A stretch of DNA of 64,000 bases, taken from assembly GCA_963681505.1 (NCBI GenBank), contig OY811983.1, positions 5,946,590 through 6,010,589 of the forward strand, in the 5' to 3' direction. The translations under genes were made by a program, and so were the position numbers. The notes under the pieces are model-generated. The model saw nothing but the letters and a program-made list of their open reading frames with translations, searched no databases and had not been told where the DNA came from. Positions within the stretch are counted from its first letter, which is position 1; each line of letters opens with the position of its first letter. This document shows positions 1-64,000 of this stretch, piece by piece. The DNA comes from Eunapius fragilis. Taxonomy: Eukaryota > Porifera > Demospongiae > Spongillida > Spongillidae.

Positions 1-1331
1 CCACACGAAGCAGTAACCGATGTTTTAATGCTCTTTCAATACAAATGACGGTTTTAGGAACTATACTGAAGAAGACATTCTCTAAATGAAGCTGCATCAA
101 CCTAATACACGCGCTTTCAACTGAAATACTACACATGAAATGCAGTCAGACGGAGTACAACTCGCCTTATCATTAGATCCGTTGGTACATGAAACCTGTG
201 GCTTGCTTTCGGTTGCATCGCTTCCCAGTAAAATTAAGATTCACGAGGGACACAAATTTCAAATCTAATCACGATGTGCGATAAAAGGAATATTTTGCGC
301 ATGCGCGTAGGTTGCATCGTAAAGTGTGTTTAACGAATTAATTCAATTTGTGCGTAAACTTATATCCCAATCCTAACTTTCATATGTATACAAAAGAAAA
401 TATCACTGAATCCAAGTACCAGCTGGGTCGATGGAGTGATGGAGGGTCACATACCGGCATGAAATGGCTGATCAAAAGCTTGTCAATCCTTGCATTATTG
501 AGAAGACAGATTATGAAACATATGGTAGACAACCACTGAGTATAGCAGTTCTCTATACTGATCTCAATTTATTTATTTTGAAATCTTGATCATTGACAAT
601 CACTGACATGGCTGGCATGAACAACAAGCCTGTGGATGTAAACTTTTTTTTTTTAACTGCTATTCTTGACTTCATGATCACTGCTCTGCTATAAATATTA
701 GCTTGTAAGTGGGTGTGGCTGATGGGTCAGCAGCCAAGGTATGCCACCTAATGCATACGGGTCATGTTCCTTAATCCATTCGCAACTGTGATGTCATCTG
801 TCTAGTTTAACAAATAGATGTGAGGTCTGATTGTGAAACTATGCTTTGCTGCTTGGTGCTCTTTGTTGAAAGAGTATGAGTGGTTTACCGTATGTCGACA
901 ATACTGTATGGCCTGATTTCTGTTTATCCAGCTCTATATCAGTCTCGGCCCCAGACCCAATGACTAAAATCCTGCCATTAATTATATAATCATTTCATTA
1001 ATTATTCATTGATGGCATTGGCTTTCGTTAAAAATAGGTCGAGGCAAATTATTAATTAACACAGGAATCTATTGTGTATACAGTCATGTATGAGATATGT
1101 TGCATGTTGGTCCACTTGATGTTATTTAGTACTCATTTTCATGACCAGAATAAATAACTACATACATGTACATACCAGAAATGTTATACATTGGATACAT
1201 ACATGTAAGAATACATATGCAAGTATACATAATAGGTATATCTGAACATAATGATTGTACGTATAAGTGAAGTGAGCAGTGTTATAATGCACTGTGCAGA
1301 CATGTATCGGTTGAAAGGGCAGAGGATGTTC
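1..1331. other. Left-edge non-coding sequence
   Basis: I see no convincing gene here. The only open frame (348-539, plus) starts at TTG, is 63 codons long and resembles nothing I know. The stretch is AT-rich with scattered ACATGTA-type palindromes around 1160-1205. Confidence 0.5.
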
Positions 1332-1973
1332 CTACACTATCGACGTTCCAGCCATCTTGATGTCACCAGTGCTCCCTACATCCACTCCACTGTCTCTTAG
1401 GCTGCACAGAGAGAGGGAGAAAAATAGCCACATTTAAAAAGTAGCAAGCACCTTAATTCATGCTTTTTATTGTGATGTTCACTCTGGCCCTAACAACCAC
1501 TCCTCCCACCTCCCACACACAGAATTTTTCGTGGACCTCTTCTCCACCACGGTCCTTTACTAACCACCATCCTCTGTGGTAGGTCCCTCCATTCCCCCCC
1601 CCCCCCCCCCCCCCCACCCTTACCTTGCTCCTCCTATTCTTGCAATGTCCTTGGAATGAAGCTTGGTCCTTGTGACTTCAAGATGGACCAGGCTGCTACT
1701 GGTGCACTTACAAGGGGTCTGAGCCCCCACTGCTTCTTTAAGAGGGGTCGCACTCCTGCTGTCTCCAAGGGGGATTGTGCTTCCAGAATCTTCACCGCTC
1801 GTGGTTCTTCTGCTGTCCTCTAGGACGTGTGGGAGTTCCAACATTTCAAGGTGGCTTGCATCATCGGGGCTATCTGTACTCCGCCTTGTGTCTTTTAAGA
1901 GGCTCTGATTAGACTCTGTTACAGCAATCTGCTTTAAGCTTACATCGATAGAGCTGTATATTAAACGGAACAC
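1332..1973 (-). CDS. Probable last two coding exons of an unrecognised minus-strand gene
   Basis: Two minus-strand pieces fit together as the end of a coding sequence. The upstream exon ends at 1624 with a consensus donor (CAAG followed by GTAAGG). The last exon starts at 1401 after a pyrimidine-rich acceptor (CTCTCTCTGTGCAG) and ends at a TAG at 1334-1332. The donor leaves two bases and the acceptor supplies one, so the frame continues: ...IARIGGA-S-LRDSGVDVGST... and ends GTSIV-stop. The predicted tail is rich in serine, threonine and charged residues and looks disordered; no domain is visible. The 5' boundary of the upstream exon is unclear (possible acceptors near 1957 and 1920; an in-frame stop lies just above 1973). 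No further upstream exons were found. It points away from the VPS13 gene. Product unknown. Confidence 0.4.
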
Positions 1974-4900
1974 TCAAACCCACTGGAGAACAGCACAGGA
2001 TGTATGGTCACACAAATATGTACCATGGCAAGCAGGGTGGGGGGGTGAGGGGTGGGAATGGCATATAGGATTTAAAGGCAATGGTGGTGTAAAAAGGAAG
2101 GAAACAAGGGTCTAATAATAAGGGAAAATGGAATAGTCTTATATTTAGCACATTTCTATATGTAGGATATAGTATGCTGTTTGTGTGCTAAATATAGGAC
2201 TATTCATGGACTTCTTTAAAACTTAGATATTTCTAGTCGACTGGCAGTTTGATTTAATAATGTATTCTCACGCGTAAGTATCTCAATCTGTTTATCGTGA
2301 TATCTTTTTTGATGTCTTGTAATTGTGATGGAAGATTGCTTTTAATTCTACCTTTTCCTACATAAAGACTTTTTGAACCTGCGATTTTCATCTTTTCAAT
2401 GTCTGAGTATCTGTTGAGCCTGCGATTTTCATCTTTTCTATGTAACAGAATTTGAAGCCTTCGACTCAGAGCCCGCTTAGTTAACTTTACTTGGACCTCG
2501 TTTAAAGAGTTACAAAACTGAAAAAGCATGTTTCACAACAATGGGAGAATATGCAGCTTTTAAATTTCCGCTGCCTGGACAAACTGTTGTGAGTGCCTAG
2601 CTGTAGCAGCAATGTACTTCCTGCTGAAAATGATAGCAATCTTCTAATAAAATTGAGAAACCAGTGTTTACATCATATCCAGAAATGGCCCATACATAGG
2701 CGGTCATCTTGCTTTTTATTTCCAATTGAATTTTAAACACTTTTAGAATGTCCTATAAATCAGTCTGATCATGAATATGTAATTGGAAAAATTATTCCAT
2801 TAACCTTTATTGAACTAAAATCAAGACAAAAAATTAATTTCTATTTTTATTAATCAAAAATGTCATTGCGTAATACCATGCGTCATTAGCCAGAATTATT
2901 CACAAATATTGATATTAATCGAACAAATTTGATATATCCATATCCATGGAAGCAACTTTAAAAACACTCAACAAGATGGCGCTAATTAGATCTTAGTCCT
3001 TGTGACCCACAACAATTTCAAATTCAAATGGCCGAAATCTACACTAGGTAAAAATTTATAAATATCTTTAAAAATAATAGAACTGCATGATCTCTTATTC
3101 TGGGGGCCCACAAAATCTGAATCTAAACTGGTGTAAGAATTATGAGCTGCAGAAAAGGTGTGAAAAAGGTGATTTTCCATACATCTCCATGGAAAGTACT
3201 GTTTTCACAAAAACTACAACAATTTTCAATACAAAGTGGTTGTTTTTTGTTCAGCTAAATCAAAATCGTACGTATCTGAAGCAATATTGATAGCACAAAA
3301 GTTGTAACCTATTAAGTTATTAAGTAACAATCAAGTTTATAAACAGCCGTTCATTTTCTATGGGAGTTATCCGGAAGTATACGCGAATGTACAAATCGCA
3401 ACAATTGTCAATTCCCTTTGACCGCGCATTTCTGGATATGCGGTTTTAAGATTACACCAATGTTGGATTGATATTCCTATCCCCGCTTATTCAAATTACT
3501 TGTACCATCAAAAGATGTGCCACCATTTTGACACATTGCCTGGTTTGTTATCTTCATATATAAATGGGACAATGTCCAGCAAAATCAACCTTCTGTATAG
3601 TTTTTCAAGTTTTCAATTTTTAAAATTATTTTCCGTGAACTCCAAAGAGCTTCTATCAAATGGTCCTTACGCATCCTAAATTGAACTATCGATCATAAAG
3701 TTATTAGGCACTGAATTTATAATATACATTTCAATGCGAGCGTTACTTTTATTTTGCTTGTCCTGGAGAAAAAGTATCACAAGGGTGATTTTGCTGGACA
3801 CTGTTCAATATACATATAAATTACCAATCCTTTTCTTATAATCTGTGCTCTTAACTAGAACAATTATTCTCATTTAAATCATATCTGAAATATCTACAAA
3901 CTTGTTAAAATCTGAAGGAGCTAGTCCGCTTCATTCTAGCTGAAATAATGTAGATCATACAACAAGCAAGTTGACATAACGCAAAGTGGGTACTGCTAGG
4001 CCTGGGCACGAGACGCCCACTGAAAATAAGCACCCAAGCTTATCGTCAAGACAGGGTATCATAGGATGTGTTAATATTCACTCTGCTTCTCTGTGCCTCT
4101 TTAATAATAAGGTGTACTACATATTGAGATACTTTAAGATATGAAACCAAAAATACACTAGTCCTTCTTGACACGACTATTTCTACACTTCACAACACAG
4201 ATTTACAATTTGAAGCTTTACAGTAGCGATTGAGAAGTGTCAGCGGGGAGTTGTGGCATTAAGCATACAGGTTTAGCTAACCCAGAGAGCAAACACCCCA
4301 TCTCTTTGATCCTGCCTTTTAACGCCAAAAGGAAATACACCAATAAGTCCCAGTATCTATTTTTCTACTCGATGCATGATATTTAATTAAATTTGACAAC
4401 AACAGAACTTAGTAAGATGAGTACCTTGTAAGAGGAATACAAAAGGAACCCAAAATTCTAGTTCACTGGCGCGAGCTATCTTCCGATCTGTGGCTGTTCA
4501 ATATCTGGATTGAAATTTTCGGTCACAATTATTGTCGTATAACACGGTCATCAATTTTACGTACGATATTGAAGCAGAGATAATATATCACTGATTGAAG
4601 TACCTACTTCTATTGATTGGTAAAACTTTGTGAGGGACATTCGCGCACAGTATTTTATTGACCATCCTTGGAGGCCCAGGTATATAAGTGGAAATTGATG
4701 AAAGTAAGCTTGCTAAACGGAAATACAACAGATGATTTGAGTACTATTATGTAATAGTGTGTAATAGTTCTAATAGTGTAAATTACTTGTTGATTAGATT
4801 TGATTGCATACCATCCCGTGAAAGTCAGGGGCTAATCTACACAAGATGCAGCTGCCTATTGTGACATGAACAGATTCACAGCATTAATACAAGGAGGTGG

Positions 4901-5995
4901 GTTGTCGGTTAACGGCGCGAAATGCCCGGGAAATGTGCTATTACTTTGCACGCTGTATCTTCGTAACGGACGAGGTAAAACATTAACGAACAGGAAAATC
5001 AAGGATCCTTCTCGATATAAACCAAATTTGAAGTGAATTGAATTTCCTTGATGGCGTGTTTGAACCGCAAGGCTATCGGAGGTTGCAACGCTGGCACGAA
5101 TTCAAACTAATGTAAGACCCCAACATCTATATGCTGAGGCCCCTAAACTTACCGTAGCAAGCCAACTACGCCACGTAGTTTGCAATAAACAGGTGTTTAT
5201 GGCGTTGACACCAGAAGTAAGGAGCAGTGCAATAGTGATACTATGATCTGTGGAGGATGTAGTGGAGCTCTATGGAGCTGTTATGGCTAGAAATGGCGAT
5301 GAAGTGAATTGCATGCACTGAATTTGTGGAAATTAGTGGTATAAGTTTGTACTATGCTGAACTAAGGTATTTTAGATTGAGTACTCAAACCAAACAGGGG
5401 CATGCACACATTGTACAGTATGGTCAGCTTCTGTCCTGTTTCTTCATGCCATGCTTCCTGCAATCCATCAGTGCAGTCCTCGTGTTTGACAGTGTTATGG
5501 TTGGCATTCTGTCACCAATGAGCTGGACTGTCTGTCTTCTGTTACCGTCCCAAAGCATAAACAGTTCAGCTATAGGTTCATCCTTCATAAATGTTCAGAA
5601 ACCTGTTTTTCACCAAACCTTCTATGAGAAATGTAGACAGGGAGAAGCTAAAGTGCAGCGAGATGTCACACCAACTGGACAAAAAAATGATTTGAATATG
5701 TACTGCTTGAATTGAATAACGTTACAACATTCAATTAAAAAATAATGTGTACGTGGGACCCAGCAGCGAAATCGTACCATATAAGTAGTGTATACTTACA
5801 TTTGGTTTGAAGTGATATAAATATAGATTCTGATCGTTGCGATGCACTACGTTGCAGATAGTAGTAACGTACTGACACAACGTTAAACGGGCATTACCCA
5901 AAAGTGGTGAAAACGTACAATAAAAATATAGTACATATTCGGTACGTTTAACATTGATTCACGCGGAAACGTCTTGTGTATGCGAAGCCCGTACC
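1974..5995. other. Intergenic sequence, no supported gene
   Basis: About 4 kb without a gene I can support. Open frames at 2254-2529 (minus) and 5326-5715 (plus) lack a recognisable domain and splice context. A tandem pair of about 50 bp sharing CCTGCGATTTTCATC lies near 2380-2440, and a MITE-like inverted repeat lies at 3556-3830 (separate entry). Poly-C runs sit at about 1595-1615. Confidence 0.45.
3556..3830. mobile_element. MITE-like element with inverted ends
   Basis: The left end reads GGACAATGTCCAGCAAAATC and the right end, read on the minus strand, reads GAACAGTGTCCAGCAAAATC, so the ends are about 30-bp imperfect inverted repeats. No coding sequence lies between them. Related ends occur at 15160-15200 and 15233-15270 in a VPS13 intron, so this is a dispersed family. 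Target-site duplications were not identified. Confidence 0.45.
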
Positions 5996-6258
5996 CAGTG
6001 GCGTAGTGTGGTTGTTGAGCGCCCGGGGACATAATGCAATAATGGCGCCCCCCCTCCCGCCCCCCCTACAAGTAAAGGGGCGGATCTAGGATTTTGCAGC
6101 GAGGGTTGGTAGGCAGCCGCAAGGGCGGAGAGGGATATGCCGGGCCTCGATCATCCCAGCAAGGGGGTATAAAGCTCACCCAAAGGGGTATGGGGCGGAG
6201 CCCCAGCCGCTTTACAACTTTCGCACTTTTTAAGCCACAAAAACATGATACTTGTCTT

Positions 6259-6541
6259 CAGTGGCGGATCCAGGGAAGAGGGGGGTGGGGGGGGGGGGGG
6301 GGGGGGGGGGTGGGGGGGGGGGTGGGGTGCACCGGGGGCCCGTGCCCCCCAACCCTTTCGTTCGTATATATTCATAGTCGCGCAATATAGCGTTTTAAAT
6401 TGCATTTTGAACGTACAGCTACCAAAAGCGTCCGCGCTTCGCGCGGCACCCACCCCCTTTCGGTGAACCACGCCCATTTCTCACTTAATTATAACTTGTC
6501 ATTAGTGCCCCCACCTTTTAAAATTTCTGGATCCGCCCCTG
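6259..6541. mobile_element. Nested short inverted-repeat element
   Basis: It begins CAGTGGCGGATCCAGG and ends CTGGATCCGCCCCTG, which are inverted copies of one another apart from one or two bases. It lies inside the larger element and contains a 40-base G-rich run (6281-6322) that creates glycine-only or proline-only spurious frames. Target duplication is not clear. Confidence 0.5.
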
Positions 6542-6711
6542 TACTTTCGTATTAACGGACAATAATTTAATACACTGCCCGCAAGCAACCTATGCCTTCG
6601 CACGTACATTCAATCGTAGGAAATTTAGTTTGGGGAAGTATCCGCCCCCGCAAAACTACCCTCGCGCTATGACTGGCGCTATGTGTACCTGTCTGTACGA
6701 TAATGGCTAAC

Positions 6712-6764
6712 CGCTCGCTGCCATTGTGAGCCTGTGCATAACAGGCTCACAATGGCAGCGAGCG
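6712..6764. repeat. Perfect 24-bp hairpin
   Basis: Left arm 6712-6735 and right arm 6741-6764 are exact reverse complements separated by the 5-base loop GCATA. The arms are GC-rich (starting CGCTCGCTGCC). It lies inside the 5996-7027 element. Confidence 0.9.
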
Positions 6765-7342
6765 AAAACCCTGAAGTTGGAACGGCAATGTGTCGTGGGT
6801 TTATTCAACAGATTATGGAGGTGACGATTGGATACCGTATCTTCAATGTCGATTAGAAATAAATTTAAAAGTTTGCGTGCAGATGTTTGTTAACAAGACT
6901 CAAGATGTGCCCGTTCGCGTTAACGCGATAATTATCTGTGCAAATTGTCTATTTTGGCGCCCCTAACCCCCTGTGCCCGGGGACACATGTCTCCCCTCCC
7001 CCCCCCCCCCCCTTCGCTACGCCACTGCCCGTACCACATGGAAAAATGTCTCGTAAAACCCTAAGGGAAACTAAATACAGTCACCTCTTAGTTTTGTATG
7101 GGTCTTAGTGACACGAGTCAGTTACGGTACTCTAAATGAAGCGCTTTTAATGTATAGTGTCAGCGCACTAGTATTTAAACACAACAAAGATGAAACATAT
7201 GCGGTTCAAGTCTTAGGAGGACGCCTAAATCAAATATACATCCAACTAAGGAATAGCACATTCCAATTGAATGCCATGTCGTATAAAGGTTCCTAATTAG
7301 CGTTATCGCAATAATTCATTATAATTTTGTTTCAATAGCAAC

Positions 7343-7923
7343 ATGGTGTTTGAGAGCGTGCTTGTGCAAGTTCTCAACCGCTTTCTAGGCGCCTATGTGG
7401 AGAACTTGGACCCCTCCCAGCTTAAAGCCAACGTTTGGAGCGGTATGAGCCCATGCATGCAGCAGCGCCTGACTCGCGGCCACGTATCTAGCTGTGTATT
7501 AGTTTGTTGTGTGGGCCGCTTGCTCCCGTCGATAACACTCTACTCCATCGGTAGGCAACGTGAAGTTAGGCGGGTTGAAGCTGAAGCAAAATGCATTGGT
7601 AAGCAACGTTGCTTGCATTTGCGGCGACTAACCCTTCTTTTCGAACAGGACAAACTTAACCTTCCGTTCAGGGTGTGTGCCGGTTACTTAAGTAAGTTGT
7701 GTCGAACGGTGCTTACATCTCTTCGTGCATGTTAACGTGCACACACGCATTGTCTGTCTTGTTTTATTGCTCGGGGATGTTGCGTTTGTCGTTCATTATG
7801 CGTGACCGCTTTTTCAATTTCCGACAGGCAACTTTAGCATGAAAGTGCCCTGGACGAACCTGTATACGGATCCAGTCGTGGCCGAAATTGATGGCGTCTA
7901 CATCGTTGCCGGACCAGCTTCTG
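7343..7923 (+). CDS. VPS13: VPS13 exons 1-4: chorein N-terminus
   Basis: Exons 7343-7442, 7555-7598, 7649-7691 and 7828-7923. Exon 1 encodes FESVLVQVLNRFLG then ENLDPSQLK; exon 2 gives the hydrophobic GNVKLGGLKLKQNAL; exon 3 KLNLPFRVCAGYL; exon 4 MKVPWTNLYTDPVVAEIDGV. This is the order in the chorein domain of VPS13 and ATG2, which caps the end of the rod that contacts the donor membrane (ER) and takes up lipid. ENLDPSQLK resembles VPS13C slightly more than VPS13A. Donor phases 1,0,1,1 agree throughout. Short introns (50-140 bp) here contrast with the next intron of 2.8 kb. Confidence 0.95.
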
Positions 7924-10900
7924 GTGAGCCAAAACATGCCTGTTGATAACAAACCACAGTACAGAAGTGCATTTCCAATTCCTAACGATCTATTTAATTA
8001 GCTCCCGAATTTTCGTGCTGTATATACACAAGTCAAAATTTCCCACACTGTAGCATATATCAGTATTTTGCTTTTGGTGTTTACATGTGTCACCTTTTAA
8101 CACCCAACAAGGACTCAATGGCAATGCATGTATGTGTGCACAAATGCGCCGTATGTCACATGATGCTGCTTGTATGTCACATGATGCTGCTTGTATGTCA
8201 CATGCTGCGTCCATGATGCTGCTTGTATGTCACATGATGCTGCTTGTATGTCACATGATGCTGCGTATGTCACATGATGCTGCGTGTATGTCGCATGATG
8301 CTGCTTGTATGTCACATGATGCTGCTTGTATGTTGCATGATGCTGCTCATATGTCATATGATGCTGCTCGTATGTCATATGATGCTGCTTTGTGTTGCTC
8401 GTATATCACATGATGCTTTTCTTATGTCACAATGATTAGTATGCTGATGTAAGGGTGCATTGTATATCCTTAGAAATTATTCAGTCATGTTGCAATCTAA
8501 TATAGGAAATATGCAGCATGATTCTTTTTTACGCAACAGCATAAGGGCATGGACATGTGAGGATGACTGGGATGAGGGCATGGCCATGTGAGGATGACTG
8601 GGATAAGGGCATGGCCATGTGAGGATGACTGGGATAAGGGCATGGCCATGTGAGGATGACTGGGATAAGGGCATGGACATGTGAGGATGACTGGGATAAG
8701 GGCATGGACATGTGAGGATGACTGGGATAAGGGCATGGCCATGTGAGGATGACTGGGATAAGGGCATGGCCATGTGAGGATGACTGGGATAAGGGCATGG
8801 CCATGTGAGGATGACTGGGATAAGGGCATGGCCATGTGAGGATGACTGGGATAAGGGCATGGCCATGTGAGGATGACTGGGATAAGGGCATGGCCATGTG
8901 AGGATGACTGGGATAAGGGCATGGCCATGTGAGGATGACTGGGATAAGGGCATGGCCATGTGAGGATGACTGGGATAAGGGCATGGCCATGTGAGGATGA
9001 CTGGGATGAGGGCATGGCCATGTGAGGATGACTGGGATGAGGGCATGGCCATGTGAGGATGACTGGGATAAGGGCATGGCCATGTGAGGATGACTGGGAT
9101 AAGGGCATGGCCATGTGAGGATGACTGGGATAAGGGCATGGCCATGTGAGGATGACTGGGATAAGGGCATGGCCATGTGAGGATGACTGGGATAAGGGCA
9201 TGGCCATGTGAGGATGACTGGGATAAGGGCATGGCCATGTGAGGATGACTGGGATAAGGGCATGGCCATGTGAGGATGACTGGGATAAGGGCATGGCCAT
9301 GTGAGGATGACTGGGATAAGGGCATGGCCATGTGAGGATGACTGGGATAAGGGCATGGCCATGTGAGGATGACTGGGATAAGGGCACAGAATTCATTCTG
9401 CTTCTGTTTTTTTTTTGAGGTGGGGGGGGGGGGGGAATTTGTGGGTGGAGGTTGAATGAAGAACAAAAGTGTCATTTATGGTCCATAGAACACAGCGTAC
9501 GGAGGTGACACAGAACACAGCTAGTTAACGGTTTGGATGATTACGGAGGTGACACAGAATAGTAATGGTTTGATGATTATGGAGGTGACACAGAACACAG
9601 CCAATAATGGTTTGGATGATTATGGAGGTGACACAGAACACAGCTAGTAATGGTTTGGATGATTACGGAGGTGACACAGAATAGTCATGGTTTGGATGAT
9701 TATGGAGGTGACACAAAACACAGCTAGTAATGGTCTGGATGATTATGGAGGTGACATAATGATTAGGGGAGGTATTCCACAGAGTTTCATTGAGAAAAAA
9801 ATTCTCAAAGTGGGGGGGGGGGGGGGGGGGGGGGGTGAAACCCTGCACAGAATACTGCTAGAGGTTTGGAGTATGCATCCTTTTCCTCTCAAGTAATGTA
9901 ACCTAAAATTGGATTTAGTTTACAAACATGATTCCAAACTGGAACCAAGCAGACTATTTCCTTCACATGCATATAATAATGATGACATGTCTTAAATATT
10001 CATCATGTCAATCCAATGAAAATAGACCTTATCAGATCTTATGCATCTAAACTTGTCTTCCTTGTTAAGTTGTACATATATGGTGAATTGTTGTACTGTT
10101 TTTACTGTTAACAGTAAAACCAATGAGGTAATTAACACTGTAAAACATTGTTTGAACTTGCCAATAAAATATCATAGCAGGTTAGAGAAGAGAATTGGAT
10201 CATTTGCAACTTAAAAATGGGCATTATAGCTTGGATTTGAGTTCCAATACTCTGCAGTTGTCCAACTTTACAGAAAACCCATCTTTTAATTCTGGGGCAC
10301 TACTCAGTCGAGTAACATGTTCTCAGACAAGATTTATTATCAGCAGGTGCACTGTTAAAATGGGATTTAAGTATATTTATTTTTACGTTTTTGCATGAAA
10401 GACTCACTTAAAAGAAAGGTTGAGCTCTGATATTTCCAGTTTACTATCCATTTGAAGTGGCCTGGACATGACAGTCATACTGCTTGCCTCAGATAATAAA
10501 GAGCCCTGACCATTCGTGCATAGCTGTGTTGTATAAGCAGGCAGTTTGATTCAATAATTGCTGAAGCATATTTGATCCATGTGATTGCAGTGGCCTTAGA
10601 TGTACATTTCATAATTGATGAATTAATGGATTTACAGCTTACGAATCGTGTGTAATATATCAAAATGGTGTCAGGTTAATAGTGTTAGCACATTTAAGAT
10701 GCAGCATTTAGAAAAGGGGAAGTGATCAACCCAAATGATGGCCCCTTCATATCAGCTGTCAGGTACGATGTACAGACAGACCTCATGGAACGGAGGGAAG
10801 CCAAAGAGAAGCAGCTGAAACAAGTGGAGGACACCAAGAAGAAAACTGAGGTCAAAGGTCAGCACATGACCACACGCCGCTGTTTGCCAATGAAATACTG

Positions 10901-13900
10901 TGCTCTTTCCGACCTCTGCCTCTTCAGAGGATAAGCCTGAGGATGCCCCAGGGTTTGTGGAGAAGCTGGTCACTCAGATAGTAAAGAACCTCAGAGTATG
11001 TTTCCATCATTGTGTGTTCCTTTCTCTCTTCTTCATCTTCCATCTCTTTCTTATGCTGTGGCTTTACCTAGGTGAAAGTGCGGAACATTCACATTCAGTA
11101 TGAGGACTCTGTAAGACTTGCTGAAGTGTTTGTGGTGGTAGTCAGCTTTGGATTGTTGCTGCACACATGCACACGGTTAGGTGTCAAACCGCTCAGCACC
11201 CTTTTCCTTTGGAGTTACGCTTGACAGCCTGATTATGGAGGTTAGTTAAAGTAACAGATCGGTAGTTGTTTGCGTAAGAGTTGGCCACAATGTACATGCA
11301 TGTTGTGAGATGACAGACTTGTAGAGACTTAATACCCCACCCCCTGTTTGGCTCGTTTTATGTTGAATCTCTCTGGGGCTTTGGTTAACTGCCTTAATCT
11401 GTACAGAAATAATTGCAGGTGCAATGTAACTCATCCATGGGAAGGTGGACATGTGCCACCCAGGGGAAGGCAGTGTGGACGTGTGCATGTATGTACACAC
11501 CCAGGGGAAGGCAGTGTGGACATGTACATGTATGTACACACCCAGGGGAAGGCAGTGTGGACGTGTACATGTATGTGCACACCCAGGGGAAGGCAGTGTG
11601 GACGTGTGATGTATGTGCACACCCAGGGGAAGGCAGTGTGGACGTGTGCATGTATGTACACACCCAGGGGAAGGTAGTGTGGACGTGTGCATGTATGTAA
11701 AGAAAGCACGTGTAGTTTAATGTGGTGGTTGGAGATGTGAGAAGAAGTGTGTACGTGAGTCACAGAAACATTTCTTGCTCTATCACTGCATAATAATTTG
11801 GATTTACATTTAATCAAATTCGCTGTAAATGTGTATTTAAATATGACATTTCCATAAAAGCTTTATATTTACTACTGTGTTGATGTGTGGCGGGGGACAG
11901 ACAAGTATTTCTCCTCATAATTATCAGTAAACGAATGTACATGGGCTTGCCACCCACCCCCTCCCCCCCTCCAAGCCACACAACCACTGTACACCACATT
12001 TGATTAATAGTAGATACACTGTAAACCCAAATTATTATGCAGTATATGATGATGGGATGATGTTGTTTTCTTACACACGTTGGTGGTAATGATGTGCATG
12101 CTTCTTTATATGCAGAGCACTGACAGTAGTTATGACATTGAAGGCACTTCGGTTGACCCCGATACTTCACTCATCTACAAGGTAAGATCTCTTCAACAAA
12201 TATGATTTGTAAAGGTGTTTCACAACAGGTGCAGTTACTTTATTAAAATGTGCATGAACAATAAAGGGATCATTTTGTAAGGGCTCAAAGAAACATACAT
12301 GTACATGTAGCGTGTAGCATCGGATAAATTATTATGACCCTATACATGTAGAGTGTTACTTCCGCCATTGTGAAATGAAATGCTACATGAATGTGCAAAT
12401 CTACATTTATGTGCACTTGTAAATTGTGTAGTTTCTTCTATCTACATGTAGATCCTTCAGCTGAACTGCTTGAGCATATATTGGAACAGCAATATTCAGG
12501 TTTTTGGATCTCAGCTACCGGATAATTGGAAGGTGATACATTGTATTCTTTCTTCTGCATTGAAAGCTGTTTAGGTCTTCATTTATTATTATTTTTAGTG
12601 TTGTGTTACAAGCATCCCACCTTCCCACCCACTTCTGTCACATCTGTTGCCGATAATCATATACATTTATGTGGTATCGCTACTTGCAGCTATCAAAACA
12701 TGTTGCTAGGTAACACGTTAGCAGCTAGTTATGAAGCAGCATTTTTGATACATGTAGTTGCAAAAGGGTATACCAGTTAAATGAATATGAGAAATGACAA
12801 CCCTTCCATCACCCCCTTATGTTCACTGTCATCTTATCCTCCTTCCTCCCTACCCTCATTCCTCCCACCCTACCCTCCTTTCTCCCTACCCTCCTTCCTC
12901 CTTCCTCCCTACCCTCCTTCCTCCCTACCCTCATTCCTCTCTACCCTCATTCCTCTCTACCCTCCTTACTCCCTACCCTCCTTCCTCCCTACCTCCTTCC
13001 TCCCTCCCTACCCCTCCTTCCTCCTACCCTCCTTCCTACCCTCATTCCTCCCTACCCTCCTTCCTCCCTACCCTCCTTCCTCCCTACCCTCATTCCTCCC
13101 TACCTCCTTACTCCCTACCCTCCTTCCTCCTACCCTCCTTCCTCCTGCCCTCCTTCCTCCCTACCTCCTTCCTCCCTACCTCCTTCCTCCCTACCTCCTT
13201 CCTCCCTACCTCCTTCCTCCCTACCTCCTTCCTCCCTACCCTCATTCCTCCTTACTCCCTACCCTCCTTCCTCCTACCCTCATTCCTCCCTACCCTCCTT
13301 CCTCCCTACCCTCATTCCTCTCTCCCTACCTCCTCCCTCTCTACTCTCCTTCCTCCCTACCCTCTTTCCTCCTACCCTCCTTCCTCCCTACCCTCCTTCC
13401 TACCCTACCCTCCTTCCTCCTTCCTCCCTACATCCTTCCTCCCTACCCTACTTCCTCCTTACTCCCTACCCTCCTTCCTCCTACCACCCTCCCTACCCTC
13501 CTTCCTCCCTCCCTCCCTCCCTTCCCTCCTTCCCTCCTTCCCTACCCTCCTTCCTCCCTCCCTACCCTCCTTCCTCCCAACCCTCCTTCCTCCCTACCTC
13601 CTTCCTCCCTCCCTCCCTCCCTTCCCTCCTTCCCTACCCTCCTTCCTCTCTACCTCCTTCATCCTACCTCCTTCCTCTCTACCTCCTTCATCCTACCTCC
13701 TTCCTCCCTCCCCTCCTTCCCTACCCTCCTTCCTTCCTACCCTCCTTCCTACCCTCCTTCCTCCCTCCCTCCCTTCCCTCCTTCCCTACCCTCCTTCCTC
13801 CCTCCCCTCCTTCCCTACCCTCCTTCCTTCCTACCCTCCTTCCTCCCTACCTCCTCCCTCCCTCCCTACCCTCCCCTCTCCTCCCTATCCTATACTGTAG

Positions 13901-16900
13901 GACATACTACATCAGAACATTGCAAGAGGGCACAAAACTTCAGACCTGCAGTATAGTACGTGGTCTACAAAGTGTTTATTAACATACTGAACCTGTACTG
14001 CATAAACATACATGTATACATGACACATCTTGTAATACTCTCATATATCTATACAGTTGTGCACCCTATAACGGCTAGTGCAAGAGTGAGGCTGTCCACT
14101 AAGCCTGGTCAGGACATGCATATACCGCAGGTAATGGTTTTTCCACACCCACACCACAGCACAACATGCATACATGCATGCATCACTGATTTTTATATTG
14201 ATATCCTCTTAAACCTGTGTAATTCAATGTGTATGCCATGTGAAATATGCTGCTGTGTGTGTGTGTGTGTGTGAGTGTGTGTGTGTGTGTGTGTGTGTAG
14301 TAACGTCGTTTTGCTGTGGTTGGTCTCTTATTAGGCCCTGGTGAAGCTGGTGCTGCAAGAAGTGGCACTCTCCCTGAGCAAGCAACAGGTGCATATACAT
14401 ACACATTTGATGCCTAGTTCTTGAATAAAGGAGTTGTATACATGTATGTGTGTAGTCTGCAAGTGTATTGAGCACCAGCTATCTTCTATGCTGCAACAGT
14501 GGGATAGATAATGTATACATGTAACAAAGAATTGGAATTGTTGCATTACACATAAAGAAATACCTTTGAGACATTTGAGCGACATTTAGCAGTAATGATG
14601 TTGTTACTGACACTCTTGAGGGCTAAATTTAATTCTGCTTATGATCATATTGCTGCTATTATCCTGTTACCACTAGTATCAGACCATCATGAACTTCATT
14701 GAGTCATTGGACCGACTTTCCATAAGCCAGAAGTTCAGGAAGTACAGACCCCTCAAGTCCTTTGAGGAAGACAAGAGGGCGTGGTGGAGATATGCCTTTG
14801 ATGCCGAGTCAGTGGAAATCAAGAGGAGGACAGAGGCGTGGTCTTGGTCACATATAAGGGCTCACAGGTAGGGTATAAGGGGAGGAGTTTTTTGATTATG
14901 GGTTGTGGTTGTGAATAATTGATGTTTCTGTAGGAGGACGTGTAGAGAGTACACGAAGGCATACGTGGAGAAACTTTTGGCCAAATCAGTGTCCCCTGAG
15001 CTGGCAAATAAAGTGCAGGTTTGTTGCTTTACCACCTGCATTAGTGTGTGTTGGTTATCCCTGCTCCGTTGCAGGGCTTGGAAGATCAGTTAGATGTTTT
15101 GAACATAACAATATGTCGCCAGCTAGCAGAAAATGAGGTACATCACTCTTGTACATATATGGGACACTTGTCGAGCAAAGTCATCCTTGTGGGGTTACAG
15201 TATAAAAGTTCTATGTCACAAATGATCTTATATATATGGGACACTGTCCAGCAATATCACCCATGTGGAGGGGGCAGTTATGATTTTATCATTGTATGTT
15301 GCATTAATCAATATATCTTTGCCATTGTACAGCAGTTTAAGTACTTTCATTGTTTCCACATCTTTTACTCCTTTGCAAATTGATTTTTGGTGCTGTAGAT
15401 ATTTTTTCTCGTTGAGTACAAACTTCTCCAACCCATGGGGTTAGACGTTCATGTATCTCCTAGTACCAGGGTCAAATGCGTCAATTTTTATAGGTAATAG
15501 GAGTCTTGTAGCTATTTCATTGTTCAGATCATTGACTTCAGTGCTATCTATTACATGGATATTGCTGTGCTAGCTGTGCAGAGTAAGTGAACATTTTCCC
15601 GCTCAATTTGTGCCAATGGTGTAGGCTGTACATTGTATGAGACGCGGTTTACTAAAATCATTGGTGAAATTGAGCGGGAAAACATGCATTCACTTTGTGC
15701 AGCTTATGTCTTCATAACAGATAACATATCAAGCCAGTTAGTATAAGTCCCATTTCCTCTTGCATGAACGTGCTCCAAAATTAAGTGGCCTGAGGCTCAC
15801 ATAGCTGTTTGACAGTAACTGCTTGAGCGAGAGTTGTTATAGTAGTGACCGATATGTACATGTAGTGATAGTGACTGATTAGCGTTTGTATTTAACTTGG
15901 CAACCATCCCTTTGCCCTTTGCAATGACCACAAATAGTTTGTTCATGGTGCGTCTGATGTGCAGCTCCACCTTAATCACCTGATGATGTTAGTCCTTCCC
16001 ACTGATCACGTGATGATGTTAGTCCTACCCACTGATCACGTGATGATGTTAGTCCTACCCACTGATCACGTGATGATGTTAGTCCCCACTATTGACATAA
16101 ATAATATAGAATTGCACCGGTTAAATTGATAAAATACGAACATGTACCTGTATGAACATTATACAAACAATATGATGTGGTTACAGTGAATGAATAACTT
16201 CATGGTCAGCAACCCTTCCCCTCCACCCTGAAACTTTATTATTGCAGTGATTAGGAGTCGCTATTTGTTGAAAACAAGTGATGAGGAAATTTTTTTAACA
16301 TTGGTGGCCTCAGATTTATTATATACATGGTCTCCTTCCTTCACACTTCTGCAACTCTCCTACATCTTTCCTCTTATTTCATGCCTGCTAGAGTTTTTTT
16401 TTTTGTGGTCTTACATGTGTAGGCTCAGAGGAAGCTGCAAGAGAAGAAGAAGGTGGAATCAGAAAGAGTAGGATGGTGGTCTTGGGCCACCGGATGGGCA
16501 GTAGCCTCCCCTTCGGGCACAGATGCTACCAAAGACTCACCTAAAGAGCCTGTGGACTTGTCAGGTGCATAACAAATGTTTTACCCACCTCCTCTTTCCT
16601 TCCCTGTGTTCTGTGTACTGTGCACTTGAATATTTACATCCTTAATATACTTTTCTGTCTCTCTTGCTGGACAATTCAAAGTCTAAAATAATTACTGTGT
16701 GTTACTTGACTATACGTTAATTGAAAGGCAATTTCATTTGATGCTAAATTTGTTCTTGCCAGTTTGTTAGGGCAGGAGGTATTCTGTTGAGATACTTCTA
16801 TATATAAAAAGTTGTCTTTTTGGGAGAACTCATGTACCCAAAACCACATATGTCTTTTTGGTGGAATTGCATCAAAATCCAGAGAGATATCCCTTGGATG

Positions 16901-19900
16901 CATATTATGGAAGAGTATTTAATTGATTTGGCCTGACTCTGTTACAGCAATTTGCAGTAAACACCAACGTAATCACATGTACTTGTGTATCTGTATCAGT
17001 ACGATGAGTGAAATCTATGTTGTCCTTCATTCACAGCTGAGGTCATTGCCAGAGAGAAAGAGAAGTTGTACCAGGCAATTGGATATGCCAAAGATAGCAA
17101 GCTACCTGACTATCCAAAGGAGGTGGGGGAATAATGTGTCAACTGATTGATGTAGTGTCATCTTCTCTGTTACAGTACATTGCACATTATCTGATATTTG
17201 AGCTGAAGAAGGTGTCTGTTCAGCTGCAGAATGAGCATGAAACGTACGTCTCTATACCTTTTGATTGTATCAGCCATACATTAGCATGGATCAGTGATGC
17301 CATATTGGGGAATGGCTGTGCAGTAAAGGAATAATCAGTCATGCACTATTGGTGATTTAGCCATGGATTGGTGGTAATTTTTGGTGGTATGAGAAGATAG
17401 TACTTGTGCTTTTAGTGCTCTCAGCTGTGGCCAACTGATTGGGGGAAGGAAATAATATCGGCACAAGTGTACACAGGTTTCTGCATATCTGTCTCAAATT
17501 TCATTCAAACTAAATTTATGGGTAGGGATTATTAAATGCAAAAGATCACTCGGCCAATGTGGAGTTATTTTAGTGACCTTTCCCTTCATCACTGTTTTGA
17601 TGTGTTGTAATTGGTATACCATTCAACTGTTAGTCTCGCAACCAGACCCAACTACACAGCAGCTGATGGATTACATCACCGCTACTTGGAAGTAGCTGCG
17701 ATGTAATCCTGCTGCTGCTGTGGAGTAGGTTCGGGTATGAGTATCAACTGCCATAAAATATTTTCTGCTATTCATCTTCTGTATAATTAGATTACATTTT
17801 ATCTGCTATACCAAATTTTCTTCACAAATACTGTCTGATGTGGAGAGCATGGTTGATACAGAGGTCAGGATGTAATATTGATTCTAGCATGTTAAACTCA
17901 CAGGGGTTTTTATGTTTTCAAAACATCTTGTACCTAACATAGCTGTCACAACCGAGACTGAGGATTGCTAAAAAATCATAGCTGTTTGGGGATTAACTCA
18001 AAACATCATTACATACACAATTTCGCCATCACTAGCTAAGTTTTAGTAAGCTGGTAGGTGTGCTTAGCTGTACAAGTTATGGTGTCACATCAAGTTAACA
18101 TATGCGATGTAAAAATCTGGTTGACTATCGTTCCTTTGTCTACATGGCCTGGCAAGTAATTTTATTATCTACATCTTAACAGTTCACATACATGTAAGTA
18201 ACATGCTGACTTTTGTTGAGCTTACATCGAACTTACAATGAAATGGATAGTACAACATCAGGACTTACCAATCACAAGTAGTGGAAGGGGTTTATAGTGC
18301 ACCTGATCAACCTGTGTATTGGTAAGAAAGAGGTTTAAATTAGAGGTTGTATATGTACATGTATGTAATGTTCTGAGTTAATCCTCTAGAAGGTGGTATT
18401 CTAAAAAGAGATAGTATAGTCGTCGTTGGTGTATTGAAAACATCTCTCTACGGCAGGTAGTTCATAAGAATTACTGGGTGAGTATGATACAGTTACGTTA
18501 AAGTTTTAAAATACAGGCTTAAAAAAAAAGAACAAGAACTTGTTGTGTATACAAAATTATTTAATAGAAGGAAAAAAAAAAGCATTATGTTTAATACATG
18601 TGCATGTACACGATTTTGACACCAAGGCCAGAGGAGTGTGGATCTATGCTATGTGGTTGGGCTAGTGCGTATTATTATGTGTTTACATTTTGAAGGACAA
18701 ATTTGAAAACATTGATCATCTTTACCATACAGTATTGCACATTTTGTTACCACGGATATTGCAGCTGATGTGAAGCATTGTCCGACATCAAAAAATATCA
18801 GGTGAGATTCAATCATATTCAGCTTTGCTTAGCATCCACGCATGTGGTAAAAAGGTGTTCCTGAAATTGCACAATGTGTATTTTTGATTGTTATATTATC
18901 ATTGTTGTGCCATTGATGCTGTCCTTCTGTGCTAAAAATGCCTTAACGTTGCAAGACTTGCATATCACTGCTGTTTCCCTGCCATGCATGTATATGTATA
19001 CTAGTTTATAGTTTGCCCAAAAACGGGTCATGCACATCCATTAGGCCACGTCTGGGGTCAAGGTACCTTACCATATGCCACTGCTATGACATGGTCGATC
19101 TGTTATAGTGGTTGGTCAGGGTAGAAGCTCGAAGGGTTGATGCATGGCTGAAATCAGCGCAATCGGTCACGGGTAGGTCAGGAAATGTGGCTATGGGACT
19201 GAATGATACCCTACCAAGAACAACGCTTTATATATCAGTGTACAGTACCTGAAAAATTACCTGTAGTCAATCTAGTTTGGGGACAGGGTTGATTAGTGGG
19301 AGAGGGGCAGGCTTGATAGGGTATGTAAGCTAAGAACACTAATAGTTTCATTTGATGAATTTTCTTGCAATTTTCCTGATACAAGGAGTGTCTACCATTA
19401 GGGGATTAAATGAGTGCTTTGATTGAGATGAAATATTTTGTAAACTACAACTTGGAGCTTCAGTGATCCAGTACAATTTCCCTTCTGTTGACTAATTGGT
19501 ATAGGGTGAATGTAGATGCATAAATCCTTCCCATGGGTGGCGGGTCTTTGTAGCTATCTTTAAACAGACAGTAGCCCCTCATGGGATAAAGGAAGAGGAA
19601 GTACCAGGTATGTCCTTGTTTAAAAATCCAAAGAATATGGCCAGTGCAAAAAAGCATTAGGAGGCAGGTTTTCTCAGCTTAGCCAATGCCAGTGACAAGA
19701 GAATGTGCTGAGGGGCTGTTCATGCATTCATGAGAACTCCTCACCTGTATTGGAGTGCAACAACTGCAGTATCAATAGAGCGACTGCATTTTGAATTCAC
19801 TCTGGAAATATTCAAGTGTCACCTTTTCTTAAATGCTGCTTTCCAACCATCATTATTTAAAGATGGACAACCAGATTGCTGGAGGTTAATCATTATCTCC

Positions 19901-22900
19901 AGACATCATTAAAAGTCCTAGACTATAATGGGCAGTTATTAACTGTATTAGTTATGGCTACTTTTATCTATATGAAGACTTCTTACAATTGTAGTATGAA
20001 CAGTGAATACTAAATCATAGTGGTAAAGTAGGTAATCGCAAAGCATTCCGTTGTGCCCAGCAGCAAAGGGAGTGTTTCTAATATATCATGGTGATATTTG
20101 GGTGTTTTGGCAAATCCATAAACATTAAAATTGCACACAAAACAACAGAAAGAGCAAAAATAAAATATTTAAGGCACTTACAATAGTACATATTAATCTG
20201 AATAGGAACACAAAAGTTACCTACCTGTGTATGTGTGTGTGTGTACTTAAACTACAAGCAACAATATTACTATTTCACTTAAGGATAAAAACCCTGAGTG
20301 CTTGGTAAGTACAAATGGGTGTGTTACGATTTTGATTATCAATAGCAGACAATGATTAATAGCAAGGGTTCTGTAATCAAATAAACTTCAGCAGTGTTTA
20401 GTGGTCTATCAACACTAGCAATTTATGCACGTGTAATTGTATGCATGTAGGCTGTGACTGTTATATTGCATACAATTCCTCATGCACTGATGCATTCCAT
20501 CACTTTGCACAGCCACCTTTTACACTGTCACTTCACATAATACATGTAACATATACATAATCATCTCGTATCACTTACAGTGTAAAGTCCATTGTCAAGA
20601 CAGTGCACATGTCAGGCCTGGTGAAGGATGTTGAAGAGCAGGCTCCTACCATCATTGAAACACAAGGAGGGGAAAATGGTAATGATGATGTACTATTAGG
20701 ATTTTTTTTCAAATGTTAATTGGTGATTTTAATAGTTAAATAAGGCAAAGTAGCAATTTTAGACATAATGTATATAAACTATTTCTGATTATCGTGTACA
20801 AGTTCTTACTTGTAGTACATTTGGTGATTGGATGGTCTTGGTAGGATTCTAGGTCTAAGTGTGTCTGCATGTGCAGTTCCTCATATATGACCTGACGTTG
20901 GAGCAGTCCAGGATGTATTCCATAACATTGGATGTAAAACAGTTGACGTTGTGAATCAAGTCATCTTATCATCGAAATTGATTTAGTATTGTTATTCACA
21001 CTTTCCCTTTTTACGGTGCATGTATGTCTGTGCAGTTATTTAGAGGGGTATTTTCTTCTTGGGATAAGTGGTGCATTCCTGTGGTAATCAAACAGGAGCT
21101 TCAAGTGGAGCAATATTTTGCTCAACACTATTGTGTGTTTGTAGTTAGGGTTAGGCCCCACGTGTTGACAGTGGGTGACATGACACTTGTACCATAGGTG
21201 AATGTGTACATGTACGTGTTTCTGTCCTGCTAGGGCCCCTGTTGAGCGTGGAGTTTGAGGTGAAGCCTTTTAAGAGCCAGGCTAATTACCGCGCTGCTGC
21301 GTCGCTAGCACCTATCTTGGTCTTCTATGATGCTGTAAGTGACAGTCATGCGGTGGTCTTGTGATAATCATGTGACCCTTTCTGCCGTCACATCTAGGTA
21401 ACGGTTGATGCCGTGATTGGGATGTTCCTGCTTCCCAAAGATGTCCAGCTACAGAGGTGAGTATGTGCATTTTTTGTACAGCAGCAGCTTAGCCACACAC
21501 CACTACGTGTACATGTATGTGCAGCAGCAGCTTAACCACGCACCCATGTATGTGCAGCACGTACTAACACTACATGTAGTGTATGTAGGCCTATCACACA
21601 CCTATGGATTTATCCATGTACGTACAATGTCCATGTGATAGCTGATTTACTTGTGCAAATAGATACACATGCTTCGATGTACTGTACAGTCTATACTCTC
21701 TACTACATGTTTAGACAATAGCGGAAGTGATTTGCGCAAACTGATTGGTCAATTGCAGGTATCTAAACGTAGTAGAAACCTAGAGAGGGACTCTTAAGTG
21801 CTAGTAGGGGGGATTCTAAGTGCCCCGGGCACTTAGAATCTACCCTCATTGGCACTTCGAATCCCTCCCGTTATCGTTATTGCGTTGCGCAATAATGTAT
21901 TGGTTGCTACGTACGCGTTGCTATTGTCGAAATCGGTTAGACGCTGAAACCTTTGGGATCTATGAGATTTAGAATCCCCTCGGGCCCTTAGTAGCGCCTT
22001 TGCTACTGCTCAGGACACTACAGGCCAGGGCCCTCGGGGATTCTAAATCACGTAGATCCCTCGGTTTCAGTGTCTAACCTATTTATAGAATAATATTGTA
22101 TATGTGGTTGTGAGAAGAGAGTGTAATCCTCATGTAATCACACTGCTAAACACTTGCATACAGGTATTCAGTACACATACATCTTCACATGTGTTACATA
22201 TACAATGACGTGATTATACATGTGTATACAGACAGGTATGAATGCATGGGTGTTATTGCACATGTACATATATATGTACATGTAGATGTGCATATCCAGT
22301 TATGTATATGATATGGGTGTACCTTCACAGCATATCAGCTGCAGCAGCTTCCGCCCTGGAAGGGATAAAGACACAGACCAGAGCCGGCTTGGAATATATT
22401 GTTGGCGAAAGGACGGTAAGAGGCATTACATAAGTGAGGACATATAATGTAAAGGCTTTGTAGGACATTCTAGGTGGCAATTTTAAAGTCGTGGCCAGTC
22501 ATCCTAGTTTGTAGTGTGCTGGTTCATATTCCTTTTAACTTGCATAGATAACCCATGGCTACATGTACTGCTTATTCAAATTTGAACCATATGCGTGGTC
22601 ACATTAGAGAGAGATCATTGCTTCCAACAGTTTGCAAAGATTTGATCTTGCCTGTTAAATTTCATGAGTTAGTGCATACATGTACATTTGCATGTACTCT
22701 TCACTTCATGTACTCATTGTACATGTGCACACATGCATTCCATACATTCTGTGCAGTACATGCACCAAAACTATGTAGTACCGCATGTTGTCTACCGGGC
22801 ATCATTAGTCTGTTTAAATTTATTAAGTTAAAACTGTACAATTATCTGAATTAAAAGGCTATGTACATTCATGTAGTAGAGGCAGGAGATTATAAGCAGA

Positions 22901-25900
22901 TGTTCTCAGACAAATGTACCGTTTTCAATATGCTTTGGTACCCCTGTAATGTGAATCCCTTGACTTGAAAATCAAAAGTCTGCACATTTTCATTTTTCAT
23001 CTTAAGTACATTGAATAGTTTGACTTGGTACAAAGAGTCTATTCGGAGTGTATAATTGAACACAACTCATGATCTAAATGTGACAGAGTTATGCATGTAG
23101 TTGGTTCAATACACATCTAAATAATTATGGCTGATATGCTGATATGGTTGATGCACACACTTGTCTCCATACACACACTGTTCTCCATGCACTTCAGTTC
23201 TTTGATTTGGATGTCTCATTCAAGTCTCCTTGCCTTTTGATCCCCGAGGGAGGCACTATGAAGAGGTTGTCATGTTTTTAAAGTTATATTTGCTTCACGT
23301 GTGCTGAAAACGTCTCTGCTTACCTAGCTCTGGTGAATTGATGGTGGCTGATTTGGGTAGTCTGAGGGTCACCACTGACTTGACAAGCATGGTTGTTCCT
23401 GATGTGAAGGTAAGGTACTATAATGTTTAGGTCAAGTGTGTTTTAAGGTAAGATCGCTTCTCTGATTTGAGGGTGGGTTGTCATAGTCTGTAAAGTGAGC
23501 ATTATGCCCCCCCCCCCCCCCCCCAATTTCATGTGCATGATGTAGATTGCTTGGTAGAAGCCACGACAGGCACAATGTGTTCTTGTTTTGTTTTTTGTTG
23601 TGATAGACTGCTAGCTTGGAAGAATTGCAAGAGGCATCCTATGACAAGTTTAACATCCAGATTAGCAATGTTCAAGTGGTAGTGACCAGTTCAGGTGGGT
23701 ATTAAAAGGATAATTTACATTGTTAGTACTTCCCAGTAGCACCTGCTTCCTGTACATGTACGTACATGGCATGCCACAGGCGGCCCCAGCACGTACCGAA
23801 GGGAGGGGCCAACCCTATGAAGGGTGCCAAAGGGGGAGGGGCATTATCGATTTTGCAATCTTAGTCACTTGTTAATTGCTATTTGTACACTCAGATGAGT
23901 GTTATTAGCATTAGAACCACATAGCTACATGCAGTAATCTTATAGCAACACTACAGTAAAATTAATTATAGGGGTTGGGGGGCTCCATAACCAGGTAGGG
24001 AGGGGGCCATGGCCCCCTGGCCCCCCTGGGGCCGCCTATGCATGCCATCACTTTTTTCTTGCTTATCCGTGTTTCCTCGACAACCTCAAATTTCAGTGAC
24101 ATCCACAATGCTGTCTTTCCCACTAGGAGATGACTGGAAGAAGGTGTTGCTTTATCGTGACTCCACCCACCATCTTCTGCAGCCAAGTGGCTTGGATCTT
24201 GTTGTGAAGAAGTGCATCCTTCCCACAGACACGAGACTACCAAGGTCTGGATTGTTTAATTATTGACTTGCTATGCTACAATGCACCTTAACACCCTAAC
24301 CTGTGCACCATGCTGATTGACTGACTAGCAGATGGGCAGGTAATAATGATCCATGAGCTTGCATAATTGCTATGGTGGTGAGTACCAGCGAGTGCCTTTA
24401 ACCACCAACTGGGTGACCTGTGTACCAAGCTAGGACACAGGTCCAAGCTTGGTTAACCAGAATAGTTGGGAAAGCCCTCAGCTAGATACGCATCACCAGA
24501 TGATGGTGCTGGCCACCAAGTGGGTGACCCTTTACCAAGCCAGGATCAGGACGCTGGCTAGCTGTGTTTACAGGGACAAGCCTGCAGGGCTCTGCCTTGC
24601 CTAACTGTAATTGCGGATGTGGAGACAAACACATTGTACAGCAAAGCAAGAATACACAGGGTGTGGAGGGTGGGAAGGGTGAGAGCTCCAAGCACTTGTT
24701 AGCTGGGCTTCACACCTCATACATATATATGTACCTAGCGTCATCCCCAGGCCCTATATATATTTGTATATGTACCTAGCGTCATCCACAGGCCCTATAT
24801 ATATTTGTATGTACCTGGCGTCATCCCCAGGCCCTATATATATATTTGTATATGTACCTAGCGTCATCCCCAGGCCCTATATATATTTGTATGTACCTAG
24901 CGTCATCCCCAGGCCCTATATATATATTTGTATATGTACCTAGCGTCATCCCCAGGCCCTATATATATATTTGTATATGTACCTAGCGTCATCCCCAGGC
25001 CCTATGTATATATTTATATGTACCTAGTGTCATCCCCAGGCCCTATATCTATTTGTATATGTACCAAGCGTCATCCCCAGGCCCTATATATATATTTGTA
25101 TATGTACCTAGCGTCATCCCCAGGCCCTATATATATATTTATATGTACCTAGTGTCATCCCCAGGCCCTATATCTATTTGTATATGTACCAAGCGTCATC
25201 CCCAGGCCCTATGTATATTAAAGTTACAGAAACCAAAAAAATAGGGCCACGTACCTACTACCAAGGCCGTAGTGCGCATGCACTAAGCCATTTACCAAGA
25301 AACGTTGGTAATCGTATACTATTGTAATTTTGTTTGTAAACCTTTCCATATGCTAGTATGATCGACAAGCAATGGCTTATTCTGCTGAGTTTTGAGAAGC
25401 AGTGACCTATTTTGTAACACGTGTTCACCAGGAGAGCCTAATACTCAAGGCCAAGCAGGAGGAAACACTTTTCCATCTGTACAATGGTCGGGATGTGTTC
25501 GCTTGGTTTCCTACTGGGTACGGGAAGTCAATTTGCTACCAACTCCTACCGTTCATAGTTGACTTCAAACTGAAGTGAGTGCTCCACAAGCAAAACGTAG
25601 AGCTTGGACTACATCATCTGCCATGGCGCTCCTGGTTCTCTTTTGGAAGCTAAATGTAATACCACACTTTGTCGTAGGATGATGTCACTCACCTTCTTTG
25701 ACCCAATTGTGGCCATGAAATTGGGATCTCATGACAATAGACTATGCTGTGACAAATGCTGTTTCAAAGTTCTATGAACTCTTGAAATACACACCTACGC
25801 ATGCATGCATGCACACCCATGCCCACCTCTTACATGTCATTACACTGTCTGAATTCGGTCCATCACACCAATTCAGCTAAGTACAACTAATGAATAGGGT

Positions 25901-28900
25901 TCAATGCCCAGCACATCACAGGTTGCGTTTATTTTGTTGGGCACGGTGTATAGTTCGAAATGGAGTGCTATGAAGAGCTACGGGTGACGCATAGGATCGA
26001 GGTTTTGAACGATAGTATACGATTTACTAAGTTTATTGGTTATGGCTTAGCACATGCACGCTAAGACAATGGCACTAGATACCAGGCCCTATTTATTGCT
26101 GCTGTAGTGGTAGTCCACATGCATGCAGATTGGTGGGGTTTTTTTCATCCCTATTACAAGCTAATTAAGTTGATTGGGCTTGCTAGCATAGACTGCTGTA
26201 AATATGGCAGCCCAATGACTAATTTCAATAGTGTGTGTTTCACAATTATGTGAATATGAGGACACTTGTGATTGTAAGTCTATTTTTGTACAGCCTGGTT
26301 GTGAGTGGAACTCTTCCTTCGATTGCTCTTAGTCTGTCAGATAGGAAGGTCAAACAACTTGTGCAGGTATCAGTAGGGGAACTCCCTTTATTGATTTCGT
26401 TGTATTTTGTTATGGTGGTGATTGTTTTGTTCACCCACACTAGTTGGTTCGAAGTCTGCCCCTTCCTCCTCCTTCCCTTGCTTCAAAGTCTGCTGTACCT
26501 GTTATTGTAAGTTTGTTGAAACCCTTTATACGTGTGTGTGTGTGTGGGGGGGGACTCTTTAATCAGGCTATGTTCTGACATATTGTCATTTCTATCATTC
26601 ATACTATTATCAAAAACCTTCGTGTACTGTAAATGAATTTCTATGTACACTAGTATCCAAGGACAATGTACAACCCAGCAACAGTTTATATAATTATGTA
26701 TATTTGTATGGCATTAGTCGTGGTTACTGATATGCGATATTTTCGGTATCTTCAATATACATGCACATATTTAGGGTATAAGCATCACTGTGTACATGTA
26801 CATTGTACATAGTCCTGTTTTTGTATATGCTTGTGTGTGTGTGTTGGGGGGGGGGGGGGGAAGGGTGCCATTCTCATGTACCTGTGAGATAGCATGTCTT
26901 GAAAAACCATTGTGGGTACACACATGTGTATGCAACCCACTCCCTTCCCATACTCACACACATTCTCCTTTGTAACACAGCAGAACAAGGCCGCAGCTAT
27001 TTACCCCACTATCAGTACTGGCACTGTGATCTCCATGGTTGCCAGGAGTCCAACAGGCTCAGAGCAGGAGAGTGAGTGTTAGTGTGTAATGGTGGAGCAC
27101 ATTGTGTAGAGGTTTATGCTGTAGTGTCAGTGGTATGGTTTAAATCAAATATAAGTCATTATTATATATACATGTATACATCGCCTTTTCACACATGTAT
27201 ATACATGTATACATCGCCTTTTCACACATGTATATACATGTATACATCACCTTTTCACACAGCTGAATCTGATGAATCGGAATTTGAGACTGCAAGTGAG
27301 GGAGAAGAGGAAGATAGCCAGGAAAGAAAAAAGAAGAAAAGTAAGCGCACGAAAGAAGAGAAGAGTCTCAAGCAGCCAGACGATGGAGCTAAGATGGTTG
27401 AAGCCTCCAAAGAGTGTGTGGCCTCAGAGACACCTGATGTTTCTGCAACTACACTGAAATTACACTTTGCAATCAATGAGGTATGATTATCAGAGTGTGC
27501 ATCTTGAGACATCAAATCTCTGTTTTTGTGAAAGGAAATCAAGTTGTCTGTATAGCAAGGCTTTGCATCATATGTGTGTGTTTAACTACTCACCTGTATT
27601 TGTATTAAGAATCATTACAATGGCATTTCAATAAAGGTTTGTTTTGTTGGCATGACCTGCAAAATTATTAATATGTACAGATGGTCTATTGATTTGTTGT
27701 GTCTTCCAATTTTAATGGTTAACCTGTGCTGCATGCATTTTGCTTCCAGATTATTGTCGACTATTGCGAGTACATTGATGGAAAGGACGTGGAGAGGCTG
27801 AAGTTCCTCCTGAGTGAGATGGAGACAGAGGTGGTGATGAGAACTTGGGACTTGGGGGTGACTGCCTCCATTGGTAGTGCACAGATCCATGATCTATTTA
27901 ACAAGAGTGAGGGAGATACATGTGTATTTGAAATTGGGTGACTTTGGACTACCTTTTATGATTGTTATTTGTGGTAGGTACAGAACCTCACCTTCTGTTA
28001 ACATCAGGATCCAACCAACAGAAGCTTTTGAATTTCAAATACTCTAAGGTGGGGTGGAATTGGTGTACATGATTTCCGATCTCATGGGCTTACTTAACAG
28101 GGTGATCGACAGTCTCCACACTATGGCTCTAGTCCCCAGCCCACTGAACACTTGGTCATTGCAGACATGTCAATAGTGAAGGTTCATCTATTCAAAGGGT
28201 CCCTTTTCAAGCTGATGACCATGGGCCTCTGTATTATGGCTGAGATCAAGTGAGTACCTCATTTGCAGCTCTTTACCCTTGGTTACCATGCCCCTGAATG
28301 TATACAGCAGGTCTAATGATAAGCCATCAACGCACATTATTGCTAAGAAAAATAATATGATACCAGCAAATGAGGAAGGGAGGTCCAATAAATGTGAGTT
28401 AGTCCAACGTTTCTATACATGTAGCTGTTTAATGTATGTACGTTATCCTGTGAATACTTGGATAATCAGCTGCCAGAAGTCCTAGTCTTCCTGGTGAGAG
28501 GGAGGTGTACATTGAAGCCAAGTTTGGTGGTCTGGAGGTGACTGTTGGAGATGAACAAGGAGACATCCTGAGTGCTGATATGACAGGTATTGCATGTACA
28601 ATTTAAATTATTCATAATTAAAATTAAAAAAACAAAATTAGCAACTTGATTTAGAATGAAATAATACAATACCGCCCAAAATAATTAGTGACCAAATATT
28701 CAAAGATGTACGTGTATAAATGGTTACTGAATGAACATTACTAGTTAGTTCTTCAATATGTTAAACACTAACAGGTTATTAGTTTCAATTAATTTACTTT
28801 GGTGGTGAGTTATTGTATGGTGCATGGGGTCCAGAGGCTTTAAAGGCCCTCTCACAAGTAGCCACTCGTTTAGCCATTCGTGGGAATACCTCTAAATCTA

Positions 28901-31900
28901 TGGCATTGACTGACCTCTTTGGTCGCCTCAGTCACTCACTAATTAGAGCTAATGCTCGTGCCATTCTGAGTAGTTCCTACTCCCACCTGGTGCAGCAGGT
29001 GGATGAACTTTGCGTGTAATTTTTTGTATTGTGTGTGGTTATATACTGTATGTTTTAATTGTAGCTCAGGTTATAAAATTTTCACGATTGTTGAAGTTTA
29101 ATGATGAAATAGGTACACGTATTATTAATTGTAGTAATTAGTGATTGTTGTTCAGTTTACCTTAATTAATGTATTGGATGTCAAACCATGCCAATTTTTA
29201 ACAGCTAGATCATTGTTTTAATTGTTAATATTGGTTTCAACATATCCATCAAAAATTACTTATTGAACAAATTGTAATATGCACATGTTTAAGCATGCAT
29301 ATCTTTGTATCTGTGAACACTTCTGCCAAAAATCATGTAGTAGTTCCTAAATGTTGGTTGGCTGAGAAATCATTCACAGTTATGGAGATAAACATGATCC
29401 ATTTTTTAAAATGTGGGCGGGAGGAGGGGTGATTTTTTACAGTGGACAGTGTGTATAATGGAGCACATTCCATTGTTAATTAGGCTTGAATACAACAGTG
29501 GCTGTATTGGAGGAGTGTACTTTGGTGACCGCAAAGTATGTGGATGTATTACAGTGCTCTGTAAAGTATATGTTTGTGCATGCACACATGTATGGCATAC
29601 CCTCTCATTCCTGTATTGTTAATCTCCACTACTCTGGCTCTCCACAGTATGAATAATATTAGGGTTATTGACAAAGAAGCAACATATTATCCTAAGGTGA
29701 GTTGATATTGTACACTTCAGATTGCAAGGCCTATAGCATCAAATGCTAATATGCATCTTGTGTGTATCCTGGTACGTGTTGGAGTAGTGTGTTCATATAC
29801 ACCACACCCCATATCCTCTCAAAGTTGATTTCTTCTCTAGTACCTACTTTAAATCCAACAAATACAATTATAACTTATTACGAGATGCTTTGAAGTTGCC
29901 GATGGATAGTGGTGTCCTACTTGTGTGTACATGTACAACCAATTTTTGGGATTGTTTAAAGTAGAATAATCTCTGTACGCATTGGTGGTGTTTCTTTTAT
30001 GACACCAGGTTGTCAGTAAGATGGATGATTCAGCAATGATAATATCAGCACAGGTGTGTTCTTTTACTGTACATAAGAATTTTCTGCATAACATTACATG
30101 TATATGTATCTGTGGTTGGTAATTAGATCAAAATACTCAGAAAGGCTGCTGGAGGCATAAGTAGTGCAGATCTCTGTGTGTCGGCCACTGTTCAGAGACT
30201 TACAGTATACCTTGTGTTCAAGTTTGTGAACAGAGTGATGGTGAGTAGGTGTGGTATCCATGGAGAGTACAGTTATCTTTCACGTGTATTTAGGGTTATA
30301 TAAATGAGCTGATGGGAGAACTAAAATTAGCAAAGAAGAAACTTGGACTATCTGAGGAGAAGGCCTTGCCAAAATCAGTGAGGATCATTTGAGACCATAT
30401 GTGATGTGATACCAAATTTGCATCTACATGTATATCTAGGCCAAAATAAAAGATCCACTAGTGGAGGAGAATGGAAGTAAAATAGGACTTTCAGTTTCCA
30501 TCAGTGCTCCCTTGGTGGTGCTCCCTCTGACCTCTACCTCCTCCAGTGCCTTTGTGGCAGACCTTGGTCAGATGGAAGTCACCAACACATTTCTTCTTGC
30601 AGAGAAGGTAGCTGTTGGAGAGCAGCTCCCTTCTGAGAAGTATCTCTCATCTGGAGGTATTCCAGCCATTGTTGATGATATGACAATAGATATCACTTCA
30701 GTACAACTGTTCAAGTGAGTTCATACAGGAGTATGTTTCTTGCAGGTGCACATACATGTACGTGTATGTTTATCATTGCAAGTAGTTGTGCAAGCTACTG
30801 GAGGTATGTCTCTGATTTTAAACTGTAATTTTTCAGGATAAATAATGCAACGATGCTCAACACAAGTGATCGCAGCCACATGATCGTAACACCAATCAGA
30901 TTCCATGGTCATGTGATCCGCAAGCTTAGTGATTGGTGCAGTGTAGTTCCAGATATCAGTATTGATGCAGAGCTCCCTTCATTGGATGTCCAGCTAGGTT
31001 CTGGTGATTACAGTGCCATCTTGTCATTGGTGAATTCTTTGAGTGATGGTCAGCCCACCACACTCCCTTCCAACAAGAGTGAGGGAGAGGAGGATGTTAG
31101 ATCTGAAAGTAATGAAATGTTGGTACCTGTGAGCACCAAAGGTACTGATCCAAAGGATCCTGTGAAGCTGTTACTAAAATTTCAAATGAAAGAGGTGTGG
31201 TGGAGGAGCTTGACTTGAAGTGCACCTCACTCACATGCTTTGCATGTTTGTAGGTTGTCCTCCGCTTGAATGAGCAAAGTGATGGTGTGAAGAATGAGAG
31301 ACTGAAGTTCCTCCTGAGTGAGATGGAGACAGAGATGGTGATGGGGACTTGGGACTTGAGGGTGACTGCCTCCATTGGTAGTGCAGATGTCCTGGATTGC
31401 TTTAACAAAGGCAAGTGAGATTGCTGCACAGCGAGTTGAGTGGTGACCTACTGATGTGCTATGTAGATATTGAGGGGAAGAGTCACCTTTTGAGTTCAGG
31501 ATCTAAGGAGAGGAAGTTTCTGAGTACCATCTATTGCAAGGTGATGACACACAAATGTATGTTTTCAGCTCACATTCAGTTCTGTTTTTTTTTTCGAATC
31601 ATGCAGAATGATATACAGTCACCGTACTATGGTTTCAGTGCCCAGCCCACTGAGCAGTACATTAGTGCAGAGATGTCAGTAGTGAATGTCCTGTTACTGA
31701 AAGAGTCCCTTATCAAGCTGATACCCATGGGCCTTTCCATCATGGCCGAGATCAAGTGAGTGCCTCTTCCTTTCTCTGTGTGCATGTGAATACTTGTCTT
31801 GTCTTTGTGACACAATGTCCAGCAATCAGCCTTCAAAGGCAGGCGTTACAAAAGAGATTGCTTCGCAGAAAGAGAAGAGTAAAAAAAGTGCGTATGATAG

Positions 31901-34900
31901 TGCAGTATAGACTCCCATATACGGTATCAGGAAGTATTAATTGACATCCTAAATATATATTGCATTCCAATATCAGCTGTGAGAAAACACCTTCCTAATG
32001 AGAGGGAGATGTACATTGAAGCCAGGTTTGGTGGTCTGGAGGTGACCCTTGGAGATGAACACGGAGATATTCTTAGTGCTGATATGACAGGTATCAATTA
32101 TGATATATATAATCGGGCATATGGAGGTACGTGTGTATGTGTATGATGAAAGAATATGTGCCAAGTCATGCACCCATAACCAATGTATACCACTATCCGA
32201 CATGTTTTACAAGGGGTAAAATATGTGCATGTGCATGTATATTTTTTGCCAGGGTGTATGGTGTACTTTTACAAATTAATTGGCATTGTTGTTTCTTGTA
32301 TGGTCGAACAGACTTGAGCGTGACTGTAGCTATTCTTGAGCAGTGGACTACGGTGACCACAAGGTTTGTATGTACATGTATGTATGTGTGTATGCATGCG
32401 CGTGTGTGTTTGTGTGTGCATGTGTGTGTGTTTATACAAGTATTTGTTAACACTGGTGTGTGATCATGTATATATGTGCAAGTAAATGTTAGACATGTAT
32501 ATTTCCTTTTTCCACTGAATCTAGTATGAGGAACATTGCGATCACAGACAATGATCCGAATACCTGTCATCCTAAAGTGGGTTTTGCATTTAATTGTTTA
32601 TAGCCCTTACATTGTCACTGTTTTCATCTCCTCATAACTGTTATAATATGTTAAACTTCCATTTGCTACATCAAGGTTTTGAGTACCCAGGATGATTCAG
32701 CTACTGTGATATCAGCAGAGGTATGTATTTACCAACTCAATTATATTTTGCTGTTTGCATTTTGGTTTGCTAATTAGGTTAAAGTATTGAACAATGTTGA
32801 AAATAGTACCACGGACATTAGCAGTGCAGATCTCTGTGTATCAGCTACTGTGCAGAGACTAACAGTGTATCTTGTTTTCAAGTTTGTGAACAGAGTGATG
32901 GTGAGTGGGTGTTGGAGAGAACTGTCATCTTTCTAATGAATGTATATAGGGTTATGTAAATGAGCTGATGGGAGAACTAAAATTAGTAAAGAAGACACTT
33001 GGACTATCAGAAGAGAAAGTCTTGCCAAAAGCAGTGAGGATCATTTGTGGCCTGTGAGATATTGAGTTTACAAATGCATGTATATTTAGGCCAAATTACA
33101 AGATGTACAAGGGCAGAAGAATGGAAGTAAAATAGGACTTTCAGTTTCCATCAATGCTCCGTTGGTGGTCCTCCCTCTGACCTCTACCTCCTCCAGTGCC
33201 TTTGTGGCAGACCTTGGTCAGATGAAAGTCACCAACACATTTCTTCTTGCAGAGAAGGTATCTGTTGGACAGCAGCTCCCTTCTGAGAAGTATCTCTCAT
33301 CTGGAGGTATTCCAGCCATTGTTGATGATATGACAATAGATATCACTTCAGTACAACTGTTCAAGTGAGTCTATAGCTGTATGTACATACGCATTGAATA
33401 AGTTACTTGTGGGTACATGATGATGCATGTATGCGCATTCATATATCTGTTGTGCATTGTAATTGGCACTTTAACCCCTCAGGATAAATAATGCAACAAT
33501 AGATCGCCATCACATGATCATAACACCTATCAAGTTCCATGGTCATGTGATCCGCAAGCTTAGTGATTGGTGCAATGTAGTTCCAGATATCAGTATTGAT
33601 GCAGAGCTCCCTTCATTGGATATCCAGCTAGGTCCAGGTGACTACAGTGCCATCTTGTCAGTGGTGAACTCTTTGAGTGATGGTCGACCCACCGCACCTC
33701 CTGCTGATATGGAAGTGGGTGACGATGGTAGGGAGAAGGGAGTTACAGAGGAGAAAGGATCGAACAGTAAAGAACTAGAGATGCTCTCTGATACCAAAAG
33801 TGACGTACGGAGTCATGTGCAGTTATCAGTGAAGTTTCATATGCAGAAGGTACCTTTCAGGATCTTTCCCTCAACATTTGTATCATGCAGTTACATTTTA
33901 GGTAATTATTCATTTGAATGAACAATGTGATGGTGTGAACATTGAGAGACTGAAGTTCCTCCTGAGTGAGATGACAACGGAAGTGATGATGAGGACTTGG
34001 GACATAAGCGTGACCACCTCCATTGGTAGTGCACAAATCTATGATCTCTTTGCCAAGAGTGAGCTGTAGACATGTACATTGTAGATATGTATGTACATGT
34101 ACATGTACATGTACATGTAGCTGTAGATGCATAATTGAAGGAGTTATGTTTGAAGCGCGGTGCCTTTTTTGTGTGTCTAGGTATTGAGCAGAAGCCTCAC
34201 ATTCTGTTGTGTTCTGGATCGGATGAAGGTAGTTTTCTGACTGCAAAATACTGCAAGGTTTGTTTACAGATATTACTATCCATTGGTATATAACATAGGG
34301 ACCACCCAGTGCCATACCTTTCTAAATAACCAATTGCACAGTTTACATCATAATCATAATTTGCAATATTACATCTGTCCCTCTCATTGATACTGTTTTA
34401 TTTCAGTAATGCATAACAGATAGACTAGAGGCTCAACATACTGAGCCATGTGGTGTGGTAATTTGGCATGTTGCAGTATGCCCACAATTACTGGTTGCCA
34501 AATGCCGCAATTTGTTTCCTCAGCATGGTCTTTAGCATTGGTGTTATTTCTTGATGTTGAGTACCTTGTGGACATAGAACATCAAATATGGCAGCAGAAT
34601 TATAACCAAGATCTGTCAGCAATGCTTGAGGAACTATGCTATCATTCCAGTTAGTAACTTCTTGACACTGTCAGTTTTCTCGTCCCAGAACTAGATACAC
34701 CTTGGGCCATTTAGTAGGAAATCTTGGAGGACAACTATATTTATTTCTTTGGCTGGTTACTGGAATTTCCAGCTCGATGATTAGGAATGGTCTTTCTACA
34801 GGAATCAGAGAAAGGTAGGGCTTGCTACTTGTACCCTTCCTGTGGCAGCAACACATTCTGGACAGGACTTCCAAAACCAGAGTATACATGTTCTCAACCA

Positions 34901-37900
34901 CCATTCCTGGAGGACTGGTTGTACATTCAGGCATCAGTGAAGTAGTGGCGGACTGGGGGGGGGGGGGGGGGATCTTAAATGTGATTTTAATTAATGCATG
35001 TTATTTTATTGTGCGCATCGCTGTTTAACGGAGGTCGGCCTATATGGGACTTCACTGATCAGTGTACACACGTTGTGCATAGATGCCAGCCCTACGCACC
35101 TACGCATTGATCCTCTATTATCCTAACTTTTTTCACTTGTGGCACGTGTATCCTGTCATCAATCATCAAAAAGTGTGCTATTGTAAAGTGTAGCTGTTAT
35201 TTATACTTAAAATGTCAAAATGATCAGTTTAGAAGTACAGGTATTTGAGCAACAAGATGGTTGCTGCTGATCACCAATCTGCATGTTGGGTGTTTGATTA
35301 GTTAAGATTCAGTGCACAATTGGCTTTGATACAGTGCATGTGTCATCGATATTGTACTATGTTTGTCGGTTATAATTAATGCTGTTAACGTTAATTCTTT
35401 TTGCACAAGATACGTATATGAACACTGTACAGTATATAACATTTGTAATTACCTGTGCCCATCGACACGCTTCAGTGTCAATAGCATCCTCAGCCAGACC
35501 GCCACCATGCAGTTTGTACATCGTGATGGTCACCCTTCATTATAAATACTAGCCACATACTTATCCTGTACGCTTCACCTTTACTACTGCAAATATCTAA
35601 CATAAGCGTTGCCACTGCATGTATCTGTCAGCTTCAGTCTGTTTGGCTAGATGTTAATTAATTACTATAATGAATTACTTGTCACTTGCATACCTTTTTC
35701 TTAGGGAACATCTTATTCGGTGTTGATTGTTAAAATTGAAGTTCCCCTTCAGATAATCCAAGGACAAACGATATCGGTATAAATACTTAAAAAGTACTTT
35801 TTAAAAAAGTTAGGCTTTATATATTACTATAATTATTTACCTAGACGCTGTGGCACAAACACAATGCAACAATGTATAGGCGGAAACACCAAAGGTACAT
35901 TATAAATTGACCAGCTAGCTCCTATTTCTGGACTCTCTCGTTCAGCAATTTAATACTTGTTTCAGAGACAAGCAGTGCAGTTTGTGGGCCAAGCCTTATT
36001 CCTTCCTATATTAAACACCCACATGGTAGTTCTTATTTAGAACTTGATGCTATATACATGGACGATCTCCAGATTCCCTTGAACAGGAGTTATCTCCATG
36101 AACATGCATGGGGAGAAGACAAGCCAATACACCTGGCAATGCATGTATCCAAACATCATACTGAAATATCATCTCAGTTCTGTTTTTGACTTCGTAAAAT
36201 CTAGTGGTATGAAGAGAGCAAACTACTCGTTGAAATACATCAAAATGCCATCTTGAAGCTCAATGGGAGAAGATAAATTTAGTGCACTTATACTGATGTA
36301 CGAACACCAAACACTATGATTGAGAATTGGACATCGTGAGTATTATAGAAACATATGCAAAAAGACAACCAAGAAATATGTTATTGCTTGACCCACTGGC
36401 ATTAAACCAAGCATTACTTAAATTACCTTACACATTTGCTGACCAAATTGATTTTTTCATTGATACTCTAGTGTGCCAAAAAAAATTAAAAAAATATTAA
36501 CAATGCACGTGCGCATGTGCAGTTTGCGTGACTGGCAATATGTCAGTGAAAGTATAAAATGAATGAATCAAAAATCCTTTCGGCTGCAGCTTTATAATGT
36601 GGAACTATAGTATGACACACATTGGGTCAGGGAACGAGACTAAGGCGAGAGTGGTCTGGGATACCCTTCAGTAAAGTAGGTTTTTTTCAACTTGCAATTC
36701 TCCTGAGCCTTCTCCCCAGACCCTAATGGAGGAGCTTACAGCGCTTCCCCGTACTCCCTAGCTGGAGTGGGCACATGCCCCCTTTCCTACCTTCTCCCCA
36801 GACCCTAATGGAGGAGCTTACAGCGCTTCCCCGTGCTCCCTAGCTGGAGTGGGCACATGCCCCCTTTCCTACCCTCGGCATAATACACCTCCCCCCTAAC
36901 TCAAAATCCTGGTCCGCATTTTTTTTAGTTTTCAGTCATCCTTTGCAATAATGGTGCTTTTTTACCTCAAGATTTTAAAAAGTAAAACTGTTATTTCAGC
37001 TGATATAGTAATCATACACCATGCGCCCCATTGGCAGATGAAATGAATTGAGCTCTATCAGATCGACTGTTGCCATTTTTTTTAGCCCGAGCCTCAAGAA
37101 AATACCAACACAGCAGCATACCTATCCTCGTGTGTAATATCTGATTCTTTATGCAGCAGTTAATTTGGCTCCAGGCATGCTTGCTTAGATAATATATAAG
37201 TTAGTTACCAGTAATTGGTTAAATTATTATCCCCAGCGTGGCGAGTCAACTTGAAGCATGGCAGTCAAAAACATGAAAAAAAGGAAACATTGCAAATTAC
37301 ATGTAAGCTGCAAACGAAAGTATGAGCTTGAAGTTATGCATGAATTATTAAATGCCGCGTATACACATTCTCAGTGCTGAAGTGGCAGCAAGATATCTAC
37401 TCTTTTATTTCTGGTAAACTAACAGGCATTCTTGCCATGGTTTACCTTTTAGATGTCCTGGCAATTGGAGTAGCTTATCTGACTCGGACCATCCAGCTAA
37501 GGTAAATAGTCATCAAGGAGTACATTACATGAATCACCATAAAACAACTAGATGGGAGGAGCTTTACCAATGTGTTTAGTAGTCACCCCAGCTGCAGGGC
37601 AGGATGGAGTGGTACGTGATGACACAATTGACACAGAACTGGGAGGCGAGCAGTTGTTTGCTACTCCTTGTGCTCCAGCAAGCTGTCTCTTGAGAGACTT
37701 AATATCATCTTTCACACTGCCCATCAATAGAGTCAAACTGCTGCAGCTAGGCATAGTTAGCACTCCACACTGCACTCACTTCTCTCTTGTCTTTAGGTGA
37801 GTTGTACGTCTTCAATACTGCCAGCTTCTTGTACACAATTGGCTTGCTCTTGGGCCTCCATATCCCCATGTTTTCAGTACCCTCATTCATTACTGCCTCT

Positions 37901-40900
37901 GTGTCAGCTTGGTGCTTGGGTAGAACTCCTTCGACCTTCTGCAGCAGAAGGTACACAGGTTTGCCTTCGTCTGCTTCCTTGAGCGAACAAACATTTGTGG
38001 TTTGTACTCCATCTCTGGTAAGTCTATAGCTGATGCCTTTGTTGCTAGCTGCAATGCCATGGCCAACTGTAAGAGTTACAGTACTGTGAGGCACTTTTGA
38101 GTTCAACAAAAAGGTTGATTGTCAAGTACATGGCTCTTGCACGTAAACTTTTTCACTTGGCATCCCAAACAAGTGACAATGGAAACATATCTACTAGCTT
38201 AGGCTGGGTAAGGACCCTAAGTTATGATGGATTCCAATACATCTTTGTGTAACTCCACTGTAACAGGACTACCCTATCGCCATGTCTCTCCCTTTCTTAT
38301 TAATTGAAAAAATAATAATAATCAAGTAATACATTCCATCATAATCTGCAATGTCACAATCTATCAGTTACTTTCACCAGTTTTTATACTTTTATGAGCT
38401 AATTACTTATTACCTTGTGCAGGATGATCCACAGTCTCCAGGCTATTGTTCTAGTCCCCAGCCCACTGAGCAGTTTGTTAATGCAGACTTATCCGTAGTG
38501 AAGGTCTGCATATTGCAAGAGTCCCTTGTCAAGGTCATATCCATGGGTCTCTCCATTATGCAAGAGATCAAGTGAGTGTCTCATTTTTTTATAGCTTGCT
38601 GACATACATCTTGCTTTATCCATGATTGTCCAGGATAAGCAGTCAATCTCCAAGCACTACTACAAATGTTACCTTGCCACCAAGGGCAGAAGAGACCAAG
38701 ATAGGTATTGTTAAAGTATAGACCTCAAGGTAACCATCATACTTAGGGTAAATTGTACACGTACAGCAGTTGTGAGACAACACCTTCCTGGTGAGAGAGA
38801 GGTATACATTGAAGCCAGGTTTGGTGGCCTGGAGGTGACCTTTGGAGATATCCTGAGTGCTGATATGACAGGTAATGTACATGGATTGTATAAATTGCAT
38901 TAGAATTTGCAGTGCTATAAAGGAAAAGAATTTATGAGATGCATATAGTGTGTCTTATTGCTTAATTTAGCCATATTAACATGTCTCTTGAGCTTAATTA
39001 TGAGCCCACCACAGTAGTATTATGTATTGATGAAGGATCCATTTATCCCGTTCCTATATAAATGCACATACATTTACATTTAGTTTGTTCATGTAGAATG
39101 GGTTGCACTCCAATGATTAATCTGTTAGTTATTTATACACTGTGATGTATATGTACAGTTGATGTTGATTTAAGTGTATTCTTTATTTTAACTTTACAGG
39201 CTTGAATATAGCAATAACTGTATCGGAGAAATGTACAATGGTGACCGCAAGGTATGTGAGCAAATACATTGAGCACAAGTGTGATTGAGGTATTATAGCG
39301 ATTGGTTTTGTGATGGAAGTGGAATTGGATCAGCATGTGTTATATGGGGAGTGTGATGCACTGGGGCTGAATTAGCGAGGAGCGTATTCCTCTTAGTGTA
39401 TGTGATGCAGGTCTCTGTCTCTTTAGTATGAAGAACATAGCAGTGTTTGATAAGGACCCAAGTAGCTGTCACTCAAAAGTGAGCTGAAATTACTTGTACA
39501 CATCTGTCATAACCATTTTGTCTTGCTCTGATCTTTTTCATATATATTCCATCTTACGTGTTCAGGTTGTTAGCAAGATGGATGATTCAGCAACTGTGAT
39601 ATCAACTCAGGTGTGTTTTTCTGTTCATGAAATTTTATAATGTACAGTCATCTTCTGTGATGGTTAATAATAGATCGAAGTATTGAAGAATGTAGTGAAG
39701 ACTACTGTGGACATTAACAGTGCAGATCTCTGTGTATCAGCCACTGTGCAGAGAATAACAGTGTACCTTGTGTTCAAGTTTTTGAACAGTGTGATGGTGA
39801 GTGGGTGTGGTTATCCCACAGAGTAGGTATGAGTACAGCCATCTTTCACGTGTGTATATAGAATTATGTAAATGAACTGATGGGAGAACTAAAATTAGTA
39901 AAGAAGACACTAGGACTATCTGAAGAGAAGGCCTTGCCAAAAGCAGTGAGGATCATTTATGACCATATGTGATTTGATACCGATTTTACATCTACATGTA
40001 TATCTAGGCCAAACTACAGGGTGCACAAGAGGAGAAGAATGGAAGTAAAATAAAACTTTCAGTTTCCATCAATGCTCCCTTGGTGGTCCTCCCTCTGACC
40101 TCTACCTCCTCCAGTGCCTTTGTGGCAGACCTTGGTCAGATGGAAGTCACCAACACATTTCTTCTTGCAGAGAAGGTAGCTGTTGGACAGCAGCTCCCTT
40201 CTGAGAAGTATCTCTCATCTGGAGGTATTCCAGCCATTGTTGATGATATGACAATAGACATCACTTCAGTGCAACTGTTCAGGTCAGTCCATACACTGCA
40301 TTAAGTATGGAGTATGTTCTTGCTAGTGCGCATGTGTGTATGTTTATCAGGTAGTTGTGCAAGCTACTGGAGGTATGTCTCTGATTTTTAAATGCAATTC
40401 TTCAGGATAAATAATGCAACGATGCTCAACACAAGTGAACGCAGTCACATGATTGTAACACCAATAAAATTCCATGGTCGTGTGATCCGCAAGCTTAGTG
40501 ATTGGTGCAGTGTGGTTCCAGATATCAGTATTGATGCAGAGCTCCCTTCTTTGGATATCCAGCTAGGTCCTGGTGACTACAGTGCCATCTTGTCATTGGT
40601 GAACTCTTTGAGTGATGGTCAGCCCACCACACTCCCTTCCAACAAGAGTGAGGGAGAGGAGGATGTTAGATCTGAAAGTAATGAAATGTTGGTACCTGTG
40701 AGCACCAAAGGTACTGATCCAAAGGATCCTGTGAAGCTATTACTAAAATTTCAAATGAAAGAGGTGCGGTGGAGGAGCTTGACTTGAAGTACACCTCACT
40801 CATGCTTTGCATGTTTGTAGGTTGTCCTCCGCTTGAATGAGCAAAGTGATGGTGTGAAGAATGAGAGACTGAAGTTCCTCCTGAGTGAGATGGAGACAGA

Positions 40901-42100
40901 GGTGGTGATGGGGACTTGGGACTTGAGGGTGACTGCCTCCATTGGTAGTGTAGATGTCCTGGATTGCTTTAACAAAGGCAAGTGAGATTGCTGCACAGCG
41001 AGTTGAGTGGTGACCTACTGATGTGCTATGTAGATATTGAGGGAAAGAGTTACCTTTTGCGTTCAGGATCTAAGGAGAGGAAGTTTCTGAGTACCATCTA
41101 TTGCAAGGTGATGACACACAAATGTATGTTTACAGCTCACATTCAGTTCTGTTTTTTTTTTTTCAAATCATGCAGAATGATATACAGTCGCCGTACTATG
41201 GTTTCACTGCCCAGCCCACTGAGCAGTACATTAGTGCAGAGATGTCAGTAGTGAATGTCCTGTTACTGAAAGAGTCCCTTATCAAGCTGATACCCATGGG
41301 CCTTTCCATCATGGCCGAGATCAAGTGAGTGCCTTTTCCTTTCTCTGTGTGCATGTGCATACTTGTGTTGTCTTTGTGCCACAATGTCCAGCAATCAGCC
41401 TTCAAAGGCAGGCGTTACACAAGAGATTGCTTCACAGAAAGAGAAGAGTAAAAAAAGTGAGTATGATAGTGCAGTATAGACTCCCATGTGCAGGTTCTAT
41501 AACAGTATCATAAAGTATTAATTGACATCCTAAATATATATTGCATTCCAATATCAGCTGTAAGAAAACACCTTCCTAATGAGAGGGAGATGTACATTGA
41601 AGCCAGGTTTGGTGGTCTGGAGGTGACCCTTGGAGATGAACATGGAGATATTCTTAGTGCTGATATGACAGGTATGACTTTCTCAATTATGGTATATATA
41701 ATCTGGCATATGAATATACTGGAGACAAGGCTAAAAGTCACACGTTTTGGTTGTCAAATCATTTATATCTTGGTAATGGTTAACAGTAGCAATTTCACAT
41801 GTACAGATGAAATGTAGATATTATAGTGGATACCTATGGATGCGTAATATTGTTGATCTCACTGTAGCATTTGAATTTATGATTTTTTGTCCTGTGGATT
41901 AAATTTTATGGCTTTGCTATTTAGGTAATTTATTAGGACTTAATAATGCAAAGTTATGTACATCAGCCAAGCTTCCCACTAAGCAATGTCAATGTTTGGT
42001 TGAACAGATTTGAGCGTGACTGTAGCTATTCTGGAGCAGTGGACTATGGTGACCACAAGGTTTGTTTGTTGTTTGTTTTGTGTTTTTTTGTGTATGATTG

Positions 42101-42139
<39 letters not shown>

Positions 42140-42182
42140 ATGTATGTATGTATGTATGTATGAATGTATGTATGTATGTATG

Positions 42183-42213
<31 letters not shown>

Positions 42214-42227
42214 TGTATGTATGTATG

Positions 42228-42258
<31 letters not shown>

Positions 42259-44907
42259 GTATGTGTGTGTATGTATTTATACATGTGCATACTGGTGTAC
42301 ATATATATATATATGTGCAACTAAATGCTGGAAATATTTTTCCTCCTTTTTTGCACTGAATCTAGTATGAGGAACATTGCGATCACAGACAATGATCCGA
42401 ATACCTGTCATCCTAAAGTGGGTGTTGGTATTAATTGTTTATTAGCCCTTACATTGTCACTTTTTTCATCTCCTCATAACTGTTATAATATGTTCAACTT
42501 CCATTTGCCTAGATCAAGGTTTTGAGTATGCAGGATGATTCAGCTACAGTGATATCAGCAGAGGTATGTATTTACCAACTCAATTATATTTTGCTATTTG
42601 CATTTTGGTTTGCTAATTAGGTTAAAGTATTGAACAATGTTGAAAATAGTACCACGGACATTAGCAGTGCAGATCTCTGTGTATCAGCTACTGTGCAGAG
42701 ACTAACAATGTATCTTGTTTTCAAGTTTGTGAACAGAGTGATGGTGAGTGGGTGTTGGAGATAACTGTCATCTTTCTAATGAATGTATATAGGGTTATGT
42801 AAATGAGCTGATGGGAGAACTAAAATTAGCAAAGAAGACACTTGGACTATCTGAGGAGAAGGCCTTGCCAAAAGCAGTGAGGACCATTTGTGACCCTATG
42901 TGATGTTGATTAATTCTCATTTATATGTAGGCCAAATTACAAGATGTACAAGGGCAGAAGAATGGAAGTAAAATAGGACTTTCAGTTTCCATCAATGCTC
43001 CGTTGGTGGTCCTCCCTCTGACCTCTACCTCCTCCAGTGCCTTTGTGGCAGACCTTGGTCAGATGGAAGTCACCAACACATTTCTTCTTGCAGAGAAGGT
43101 AGCTGTTGGACAGCAGCTCCCTTCTGAGAAGTATCTCTCATCTGGAGGTATTCCAGCCATTGTTGATGATATGACAATAGACATCACTTCAGTACAACTG
43201 TTCAAGTGAGTCTATAGCTACATGTACATACGCATGGAATAAGCTACTTGTGGGTACATGATGATGCATATGTGTGCATACGTGTATATCTGTTGTGTGC
43301 TGTAATTGACACTTTAACTCCTCAGGATAAATGATGCAACGATAGATCGCCGTCACATGATCGTGTCACCTATCAAATTCCATGGTCACGTGATCCGCAA
43401 ACTTAGTGATTGGTGCAGTGTAGTTCCAGATATCAGTATTGATGCAGAGCTCCCTTCATTGGATGTTCAGCTAGGTCCTGGTGATTACAGTGCCATCTTG
43501 TCATTGGTGAACTCTTTGAGTGATGGTCAGCCCACCACACTCCTTTCGAACAAGAGTGAGGGAGAGGAGGATGTTGGATCTGAAAGTAATGAAATGTTGG
43601 TACCTGTGAGCACCAAAGGTACTGATTCAAAGGATCCTGTGAAGCTATTACTAAAATTTCAAATGAAAGAGGTGCAGTGAGGAGCTTGACTTAAGTGCAC
43701 CTCACTCACAGGCTTTGCATGTTTGTAGGTTGTCCTCCGCTTGAATGAGCAAAGTGATGGTGTGAAGAATGAGAGACTGAAGTTCCTCCTGAGTGAGATG
43801 GAGACAGAGGTGGTGATGGGGACTTGGGACTTGAGGGTGACTGCTTCCATTGGTAGTGCAGATGTCCTGGATTGCTTTAACAAAGGCAAGTGAGATTGCT
43901 GCACAGCGAGTTGAGTGGTGACCTACTGATGTGCTATGTAGATATTGAGGGGAAGAGTCACCTTTTGAGTTCAGGATGTAAGGAGAGGAAGTTTCTGAGT
44001 ACCATCTATTGCAAGGTGATGACACACAAATTTATGTTTACAGCTCACATTCAGTTCCGTTTTTTTTTTTCGAATCATGCAGAATGATATACAGTCACCG
44101 TACTATGGTTTCAGTGCTCAGCCCACTGAGCAGTCCATTAGTGCAGAGATGTCAGTAGTGAATGTCCTGTTACTGAAAGAGTCCCTTATCAAGCTGATAC
44201 CCATGGGCCTTTCCATCATGGCCGAGATCAAGTGAGTGCCTCATCCTTACTCTGCGTGCATGTGAATACTTGTCTTGTCTTTGTTCCATTATGTGTTCAG
44301 CAATCAGCCTTCAAAGGCAGACGTTGCAAACGAGTTTGCATCACAGAATGGGAAGAGTAAAAAAAGTGAGTATGATAGTGCAGTATAGACTCCCATATGC
44401 AGGTTCTATAACAGTATCATAAAGTATTAATTGACATCCTAAATATATATTGCATTCCAATATCAGCTGTGAGAAAACACCTTCCTAATGAGAGGGAGAT
44501 GTACATTGAAGCCAGGTTTGGTGGTCTGGAGGTGACCCTTGGAGATGAACATGGAGATATTCTTAGTGCTGATATGACAGGTATGACTTTCTCAATTATG
44601 GTATATATAATCGGGCGTTTGAATGTTTGTGTGTATGTATATGATGAAAGAATATGTGCCAGTATCATGCACCCATAACCAGTGTATGGGCTCATGTATA
44701 CCTCTATCCCATACGTTTGCAATAGGTACAATATGTGCATGTGCATGTATATTTTTTGCCAGGGTGTACAGTGTAGTTTTACAAATTAATTTGTCATTGT
44801 TTCTTTAATGGTTGAGCAGACTTGAGCGTGACTGTAGCTATTCTGGAGCAGTGGACTACGGTGACCACAAGGTTTGTTGCTTGTTTGTTTTGTATGTATT
44901 TATGTAT

Positions 44908-44973
<66 letters not shown>

Positions 44974-47900
44974 TGATACATATATTTGGTCACATTGGGG
45001 CATATGTAAATATGTGCTTGCAAAATGCTACATATATTTTTCCTCCTTTTTTTTTTTGCACTGAAACTAGTATGAGGAACATTGCAATCACAGACAACAA
45101 TCTGAATACCCGTCATCCTAAAGTGGGTGTTGGTATTAATTGTGTATTTGCCCTTACATTGTCACTTTTTTCATCTCCTCATAACTGTTATAATATGTTC
45201 AACTTCCATTTGCCTAGATCAAGGTTTTGAGTGCCCAGGATGATTCAGCTACAGTGATATCAGCAGAGGTATGTACATGTATTTTATTACCTACTCAAGT
45301 TATATTTTGCTGTTTGCCATCTTGGTTTGGTAATTAGGTCAAAGTTGTAGATAAGGCTACTGTGGACATTTACAGTGCAGACCTCTATGTATCAGCCACT
45401 GTAAAGAGACTAACAGTGTATCTTGTGTTCAAGTTTGTGAACAGAGTGATGGTGAGGGGGTGTTGGAGAGAACTGTCATCTTTCTAATGAATGTATATAG
45501 GGTTATGTAAATGAGCTGATGGGAGAACTAAAATTAGCAAAGAAGACACTTGGACTATCTGAGGAGAAGGCCTTGCCAAAAGCAGTGAGGACCATTTGTG
45601 ACCCTATGTGATGTTGATTAATTCTCATTTATATGTAGGCCAAATTACAAGATGTACAAGGGCAGAAGAATGGAAGTAAAATAGGACTTTCAGTTTCCAT
45701 CAATGCTCCCTTGGTGGTCCTCCCTCTGACCTCTACCTCCTCCAGTGCCTTTGTGGCAGACCTTGGTCAGATGGAAGTCACCAACACATTTCTTCCTGCA
45801 GAGAAGGTATCTGTTGGACAGCAGCTCTCTTCTGAGAAGTATCTCTCATCTGGAGGTATTCCAGCCATTGTTGATGATATGACAATAGACATCACTTCAG
45901 TGCAACTGTTCAAGTGAGTCTATAGCTACATGTACATATGCATGGAATAAGCTACTTGTGGGTACATGATGATGCATGTATGCGCATGCATATATCTGTT
46001 GTGCGCTGTAATTGGCACTTTAACTCCTCAGGATAAATAATGCAACAATAGATCGCCGTCACATGATCATATCACCTATCAAGTTCCATGGTCATGTGAT
46101 CCGCAAGCTTAGTGATTGGTGCAGTGTAGTTCCAGATATCAGTATTGATGCAGAGCTCCCTTCATTGGATGTTCAGCTAGGTCCTGGTGACTACAGTGCC
46201 ATCTTGTCATTGGTGAACTCTTTGAGTGATGGTCGGCCCACCACACCTCCTGCTGATATGGAACTGGGTGACGATGGTAGGGAGAAGGGAGTTACAGAGG
46301 AGAAAGGATCAAACAGTAAAGAACTAGAGATGCTGTCTGATACCAAAAGGGATGTACGGAGTCATGTGCAGTTATCAGTGAAGTTTCATATGCAGAAGGT
46401 ACCCTTCAGGACCTTTCCCTCAACATTTGTATCATGCAGTTACATTTTAGGTAATTATTCATTTGAATGAACAATGTGATGGTGTGAACATTGAGAGACT
46501 GAAGTTCCTCCTGAGTGAGATGACAACGGAAGTGATGATTAGGAGTTGGGACTTGAGCGTGACCACCTCCATTGGTAGTGCACAGATCCATGATCTCTTT
46601 GCCAAGAGTGAGCTGTAGATATGCATGTACATGTAGCTGCTGTACATGCATATGGAAGGAGTTATGTTTCAAGGCATGGTAACTTTTTGGTGTGTCTAGG
46701 TATTGAGCAGAAGCCTCACATTCTGTTGTATTCTGGATCGGATGAAGGGTATTTTCTGACTGCAAAATATTGCAAGGTTTGTTAGCAGATATTGTTAACT
46801 ATTAGAATGTCCACCACAATATAACATAGGACTACCCAGTGCCATATCTTTCATAATAAGTAATCAAATGCACAGTTTACATCATAATCATAATTTGCAA
46901 TATTACATCTGTCCCTCTCACTGATAACATTTGACCTCAAATGTTAGCATCCTAATTGTAACACTTAGGAGTGTGTATTTGTTTTGGTAATGAATAACGG
47001 GTAAGGTCCTTCTAGACTGGAGGCACAACATACTGAGCCAAGTGGCGTGGTCATATAGCATGTTATGGTATGCCCACAACCGGTGATGCCGCGGTCAGCT
47101 ATTATCGATCTGGTCACGTTCACTGCTAAGCGTACCGGATTGCTCCGGTCACGTTTACGGGCGAACAGTGACCGTGTTTTACCACTACGGTCATGTTGGC
47201 GGTTTGACGGTTGACCGCCTTGGTTCAACCCGGTCCTGCCCGATATCCGGTCCGAACTAACAGCACAATTAATAACCATCGTATTTATATTTTATGCATT
47301 AAAAAAATTGTTACACCGCAAAAAAATTACTCTTTCCACTCTGCCAGCATCCATCCGCCATCTCTTACGACCAATTACGAGCTTTAACTGAGCAAATACC
47401 CTTTCATAGGGAGCACTGGACGCCGGAATGGCTAAATATATTAGGGATAGCAGAGCAATGTGAGGGAAGTTAGCTTCATGGTTGCTCCACCATTGCATCA
47501 CGTCATTAACGCGCCAGTTGGTTTGTGGTTCCACATATAGCACTTGAACTCTTCTTTTATGGTGTCCCTCGCACTCCTGTTTGCCACGCCAATAAGAATC
47601 TCTTTGGTAGCAGTACATGACTGCAGCAGAATGCATTGAATGCAGTTGTACTAGTATAAAGTTACATTGACCTACGGCAAAGTCAAAAAATGCATCCAGA
47701 GCTGATTGATTGGGTACAGCATCTTCCTGAATGTCTAATGAGGATTGCGAGTTTGGAGGATCAGGAAGACGTTCTATCCCAGAAACAATAAGCAGCTCAT
47801 CCTTAAACTGCTGTATTGCCTCCTCCCTTCTAGTTGGTTCCAACCACCTCAAACTTTGTGGCCAGGATGGACCAACACAGCATCAGTTAGTAAAAAGGAT

Positions 47901-50900
47901 GATGGATTAAATCTGGTTTTGAACCCAGTTTTAAGACTCAAGAAACACTCATACACTTCTGAAGGGAGCTCATCCCATTTCTGAACACCTGCAAATGAGA
48001 AGTACTCTGACTGACTAGTACATGTATACACATATTTTGTGTATGCGCAACACACATGTCATTGACATTGCAACTGAACATATGCTAGTGGCAATACCTA
48101 AATTCCAAGAAGGAGGTGGACCTTCTGAATTAAGTGCAGCATTTAAAGTTGTGATGAGTCTTGAAACACCAGAAAGAGTTGGGTACTTTTCACCTTCAAA
48201 GAATACAGAAATTTCTCTCAGTGGTTTCAGTGATTGGCACTACAAATAGAACATCCTTTATACATGGACATACATTACTCAGAAAACATGCATTATCATC
48301 CTCGCTTGTAAAAATGCATAAGCTTATCATGCATGTTAAGCATGATACAGTATAGTCTAACCAATTTGTTTGCAGACATCCACTGTTCCTCAGTTGGTAC
48401 AGGAAGTATGTTGAATTCTTTACATATGCACTTCTTTTATGAAAGGCTTCAATTTAATACACCTCTCCAACATGTAATGCGTAGAATTCCAACGTGTGAC
48501 AATGTCTTCTATCACAGTTAGAGCAGTAGCAGAATGAGGGGAAAGAACTGGTTCTACTTGGACATCTATAAAAAATTAATACATGTCAAATAATACTACA
48601 GAACATTACATTTACCTTCATTACTGTCATTGATGATTTCCATAATATCCTTATCAGCTTTGATCTTTTCCTTTTGTAACCTTTTGAGGTGCTCTAACCG
48701 TTGAGAGCTGTTACGGATTGCATTTGTGATGTCCCGGAAAAGATGAATGAATTCCCGAGTAGCATGATCAGGAATCTAAACATTTGACGTACCATATGGA
48801 CTCCAGTTGCAACACGCTATAATAATAAAGTAACCTTTGTTTTGCATGGATCAAGACTGAATGTATGACAGGCACACACTGGGTTCTCTTCTGTCACATC
48901 TTCATCCAGCAGTTGCTGAACTGCTGCTTTGAAATTTGTACCATTGTCTGTGGTAATGCTGTCCAATCTGGTACCCATCTGATATTGCATCTCACTACAC
49001 TCTTTGAGCAATGTGGCAATGTTTTCTGCTGTGTGGGACTCTGTGCAAAACATAATACACACGCACAATTCAATGGAATCAAGAAAAATATATATCTATG
49101 TCAGATACATTGTATATATGCATACCATTGTCAACAGACACAGCCAGCACAGCTGATAACAATTTCCAACTGCATTTCACCAGTTATAAGTTCTGCCCAG
49201 TGTACATGTGTGGCACTCGATCAATCCAATGCCCTGTCACTGCAACATAAGATTCTCCAGTATGGGCTGTAGCACCATCACCAACAGGGGTGACAGTTGT
49301 AGTGCTTCCACAGCCAGGAGTTGATAAATTTGGAACCGCTGGGATGAATCGCACCCTTGGCAGCACTGTCATTAGGCTTGGTCAATACGCCGCTCTTTCT
49401 TTTCTTCAAAGCAGGTGGTTCTTCTGAAACTTCTGCAGAATCGGCACAATCAATTATAAGTGTTTCTTCAGACAGTTCCGCGGCAGGACTCAGGCCAAAC
49501 CCAGCAGACATTGACTCAGAAGTGAGATTTCAGGAGGAAACGAGAGCACACTAGAAAGCTAAAGCCAATTGCATTGAGCATCTATATATCTACAGCGTGA
49601 CTCACAAAACTAAAATCCAAGCACCAAATGAAATCCAAGCAACAAAATCCAACCCACAAAATCCAACCCACAAAATCCAAGCAACGAGTAATTATATTTG
49701 CATAATCAGTTAAGTATATTATATTCTTTACCCGGCAGGAAACCGGTGTCGGAGTACCTCTTATTATCAAATTGTCGCTTCGGATGTATGAATACAGCAT
49801 TGTGTCCAGTCTCACAGGTTCCCAGTCCTCGGTCATCCAATAAATTTTCTTCATGGCCGACTGGCAGTTGACCGCCAAAATTTTTGGCTGTCCACAGTTA
49901 TTACCTCAATAAGGCTGACAGTTAAGTGGTTTCGTGAACTAATTCAATTATCCACTTTTCCTGACGGTCACGGACGCGGTCAAGCCAACCGTATCATCTA
50001 TTTTGACGGTTGGCGGGCAAACCGCGGCATCACTGCCTACAGCATGGTCTTTAGTATGAATAAGCAGTGGTGTTAAGTTTCTTCATGTGGACATCAAGCA
50101 TCAAATGTGGCACCGTATTATAACCACTGTCTTTCAGCAATGCTTCAGGAACTGCATATAACGACAGTATCTTCCACTGTCTTTCAGCAATGCTTCAGGA
50201 ACTGCATATAACGACAGTATCTTTTCAGTTGGTGGCATCATGACAGTCAGTTTTCTCGTCCCAGAACTAGATACACCTTGGGCCATTTAGTTAGGTAATC
50301 TTGGAGGACAACTATATTTATTTCTTTGGCTGGTTACTGGAATTTCCAGCTCGATGATTAGGAATGGTCTTTCTACAGGAATCAGAGAAAGGTAGGGCTT
50401 GCTACACTGTAGGTCACACCCCTCCTGAACATTCTGGACAGGACTTCCAAAACTTAACAATATCAGAGTATACATATTCTCGACCACCATTTACTGGAGA
50501 GCTGGTTGTACATCAGGGCATCAGTGAAGTGACCACCAAAGTTCCCTCCATAGCACTAGTCAGTAACCATCTGTAGTTGCTTAGGAAGTAACCACTCCCT
50601 GCATGTCCACGATTCTTACATCCACCAAGTACAGTACATCATCCACCATGCTGAATAATGGACTTGCATTGCCATCTTGTGAACTTCCTTCTGATCGGGT
50701 GGGAGCACATTCTGCTTCAGGAGGATGCTTGGATCCGTTGTTGCTCTTCTTTAGAGGTCACTGCTCACCGACAATGGGACTTGGCGCTAGTGTTTGTTTC
50801 CGGTGTGAACTACTGTAGCCTAGACTTCCATGTCAACCTCTCTACTAGCTGTGTGAGAGTTACTTCTTAACCATAATTAATGTTTAGCACAGTGGAAAAA

Positions 50901-53900
50901 CATGATCTGATGACTAGTAATGGCTGCAAAAAGTTGTCATTGTTGGTTCTTCATAGGAATACCATAAGCCACTACTAAGATCATGTTCATTTTTGAATAC
51001 ATATACCGGTATACATGCTGGTATTAATACATAATTAATGGCTGTATGTATTAATACAGACATACCTCATCACTTGAGATAGCACATTAATAGTAAAGCC
51101 AAATAGACCAGAAGGGAATTTCTGATGTTTTGAATACCTCAGTAATAAAACAAAAGGAGACATTACAAAATTTGCGAATTAAAACCCTCATGAATGTGTA
51201 TCTGTACATAATGTATTCCTTCATAATGGTTTCAACACTGTAAATCTCAGGCTAGGTCTGCATGCATTTCCAAACAACAGGATTTGAAATATGCCATCTT
51301 ATGAATGTCATCACAATATTGAGTCCTGTTCGAGAGTGCTTAATTATCAACTTTCTATACATACCTTCTCAGCAATAGACATAGTCATTGAGGTTCCATT
51401 TTGAGTGCAGGAGCATTGTGGGCCACCACAGGGTGCATTACATTTCACTTATACTTTATGTAATAGTACTTCGTTACATCAAAATCTTAAAAGTCTATCA
51501 AAACTGTTATTCATCATACACCATGTGCCCCATTGGCTGATGAAGTGAAACGCGCTCAACAGATCGACTGTTGCCTTTTTTGTTTAGCCTGTGCCAATAC
51601 AACACTGCAGCATTATTTTCCTATAGTGTAATATCTGATCCTTTATGCAGCAGTTTATCTGGCTTTAGACATGCTTGTACGTTACTAACCAGTAATTGGT
51701 TAAAATATTATCCCCAGTGTGATGAGTCGACTTGAAGCTTGGCTGTTGAAAATACTAAGGAAACATTGCGATTTAGCTTCCGGCAAGAGTATCAGCTTGA
51801 AATCATCTACACATAAATTATTATGCATCATATACACATTCTCATGCTGAAATGGCAGCAACATACACTTTTATTTGGTCAGCTAACAGGCATTATACCT
51901 TCGCTGTGTCTCGGCAATTGGGAGTAGCTTATCTGACTCGGACCATCCAGCTAAGGTAAATAGTCATCAAGGAGTACATTACATGAATCACCATAAAACA
52001 ACTAGATGGGAGGAGCTTTATCAATGTGTTTAGTAGTCAATCCAGCTGCAGGGCAGGATGGAGTGGTACGTGATGACACAATTGACACAGAACTGGGAGG
52101 CGAGCAGTTGTTTGCTACTCCTTGTGCTGCAGCAAGCTGTCTCTTGAGAGACTTAATATCTTCTTTCACACTGCCCGTCAATAGAGTCAAACTCTTGCAG
52201 CTAGGCACATTAGCACTCCACACTGTACTCAACCGTTCCTGGCAATCTGCACTTACTTCTCTCTTATCTTGTCTTTAGGAAGGCTGTATGTAAGTCTTCA
52301 ATCTATGTATACTCGGTGTGGGTGCCTCTTCAAGGAAAATTCCTTCGACCTCCTGCAACAGAAGGTACACAGGTTTGCCTTCGTCTGCTTCCTTGAGTGA
52401 ACATTTTGCAGTTTGTATTTCATCCCTGGTAAGTCTGTAGCAGACATCTTTGTTGCAAGCTGCAAAGCCATGGTCAATTGTATGAGTTACAATACTGTGA
52501 GGCACTTTTGAGTTCAACGGAAAGGTTGATTCTCAAGTACATGGCTTTTGCACGTCAATTTTCTTTCAGCATCCCAAAAGAGTTGTCAATGGAAATGTAT
52601 CTAGTAGCTTAGGCTGGGTAAGGACCCTAAGCTGCTATGACGGGGTCCAATACATCTTGGTGGTAACTCCACTGTAACATAAGATCACTGTATCGCCACG
52701 TTTGTCTATCTGTCTTACTAACTGATAACAAGAAGCAAGTACGTACATTACATCATAATCACAATCGTAAAAGTTACTTTCATGAATGGAATGTGCAAAC
52801 TCTTTATATTTCAAATTGTGTTTCATAATGATTTCTCAGAGTGGTAAGTTTGGCAATGAGTAATAATGACACATCACTACTCCCATGAAGTGGTGAACTA
52901 CTAATTACTTCTTAACCTTGTGCAGGATGATCCACAGTCTCCAGGCTATAGTTCCAGTTCCCAGCCCACTGAGCAGTTCGTTAATGCAGACTTATCAGTA
53001 GTGAAGGTCTGCATATTGCAAGAGTCCTTTGTCAAGGTCATATCCATGGGTCTCTCCATTATGCAAGAGATCAAGTGAGTGTCTCATTTTTTTATACATA
53101 CATCTTGCTTTATTCATGATTGTCCAGGATAAGCAGTCAATCTCCAAGCACTACTACAAATGTTACCTTGCCATCAGGGGCAGGAGAGACCAAGAAAGGT
53201 ATTGTTAAAGTATAAACCTCAAGGTAACCATCATACTTAGGATAACTTGTACACGTACAGCAGTTGTGAGACAACACCTTCCTGGTGAGAGAGAGTTATA
53301 CATCGATGCCAGGTTTGGTGGCCTGGAGGTGACCCTTGGAGATGAACATGGAGATATCCTTAGTGCTGATATGACAGGTACATAATTGTCATGTGCATGT
53401 TTCTATACAGTGTTCAATGTAGACCTTTGCATGCATGCCGAAAGAATGTCTATGAATAATACTTGCATATAATTTGATCAAACACCTTACCTTTTCTGTG
53501 CAGGCTTTAGTTCAACAGTGTCTGTTATGGAGGAAGCAACAATAGTGACAGCAAGGTGTGTGAGGGTTGGATGTTTGGGTTGAAATGTGTGAGGGCAAGG
53601 TATGGTTGTGTGATGTACTAGTACATGTACATGCTTTCTACATTTGCAGTATGAATGACATTATGGTAACTGACAAGAGTCCAGCCAACTGTTATCCAAT
53701 GGTGAGTTGGCATGTTGTTTTGAAATGAGGTAGTTTAGGATTATGCATCGACTATGGTTTGCATTAGGGTATGAACTTCCCAATGGACATATTATGATCC
53801 ACATATTCATACTGCTTTCTGGGTCTTGCTTAATTACCTGAAGAGTTTAGGACCATCACAGATCTTGCATTAAGTGTGGTACATGTCTGGAGATTGATGA

Positions 53901-56900
53901 TTATCTTCTGACTTCCATTTTTTGGAACACAAAACCAAAAAGAAAGCTTTCCTATTGATGAATTGTTTGGCGTGCTCTTTAAAATGAATAACAAAAGTAT
54001 GTAAACATCACACCTGCATTTAAACTGCGTACGTGTGCTAGCCTTAATTTTCTATAGCACCAAATTCACAAGTAGGGATGCTGTTGTGCCTTTCTATCAT
54101 ATGTATAGGTAATAGTATAGGTAATAGTACCTAGAAGAGTTCGACTACAGGGACACATAATCAGATTCAAAGAATACACAGCTTTTTAATATCAAGTTTA
54201 AAATACAAAGTGTTTGATATTTAGATACTGTGCCAGCTGGTTTTGCATCCCAAAGAAGGTCATGCATGGGCGATCGGGGTCTCATAATTCAATTGTGTTT
54301 AAGTCAAAACTTTGTTCCACGAATTTGCTCTTCCTGGTGTTTCATATGTCAATGTAAATTTAGCAATGCCATACATGTAATTAACAGTTGTGTCGTTGCT
54401 GGATGGTTGAGTACTTCAACACACCAGTATGCATTCCATACATGCAATTTGCATGCAGACATCTAAAAAAAACATTTATATGTTAAGTATGTATGCTTGC
54501 TATCAGCTGTCCTATTGGTGTGTTACGTTGAACCCTCTCTTCAATCAGGTTGCTATTAAAATGGATAAATCAGCAACAGTATTATCAACAAAGGTACCCT
54601 TTCTCAGTGCCATATTCTGAATAACGTTTTGTTCATCCTCTGGTGGGAAAATAGGTTGTATTAATTAAAGATCCTACTGTGGACATTAACAGTGCAGATC
54701 TCTGTGTGTCAGCCACTGTGCAGAGACTAACAGTGTATTTTGTGTTCAAGTTTGTGAATAGAGTGATGGTGAGTGGGTGTGGTTATCCTTGGAGAGTACA
54801 GTCATCTTTCACATGTGTGTATAGGATTACGTAAATGTGCTGATGGGAGAACTTAAATTAGCAAAGAAGACATTAGGATTATCTGAAGAGAAGGCCATGC
54901 CAAAATCAGTGAGGATCATTTATGACCATATGTGATGTTGATTAATTCTCATTTATATGTAGGCCAAATTACAAGATGCACAAGAGGAGAAGAATGGAAG
55001 TAAAATAAGACTTTCAGTTTCCATCAGTGCTCCCTTGGTGGTCCTCCCTCTGACCTCTACCTCCTCCAGTGCCTTTGTGGCAGACCTTGGTCAGATGAAA
55101 GTCACCAACACATTTCTTCTTGCAGAGAAGGTATCTGTTGGACAGCAGCTCCCTCCTGAGAAGTATCTCTCATCTGGAGGTATTCCAGCCATTGTTGATG
55201 ATATGACAATAGACATCACTTCAGTACAACTGTTCAAGTGAGCTCATTAAAGAGTTTGTACTAGTAGATCTGTATTTTTGACTAAAAAACAAACGTTAAT
55301 GGCAAAATAGGGTAGAAAACGCAAGGCAATTGAAGATTGAAGAGCTAAATTACACGGTTGTAAAGCCTGTCCAGTTCCATGGTCACGTGATCCGCAAGCT
55401 TAGTGATTGGTGCAATGTAGTTCCAGATATCAGTATTGATGCAGAGCTCCCTTCATTGGATATCCAGCTAGGTCCTGGTGACTACAGTGCCATCTTGTCT
55501 TTGATGAACTCTTTGAGTGATGGTCGGCCCACCACGCCTCCTGCTGATAAGGGAGAAGGTGGCAGTGTTGAGGACAGAAGTAGGGAATCGGAAGAACCCT
55601 CTGATATGAGGGACGATACTTCACGTGATTATGTGAATCTGTTACTGAAGTTTCAAATCAAAGAGGTGGATTTGAATACCACTGATTGTAATTGTACTAA
55701 TCCTTTATTATATTTTTGCTTAGGTTGTCCTCCATTTGAATGAAAAAAGTGAGCGGGGTAATATTGAGAAACTGAAACTCCTCTTGAGTAAGATGGAGAC
55801 AGAGGTGATGATGAGAAATTTGGACCTGAGGGTGTCTGCTTCGGTTGGAAGTGCTGTGGTCCAAGATTACTTTAACAGAGGTGAGCAGAAAGATGTTTGC
55901 TTTATCACTGAATGAGAAAGTAATGTTTGCATTGAAGACACCCAGAAAGTGCCCCACCTTCTATTGAGTTGGGGATCAGAGGGAGAAAAGGTTTTGAATG
56001 CCAAATATTGCAAGGTATGCTTGCTTTTAATATGATTCACCGATACATTTAATAGCGTTGTAAGTATTCTAATTGATCCTCATCTATTTGCAGCAGCTAG
56101 AGTAAGAATGGGTACATCCAAAGCTGGTGTTTTATTTAGGTTGTGTGAATTTAGGTCACTGTCAAATTAGGTTCAGTCATGGGGTGGGGTTAGTACTTAT
56201 GAATGTAATACATTGCATATGATGCAGAGGTAATTTTATTCTAGAACCATCGACACACGCCTTACATTGGCTCGGTGTCCCTGCCTGTTGAGCAGTCTGT
56301 TAGTGCCACCATGTCAGTGGTGAACGTCTGGCTTTTGGTTGACTCTGGTGAATGTTTGTTTAACATCCTGAAATCCATCATGGCTGAAATCAGGTACAGT
56401 ACACATGCATGTAGCGCACGATCGGAAGTTATTTTCAAAGAGGGCTTGCAATGAACTTGCATGCAAAATCGATGTAGGGCATTTACTGCACCATTACATG
56501 CAATTGTATTGAAGAAATGTAACTACAAATTAGCAAAGACAATTTCTCCATGTTTTAGTACTTTATTGAAGCTCCCAACATTCCCCGCCCCTCCCCCACA
56601 CATTTTTCAAAGAATGTGTCATACTTACACATTTTAATATATAGTTGAGTTGATTATAGCATGATATTCTGTTGTTGACATGATAAATTCATTTGCACTG
56701 CGTTACGTGTAATTTGAGAGTATCATGTACATGTGAGCTTATTAAAAAGAAGGAACAGTTCCTGTGCTATAACAATTTGCTACACATTGCATCTTATCAT
56801 TGCATGCGTAACACACGTACTCACCATGCCTACATCTCTATCATCTCTTCAATCAGTTCTGTGGAACAAAACCGGCAGCCTGTGACTACAGTGCCCAGCA

Positions 56901-59900
56901 CCACAACACGTATGTTGCATATTCATATTTTATTAGTTGCAATTGAAGCTTGTACTTACATGCACATACTCTTCATATGTCATTATGTAATGTTTCAGTG
57001 TTACAATACTGTGTATGTTTTATATTAAGTGCACAGTGAAACTGTGTATTTGCATAATATTAAGTCAGTTTATAATTGATTAGAGACAAATGACAAAAAC
57101 TATTTATCAGTCATGAATGAACCATTCATTGTACTTCAGAGCACAACAAGGTGGTGGCAGGGACAACTAGTATTAGTGGAGGGTATGAGCTGTTTCATGT
57201 TACTGCTGCCCTGGACCGAGTTGAAGTAAAGATATATGAAGCTGCTGTACAGGTACAGTGAGGTTATTGGTTGTGTCATTTGAATAAAATCAATTGACTT
57301 TGGCAGGAAGTGTTTGCATACAAATACCTAAGTTTATCGAAATGTCATTGTATAACATTTATGAGTAGGGTGTTTGTAATGTAGGCTTAGATGTGCTGAA
57401 CAGATTAAGGGGTATTAAATGCTTATGTCCTGTGTGGACACTTATGTATTGCCAGGATACATCAACGTCGGAGAGGGTATCTTGTATACTGGCAAGCCTT
57501 TCGGTAGTAGGGTTGAAGGCATCTGTCTCAACACGTGACAATGGTGCAATGGAGGCAGAATTATTCATGGACAACTTCACACTGGATGATGATAGACCAG
57601 GGACCACAGGGATACGCCAGTGAGTGTGCTCTAAGGTTTGGGGCAAATATCCTGCATTGCTTGCATAGCAATTATTAATACATGTACATATGTACCTTAG
57701 GATGGACTAGTCAAGTCACAAAGTATTTAAAACTTTAGTGTGACTATTAATGTGTGCATGATTATGATGGAAAGTGGATTGCAAACCTCTCTTGTCATGT
57801 AGAGCTGTACTAAAGTCTGAGCGTCTAGAAGAGGGAGAATCAAAGGCGATGGTTCATGTGACCTACATGTCTTCAGCTAAGAATGAGCAGTCTGTGGTTG
57901 CAGAGGTGGACGGAGTGCAGGTGCTAGTCAACCTTCCCTTCATTCTGAAACTAGTGAACTTTTTTGCGGCTGCCCTAAAGCCACTAAGTGTGGGAGTAGT
58001 GAAGGATGACGCTGCTGAGGTTATTGATGAGTCAGCAGTCAGTGGAACTGAAATCACAACTGAAAGTGGGCAGCACCAAATGAAGATCTCTGTAACTGTG
58101 ACCAGGCCATGTATCGCCCTTATTGAGACACCTGGCATTCCTGATCCCAAGATACTAGTCCTTGAGGTCCGGAGTATTTCTCCATTGCATTTTAGATGTA
58201 ACTGCATATGTGACAACATAAAATGGAGGATGGTTATTAGTCTTGTATTGTTAAAAGAGCCATAATGTTTTGACTTTACTTTGTCTTGCTCCTCCCCCCT
58301 TTAATACTTCTGCACTAGATGGTTGTCAGTGTTGACCTGGAGCAGAAAACGGAGTGCTGGAATTTAGGTGCAACTGTTAAAGCACTGCATGTAGCGTCAA
58401 CTAATTACATGTCTCTTGGCCATACTGAGGTGAATATTGCTTGTGTGAACATATGTAAAGTACGTATTGTTTGCCTTGTCTGCTATATTTTATTGCCACA
58501 CAGTTGTAAAACTAGTACCATGTGAAGTATCACTTGGAAGTACTTCTGGTCTGTATTAATAGAAATTGTTTTTTCTCTGTTTATGTTGCATGTATAATTT
58601 TTATATGAGAACTAAAATTTCTAACACTTGTCTGATATAATTGGAGCTGACAGTAATAACATTGATATGTCATGTTTTTTAATACGTATTTTCCAGATTA
58701 ATTTAATAATGAATGATCTGCATTTCGCCTTTCTTGTTATTGTGATTAACTCCATTCTAATACGCATCTTTTAATGCACCCAGGTTTATCAATTCCTACA
58801 CTTTTAATCTATGAAGATGATAAGTGTCCTTCAGTTGTAGATTTCAAAGAAACACTGCAGCAAGGTTTAACTAGCAGAACATTTAAATTAATATTCACTG
58901 ATAGCTTTGCTACAAATTTACGTAATTGAATCACTGGCCATCATTAAAACGGCTTGAAAACGATATATTTGTCATTACAATAGCAAGTAACTTTGTACTC
59001 CAAAACCAAAACCTAATGCACAAGTAGTTCCTTCATTTGGAACTTAAGTATTGAGTATTAGTGCTTGTATTCTCAGTTTTTTAATGTTTATATATTTTGA
59101 AATGTATAATTTCAAAAACACAGGCATATACCCGAGTTCTGGCTCCAGCACCAATGATCACAGCTTCATTGAGTTCAACTGGCAATCACTGTGTCACTGT
59201 TCCCTCCTTGTTACTTACTGTGTCACCAGCAACTGTTCGGCTCATCCTAAATGTTGCTAGATCTCTCCAACAAGAACAGGTAGGTAAATTGTTAGGTAAT
59301 TTCTCACACTGAAAATGTGTTCAGTTGGCATTATGGCCATATGGTTTAATGTCTGTGTTTATTGTTTGCTATCTGTACAATACTACAAAAAATCAAAATC
59401 AATACTTATGTTGTACATGTATGCCTACTGTGGAAGAGGGGGGGGGGGTTTGATATTATGTTGTACATGTACATTATGCATACTGTGCATGCAGTTCCAT
59501 TTATTATGTATAACACATTTACTTGAATCTATGCTTGCCTTTCAATCCTTCATTAGCATGTTGAAGAAGATCTTCCACCAAGTGCACCAGCAGATCTCTT
59601 TAGCAAGAAGGAAGTGGACAAGACAAAGTGGTATTTTCAGCCAAATTGTAAGCAAATGCATACATTTAAATCAGGAACTACGTTAGTAGTTCCTATATAG
59701 GAATTGACCCGGGTCGTGAAATCTTTTTAAAAACGCAACCCGCGTATAACTCGCATACCAAGAAATGGGTAGTTAGCTCTTTGTTGCTATCGATGTGATA
59801 TATTATATAAAATCCTGAAACAGTAAAGAATTCTCACTCGTATCACTGTAACAGACATAACATTTTCTTATGCAAATGTACATGTGTACTGTAAGTATAC

Positions 59901-62900
59901 ATTTTATAATGTCACCGATGAACCACTGTATTCTTAATCTAGGCCGTTTATTTACTATTTTTGTAAATGTGTCTTTTGTTTAGTGGGGGTGGACAGAATA
60001 GCACAATTTACACGGTTAGTGTCGCAGACTGCTCCTGCAAAGGAAGAAATGGTAAGAAAAGTGTGAGCTAATTGAATGGTCCTGCATGCTTTTGTTGACA
60101 TCATAGTTGAAGGTAGCTGTGAGAGAGGTCACTATTGTTGTTGAGAAGGAAAGGACAGTTGGCCCCAACATACCCATCATTGTGCTGTCAATGGGCAAGT
60201 ATGACGTTGAGGCACTTAATCTGACTGCAAAGGATTGGTCAACTCATGTAAGTTTGATGACATAATATGCTGGCTTGCACAGAGGCTTACACAGGTTGTT
60301 AACTGACAATATACTATCAATATTCTATCAACCTGTTGATGATTAAATTTTAAACAGCTATATTCTTCAGTTAAGGTGACATATTTTGTATAGTACTACA
60401 TGTATGTATCATTTGTATAGCTTTGCAGCGGTCCAAATATCTTCATATGTACATGTATGTATCCTTTGAATTCAGTAATATAGTGCAAGATTATATTTTG
60501 CATGTATAGGTGGGAGCAATCAATAGTAATGTAATGCTGACATTCACTGCCACCAAAATACCCTATTGTCATCTTCCTCATGTTCATTTGAAAGCATTCC
60601 ATGATTTCATGGTCAGTGCTTATATATGATTTGTTTAGCTCAGCCTTAGACAAGGAACGGGGCACACAGGATAAGTGGATATGGCTTGCCTAATGGCCTG
60701 AGAACGCCCTTCCCCCTCAAACCCCCCCCCCCCCCCCCCTCCCCAAACAATACATTTGCCATTATTTGCCAAATGCACAAATTGATGATCTGTGGTCCTT
60801 ATTAGCTTATTGTATGGAGAACTGAACAGTGTAAAATATGGATTGCTGCTAATTGAAACAGTTGTTTTGACATTAGACCCACTGTGATTACCAATGGTGC
60901 AAACTGGAATCAACACAAATTCACTTCTGAAGTGAAATTTGTCTCTTGAGAAAGGATAATTATGTCAGTACTAATATAACTACCGCATAATAGAGCAAGT
61001 GTTAGAGTACTCATGGTATGTGTGGGGCCTATTATCAATAGCCGTTGTGCCATGAATTACTTTGACGTTTATAACCTATTTTCCTTCTCAAGATTTTTAA
61101 AAACCTGTATGCATGTGGTATGTGTGGCATGAGTTAGTCTGAGGGTTTCCATGCACGTCCCATACCACCTTTTCAAATCATGCCCTTCTCCTCTGTCTAG
61201 CTTTTATTGGAAACTCGCACATCTCTGCAAGTTGACTATTTCAACACATCTCATGGTATCTGGGAGTCAGTGTTAGAACCACTTGTTGATCCTGAGACAG
61301 ACAGTATTTGTGATGACTGGAGTCTCAATGCTAAGGTGGGTGTAGATAGTCCTGTTATACATATGTTTGTGTGTATGCATGTTTTATAGTTTTATTGTAT
61401 TTAATGTGCATGTATAAATTAAAACAAGAAGCTTTACAAATGCCCTGCAAACTGGAGCAGTCAATATAAAATGCACAATACTGCAGAAGAAATACAAGAA
61501 GCAGTGCTCAATTTATTCTGGCAGGTATGGAAGCTCAACTCCCATCTTCAGTTGCCATCCTTCTCCATTTAACTCGACTGCTACGAATGCACAGATTTTT
61601 AGCACGAAGGACAGCAAAAAGCATCTCTGCATGCACATAACCCAGCACTTCACTAATGAGACTTGTGCCAAATCATTTGGATTTTTAAACAGCTTAATAA
61701 TAGATTTTTTTCTTTTAATTTTTATTATAAATGACATAAACACACCAATAAAGCCACAACTGACCAAGGATTTAATTGTGACTTAAGTCACAAACTAAAA
61801 TTACAATCATGGTATGATATGGCTGATTGCTTACACAGATAAAAAACTAAGGCTGTCTCATCCTGCCAATTAAGGAATGTTCAATTCGCTTTGAGTAGTA
61901 CTTCTTATTTCCTTTTGAAACTGCCTCTTTGTACCTTTGCTTTGCTAATTGATTGCCTCTAACTTTGTCTGCATTTCAAGCTACATTATTTCCGGTATAA
62001 ACCATCATCGGGAGTCCAAATAAGGGGCGTTACTTCAATGAATGTATGTGCCATCAAAACTATATAGTTTCGACCTCACACCACATTAAGATGCAAGCAA
62101 GTATATTAGTATACAGTTAGAATGTACATTCCTTGACATTCAAGATTAATTTACTTCAGGGTTCGGCAAGGAGGGAACCAGCAACTAGATTCACTCTGTG
62201 GTTGTAGATGTAAAGTTCAATACTACATAACCTCTTATCCTTGTACATTGTACATGGTTTGACTGCAACACAGTGAAATAACACTTCATTCAATCTGGGC
62301 TCCACATCCGCAATTGATTATATCAGACATATGCCGTGTAATATATGTAGTATGCATTTTCATTGCAATGTTGACAAAAGTAACATTTTTCAGCTAGAAC
62401 AACAGAATGAATCTAGTTGGGGTTCTCTCTTTGCCGAATCCTGTACATCTACAGATACTAGTAGAAAATTCTACATGTTCTACTGTTCAAAGCTGTGTGA
62501 CATAAGTCTCCATTTTTTTCTTTCACAATGCCCATTTAGGGAATTTGAAATAAAACATCTTTTAACTCTTTATACAAGGTATCTCCAAAACCATATTATG
62601 AGAGCGCACGTCTCTATTACAGTGGATCCTGCTTAATTGAGACACATTGGAAAATTGGCTCGTATAGATCCAATTAACCAACATCATACACACTGTACAT
62701 CTTGGAAATGATTCTGTTCCAAGCCCAAATATATTAAGTCACAATTTTGTTACTTAATTCACAATTGATAGATCTATGATAAAAGATGTTTTAACACCTA
62801 ATCCCACAAATGCATACATGCATTTTTGACTAAGATAGACAAATAAAGACCTGCAGTACCTTGTTTGATCAAATGGCGTTGTTCTTACGATATCCACAAT

Positions 62901-64000
62901 GTACAGGTATCAATGTCAGGGAATGCAGAGCAGTTGAATACACGTCGTCGGCAGTCTCTTGACCTTGTCCCTGATATGTCTATTGAGATCACCTCCATGG
63001 ATGTTCTGAACCTTACCCTTACAAAGACCTCCATAAGCCTGGTGAATGAGCTGGTTCATGTAAGTGCATAATAGTTTATTTCAAGGTTGCTCTGATAAAA
63101 TGGACATGGAGATATGTACAGTGCTGACTTGTGTTGTATTGACTATTGTTGTATGTAGTGGATGGGTTTATTGTATATTGCATATAGGACTATATGGAAG
63201 GTGATAAAGGAGATATGGTTGACTACGCACCTGAATCATATGATGCAGTTTACTATTTGATCAATGAGGTGAGTGTCTCATATAACGATGTTTATAGCTC
63301 ATCTAGTTGTTCATAGATTGCAAAATCGTCCTTATTTAAGGACCAGCATCCTTAAATAAAGATTAAGGATTGAAAAGTATTGTAGGCAGGTTAGGCATTG
63401 ATCAAGTGGTTAGCAAGTGTTTTAGATGCACATGTACATACACATAGGTGTAGCTAGGCAATATATATTGCACAATGTATGATTTTTTAAAAATGCTGAA
63501 TCACTTTCTGTAGCTTGGGAACAATTATGCTGTGTCAGTAAAGCCAGGAGGAACCTTGAAGGTATGTGTACTGACTGTGTGCATGTACATGTATGGGTGC
63601 TTAGGATACAAGTGAAATACAGTTGGGGATTACGCACATATGGTAGCTGTGGTAAATTGGTTGTTTAAAGGTCCACGGAGGGTATCGCAGCACCCTGTAC
63701 TGTGGAGCAGAACCTCGTGAGCTGCCTCTCATTCTTGCTGACCGAGAGTCAAGTCCTCAAAAGCCTTCCATGAAGGACCTGACCAGAAAGGTTCACATTC
63801 TGCAGATAGAGGTGAGATACATAAGGGAAGGGGGAGGGGGGGGGGGGGCTAAACAAGCAATGCACGTGGACAGTATTGTGTTTATGAATATCATAAGATA
63901 CTTGTATTAAATTTTGCCAGATAAAAATAATTTGTAACTAATTGGAAACATATTGTTAACATTGACATTGTATACATGTATGTATGTGCACCCATTCATT
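7343..64000 (+). CDS. VPS13: VPS13 (A/C-clade) bridge-like lipid-transfer protein, expanded and incomplete at the 3' end
   Basis: VPS13 proteins sit at organelle contact sites and move bulk glycerolipid along a hydrophobic groove built of repeating beta-groove (RBG) modules. The start is a true ATG in a good context (AACATGG) and opens with the conserved family N-terminus (FESVLVQVLNRFLG). I assign 122 exons whose phases all agree: 7343-27480 (32 exons, 910 codons), six 12-exon cassettes at 27750-55665 (3,091 codons), and 18 exons at 55724-63811 (768 codons). Family landmarks appear in order: chorein N-terminus, the WWRYAFDAE / WSWSHIRAHR block, GWW motif, the acidic SDESEFETASEGE segment, repeated rod cassettes, and the TLDDDRPG block before the VAB region. 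The VAB, ATG2-C and PH-like parts would lie beyond the window. Human VPS13A and C have about 3,170 and 3,750 residues in total, so this product is unusually long. No in-frame stop was found in the assigned exons. Confidence 0.93.
8140..8420. repeat. Minisatellite, about 21-bp unit
   Basis: About 13 units of GTATGTCACATGATGCTGCTT with some 15- to 18-bp truncated units. It lies in the first long intron of VPS13 (7924-10755). Open frames across it on both strands are artefacts of the repeat. Confidence 0.9.
8545..9386. repeat. Minisatellite, 31-bp unit, about 27 copies
   Basis: The unit starts GGGCATGGCCATGTGAGGAT and continues GACTGGGATAA. Copies are nearly identical; variants are GGAC for GGCC and GATGAG for GATAAG. 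Because 31 is not a multiple of three and the unit has no minus-strand stop, all three minus-strand frames stay open for 277-332 codons. They are not genes. Intronic in VPS13. Confidence 0.95.
9495..9760. repeat. Minisatellite, about 36-44-bp unit, 7 copies
   Basis: Units share GGAGGTGACACAGAACACAG followed by CTAGTAATGGTTTGGATGAT; some units lack the middle. A poly-G run (about 25 bases) follows at 9811-9835. Third minisatellite in the same intron. The remainder of this intron, 9840-10755, shows nothing except a short perfect palindrome around 10102-10120. Confidence 0.85.
10756..11240 (+). CDS. VPS13: VPS13 exons 5-8
   Basis: Exons 10756-10857, 10928-10995, 11072-11110 and 11181-11240. They encode AVRYDVQTDLMERREAK with a charged helix (KQLKQVEDTKKK), then PGFVEKLVTQIVKNL, VKVRNIHIQYEDS and APFSFGVTLDSL. 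These match the conserved early VPS13 order: helix, 'EKL-TQI-KN-QV', 'IHI-YED', and 'PFSFGVTL'. The last of these is a short exon found only by phase and motif. Phases (1, 0, 0, 0) agree. These residues form the first beta strands of the lipid groove after the chorein cap. Confidence 0.92.
11448..11700. repeat. Minisatellite, 41-bp unit, about 6 copies
   Basis: Unit CCCAGGGGAAGGCAGTGTGG followed by ACGTGTGCATGTATGTACACA, in the intron between exons 8 and 9. It creates several spurious open frames on both strands. Confidence 0.9.
12116..14130 (+). CDS. VPS13: VPS13 exons 9-12
   Basis: Exons 12116-12181, 12452-12532, 13901-13955 and 14057-14130. They encode YDIEGTSVDPDTSLIYK, ILQLNCLSIYWNSN, DILHQNIARGHKTSDLQY and VHPITASARVRLSTKPG. 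The pattern 'L-L--LS-YWN' followed by 'Y-I--PI-ASA-L' is characteristic of the VPS13 N-terminal half. Exon 11 is only 55 bp and is reached across a 1.1-kb pyrimidine-only intronic tract that ends about ten bases before its acceptor (ACTGTAG). Phases 0, 0, 1, 0 agree. Confidence 0.9.
12793..13890 (+). repeat. Pure-pyrimidine tract in intron 10
   Basis: About 1.1 kb of C and T with occasional A, built of variants of CCTACCCTCCTTCCT and CCTCCCTACC. It is irregular rather than a perfect satellite. All three plus-strand frames are open for over 360 codons (S/L/P-only) and are not genes. The tract ends just upstream of the acceptor of the 55-bp exon at 13901. Confidence 0.95.
14254..14299. repeat. 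(GT)n microsatellite
   Basis: An uninterrupted GT run apart from one GA, in the intron between exons 12 and 13. Confidence 0.95.
14335..15137 (+). CDS. VPS13: VPS13 exons 13-16
   Basis: Exons 14335-14388, 14677-14867, 14934-15018 and 15075-15137. They encode ALVKLVLQEVALSLSKQQ, the large block from YQTIMNFIESLDRL through KYRPL, RAWWRYAFDAE and AWSWSHIRAHR, then REYTKAYVEKLL and GLEDQLDVLNITICRQ. The RxWWxYA and WSWxxIxxHR motifs followed by 'Y---Y---L' and 'LE--LDV-NI-L-R' are among the most conserved signatures of VPS13A/C. The 191-bp exon is the clearest single family match in the N-terminal part. Phases 0, 2, 0, 0 agree. Confidence 0.96.
15138..16422. other. Intron with MITE ends, a foldback and a small tandem repeat
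   Basis: Two copies of the GGGACACTGTCCAGCAA-type end lie at about 15160 and 15233. A foldback element has arms at 15572-15619 and 15659-15703 sharing TTTTCCCGCTCAATTT. About 3.5 copies of a 30-bp unit containing GATCACGTGATGATG lie at 15981-16085. No coding sequence seen. Confidence 0.6.
16423..17243 (+). CDS. VPS13: VPS13 exons 17-19
   Basis: Exons 16423-16564, 17037-17122 and 17176-17243. They encode the charged start AQRKLQEKKKVESE, a tryptophan-rich VGWWSWATGWAV (VPS13C has a GGWFSGLWG-type motif here), a KDSPKEP linker, then EVIAREKEKLYQAIGYAKDS and KLPDYPKE-YIAHYLIFELKKVSVQL. 'EK-KL--AIGY' followed by 'LP--YVAH---L-L---SV' is the VPS13A/C order. The linker is a non-conserved loop. Phases 1, 0, 2 agree. 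Confidence 0.93.
17244..18732. other. Intron 19, one foldback element
   Basis: No coding sequence seen. Imperfect inverted arms at about 17634-17689 and 17690-17741 share GGATTACATC and CAGACCC/GAACCTA-like ends, a small foldback element. Confidence 0.5.
18733..21456 (+). CDS. VPS13: VPS13 exons 20-23
   Basis: Exons 18733-18801, 20581-20678, 21234-21334 and 21398-21456. They encode IAHFVTTDIAADVKHCPTSK, SIVKTVHMSGLVKDVEEQAP, LLSVEFEVKPFKSQANYRA with LAPILVFYDA, and VTVDAVIGMFLLPKD. The last two match the VPS13C block 'LL-I-FE-NP...V-VIYDA-TV-AVVEFF'. The first exon is short and isolated by about 1.5 kb on each side; it was accepted because its phase (1 base in, 2 out) and splice sites fit. 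The intron 18802-20580 shows nothing I can name. Confidence 0.88.
21935..22080. mobile_element. Foldback element with about 50-bp arms
   Basis: Arms 21935-21988 and 22028-22080 are inverted copies sharing GGTTAGAC(G/A)CTGAAAC, GGGATCTA and GATTTAGAATCCCC. Just upstream, 21812-21840 is a separate short hairpin with 13-bp arms (GATTCTAAGTGCC). Intronic, no coding sequence. Confidence 0.7.
22331..24244 (+). CDS. VPS13: VPS13 exons 24-28
   Basis: Exons 22331-22415, 23198-23265, 23328-23409, 23607-23694 and 24127-24244. They encode ISAAAASALEGIKTQTRAGL (VPS13C: A-L-K-EEIKERTATGL), FFDLDVSFKSPCLLIPEGG, LMVADLGSLRVT, the EASYDKFNIQISNVQVVV block, and DDWKKVLLYRDSTHHLLQPSG. 'YDKF-I-I-NVQ-L' followed by 'W------HP--MHILQP' is diagnostic for VPS13A/C. 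The donor of the second exon (AAGAG, then GTTGTC) is weak but in phase. Phases 0, 2, 0, 1, 2 agree. Confidence 0.94.
22416..23197. other. Intron 24
   Basis: No coding sequence, element or tandem repeat recognised; several TACATGTA palindromes are present. Confidence 0.4.
23777..24039. mobile_element. Short hAT-like MITE with 8-bp target duplication
   Basis: The element begins CAGGCGGCCCCAG and ends CTGGGGCCGCCTAT, imperfect inverted repeats of about 13 bp. It is flanked by identical GCATGCCA at 23769-23776 and 24040-24047. It is 263 bp long with no coding capacity and lies in the intron before the exon at 24127. Confidence 0.65.
24731..25219. repeat. Minisatellite, about 12 copies of a 37-47-bp unit
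   Basis: The unit core is TACCTAGCGTCATCCCCAGG followed by CCCTATATATATTTGTATATG, with length variation in the TA run. It ends about 20 bases before the inverted-repeat element at 25241. Confidence 0.92.
25241..26092. mobile_element. Inverted-repeat element carrying a RecQ-like helicase fragment
   Basis: Left end (25241-25330) and right end (about 26005-26092, reverse strand) share ATAGGGCC, GCATG(C/T)(A/G)CTAAGCCAT, and AATCGTATACTAT in the same order, forming imperfect inverted repeats of about 85 bp. Inside lies a helicase-like reading frame (25411-25578). Superfamily and target duplication undetermined. Located in VPS13 intron 28. Confidence 0.6.
25411..25578 (+). pseudogene. RecQ-like helicase fragment (Walker A region)
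   Basis: The frame reads LKAKQEETLFHLYNGRDVFA, then WFPTGYGKSICYQLLPFIV, and stops at TGA 25576. 'LK-KQEE----L--G-DVF---PTGYGKS-CYQ--PF' is the N-terminal ATP-binding (motif I) region of RecQ-family DEAD/DEAH helicases; GYGKS is the nucleotide-binding loop. Only about 50 codons exist, with no downstream DEAH box or helicase C domain, so it cannot be functional alone. It is either a decayed transposon gene or a captured host fragment. Confidence 0.7.
26294..27480 (+). CDS. VPS13: VPS13 exons 29-32: last unique segment before the cassettes
   Basis: Exons 26294-26366, 26444-26506, 26981-27071 and 27263-27480. They encode LVVSGTLPSIALSLSDRKV, LVRSLPLPPSLASKS, AAIYPTISTGTVISM and the acidic/basic segment ESDESEFETASEGEEED with KKKKSKRTKEEK, ending TTLKLHFAINE. 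Order and motifs match VPS13C: 'KVSGGLPL---RISD-K', 'SIPLP', then a serine/acid stretch of the VESESDDEYFDAEDGE type. That acidic stretch in human VPS13A/C carries an FFAT-type motif for VAP binding at the ER; here SEFETASE could serve the same role, which is inference. The final residues parallel the end of each later cassette, so the cassette repeat begins right after. Confidence 0.94.
27161..27262. repeat. Three 33-bp tandem units ending at a splice acceptor
   Basis: Units of TATATACATGTATACATCGC followed by CTTTTCACACATG. In the third unit the end reads CACCTTTTCACACAG and provides the acceptor for the exon at 27263. Confidence 0.85.
27750..31194 (+). CDS. VPS13: VPS13 cassette U1 (type B), 12 exons, 519 codons
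   Basis: Exons 27750-27906, 27978-28048, 28101-28249, 28308-28393, 28470-28586, 29484-29535, 29648-29696, 30009-30053, 30127-30240, 30294-30377, 30440-30714 and 30837-31194. First of six tandem cassettes. Landmarks: e1 ERLKFLLSEMETEVVMRTWD; e5 YIEAKFGGLEVTVGDEQGD; e6 GLNTTVAVLEECTLVTA; e8 VVSKMDDSAMIISAQ; e9 ISSADLCVSATVQRLTVYLV; e11 APLVVLPLTSTSSSAFVADL; e12 VVPDISIDAELPSLDVQL. These align in order with human VPS13C ('EATMRTFDLTV', 'NIIV-DVDPK', 'V-CIQIVYL-KF', 'LKAPVIVIPQSS', 'VPVVEIKGHLD'), the same region that is present twice in VPS13C. Each cassette probably covers two to three RBG modules of the lipid groove. U1 is the most divergent copy in e1-e9. e4 is a variable hydrophilic loop. 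Confidence 0.93.
28813..29019 (+). pseudogene. Possible mobile-element protein remnant in a U1 intron
   Basis: Between e5 and e6 of U1, an open frame encodes GPEALKALSQVATRLAIRG, then LTDLFGRLSHSLIRANARAI, ending HLVQQVDELCV-stop. It has no splice sites and no counterpart in the other cassettes. The style (a conserved 'W-PEAL', 'LFGRL---L-RANARAIL' ending) recalls C-terminal parts of mobile-element proteins from aquatic invertebrates, but I cannot name the family. The rest of this 0.9-kb intron (28587-29483) is featureless. Confidence 0.35.
31254..33849 (+). CDS. VPS13: VPS13 cassette U2 (type A), 12 exons, 519 codons
   Basis: Exons 31254-31410, 31467-31540, 31607-31755, 31823-31887, 31977-32090, 32312-32363, 32525-32576, 32676-32720, 32778-32900, 32950-33033, 33090-33364 and 33483-33849. 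Type A diagnostic sequences: e1 VVLRLNEQSDGVKNERL; e3 NDIQSPYYGFSAQPTEQY; e6 DLSVTVAILEQWTTVTT; e7 MRNIAITDNDPNTCHPK. The intron after e1 starts GCAAGT, a GC-AG intron. e12 ends with the long charged loop (DMEVGDDGREKGVTEEKG) shared only with U5. e9 is three codons longer than in U1. Core e10-e12 is nearly identical to all other copies. Confidence 0.93.
33902..40763 (+). CDS. VPS13: VPS13 cassette U3 (type B), 12 exons, 515 codons
   Basis: Exons 33902-34058, 34181-34257, 38423-38571, 38634-38704, 38770-38871, 39200-39251, 39427-39478, 39566-39610, 39674-39796, 39862-39945, 40008-40282 and 40406-40763. Type B: e1 VIIHLNEQCDGVNIERL with a GT donor; e2 IEQKPHILLCSGSDEG; e6 GLNIAITVSEKCTMVTA; e8 VVSKMDDSATVISTQ. 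It is stretched by a 4.2-kb intron between e2 and e3. e5 lacks the four codons DEHG that its paralogues have, an in-frame deletion. e12 carries the short SNKSEGEEDV loop as in U1 and U4. Confidence 0.92.
34258..38422. other. Expanded U3 intron (e2-e3), paralogous to the U6 intron
   Basis: Segments 34310-34930 and 36960-38400 match 46830-50530 (minus its hAT insert) and 51480-52910 in the U6 intron. Shared marks include GTCAGTTTTCTCGTCCCAG, CCATTGGC(A/T)GATGAA and GCAGGGCAGGATGGAGTGG. The middle (34935-36960) has no clear counterpart: it starts with a poly-G run after AGTGGCGGACT and includes a direct repeat of about 80 bp (36715-36875, CCCAGACCCTAATGGAGGAG). No VPS13 exon was found inside. 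Confidence 0.7.
37548..38109 (-). pseudogene. Degenerate minus-strand reading frames in the U3 intron
   Basis: Two adjoining minus-strand frames encode VCSLKEADEGKPVYLLLQKV and, further on, DIKSLKRQLAGAQGVANNC with SVSIVSSRTTPSCPAAGV. A second copy lies at 52002-52517 in the U6 intron. The copies differ by indels that change frame between the two halves. I do not recognise the protein. Presence in both type-B introns shows it entered before the A-B pair was duplicated. Confidence 0.4.
40821..43671 (+). CDS. VPS13: VPS13 cassette U4 (type A), 12 exons, 512 codons
   Basis: Exons 40821-40977, 41034-41107, 41176-41324, 41392-41456, 41558-41671, 42008-42059, 42366-42417, 42519-42563, 42621-42743, 42793-42876, 42931-43205 and 43326-43671. 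Nearly identical to U2 through e1-e11, including the GC-AG intron after e1 (GCAAGT at 40978). e12 starts with the four-codon-shorter NDATIDRRHMIVSPIKF form but keeps the SNKSEGEEDV loop, so it looks like a recombinant between U2/U5-type and U1/U3-type ends. The intron between e6 and e7 holds a (GT)n/(GTAT)n microsatellite. Confidence 0.92.
42097..42272. repeat. (GT)n and (GTAT)n microsatellite in U4
   Basis: About 25 bases of GT followed by about 130 bases of GTAT units with minor interruptions. The same intron in U5 has a pure GT run (44900-44972) and in U2 a short degenerate GT/GTAT run (32365-32435). Open frames of repeating C/V/M/Y residues across it are artefacts. Confidence 0.93.
43729..46398 (+). 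CDS. VPS13: VPS13 cassette U5 (type A), 12 exons, 516 codons
   Basis: Exons 43729-43885, 43942-44015, 44083-44231, 44301-44365, 44467-44580, 44820-44871, 45071-45122, 45224-45268, 45338-45451, 45501-45584, 45639-45913 and 46032-46398. GC-AG intron after e1 (43886). e9 is the short form (VKVVDKATVDIYSADLYVS), three codons less than in U2 and U4. e12 has the DMELGDDGREKGVTEEKG loop shared only with U2. e8 can start at either of two in-frame AGs six bases apart (after CCTAG or after ATCAAG). Confidence 0.93.
44900..44972. repeat. (GT)n microsatellite in U5
   Basis: Almost pure GT run in the e6-e7 intron, at the position of the (GTAT)n array in U4. Confidence 0.93.
46451..55665 (+). CDS. VPS13: VPS13 cassette U6 (type B), 12 exons, about 510 codons
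   Basis: Exons 46451-46607, 46700-46776, 52926-53074, 53128-53198, 53264-53377, 53504-53555, 53650-53701, 54549-54593, 54655-54768, 54825-54908, 54963-55237 and 55326-55665. Type B like U3: e1 VIIHLNEQCDGVNIERL, e2 IEQKPHILLYSGSDEG, e3 DDPQSPGYSSSSQPTEQF. e6-e8 have diverged further (STVSVMEEATIVTA; MNDIMVTDKSPANCYPM). The e2-e3 intron is 6.1 kb and holds a hAT transposon. The acceptor of e12 is weak: start 55326 (after CGCAAG) or 55311 (after AAATAG) both keep the frame; the first residues (KIEELNYTVVKPVQF) differ from all other copies. The e12 loop is also unique (ADKGEGGSVEDRSR). Confidence 0.9.
47081..50035 (-). mobile_element. hAT-superfamily transposon, degenerate
   Basis: Left end CGGTGATGCCGCGGT and right end (minus) CAGTGATGCCGCGGT form inverted repeats that fit the hAT consensus start CAGTGNTGCC. 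Flanks CCCACAAC (47073-47080) and CCTACAGC (50036-50043) are an imperfect 8-bp target duplication (6 of 8). The element is 2,955 bp and its gene runs on the minus strand, opposite to VPS13. Subterminal copies of CGGTCA/TGACCG motifs occur near both ends, a possible transposase binding array. Confidence 0.85.
47292..49511 (-). pseudogene. hAT transposase gene, multi-exon, frameshifted
   Basis: Read on the minus strand: 49511-49278 encodes an acidic N-terminus (LSEETLIIDCADSAEVSEE) and a possible BED-like start (FINSWLWKHY); 49370-49184 continues in another frame (SYVAVTGHWIDR); about 49180-49130 KLLSAVLAVSVDN; after an intron, 49050-48840 has ESHTAENIATLL, ITTDNGTNF (candidate first catalytic Asp) and CACHTFSL; 48780-48620 DHATREFIHLFRDI; 48570-48430 DIVTRWNSTHYMLER; 48370-48110 LPVPTEEQWM and EKYPTLSGVSRLI; and 47852-47292 the hAT C-terminal dimerisation domain (LAIPASSAPYERVFAQLK). 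At least two frame breaks are visible, so it is probably inactive, though the order of domains is complete. Confidence 0.85.
52002..52517 (-). pseudogene. Second copy of the degenerate minus-strand frames (U6 intron)
   Basis: Encodes CYRLTRDEIQTAKCSLKEAD with EGKPVYLLLQEVEG, and LTLLTGSVKEDIKSLKRQL with VANNCSPPSSVSIVSSRTT, closely related to 37548-38109. Here the central part reads KREVSADCQERLSTVWSAN without the stop seen in the U3 copy, but the upstream half is truncated. Function unknown. Confidence 0.4.
53702..54548. other. U6 intron between e7 and e8
   Basis: About 0.85 kb, much longer than the same intron in other cassettes (about 90-310 bp). No element ends or coding sequence recognised. 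Confidence 0.45.
55724..56909 (+). CDS. VPS13: VPS13 partial cassette U7: e1-e4 only
   Basis: Exons 55724-55880, 55938-56014, 56245-56393 and 56857-56909. They match the first four exons of a cassette: VVLHLNEKSERGNIEKLKLL, TQKVPHLLLSWGSEGEKVL, VSLPVEQSVSATMSVVNVWL, and the loop SSVEQNRQPVTTVPSTTT. Exon lengths 157, 77 and 149 equal those of type B cassettes. The donor after e1 is GT. Divergence is as high as in U1, so U1 and U7 are the old edges of the array. From here the gene goes straight to the downstream unique exons. Confidence 0.88.
57140..58429 (+). CDS. VPS13: VPS13 rod segment after the array
   Basis: Exons 57140-57252, 57456-57619, 57803-58166 and 58319-58429. They encode ISGGYELFHVTAALDRVEVKI, the block LASLSVVGLKASVSTRDNG then AELFMDNFTLDDDRPG, the long exon with MVHVTYMSSAKNEQSVVAEV, VLVNLPFILKLVNFFAAALK and VTVTRPCIALIETPG, and VVSVDLEQKTECWNLGATV. 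These align in order with VPS13C ('L-L--CTLDDLREG', 'MIDISY', 'KLYVCASVEFLMTVADFF', 'MTLKAMITDPEVVFVA'). Phases 0, 2, 0, 0 agree. Confidence 0.93.
58430..59123. other. Intron with an unexplained short open frame
   Basis: 58783-58929 is a 48-codon plus frame (GLSIPTLLIYEDDKCPSVVD, then FKETLQQGLTSRTFKLIF) ending in TGA. It follows an acceptor-like ACCCAG but has no donor. It may be a mobile-element remnant; not recognised. Confidence 0.3.
59124..60611 (+). CDS. VPS13: VPS13 rod segment, five exons
   Basis: Exons 59124-59279, 59557-59647, 59984-60051, 60107-60247 and 60510-60611. They encode TRVLAPAPMITASLSSTG with LLLTVSPATVRLILNVARSL, EEDLPPSAPADLFSKKEVDK, LGVDRIAQFTRLVSQTAPAK, LKVAVREVTIVVEKERTVG and INSNVMLTFTATKIPYCHLP. 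They fit VPS13C 'TTVLQPCSL...VKEFIIKISPIILNTVLTIM', 'LW--K', and 'VVESIQVTLECGLGHRTVPLLLAESKFSG'. The last exon (60510-60611) is accepted on phase and splice sites alone and is the least certain. Confidence 0.85.
60612..61200. other. Intron with poly-C run
   Basis: Contains a C run at about 60722-60740. No coding sequence recognised. Confidence 0.4.
61201..63811 (+). CDS. VPS13: VPS13 exons leading towards the VAB domain (last in window)
   Basis: Exons 61201-61335, 62907-63059, 63188-63268, 63514-63561 and 63671-63811. They encode LQVDYFNTSHGIWESVLEPL (VPS13C: LQVHYYNEIHAVWEPLIE), then WSLNAK; SLDLVPDMSIEITSMDVLNL with LTLTKTSISLVNEL ('MNITISKS-LN--NNL'); YAPESYDAVYYLINE; NNYAVSVKPGGTLK; and GYRSTLYCGAEPRELPLILA. 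The final donor at 63812 is GTGAGA, so coding continues beyond the window. The 1.57-kb intron before 62907 is featureless except for a transposon-like end (CAGTGGATCCTGCTTAATTG) near 62620. Confidence 0.9.
61336..62906. other. Long intron, possible transposon terminus
   Basis: No exon recognised. Near 62620 the sequence CAGTGGATCCTGCTTAATTG followed by AGACAC resembles the terminal repeat of pogo/Tigger-like elements; no opposite end was found. Confidence 0.35.
63812..64000. other. Start of the next VPS13 intron
   Basis: Follows a GTGAGA donor; contains a G run at 63833-63848. No acceptor or exon before the window ends. Confidence 0.6.

Follow-up and report, generated by a model that had tools for sequence, protein, structure and literature searches.

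A predicted long VPS13A/C-type bridge encoded by a tandem array of RBG5-6-7 cassettes in the sponge Eunapius fragilis

The question raised by this locus is whether a VPS13 gene can carry one block of its exons several times over in an open frame and, if so, what kind of bridge it would encode. The window, the 64,000-nucleotide stretch of Eunapius fragilis DNA analysed here, had been described in a sequence-only reading as holding a six-fold, plus partial seventh, amplification of a 12-exon cassette inside a VPS13 gene. Spliced alignment with a hand-built protein of the second cassette (U2) recovered this arrangement: cassettes U1–U6 (A1–A6 below) carried the same 12 exons in the same order between 27750 and 55665, followed by e1–e3 of a seventh, A7 (Table 1), and a DNA repeat search returned repeat families at the cassette spacing. 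All six frames were open, each cassette was a multiple of three, and the codons summed to 3,091, the number of added codons previously put forward. The lengths of e1 (157 bp), e3 (149 bp), e10 (84 bp) and e11 (275 bp) were, as claimed, constant in 6/6 copies each. A length of 45 bp had also been claimed for e8 in every copy; this held for five of the six in the spliced alignment, which divided e8 and e9 of U6 as 58+98 bp, while a simple gene-finding HMM, of a kind that over-predicts small exons, divided them as 45+114 bp, and the claim is probably right. The splice aligner requires GT/GC-AG introns, therefore the canonical splice sites do not count as independent evidence.

Table 1. Features of gene A in the window, with positions counted from its first nucleotide
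Feature	Position	Strand	Remarks
N-terminal part, 33 modelled exons	7343..27480	+	chorein/VPS13_N region, RBG1-4 by homology, 887 residues
FFAT-like motif EFETASE (putative)	27280..27300	+	acidic stretch immediately 5' of array
Cassette 1 (A1), RBG5-6-7, 12 exons	27750..31194	+	spliced alignment
e11 of A1, homogenised exon (RBG7)	30440..30714	+	
Cassette 2 (A2), 12 exons, 519 codons; one GC-AG intron after e1	31254..33849	+	spliced alignment
e11 of A2, homogenised exon (RBG7)	33090..33364	+	
Cassette 3 (A3), 12 exons, second intron 4.2 kb	33902..40763	+	spliced alignment
e11 of A3, homogenised exon (RBG7)	40008..40282	+	
Cassette 4 (A4), 12 exons	40821..43671	+	spliced alignment
e11 of A4, homogenised exon (RBG7)	42931..43205	+	
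Cassette 5 (A5), 12 exons	43729..46398	+	spliced alignment
e11 of A5, homogenised exon (RBG7)	45639..45913	+	
Cassette 6 (A6), 12 exons, second intron 6.1 kb	46451..55665	+	spliced alignment
e11 of A6, homogenised exon (RBG7)	54963..55237	+	
Partial cassette 7 (A7), e1-e3 only, one RBG5 equivalent	55724..56427	+	
3' of array, RBG8 onward by collinearity	56857..64000	+	VAB and C-terminal parts past window, to ~79106

Behind the 128 residues of A7 the sequence was collinear with the post-block part of other VPS13 proteins. A7 was also considered as a complete, diverged RBG5-7 block and this was rejected: the sequence behind e3 was 12–18% identical to the other cassettes over e5–e11, was 59% identical to the stretch that follows the last cassette of Ephydatia muelleri, and was collinear with VPS13A behind its block.

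The gene as a whole (gene A) spans 7343 to ~79106 on the forward strand, beyond the window end. Its identity as a VPS13 was borne out by matches to VPS13_N (E=1.9e-171), VPS13_M, both in the U2 cassette (E=3.3e-16, exceeding the gathering score) and behind the array (E=2.1e-23), VPS13_VAB (E=6.4e-27, in coding DNA past the window end) and VPS13_C (E=5.2e-11). Spliced alignment of the N-terminal part gave 644/879 residues identical to Ephydatia P0003 without a stop, the C-terminal part matched VPS13A chain 9yg5 at 1310–1481, and a coral protein (P0004) was collinear with both ends. The predicted product is about 5,900 residues, the models outside the cassettes being approximate. The top animal matches among those listed were VPS13A, VPS13A-like and VPS13C, and judged by these gene A is assigned to the VPS13A/C type, not to VPS13B or VPS13D. 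The putative motif EFETASE is one which we take to be FFAT-like under the general motif rule. In VPS13, an FFAT motif before RBG5 binds VAP on the ER. EFETASE was also present in the Ephydatia proteins, and the human FFAT motif has a similar position, before RBG5 (PMC13036008).

The known RBG5-6-7 block, of which VPS13A has one and VPS13C two, makes up each cassette. The cassette aligned to both VPS13C blocks, in agreement with the proposal that the block by which VPS13C exceeds VPS13A has here been amplified in frame, and with six open cassettes gene A has five full copies more than VPS13A, as had been put forward. The presence of RBG modules was likewise supported, by the VPS13_M match and by the predicted fold of one cassette, taken from Ephydatia and not from the window, which consisted of three five-strand-plus-helix units with pLDDT <50 at residues 131–160, 306–323 and 477–528. 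Its best fold match was BLTP1 (Tweek, Csf1, LPD-3), which has the RBG fold in common with the cassette but belongs to a different family; TM-scores of the fold matches were low (0.36, 0.20 by query) and rmsd high, and VPS13C and VPS13A cryo-EM chains were absent among the fold-search matches listed. The fold of two consecutive cassettes was poor (mean pLDDT 27, from a three-row alignment), therefore it is by homology that a continuous groove is proposed across the joint between cassettes.

Judged from the DNA, the array is best read as predicting a longer lipid conduit. With a probability of roughly 0.7, gene A encodes a ~5,900-residue VPS13A/C-type bridge in which RBG5-6-7 occurs six times together with an extra RBG5, giving a predicted ~28 RBG in one rod, and whose length changes by exchange at the RBG7 exons. 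By homology, the spliced product would have its N-terminal end at the donor membrane (ER) and would bind the acceptor membrane through its VAB and C-terminal domains, with lipids travelling along a single hydrophobic groove. At ~1.8–2.0 nm per RBG the whole rod would measure ~50–56 nm, against ~22 nm for a rod of 12 RBG and 30 nm for that of VPS13C, and the channel should be about twice the length of the human ones. If all cassettes enter one mature mRNA, such a rod may span a wider contact site, as the sequence-only reading suggested.

Vertebrate VPS13C is likewise of the VPS13A/C type with tandem RBG5-6-7, but it has two blocks where gene A has six and a partial seventh; it has been assigned 15 RBG (Levine 2022), and 13 plus caps in cryo-EM (PMC13430412). 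VPS13A, coral VPS13A-like and yeast Vps13 have the same N- and C-terminal architecture as gene A but a single block, VPS13A and yeast Vps13 having 12 RBG (PMC7613979). VPS13D, in which RBG5-7 was doubled independently, has 15 RBG (PMC7613979) and appeared once only among the matches listed for the cassette (E=1.3e-4). PfVPS13L1 of Plasmodium falciparum is close to the predicted gene A product in polypeptide length (5,988 residues), but it has 12 RBG and a rod of ~22 nm, its additional length being flexible stretches rather than RBG (PMC13036008). Bridge-like lipid transfer proteins overall have 6–17 RBG (PMC12066543). Under our cut-off, 171 of 184 proteins among the matches listed had one block, 10 had two and three had none; these counts in other animals rest on the best 120 of 621 and the best 120 of 245 matches, and rare long VPS13s may be missed. 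A limited literature search returned no such VPS13 array, and absence from print is not claimed.

The same kind of array was found in a second sponge, Ephydatia muelleri, as the sequence-only reading had suggested should be checked, and this weakens the case for an artefact. Its models (Em0227g1a, Em0016g797a and EMCRGX_G020849) are partial, at 1,906–1,989 residues. They contain five complete cassettes plus the beginning of a sixth, no two of them the same, and these are 61–70% identical to those of the window. The single named Ephydatia record is titled hypothetical protein. Sponges besides Ephydatia were not named among the matches listed; P0013, a JGI record of 1,783 residues, looks like a sponge protein, with one complete block and a second that is shortened. 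A second VPS13 gene (gene B) lies 0.75 kb downstream of gene A, outside the window, with an array of four cassettes and one diverged copy and a predicted ~24 RBG modules. Gene B matched VPS13_N at E=1.8e-172, and its VAB was seen as homologous pieces only (tblastn). Its N-terminal model contained one in-frame stop when guided by Ephydatia and none when guided by gene A; its C-terminal model contained two, and 5 kb there (119001–124000, extended window coordinates) read as N. In the 219 Mb genome the U2 protein gave at least 74 matches, all on one contig (C13) inside genes A and B.

In the cassette tree the sponge cassettes, with P0013, formed their own clade (support 0.998), while copies 1 and 2 of VPS13C grouped with vertebrate VPS13A. 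A common origin of the sponge array and the VPS13C doubling was rejected on this grouping, which indicates that the vertebrate duplication was independent. The first cassettes of the two genes and of Ephydatia (A1, B1 and Em1) grouped together in the e1–e10 tree (0.955). They were not grouped in the e5–e11 tree, and for this reason their descent from an ancestral first cassette is proposed with moderate confidence. The arrays of gene A, of gene B and of Ephydatia each gained their internal cassettes separately.

The RBG7 exons were near-identical across copies and between genes A and B, synonymous sites included, whereas other cassette parts had diverged. Within genes, e11 gave dN 0.047 and dS 0.045, and thus no recent protein-level constraint is visible for that exon. 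Columns fixed within each species yet differing between them numbered 2/91 in e11, 2/70 in the e12 front, 1/28 in e10 and 0/273 in e1–e9; such columns would be a mark of concerted evolution, although the counts are small. Cassette types were linked as if exchange occurs at the RBG7 exons, a pattern which suggests frame-preserving change in copy number. The mechanism proposed is unequal exchange between copies within these homogenised exons, which would alter length only and leave the frame open because the cassettes are whole codons with common intron phases.

The array could have arisen by neutral growth, being a tolerated by-product of unequal crossing-over at the near-identical exons, with all products in frame and no adaptive role for length at a wide contact. 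This explanation, to which we give somewhat less than an even chance, accounts for the exchange signature in e11 and the e12 front, the separate expansions and the unequal copy numbers (six and one partial in A, four and one in B). It accounts less readily for old cassettes that are still open with dN/dS near 0.4 in e1–e9, or for a multi-copy array retained in both genes and in another sponge as well. Cassettes might instead be mutually skipped in splicing, yielding bridges of varied length and no protein with all copies. Multiples of three and matching phases mean that whole-cassette skipping retains the frame, and the Ephydatia models P0001 and P0003 vary in content; these differences may however be annotation errors, and this alternative is considered unlikely.

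Two further explanations concern the near-identity of e11. Nucleotide-level purifying selection, as on an RNA element, would fit two tracts that are both exonic and end at a divergent intron, but is a rather improbable substitute for exchange between copies given the four species-fixed columns in e11 and the e12 front, even with such small counts, and the absence of fixed A/B differences in e11 (0/92). The e11 core and e12 front were 88–100% identical between genes in most 40-base steps, while intron 11 between them was ~50–60% identical (four pairs, windows examined), which counts against the main reading of exchange at these exons, as plain gene conversion might be expected to include the intron. 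Exchange templated by spliced cDNA would explain homogenised exons flanking such an intron; however, every copy retains its introns and exon-limited conversion blocked by divergent introns gives the same pattern, making a cDNA template distinctly improbable. Misassembly of one or two real cassettes is scarcely credible, despite the likeness of A2, A4 and A5 (88–94% protein identity), because the cassettes differ in exons, in the lengths of their 11 introns each (49 bp to 6.1 kb in gene A) and in linked types, the six-fold match pattern lies inside a 7.35 Mb contig, and the Ephydatia models come from other assemblies.

If the reading of gene A as one long bridge is true, its RBG number would be about twice the largest named for VPS13 (15) and well over the 17 cited as the maximum for all bridge-like proteins. 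More tentatively, and with the odds against it, sponge VPS13 may be a length-evolvable bridge: tandem genes of ~28 and ~24 RBG in which all copies stay compatible through a site of exchange common to them, the RBG7 exons, with in-frame length change, probably varying between individuals, tuned to an unusually wide contact. A ~28-RBG VPS13 beside a ~24-RBG tandem sister would make contact width and lipid transfer testable against bridge length in one cell, and the array would offer a concrete route for in-frame change of bridge length.

The region analysed comprised the window (bases 5946590-6010589 of contig C13) with 20 kb upstream and 100 kb downstream. It contains a VPS13A/C-type gene (gene A) in which VPS13_N, VPS13_M, VPS13_VAB and VPS13_C were identified by Pfam, and in which 27.7-56 kb was found by a DNA repeat search to be filled by direct repeats spaced as cassettes. 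In the second cassette, 12 exons (e1-e12) were written out by eye, joined into 519 open codons and used as a protein query (U2). Spliced alignment recovered the same 12 exons in all six cassettes, A1-A6, each of which was open and of a length divisible by three; together they total 3,091 codons, and both the six open-frame, 12-exon cassettes and the roughly 3,091 added codons proposed in the sequence-only reading were thereby borne out. U2 matched VPS13_M (Pfam, E 3.3e-16) and human VPS13C (E 1.7e-41), and searching the genome (219 Mb, 24 contigs, the contig concerned being 7.35 Mb) yielded at least 74 U2 matches, all inside gene A and a tandem second VPS13 gene downstream (gene B). We regard gene A, its array and the identity of the repeated block as solid. 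The modelled protein comprises 887 residues ahead of the array, 3,091 within it, 128 for a partial seventh copy and 1,815 after that, giving a predicted 5,921 residues that are approximate outside the cassettes.

Features of genes A and B (window coordinates, extended past the window's end for gene B and the end of gene A)
Feature	Position	Remark
Gene A start	7343	chorein exon
Minisatellite	8541-9386	31-bp unit, 27 copies, 99% matches; N-terminal part of gene A
Pyrimidine repeats	12838-13874	~1 kb, CCTCCTTCCTCCCTAC-like, 66 copies; gene A intron; one strand all-pyrimidine, GC skew -0.64
Tandem repeat	24726-25219	41 bp x12; gene A intron
FFAT-like motif (candidate)	27280-27300	immediately upstream of array
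Cassettes A1-A6	27750-55665	six full cassettes
Open stretch	28783-29016	78 codons; large intron 5 of cassette 1
Cassette 3, second intron	34258-38422	long
Cassette 6, second intron	46777-52925	long
Open stretch with hAT transposase dimerisation domain	47295-47882	minus strand; Pfam E 1.9e-13; second intron of cassette 6
Gene A end	about 79106	VPS13 C-terminal region
Gene B	79855 to about 139960 (G000:C13:6026444-6086549)	same strand as gene A; homologous pieces, the C-terminal region being covered in part
Gene B close cassettes	90913-109171	four (B1-B4)

U2 aligned with VPS13C at 932-1377 and 1456-1943, its two duplicated blocks, which were assigned to RBG5-6-7, modules of the lipid-bridge rod, by Levine 2022 (PMC7613979). 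The same work reports independent doubling of RBG5-6-7 in VPS13C and VPS13D, and RBG numbers of 12 for VPS13A and 15 for VPS13C and VPS13D. Folding a single cassette had been proposed earlier as a means of counting modules. The predicted fold of cassette 2 from the sponge Ephydatia muelleri (mean pLDDT 71.6) is divided into three units at residues 2-129, 167-302 and 328-471, each built from five strands plus a helix, with a disordered tail beyond residue 471. On this model RBG5 would be encoded by e1-e3, RBG6 by e5-e10 and RBG7 by e11 plus the front of e12, whose tail is a predicted linker. Among solved structures the fold best matched BLTP1/LPD-3 and a Vps13 fragment; rmsd was high in these comparisons and the TM-scores were low. 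Hydrophobic alternation as in a lipid groove was present in 10/10 cassettes of genes A and B, with 12-14 of the 14 strands showing it; the mean was 1.85, vs 0.00 (sd 0.16) in 500 shuffles.

The RBG7 exons were homogenised. Over 45 pairs among 10 cassettes, median dS for e11 was 0.045 within and 0.100 between genes, and for e1-e9 0.60 and 0.75 respectively; e11 identity was 94-99% in 14 tabulated pairs. Near-identity spans the e11 core and the e12 front, the intervening intron 11 being ~50-60% identical (four pairs). Four columns in these tracts were uniform inside each species and different between species, compared with 0/273 in e1-e9. In gene A, the e12 tail of each cassette was linked with the e1-e9 type of the following one, the combinations A1/A2, A3/A4 and A4/A5 being alike and A2/A3 and A5/A6 forming another; in gene B, like behaviour was seen for e12 (B1 and B2) and e1-e9 (B2 and B3); the comparison in both genes used dS values. 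Unequal exchange between copies may have occurred inside the e11-e12 zone, and such linkage is the pattern that it would be expected to leave. Within genes, e11 dN was about equal to dS, so that e11 is without sign of recent protein-level constraint.

Cassettes 3 and 6 have blocks of 81-90% identity in common in their second introns, with unrelated inserts between, in line with a putative origin of A6 from an A3-like copy followed by further insertions. The open stretch in cassette 1 had no match in Pfam and is possibly a mobile-element remnant.

Gene B lies wholly outside the window, behind gene A. Their N-terminal parts were ~72% identical (592/819), close to their identity with Ephydatia (gene A 73%, gene B 70%), which places the age of the gene pair near that of the split from Ephydatia. 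A fifth gene B copy begins like the array and then diverges. A cassette HMM applied to 184 listed proteins, including the best 120 of 621 and best 120 of 245 matches, found one block in 171, two in 10 and none in three at the cut-off used; this count is conservative, the Ephydatia model P0001 having three cassettes by BLAST, one of them split in the HMM match. Among the matches listed, the ten two-block proteins comprised two models from Ephydatia and eight others of ~3,700 residues, of which seven carry the name VPS13C. The search of related species suggested earlier found an array in Ephydatia muelleri, where P0001 and P0002 together hold five full cassettes and the beginning of a sixth (60-73% identical to other cassette starts over 60 residues), which makes a sponge the most likely source of the window. 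In P0013, a sponge-like VPS13A/C from a JGI record (1,783 residues), one RBG5-7 block is full and another lacks its first part; this protein could represent an early stage of the array.

In the whole-cassette tree the sponge cassettes formed a separate clade, and the vertebrate VPS13C copies fell with VPS13A of vertebrates, so the sponge amplification is independent of the block doubling of vertebrate VPS13C. In the tree of e1-e10, A1, B1 and Em1 (Ephydatia), each the first cassette of its array, formed a group (0.955), and A2-A6, B2-B4 and Em2-EmY clustered by gene or species; the A1/B1/Em1 grouping was absent from the e5-e11 tree. The e1-e10 topology suggests that the first cassette is old and that internal cassettes grew separately afterwards.

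The partial seventh copy corresponds to one RBG5, and from there on the sequence runs collinear with the part of VPS13A that follows the block. By collinearity, gene A would have 28 RBG (RBG1-4, 18, 1 and RBG8-12), and gene B 24, provided that its fifth copy is whole. In a review (PMC12066543), bridge-like proteins range from 6 to 17 RBG; PMC13036008 equates 12 RBG with a 22 nm rod and locates the human VPS13 FFAT motif at the place equivalent to the candidate in gene A, and PMC13430412 puts VPS13C at about 30 nm. Neutral growth of the array is a serious rival to its possible adaptive use at a wide contact. A long lipid conduit is the natural inference for gene A, as a member of a family whose rod consists of these modules, and scaling from the 12-RBG and VPS13C lengths its predicted rod would be ~50-56 nm.
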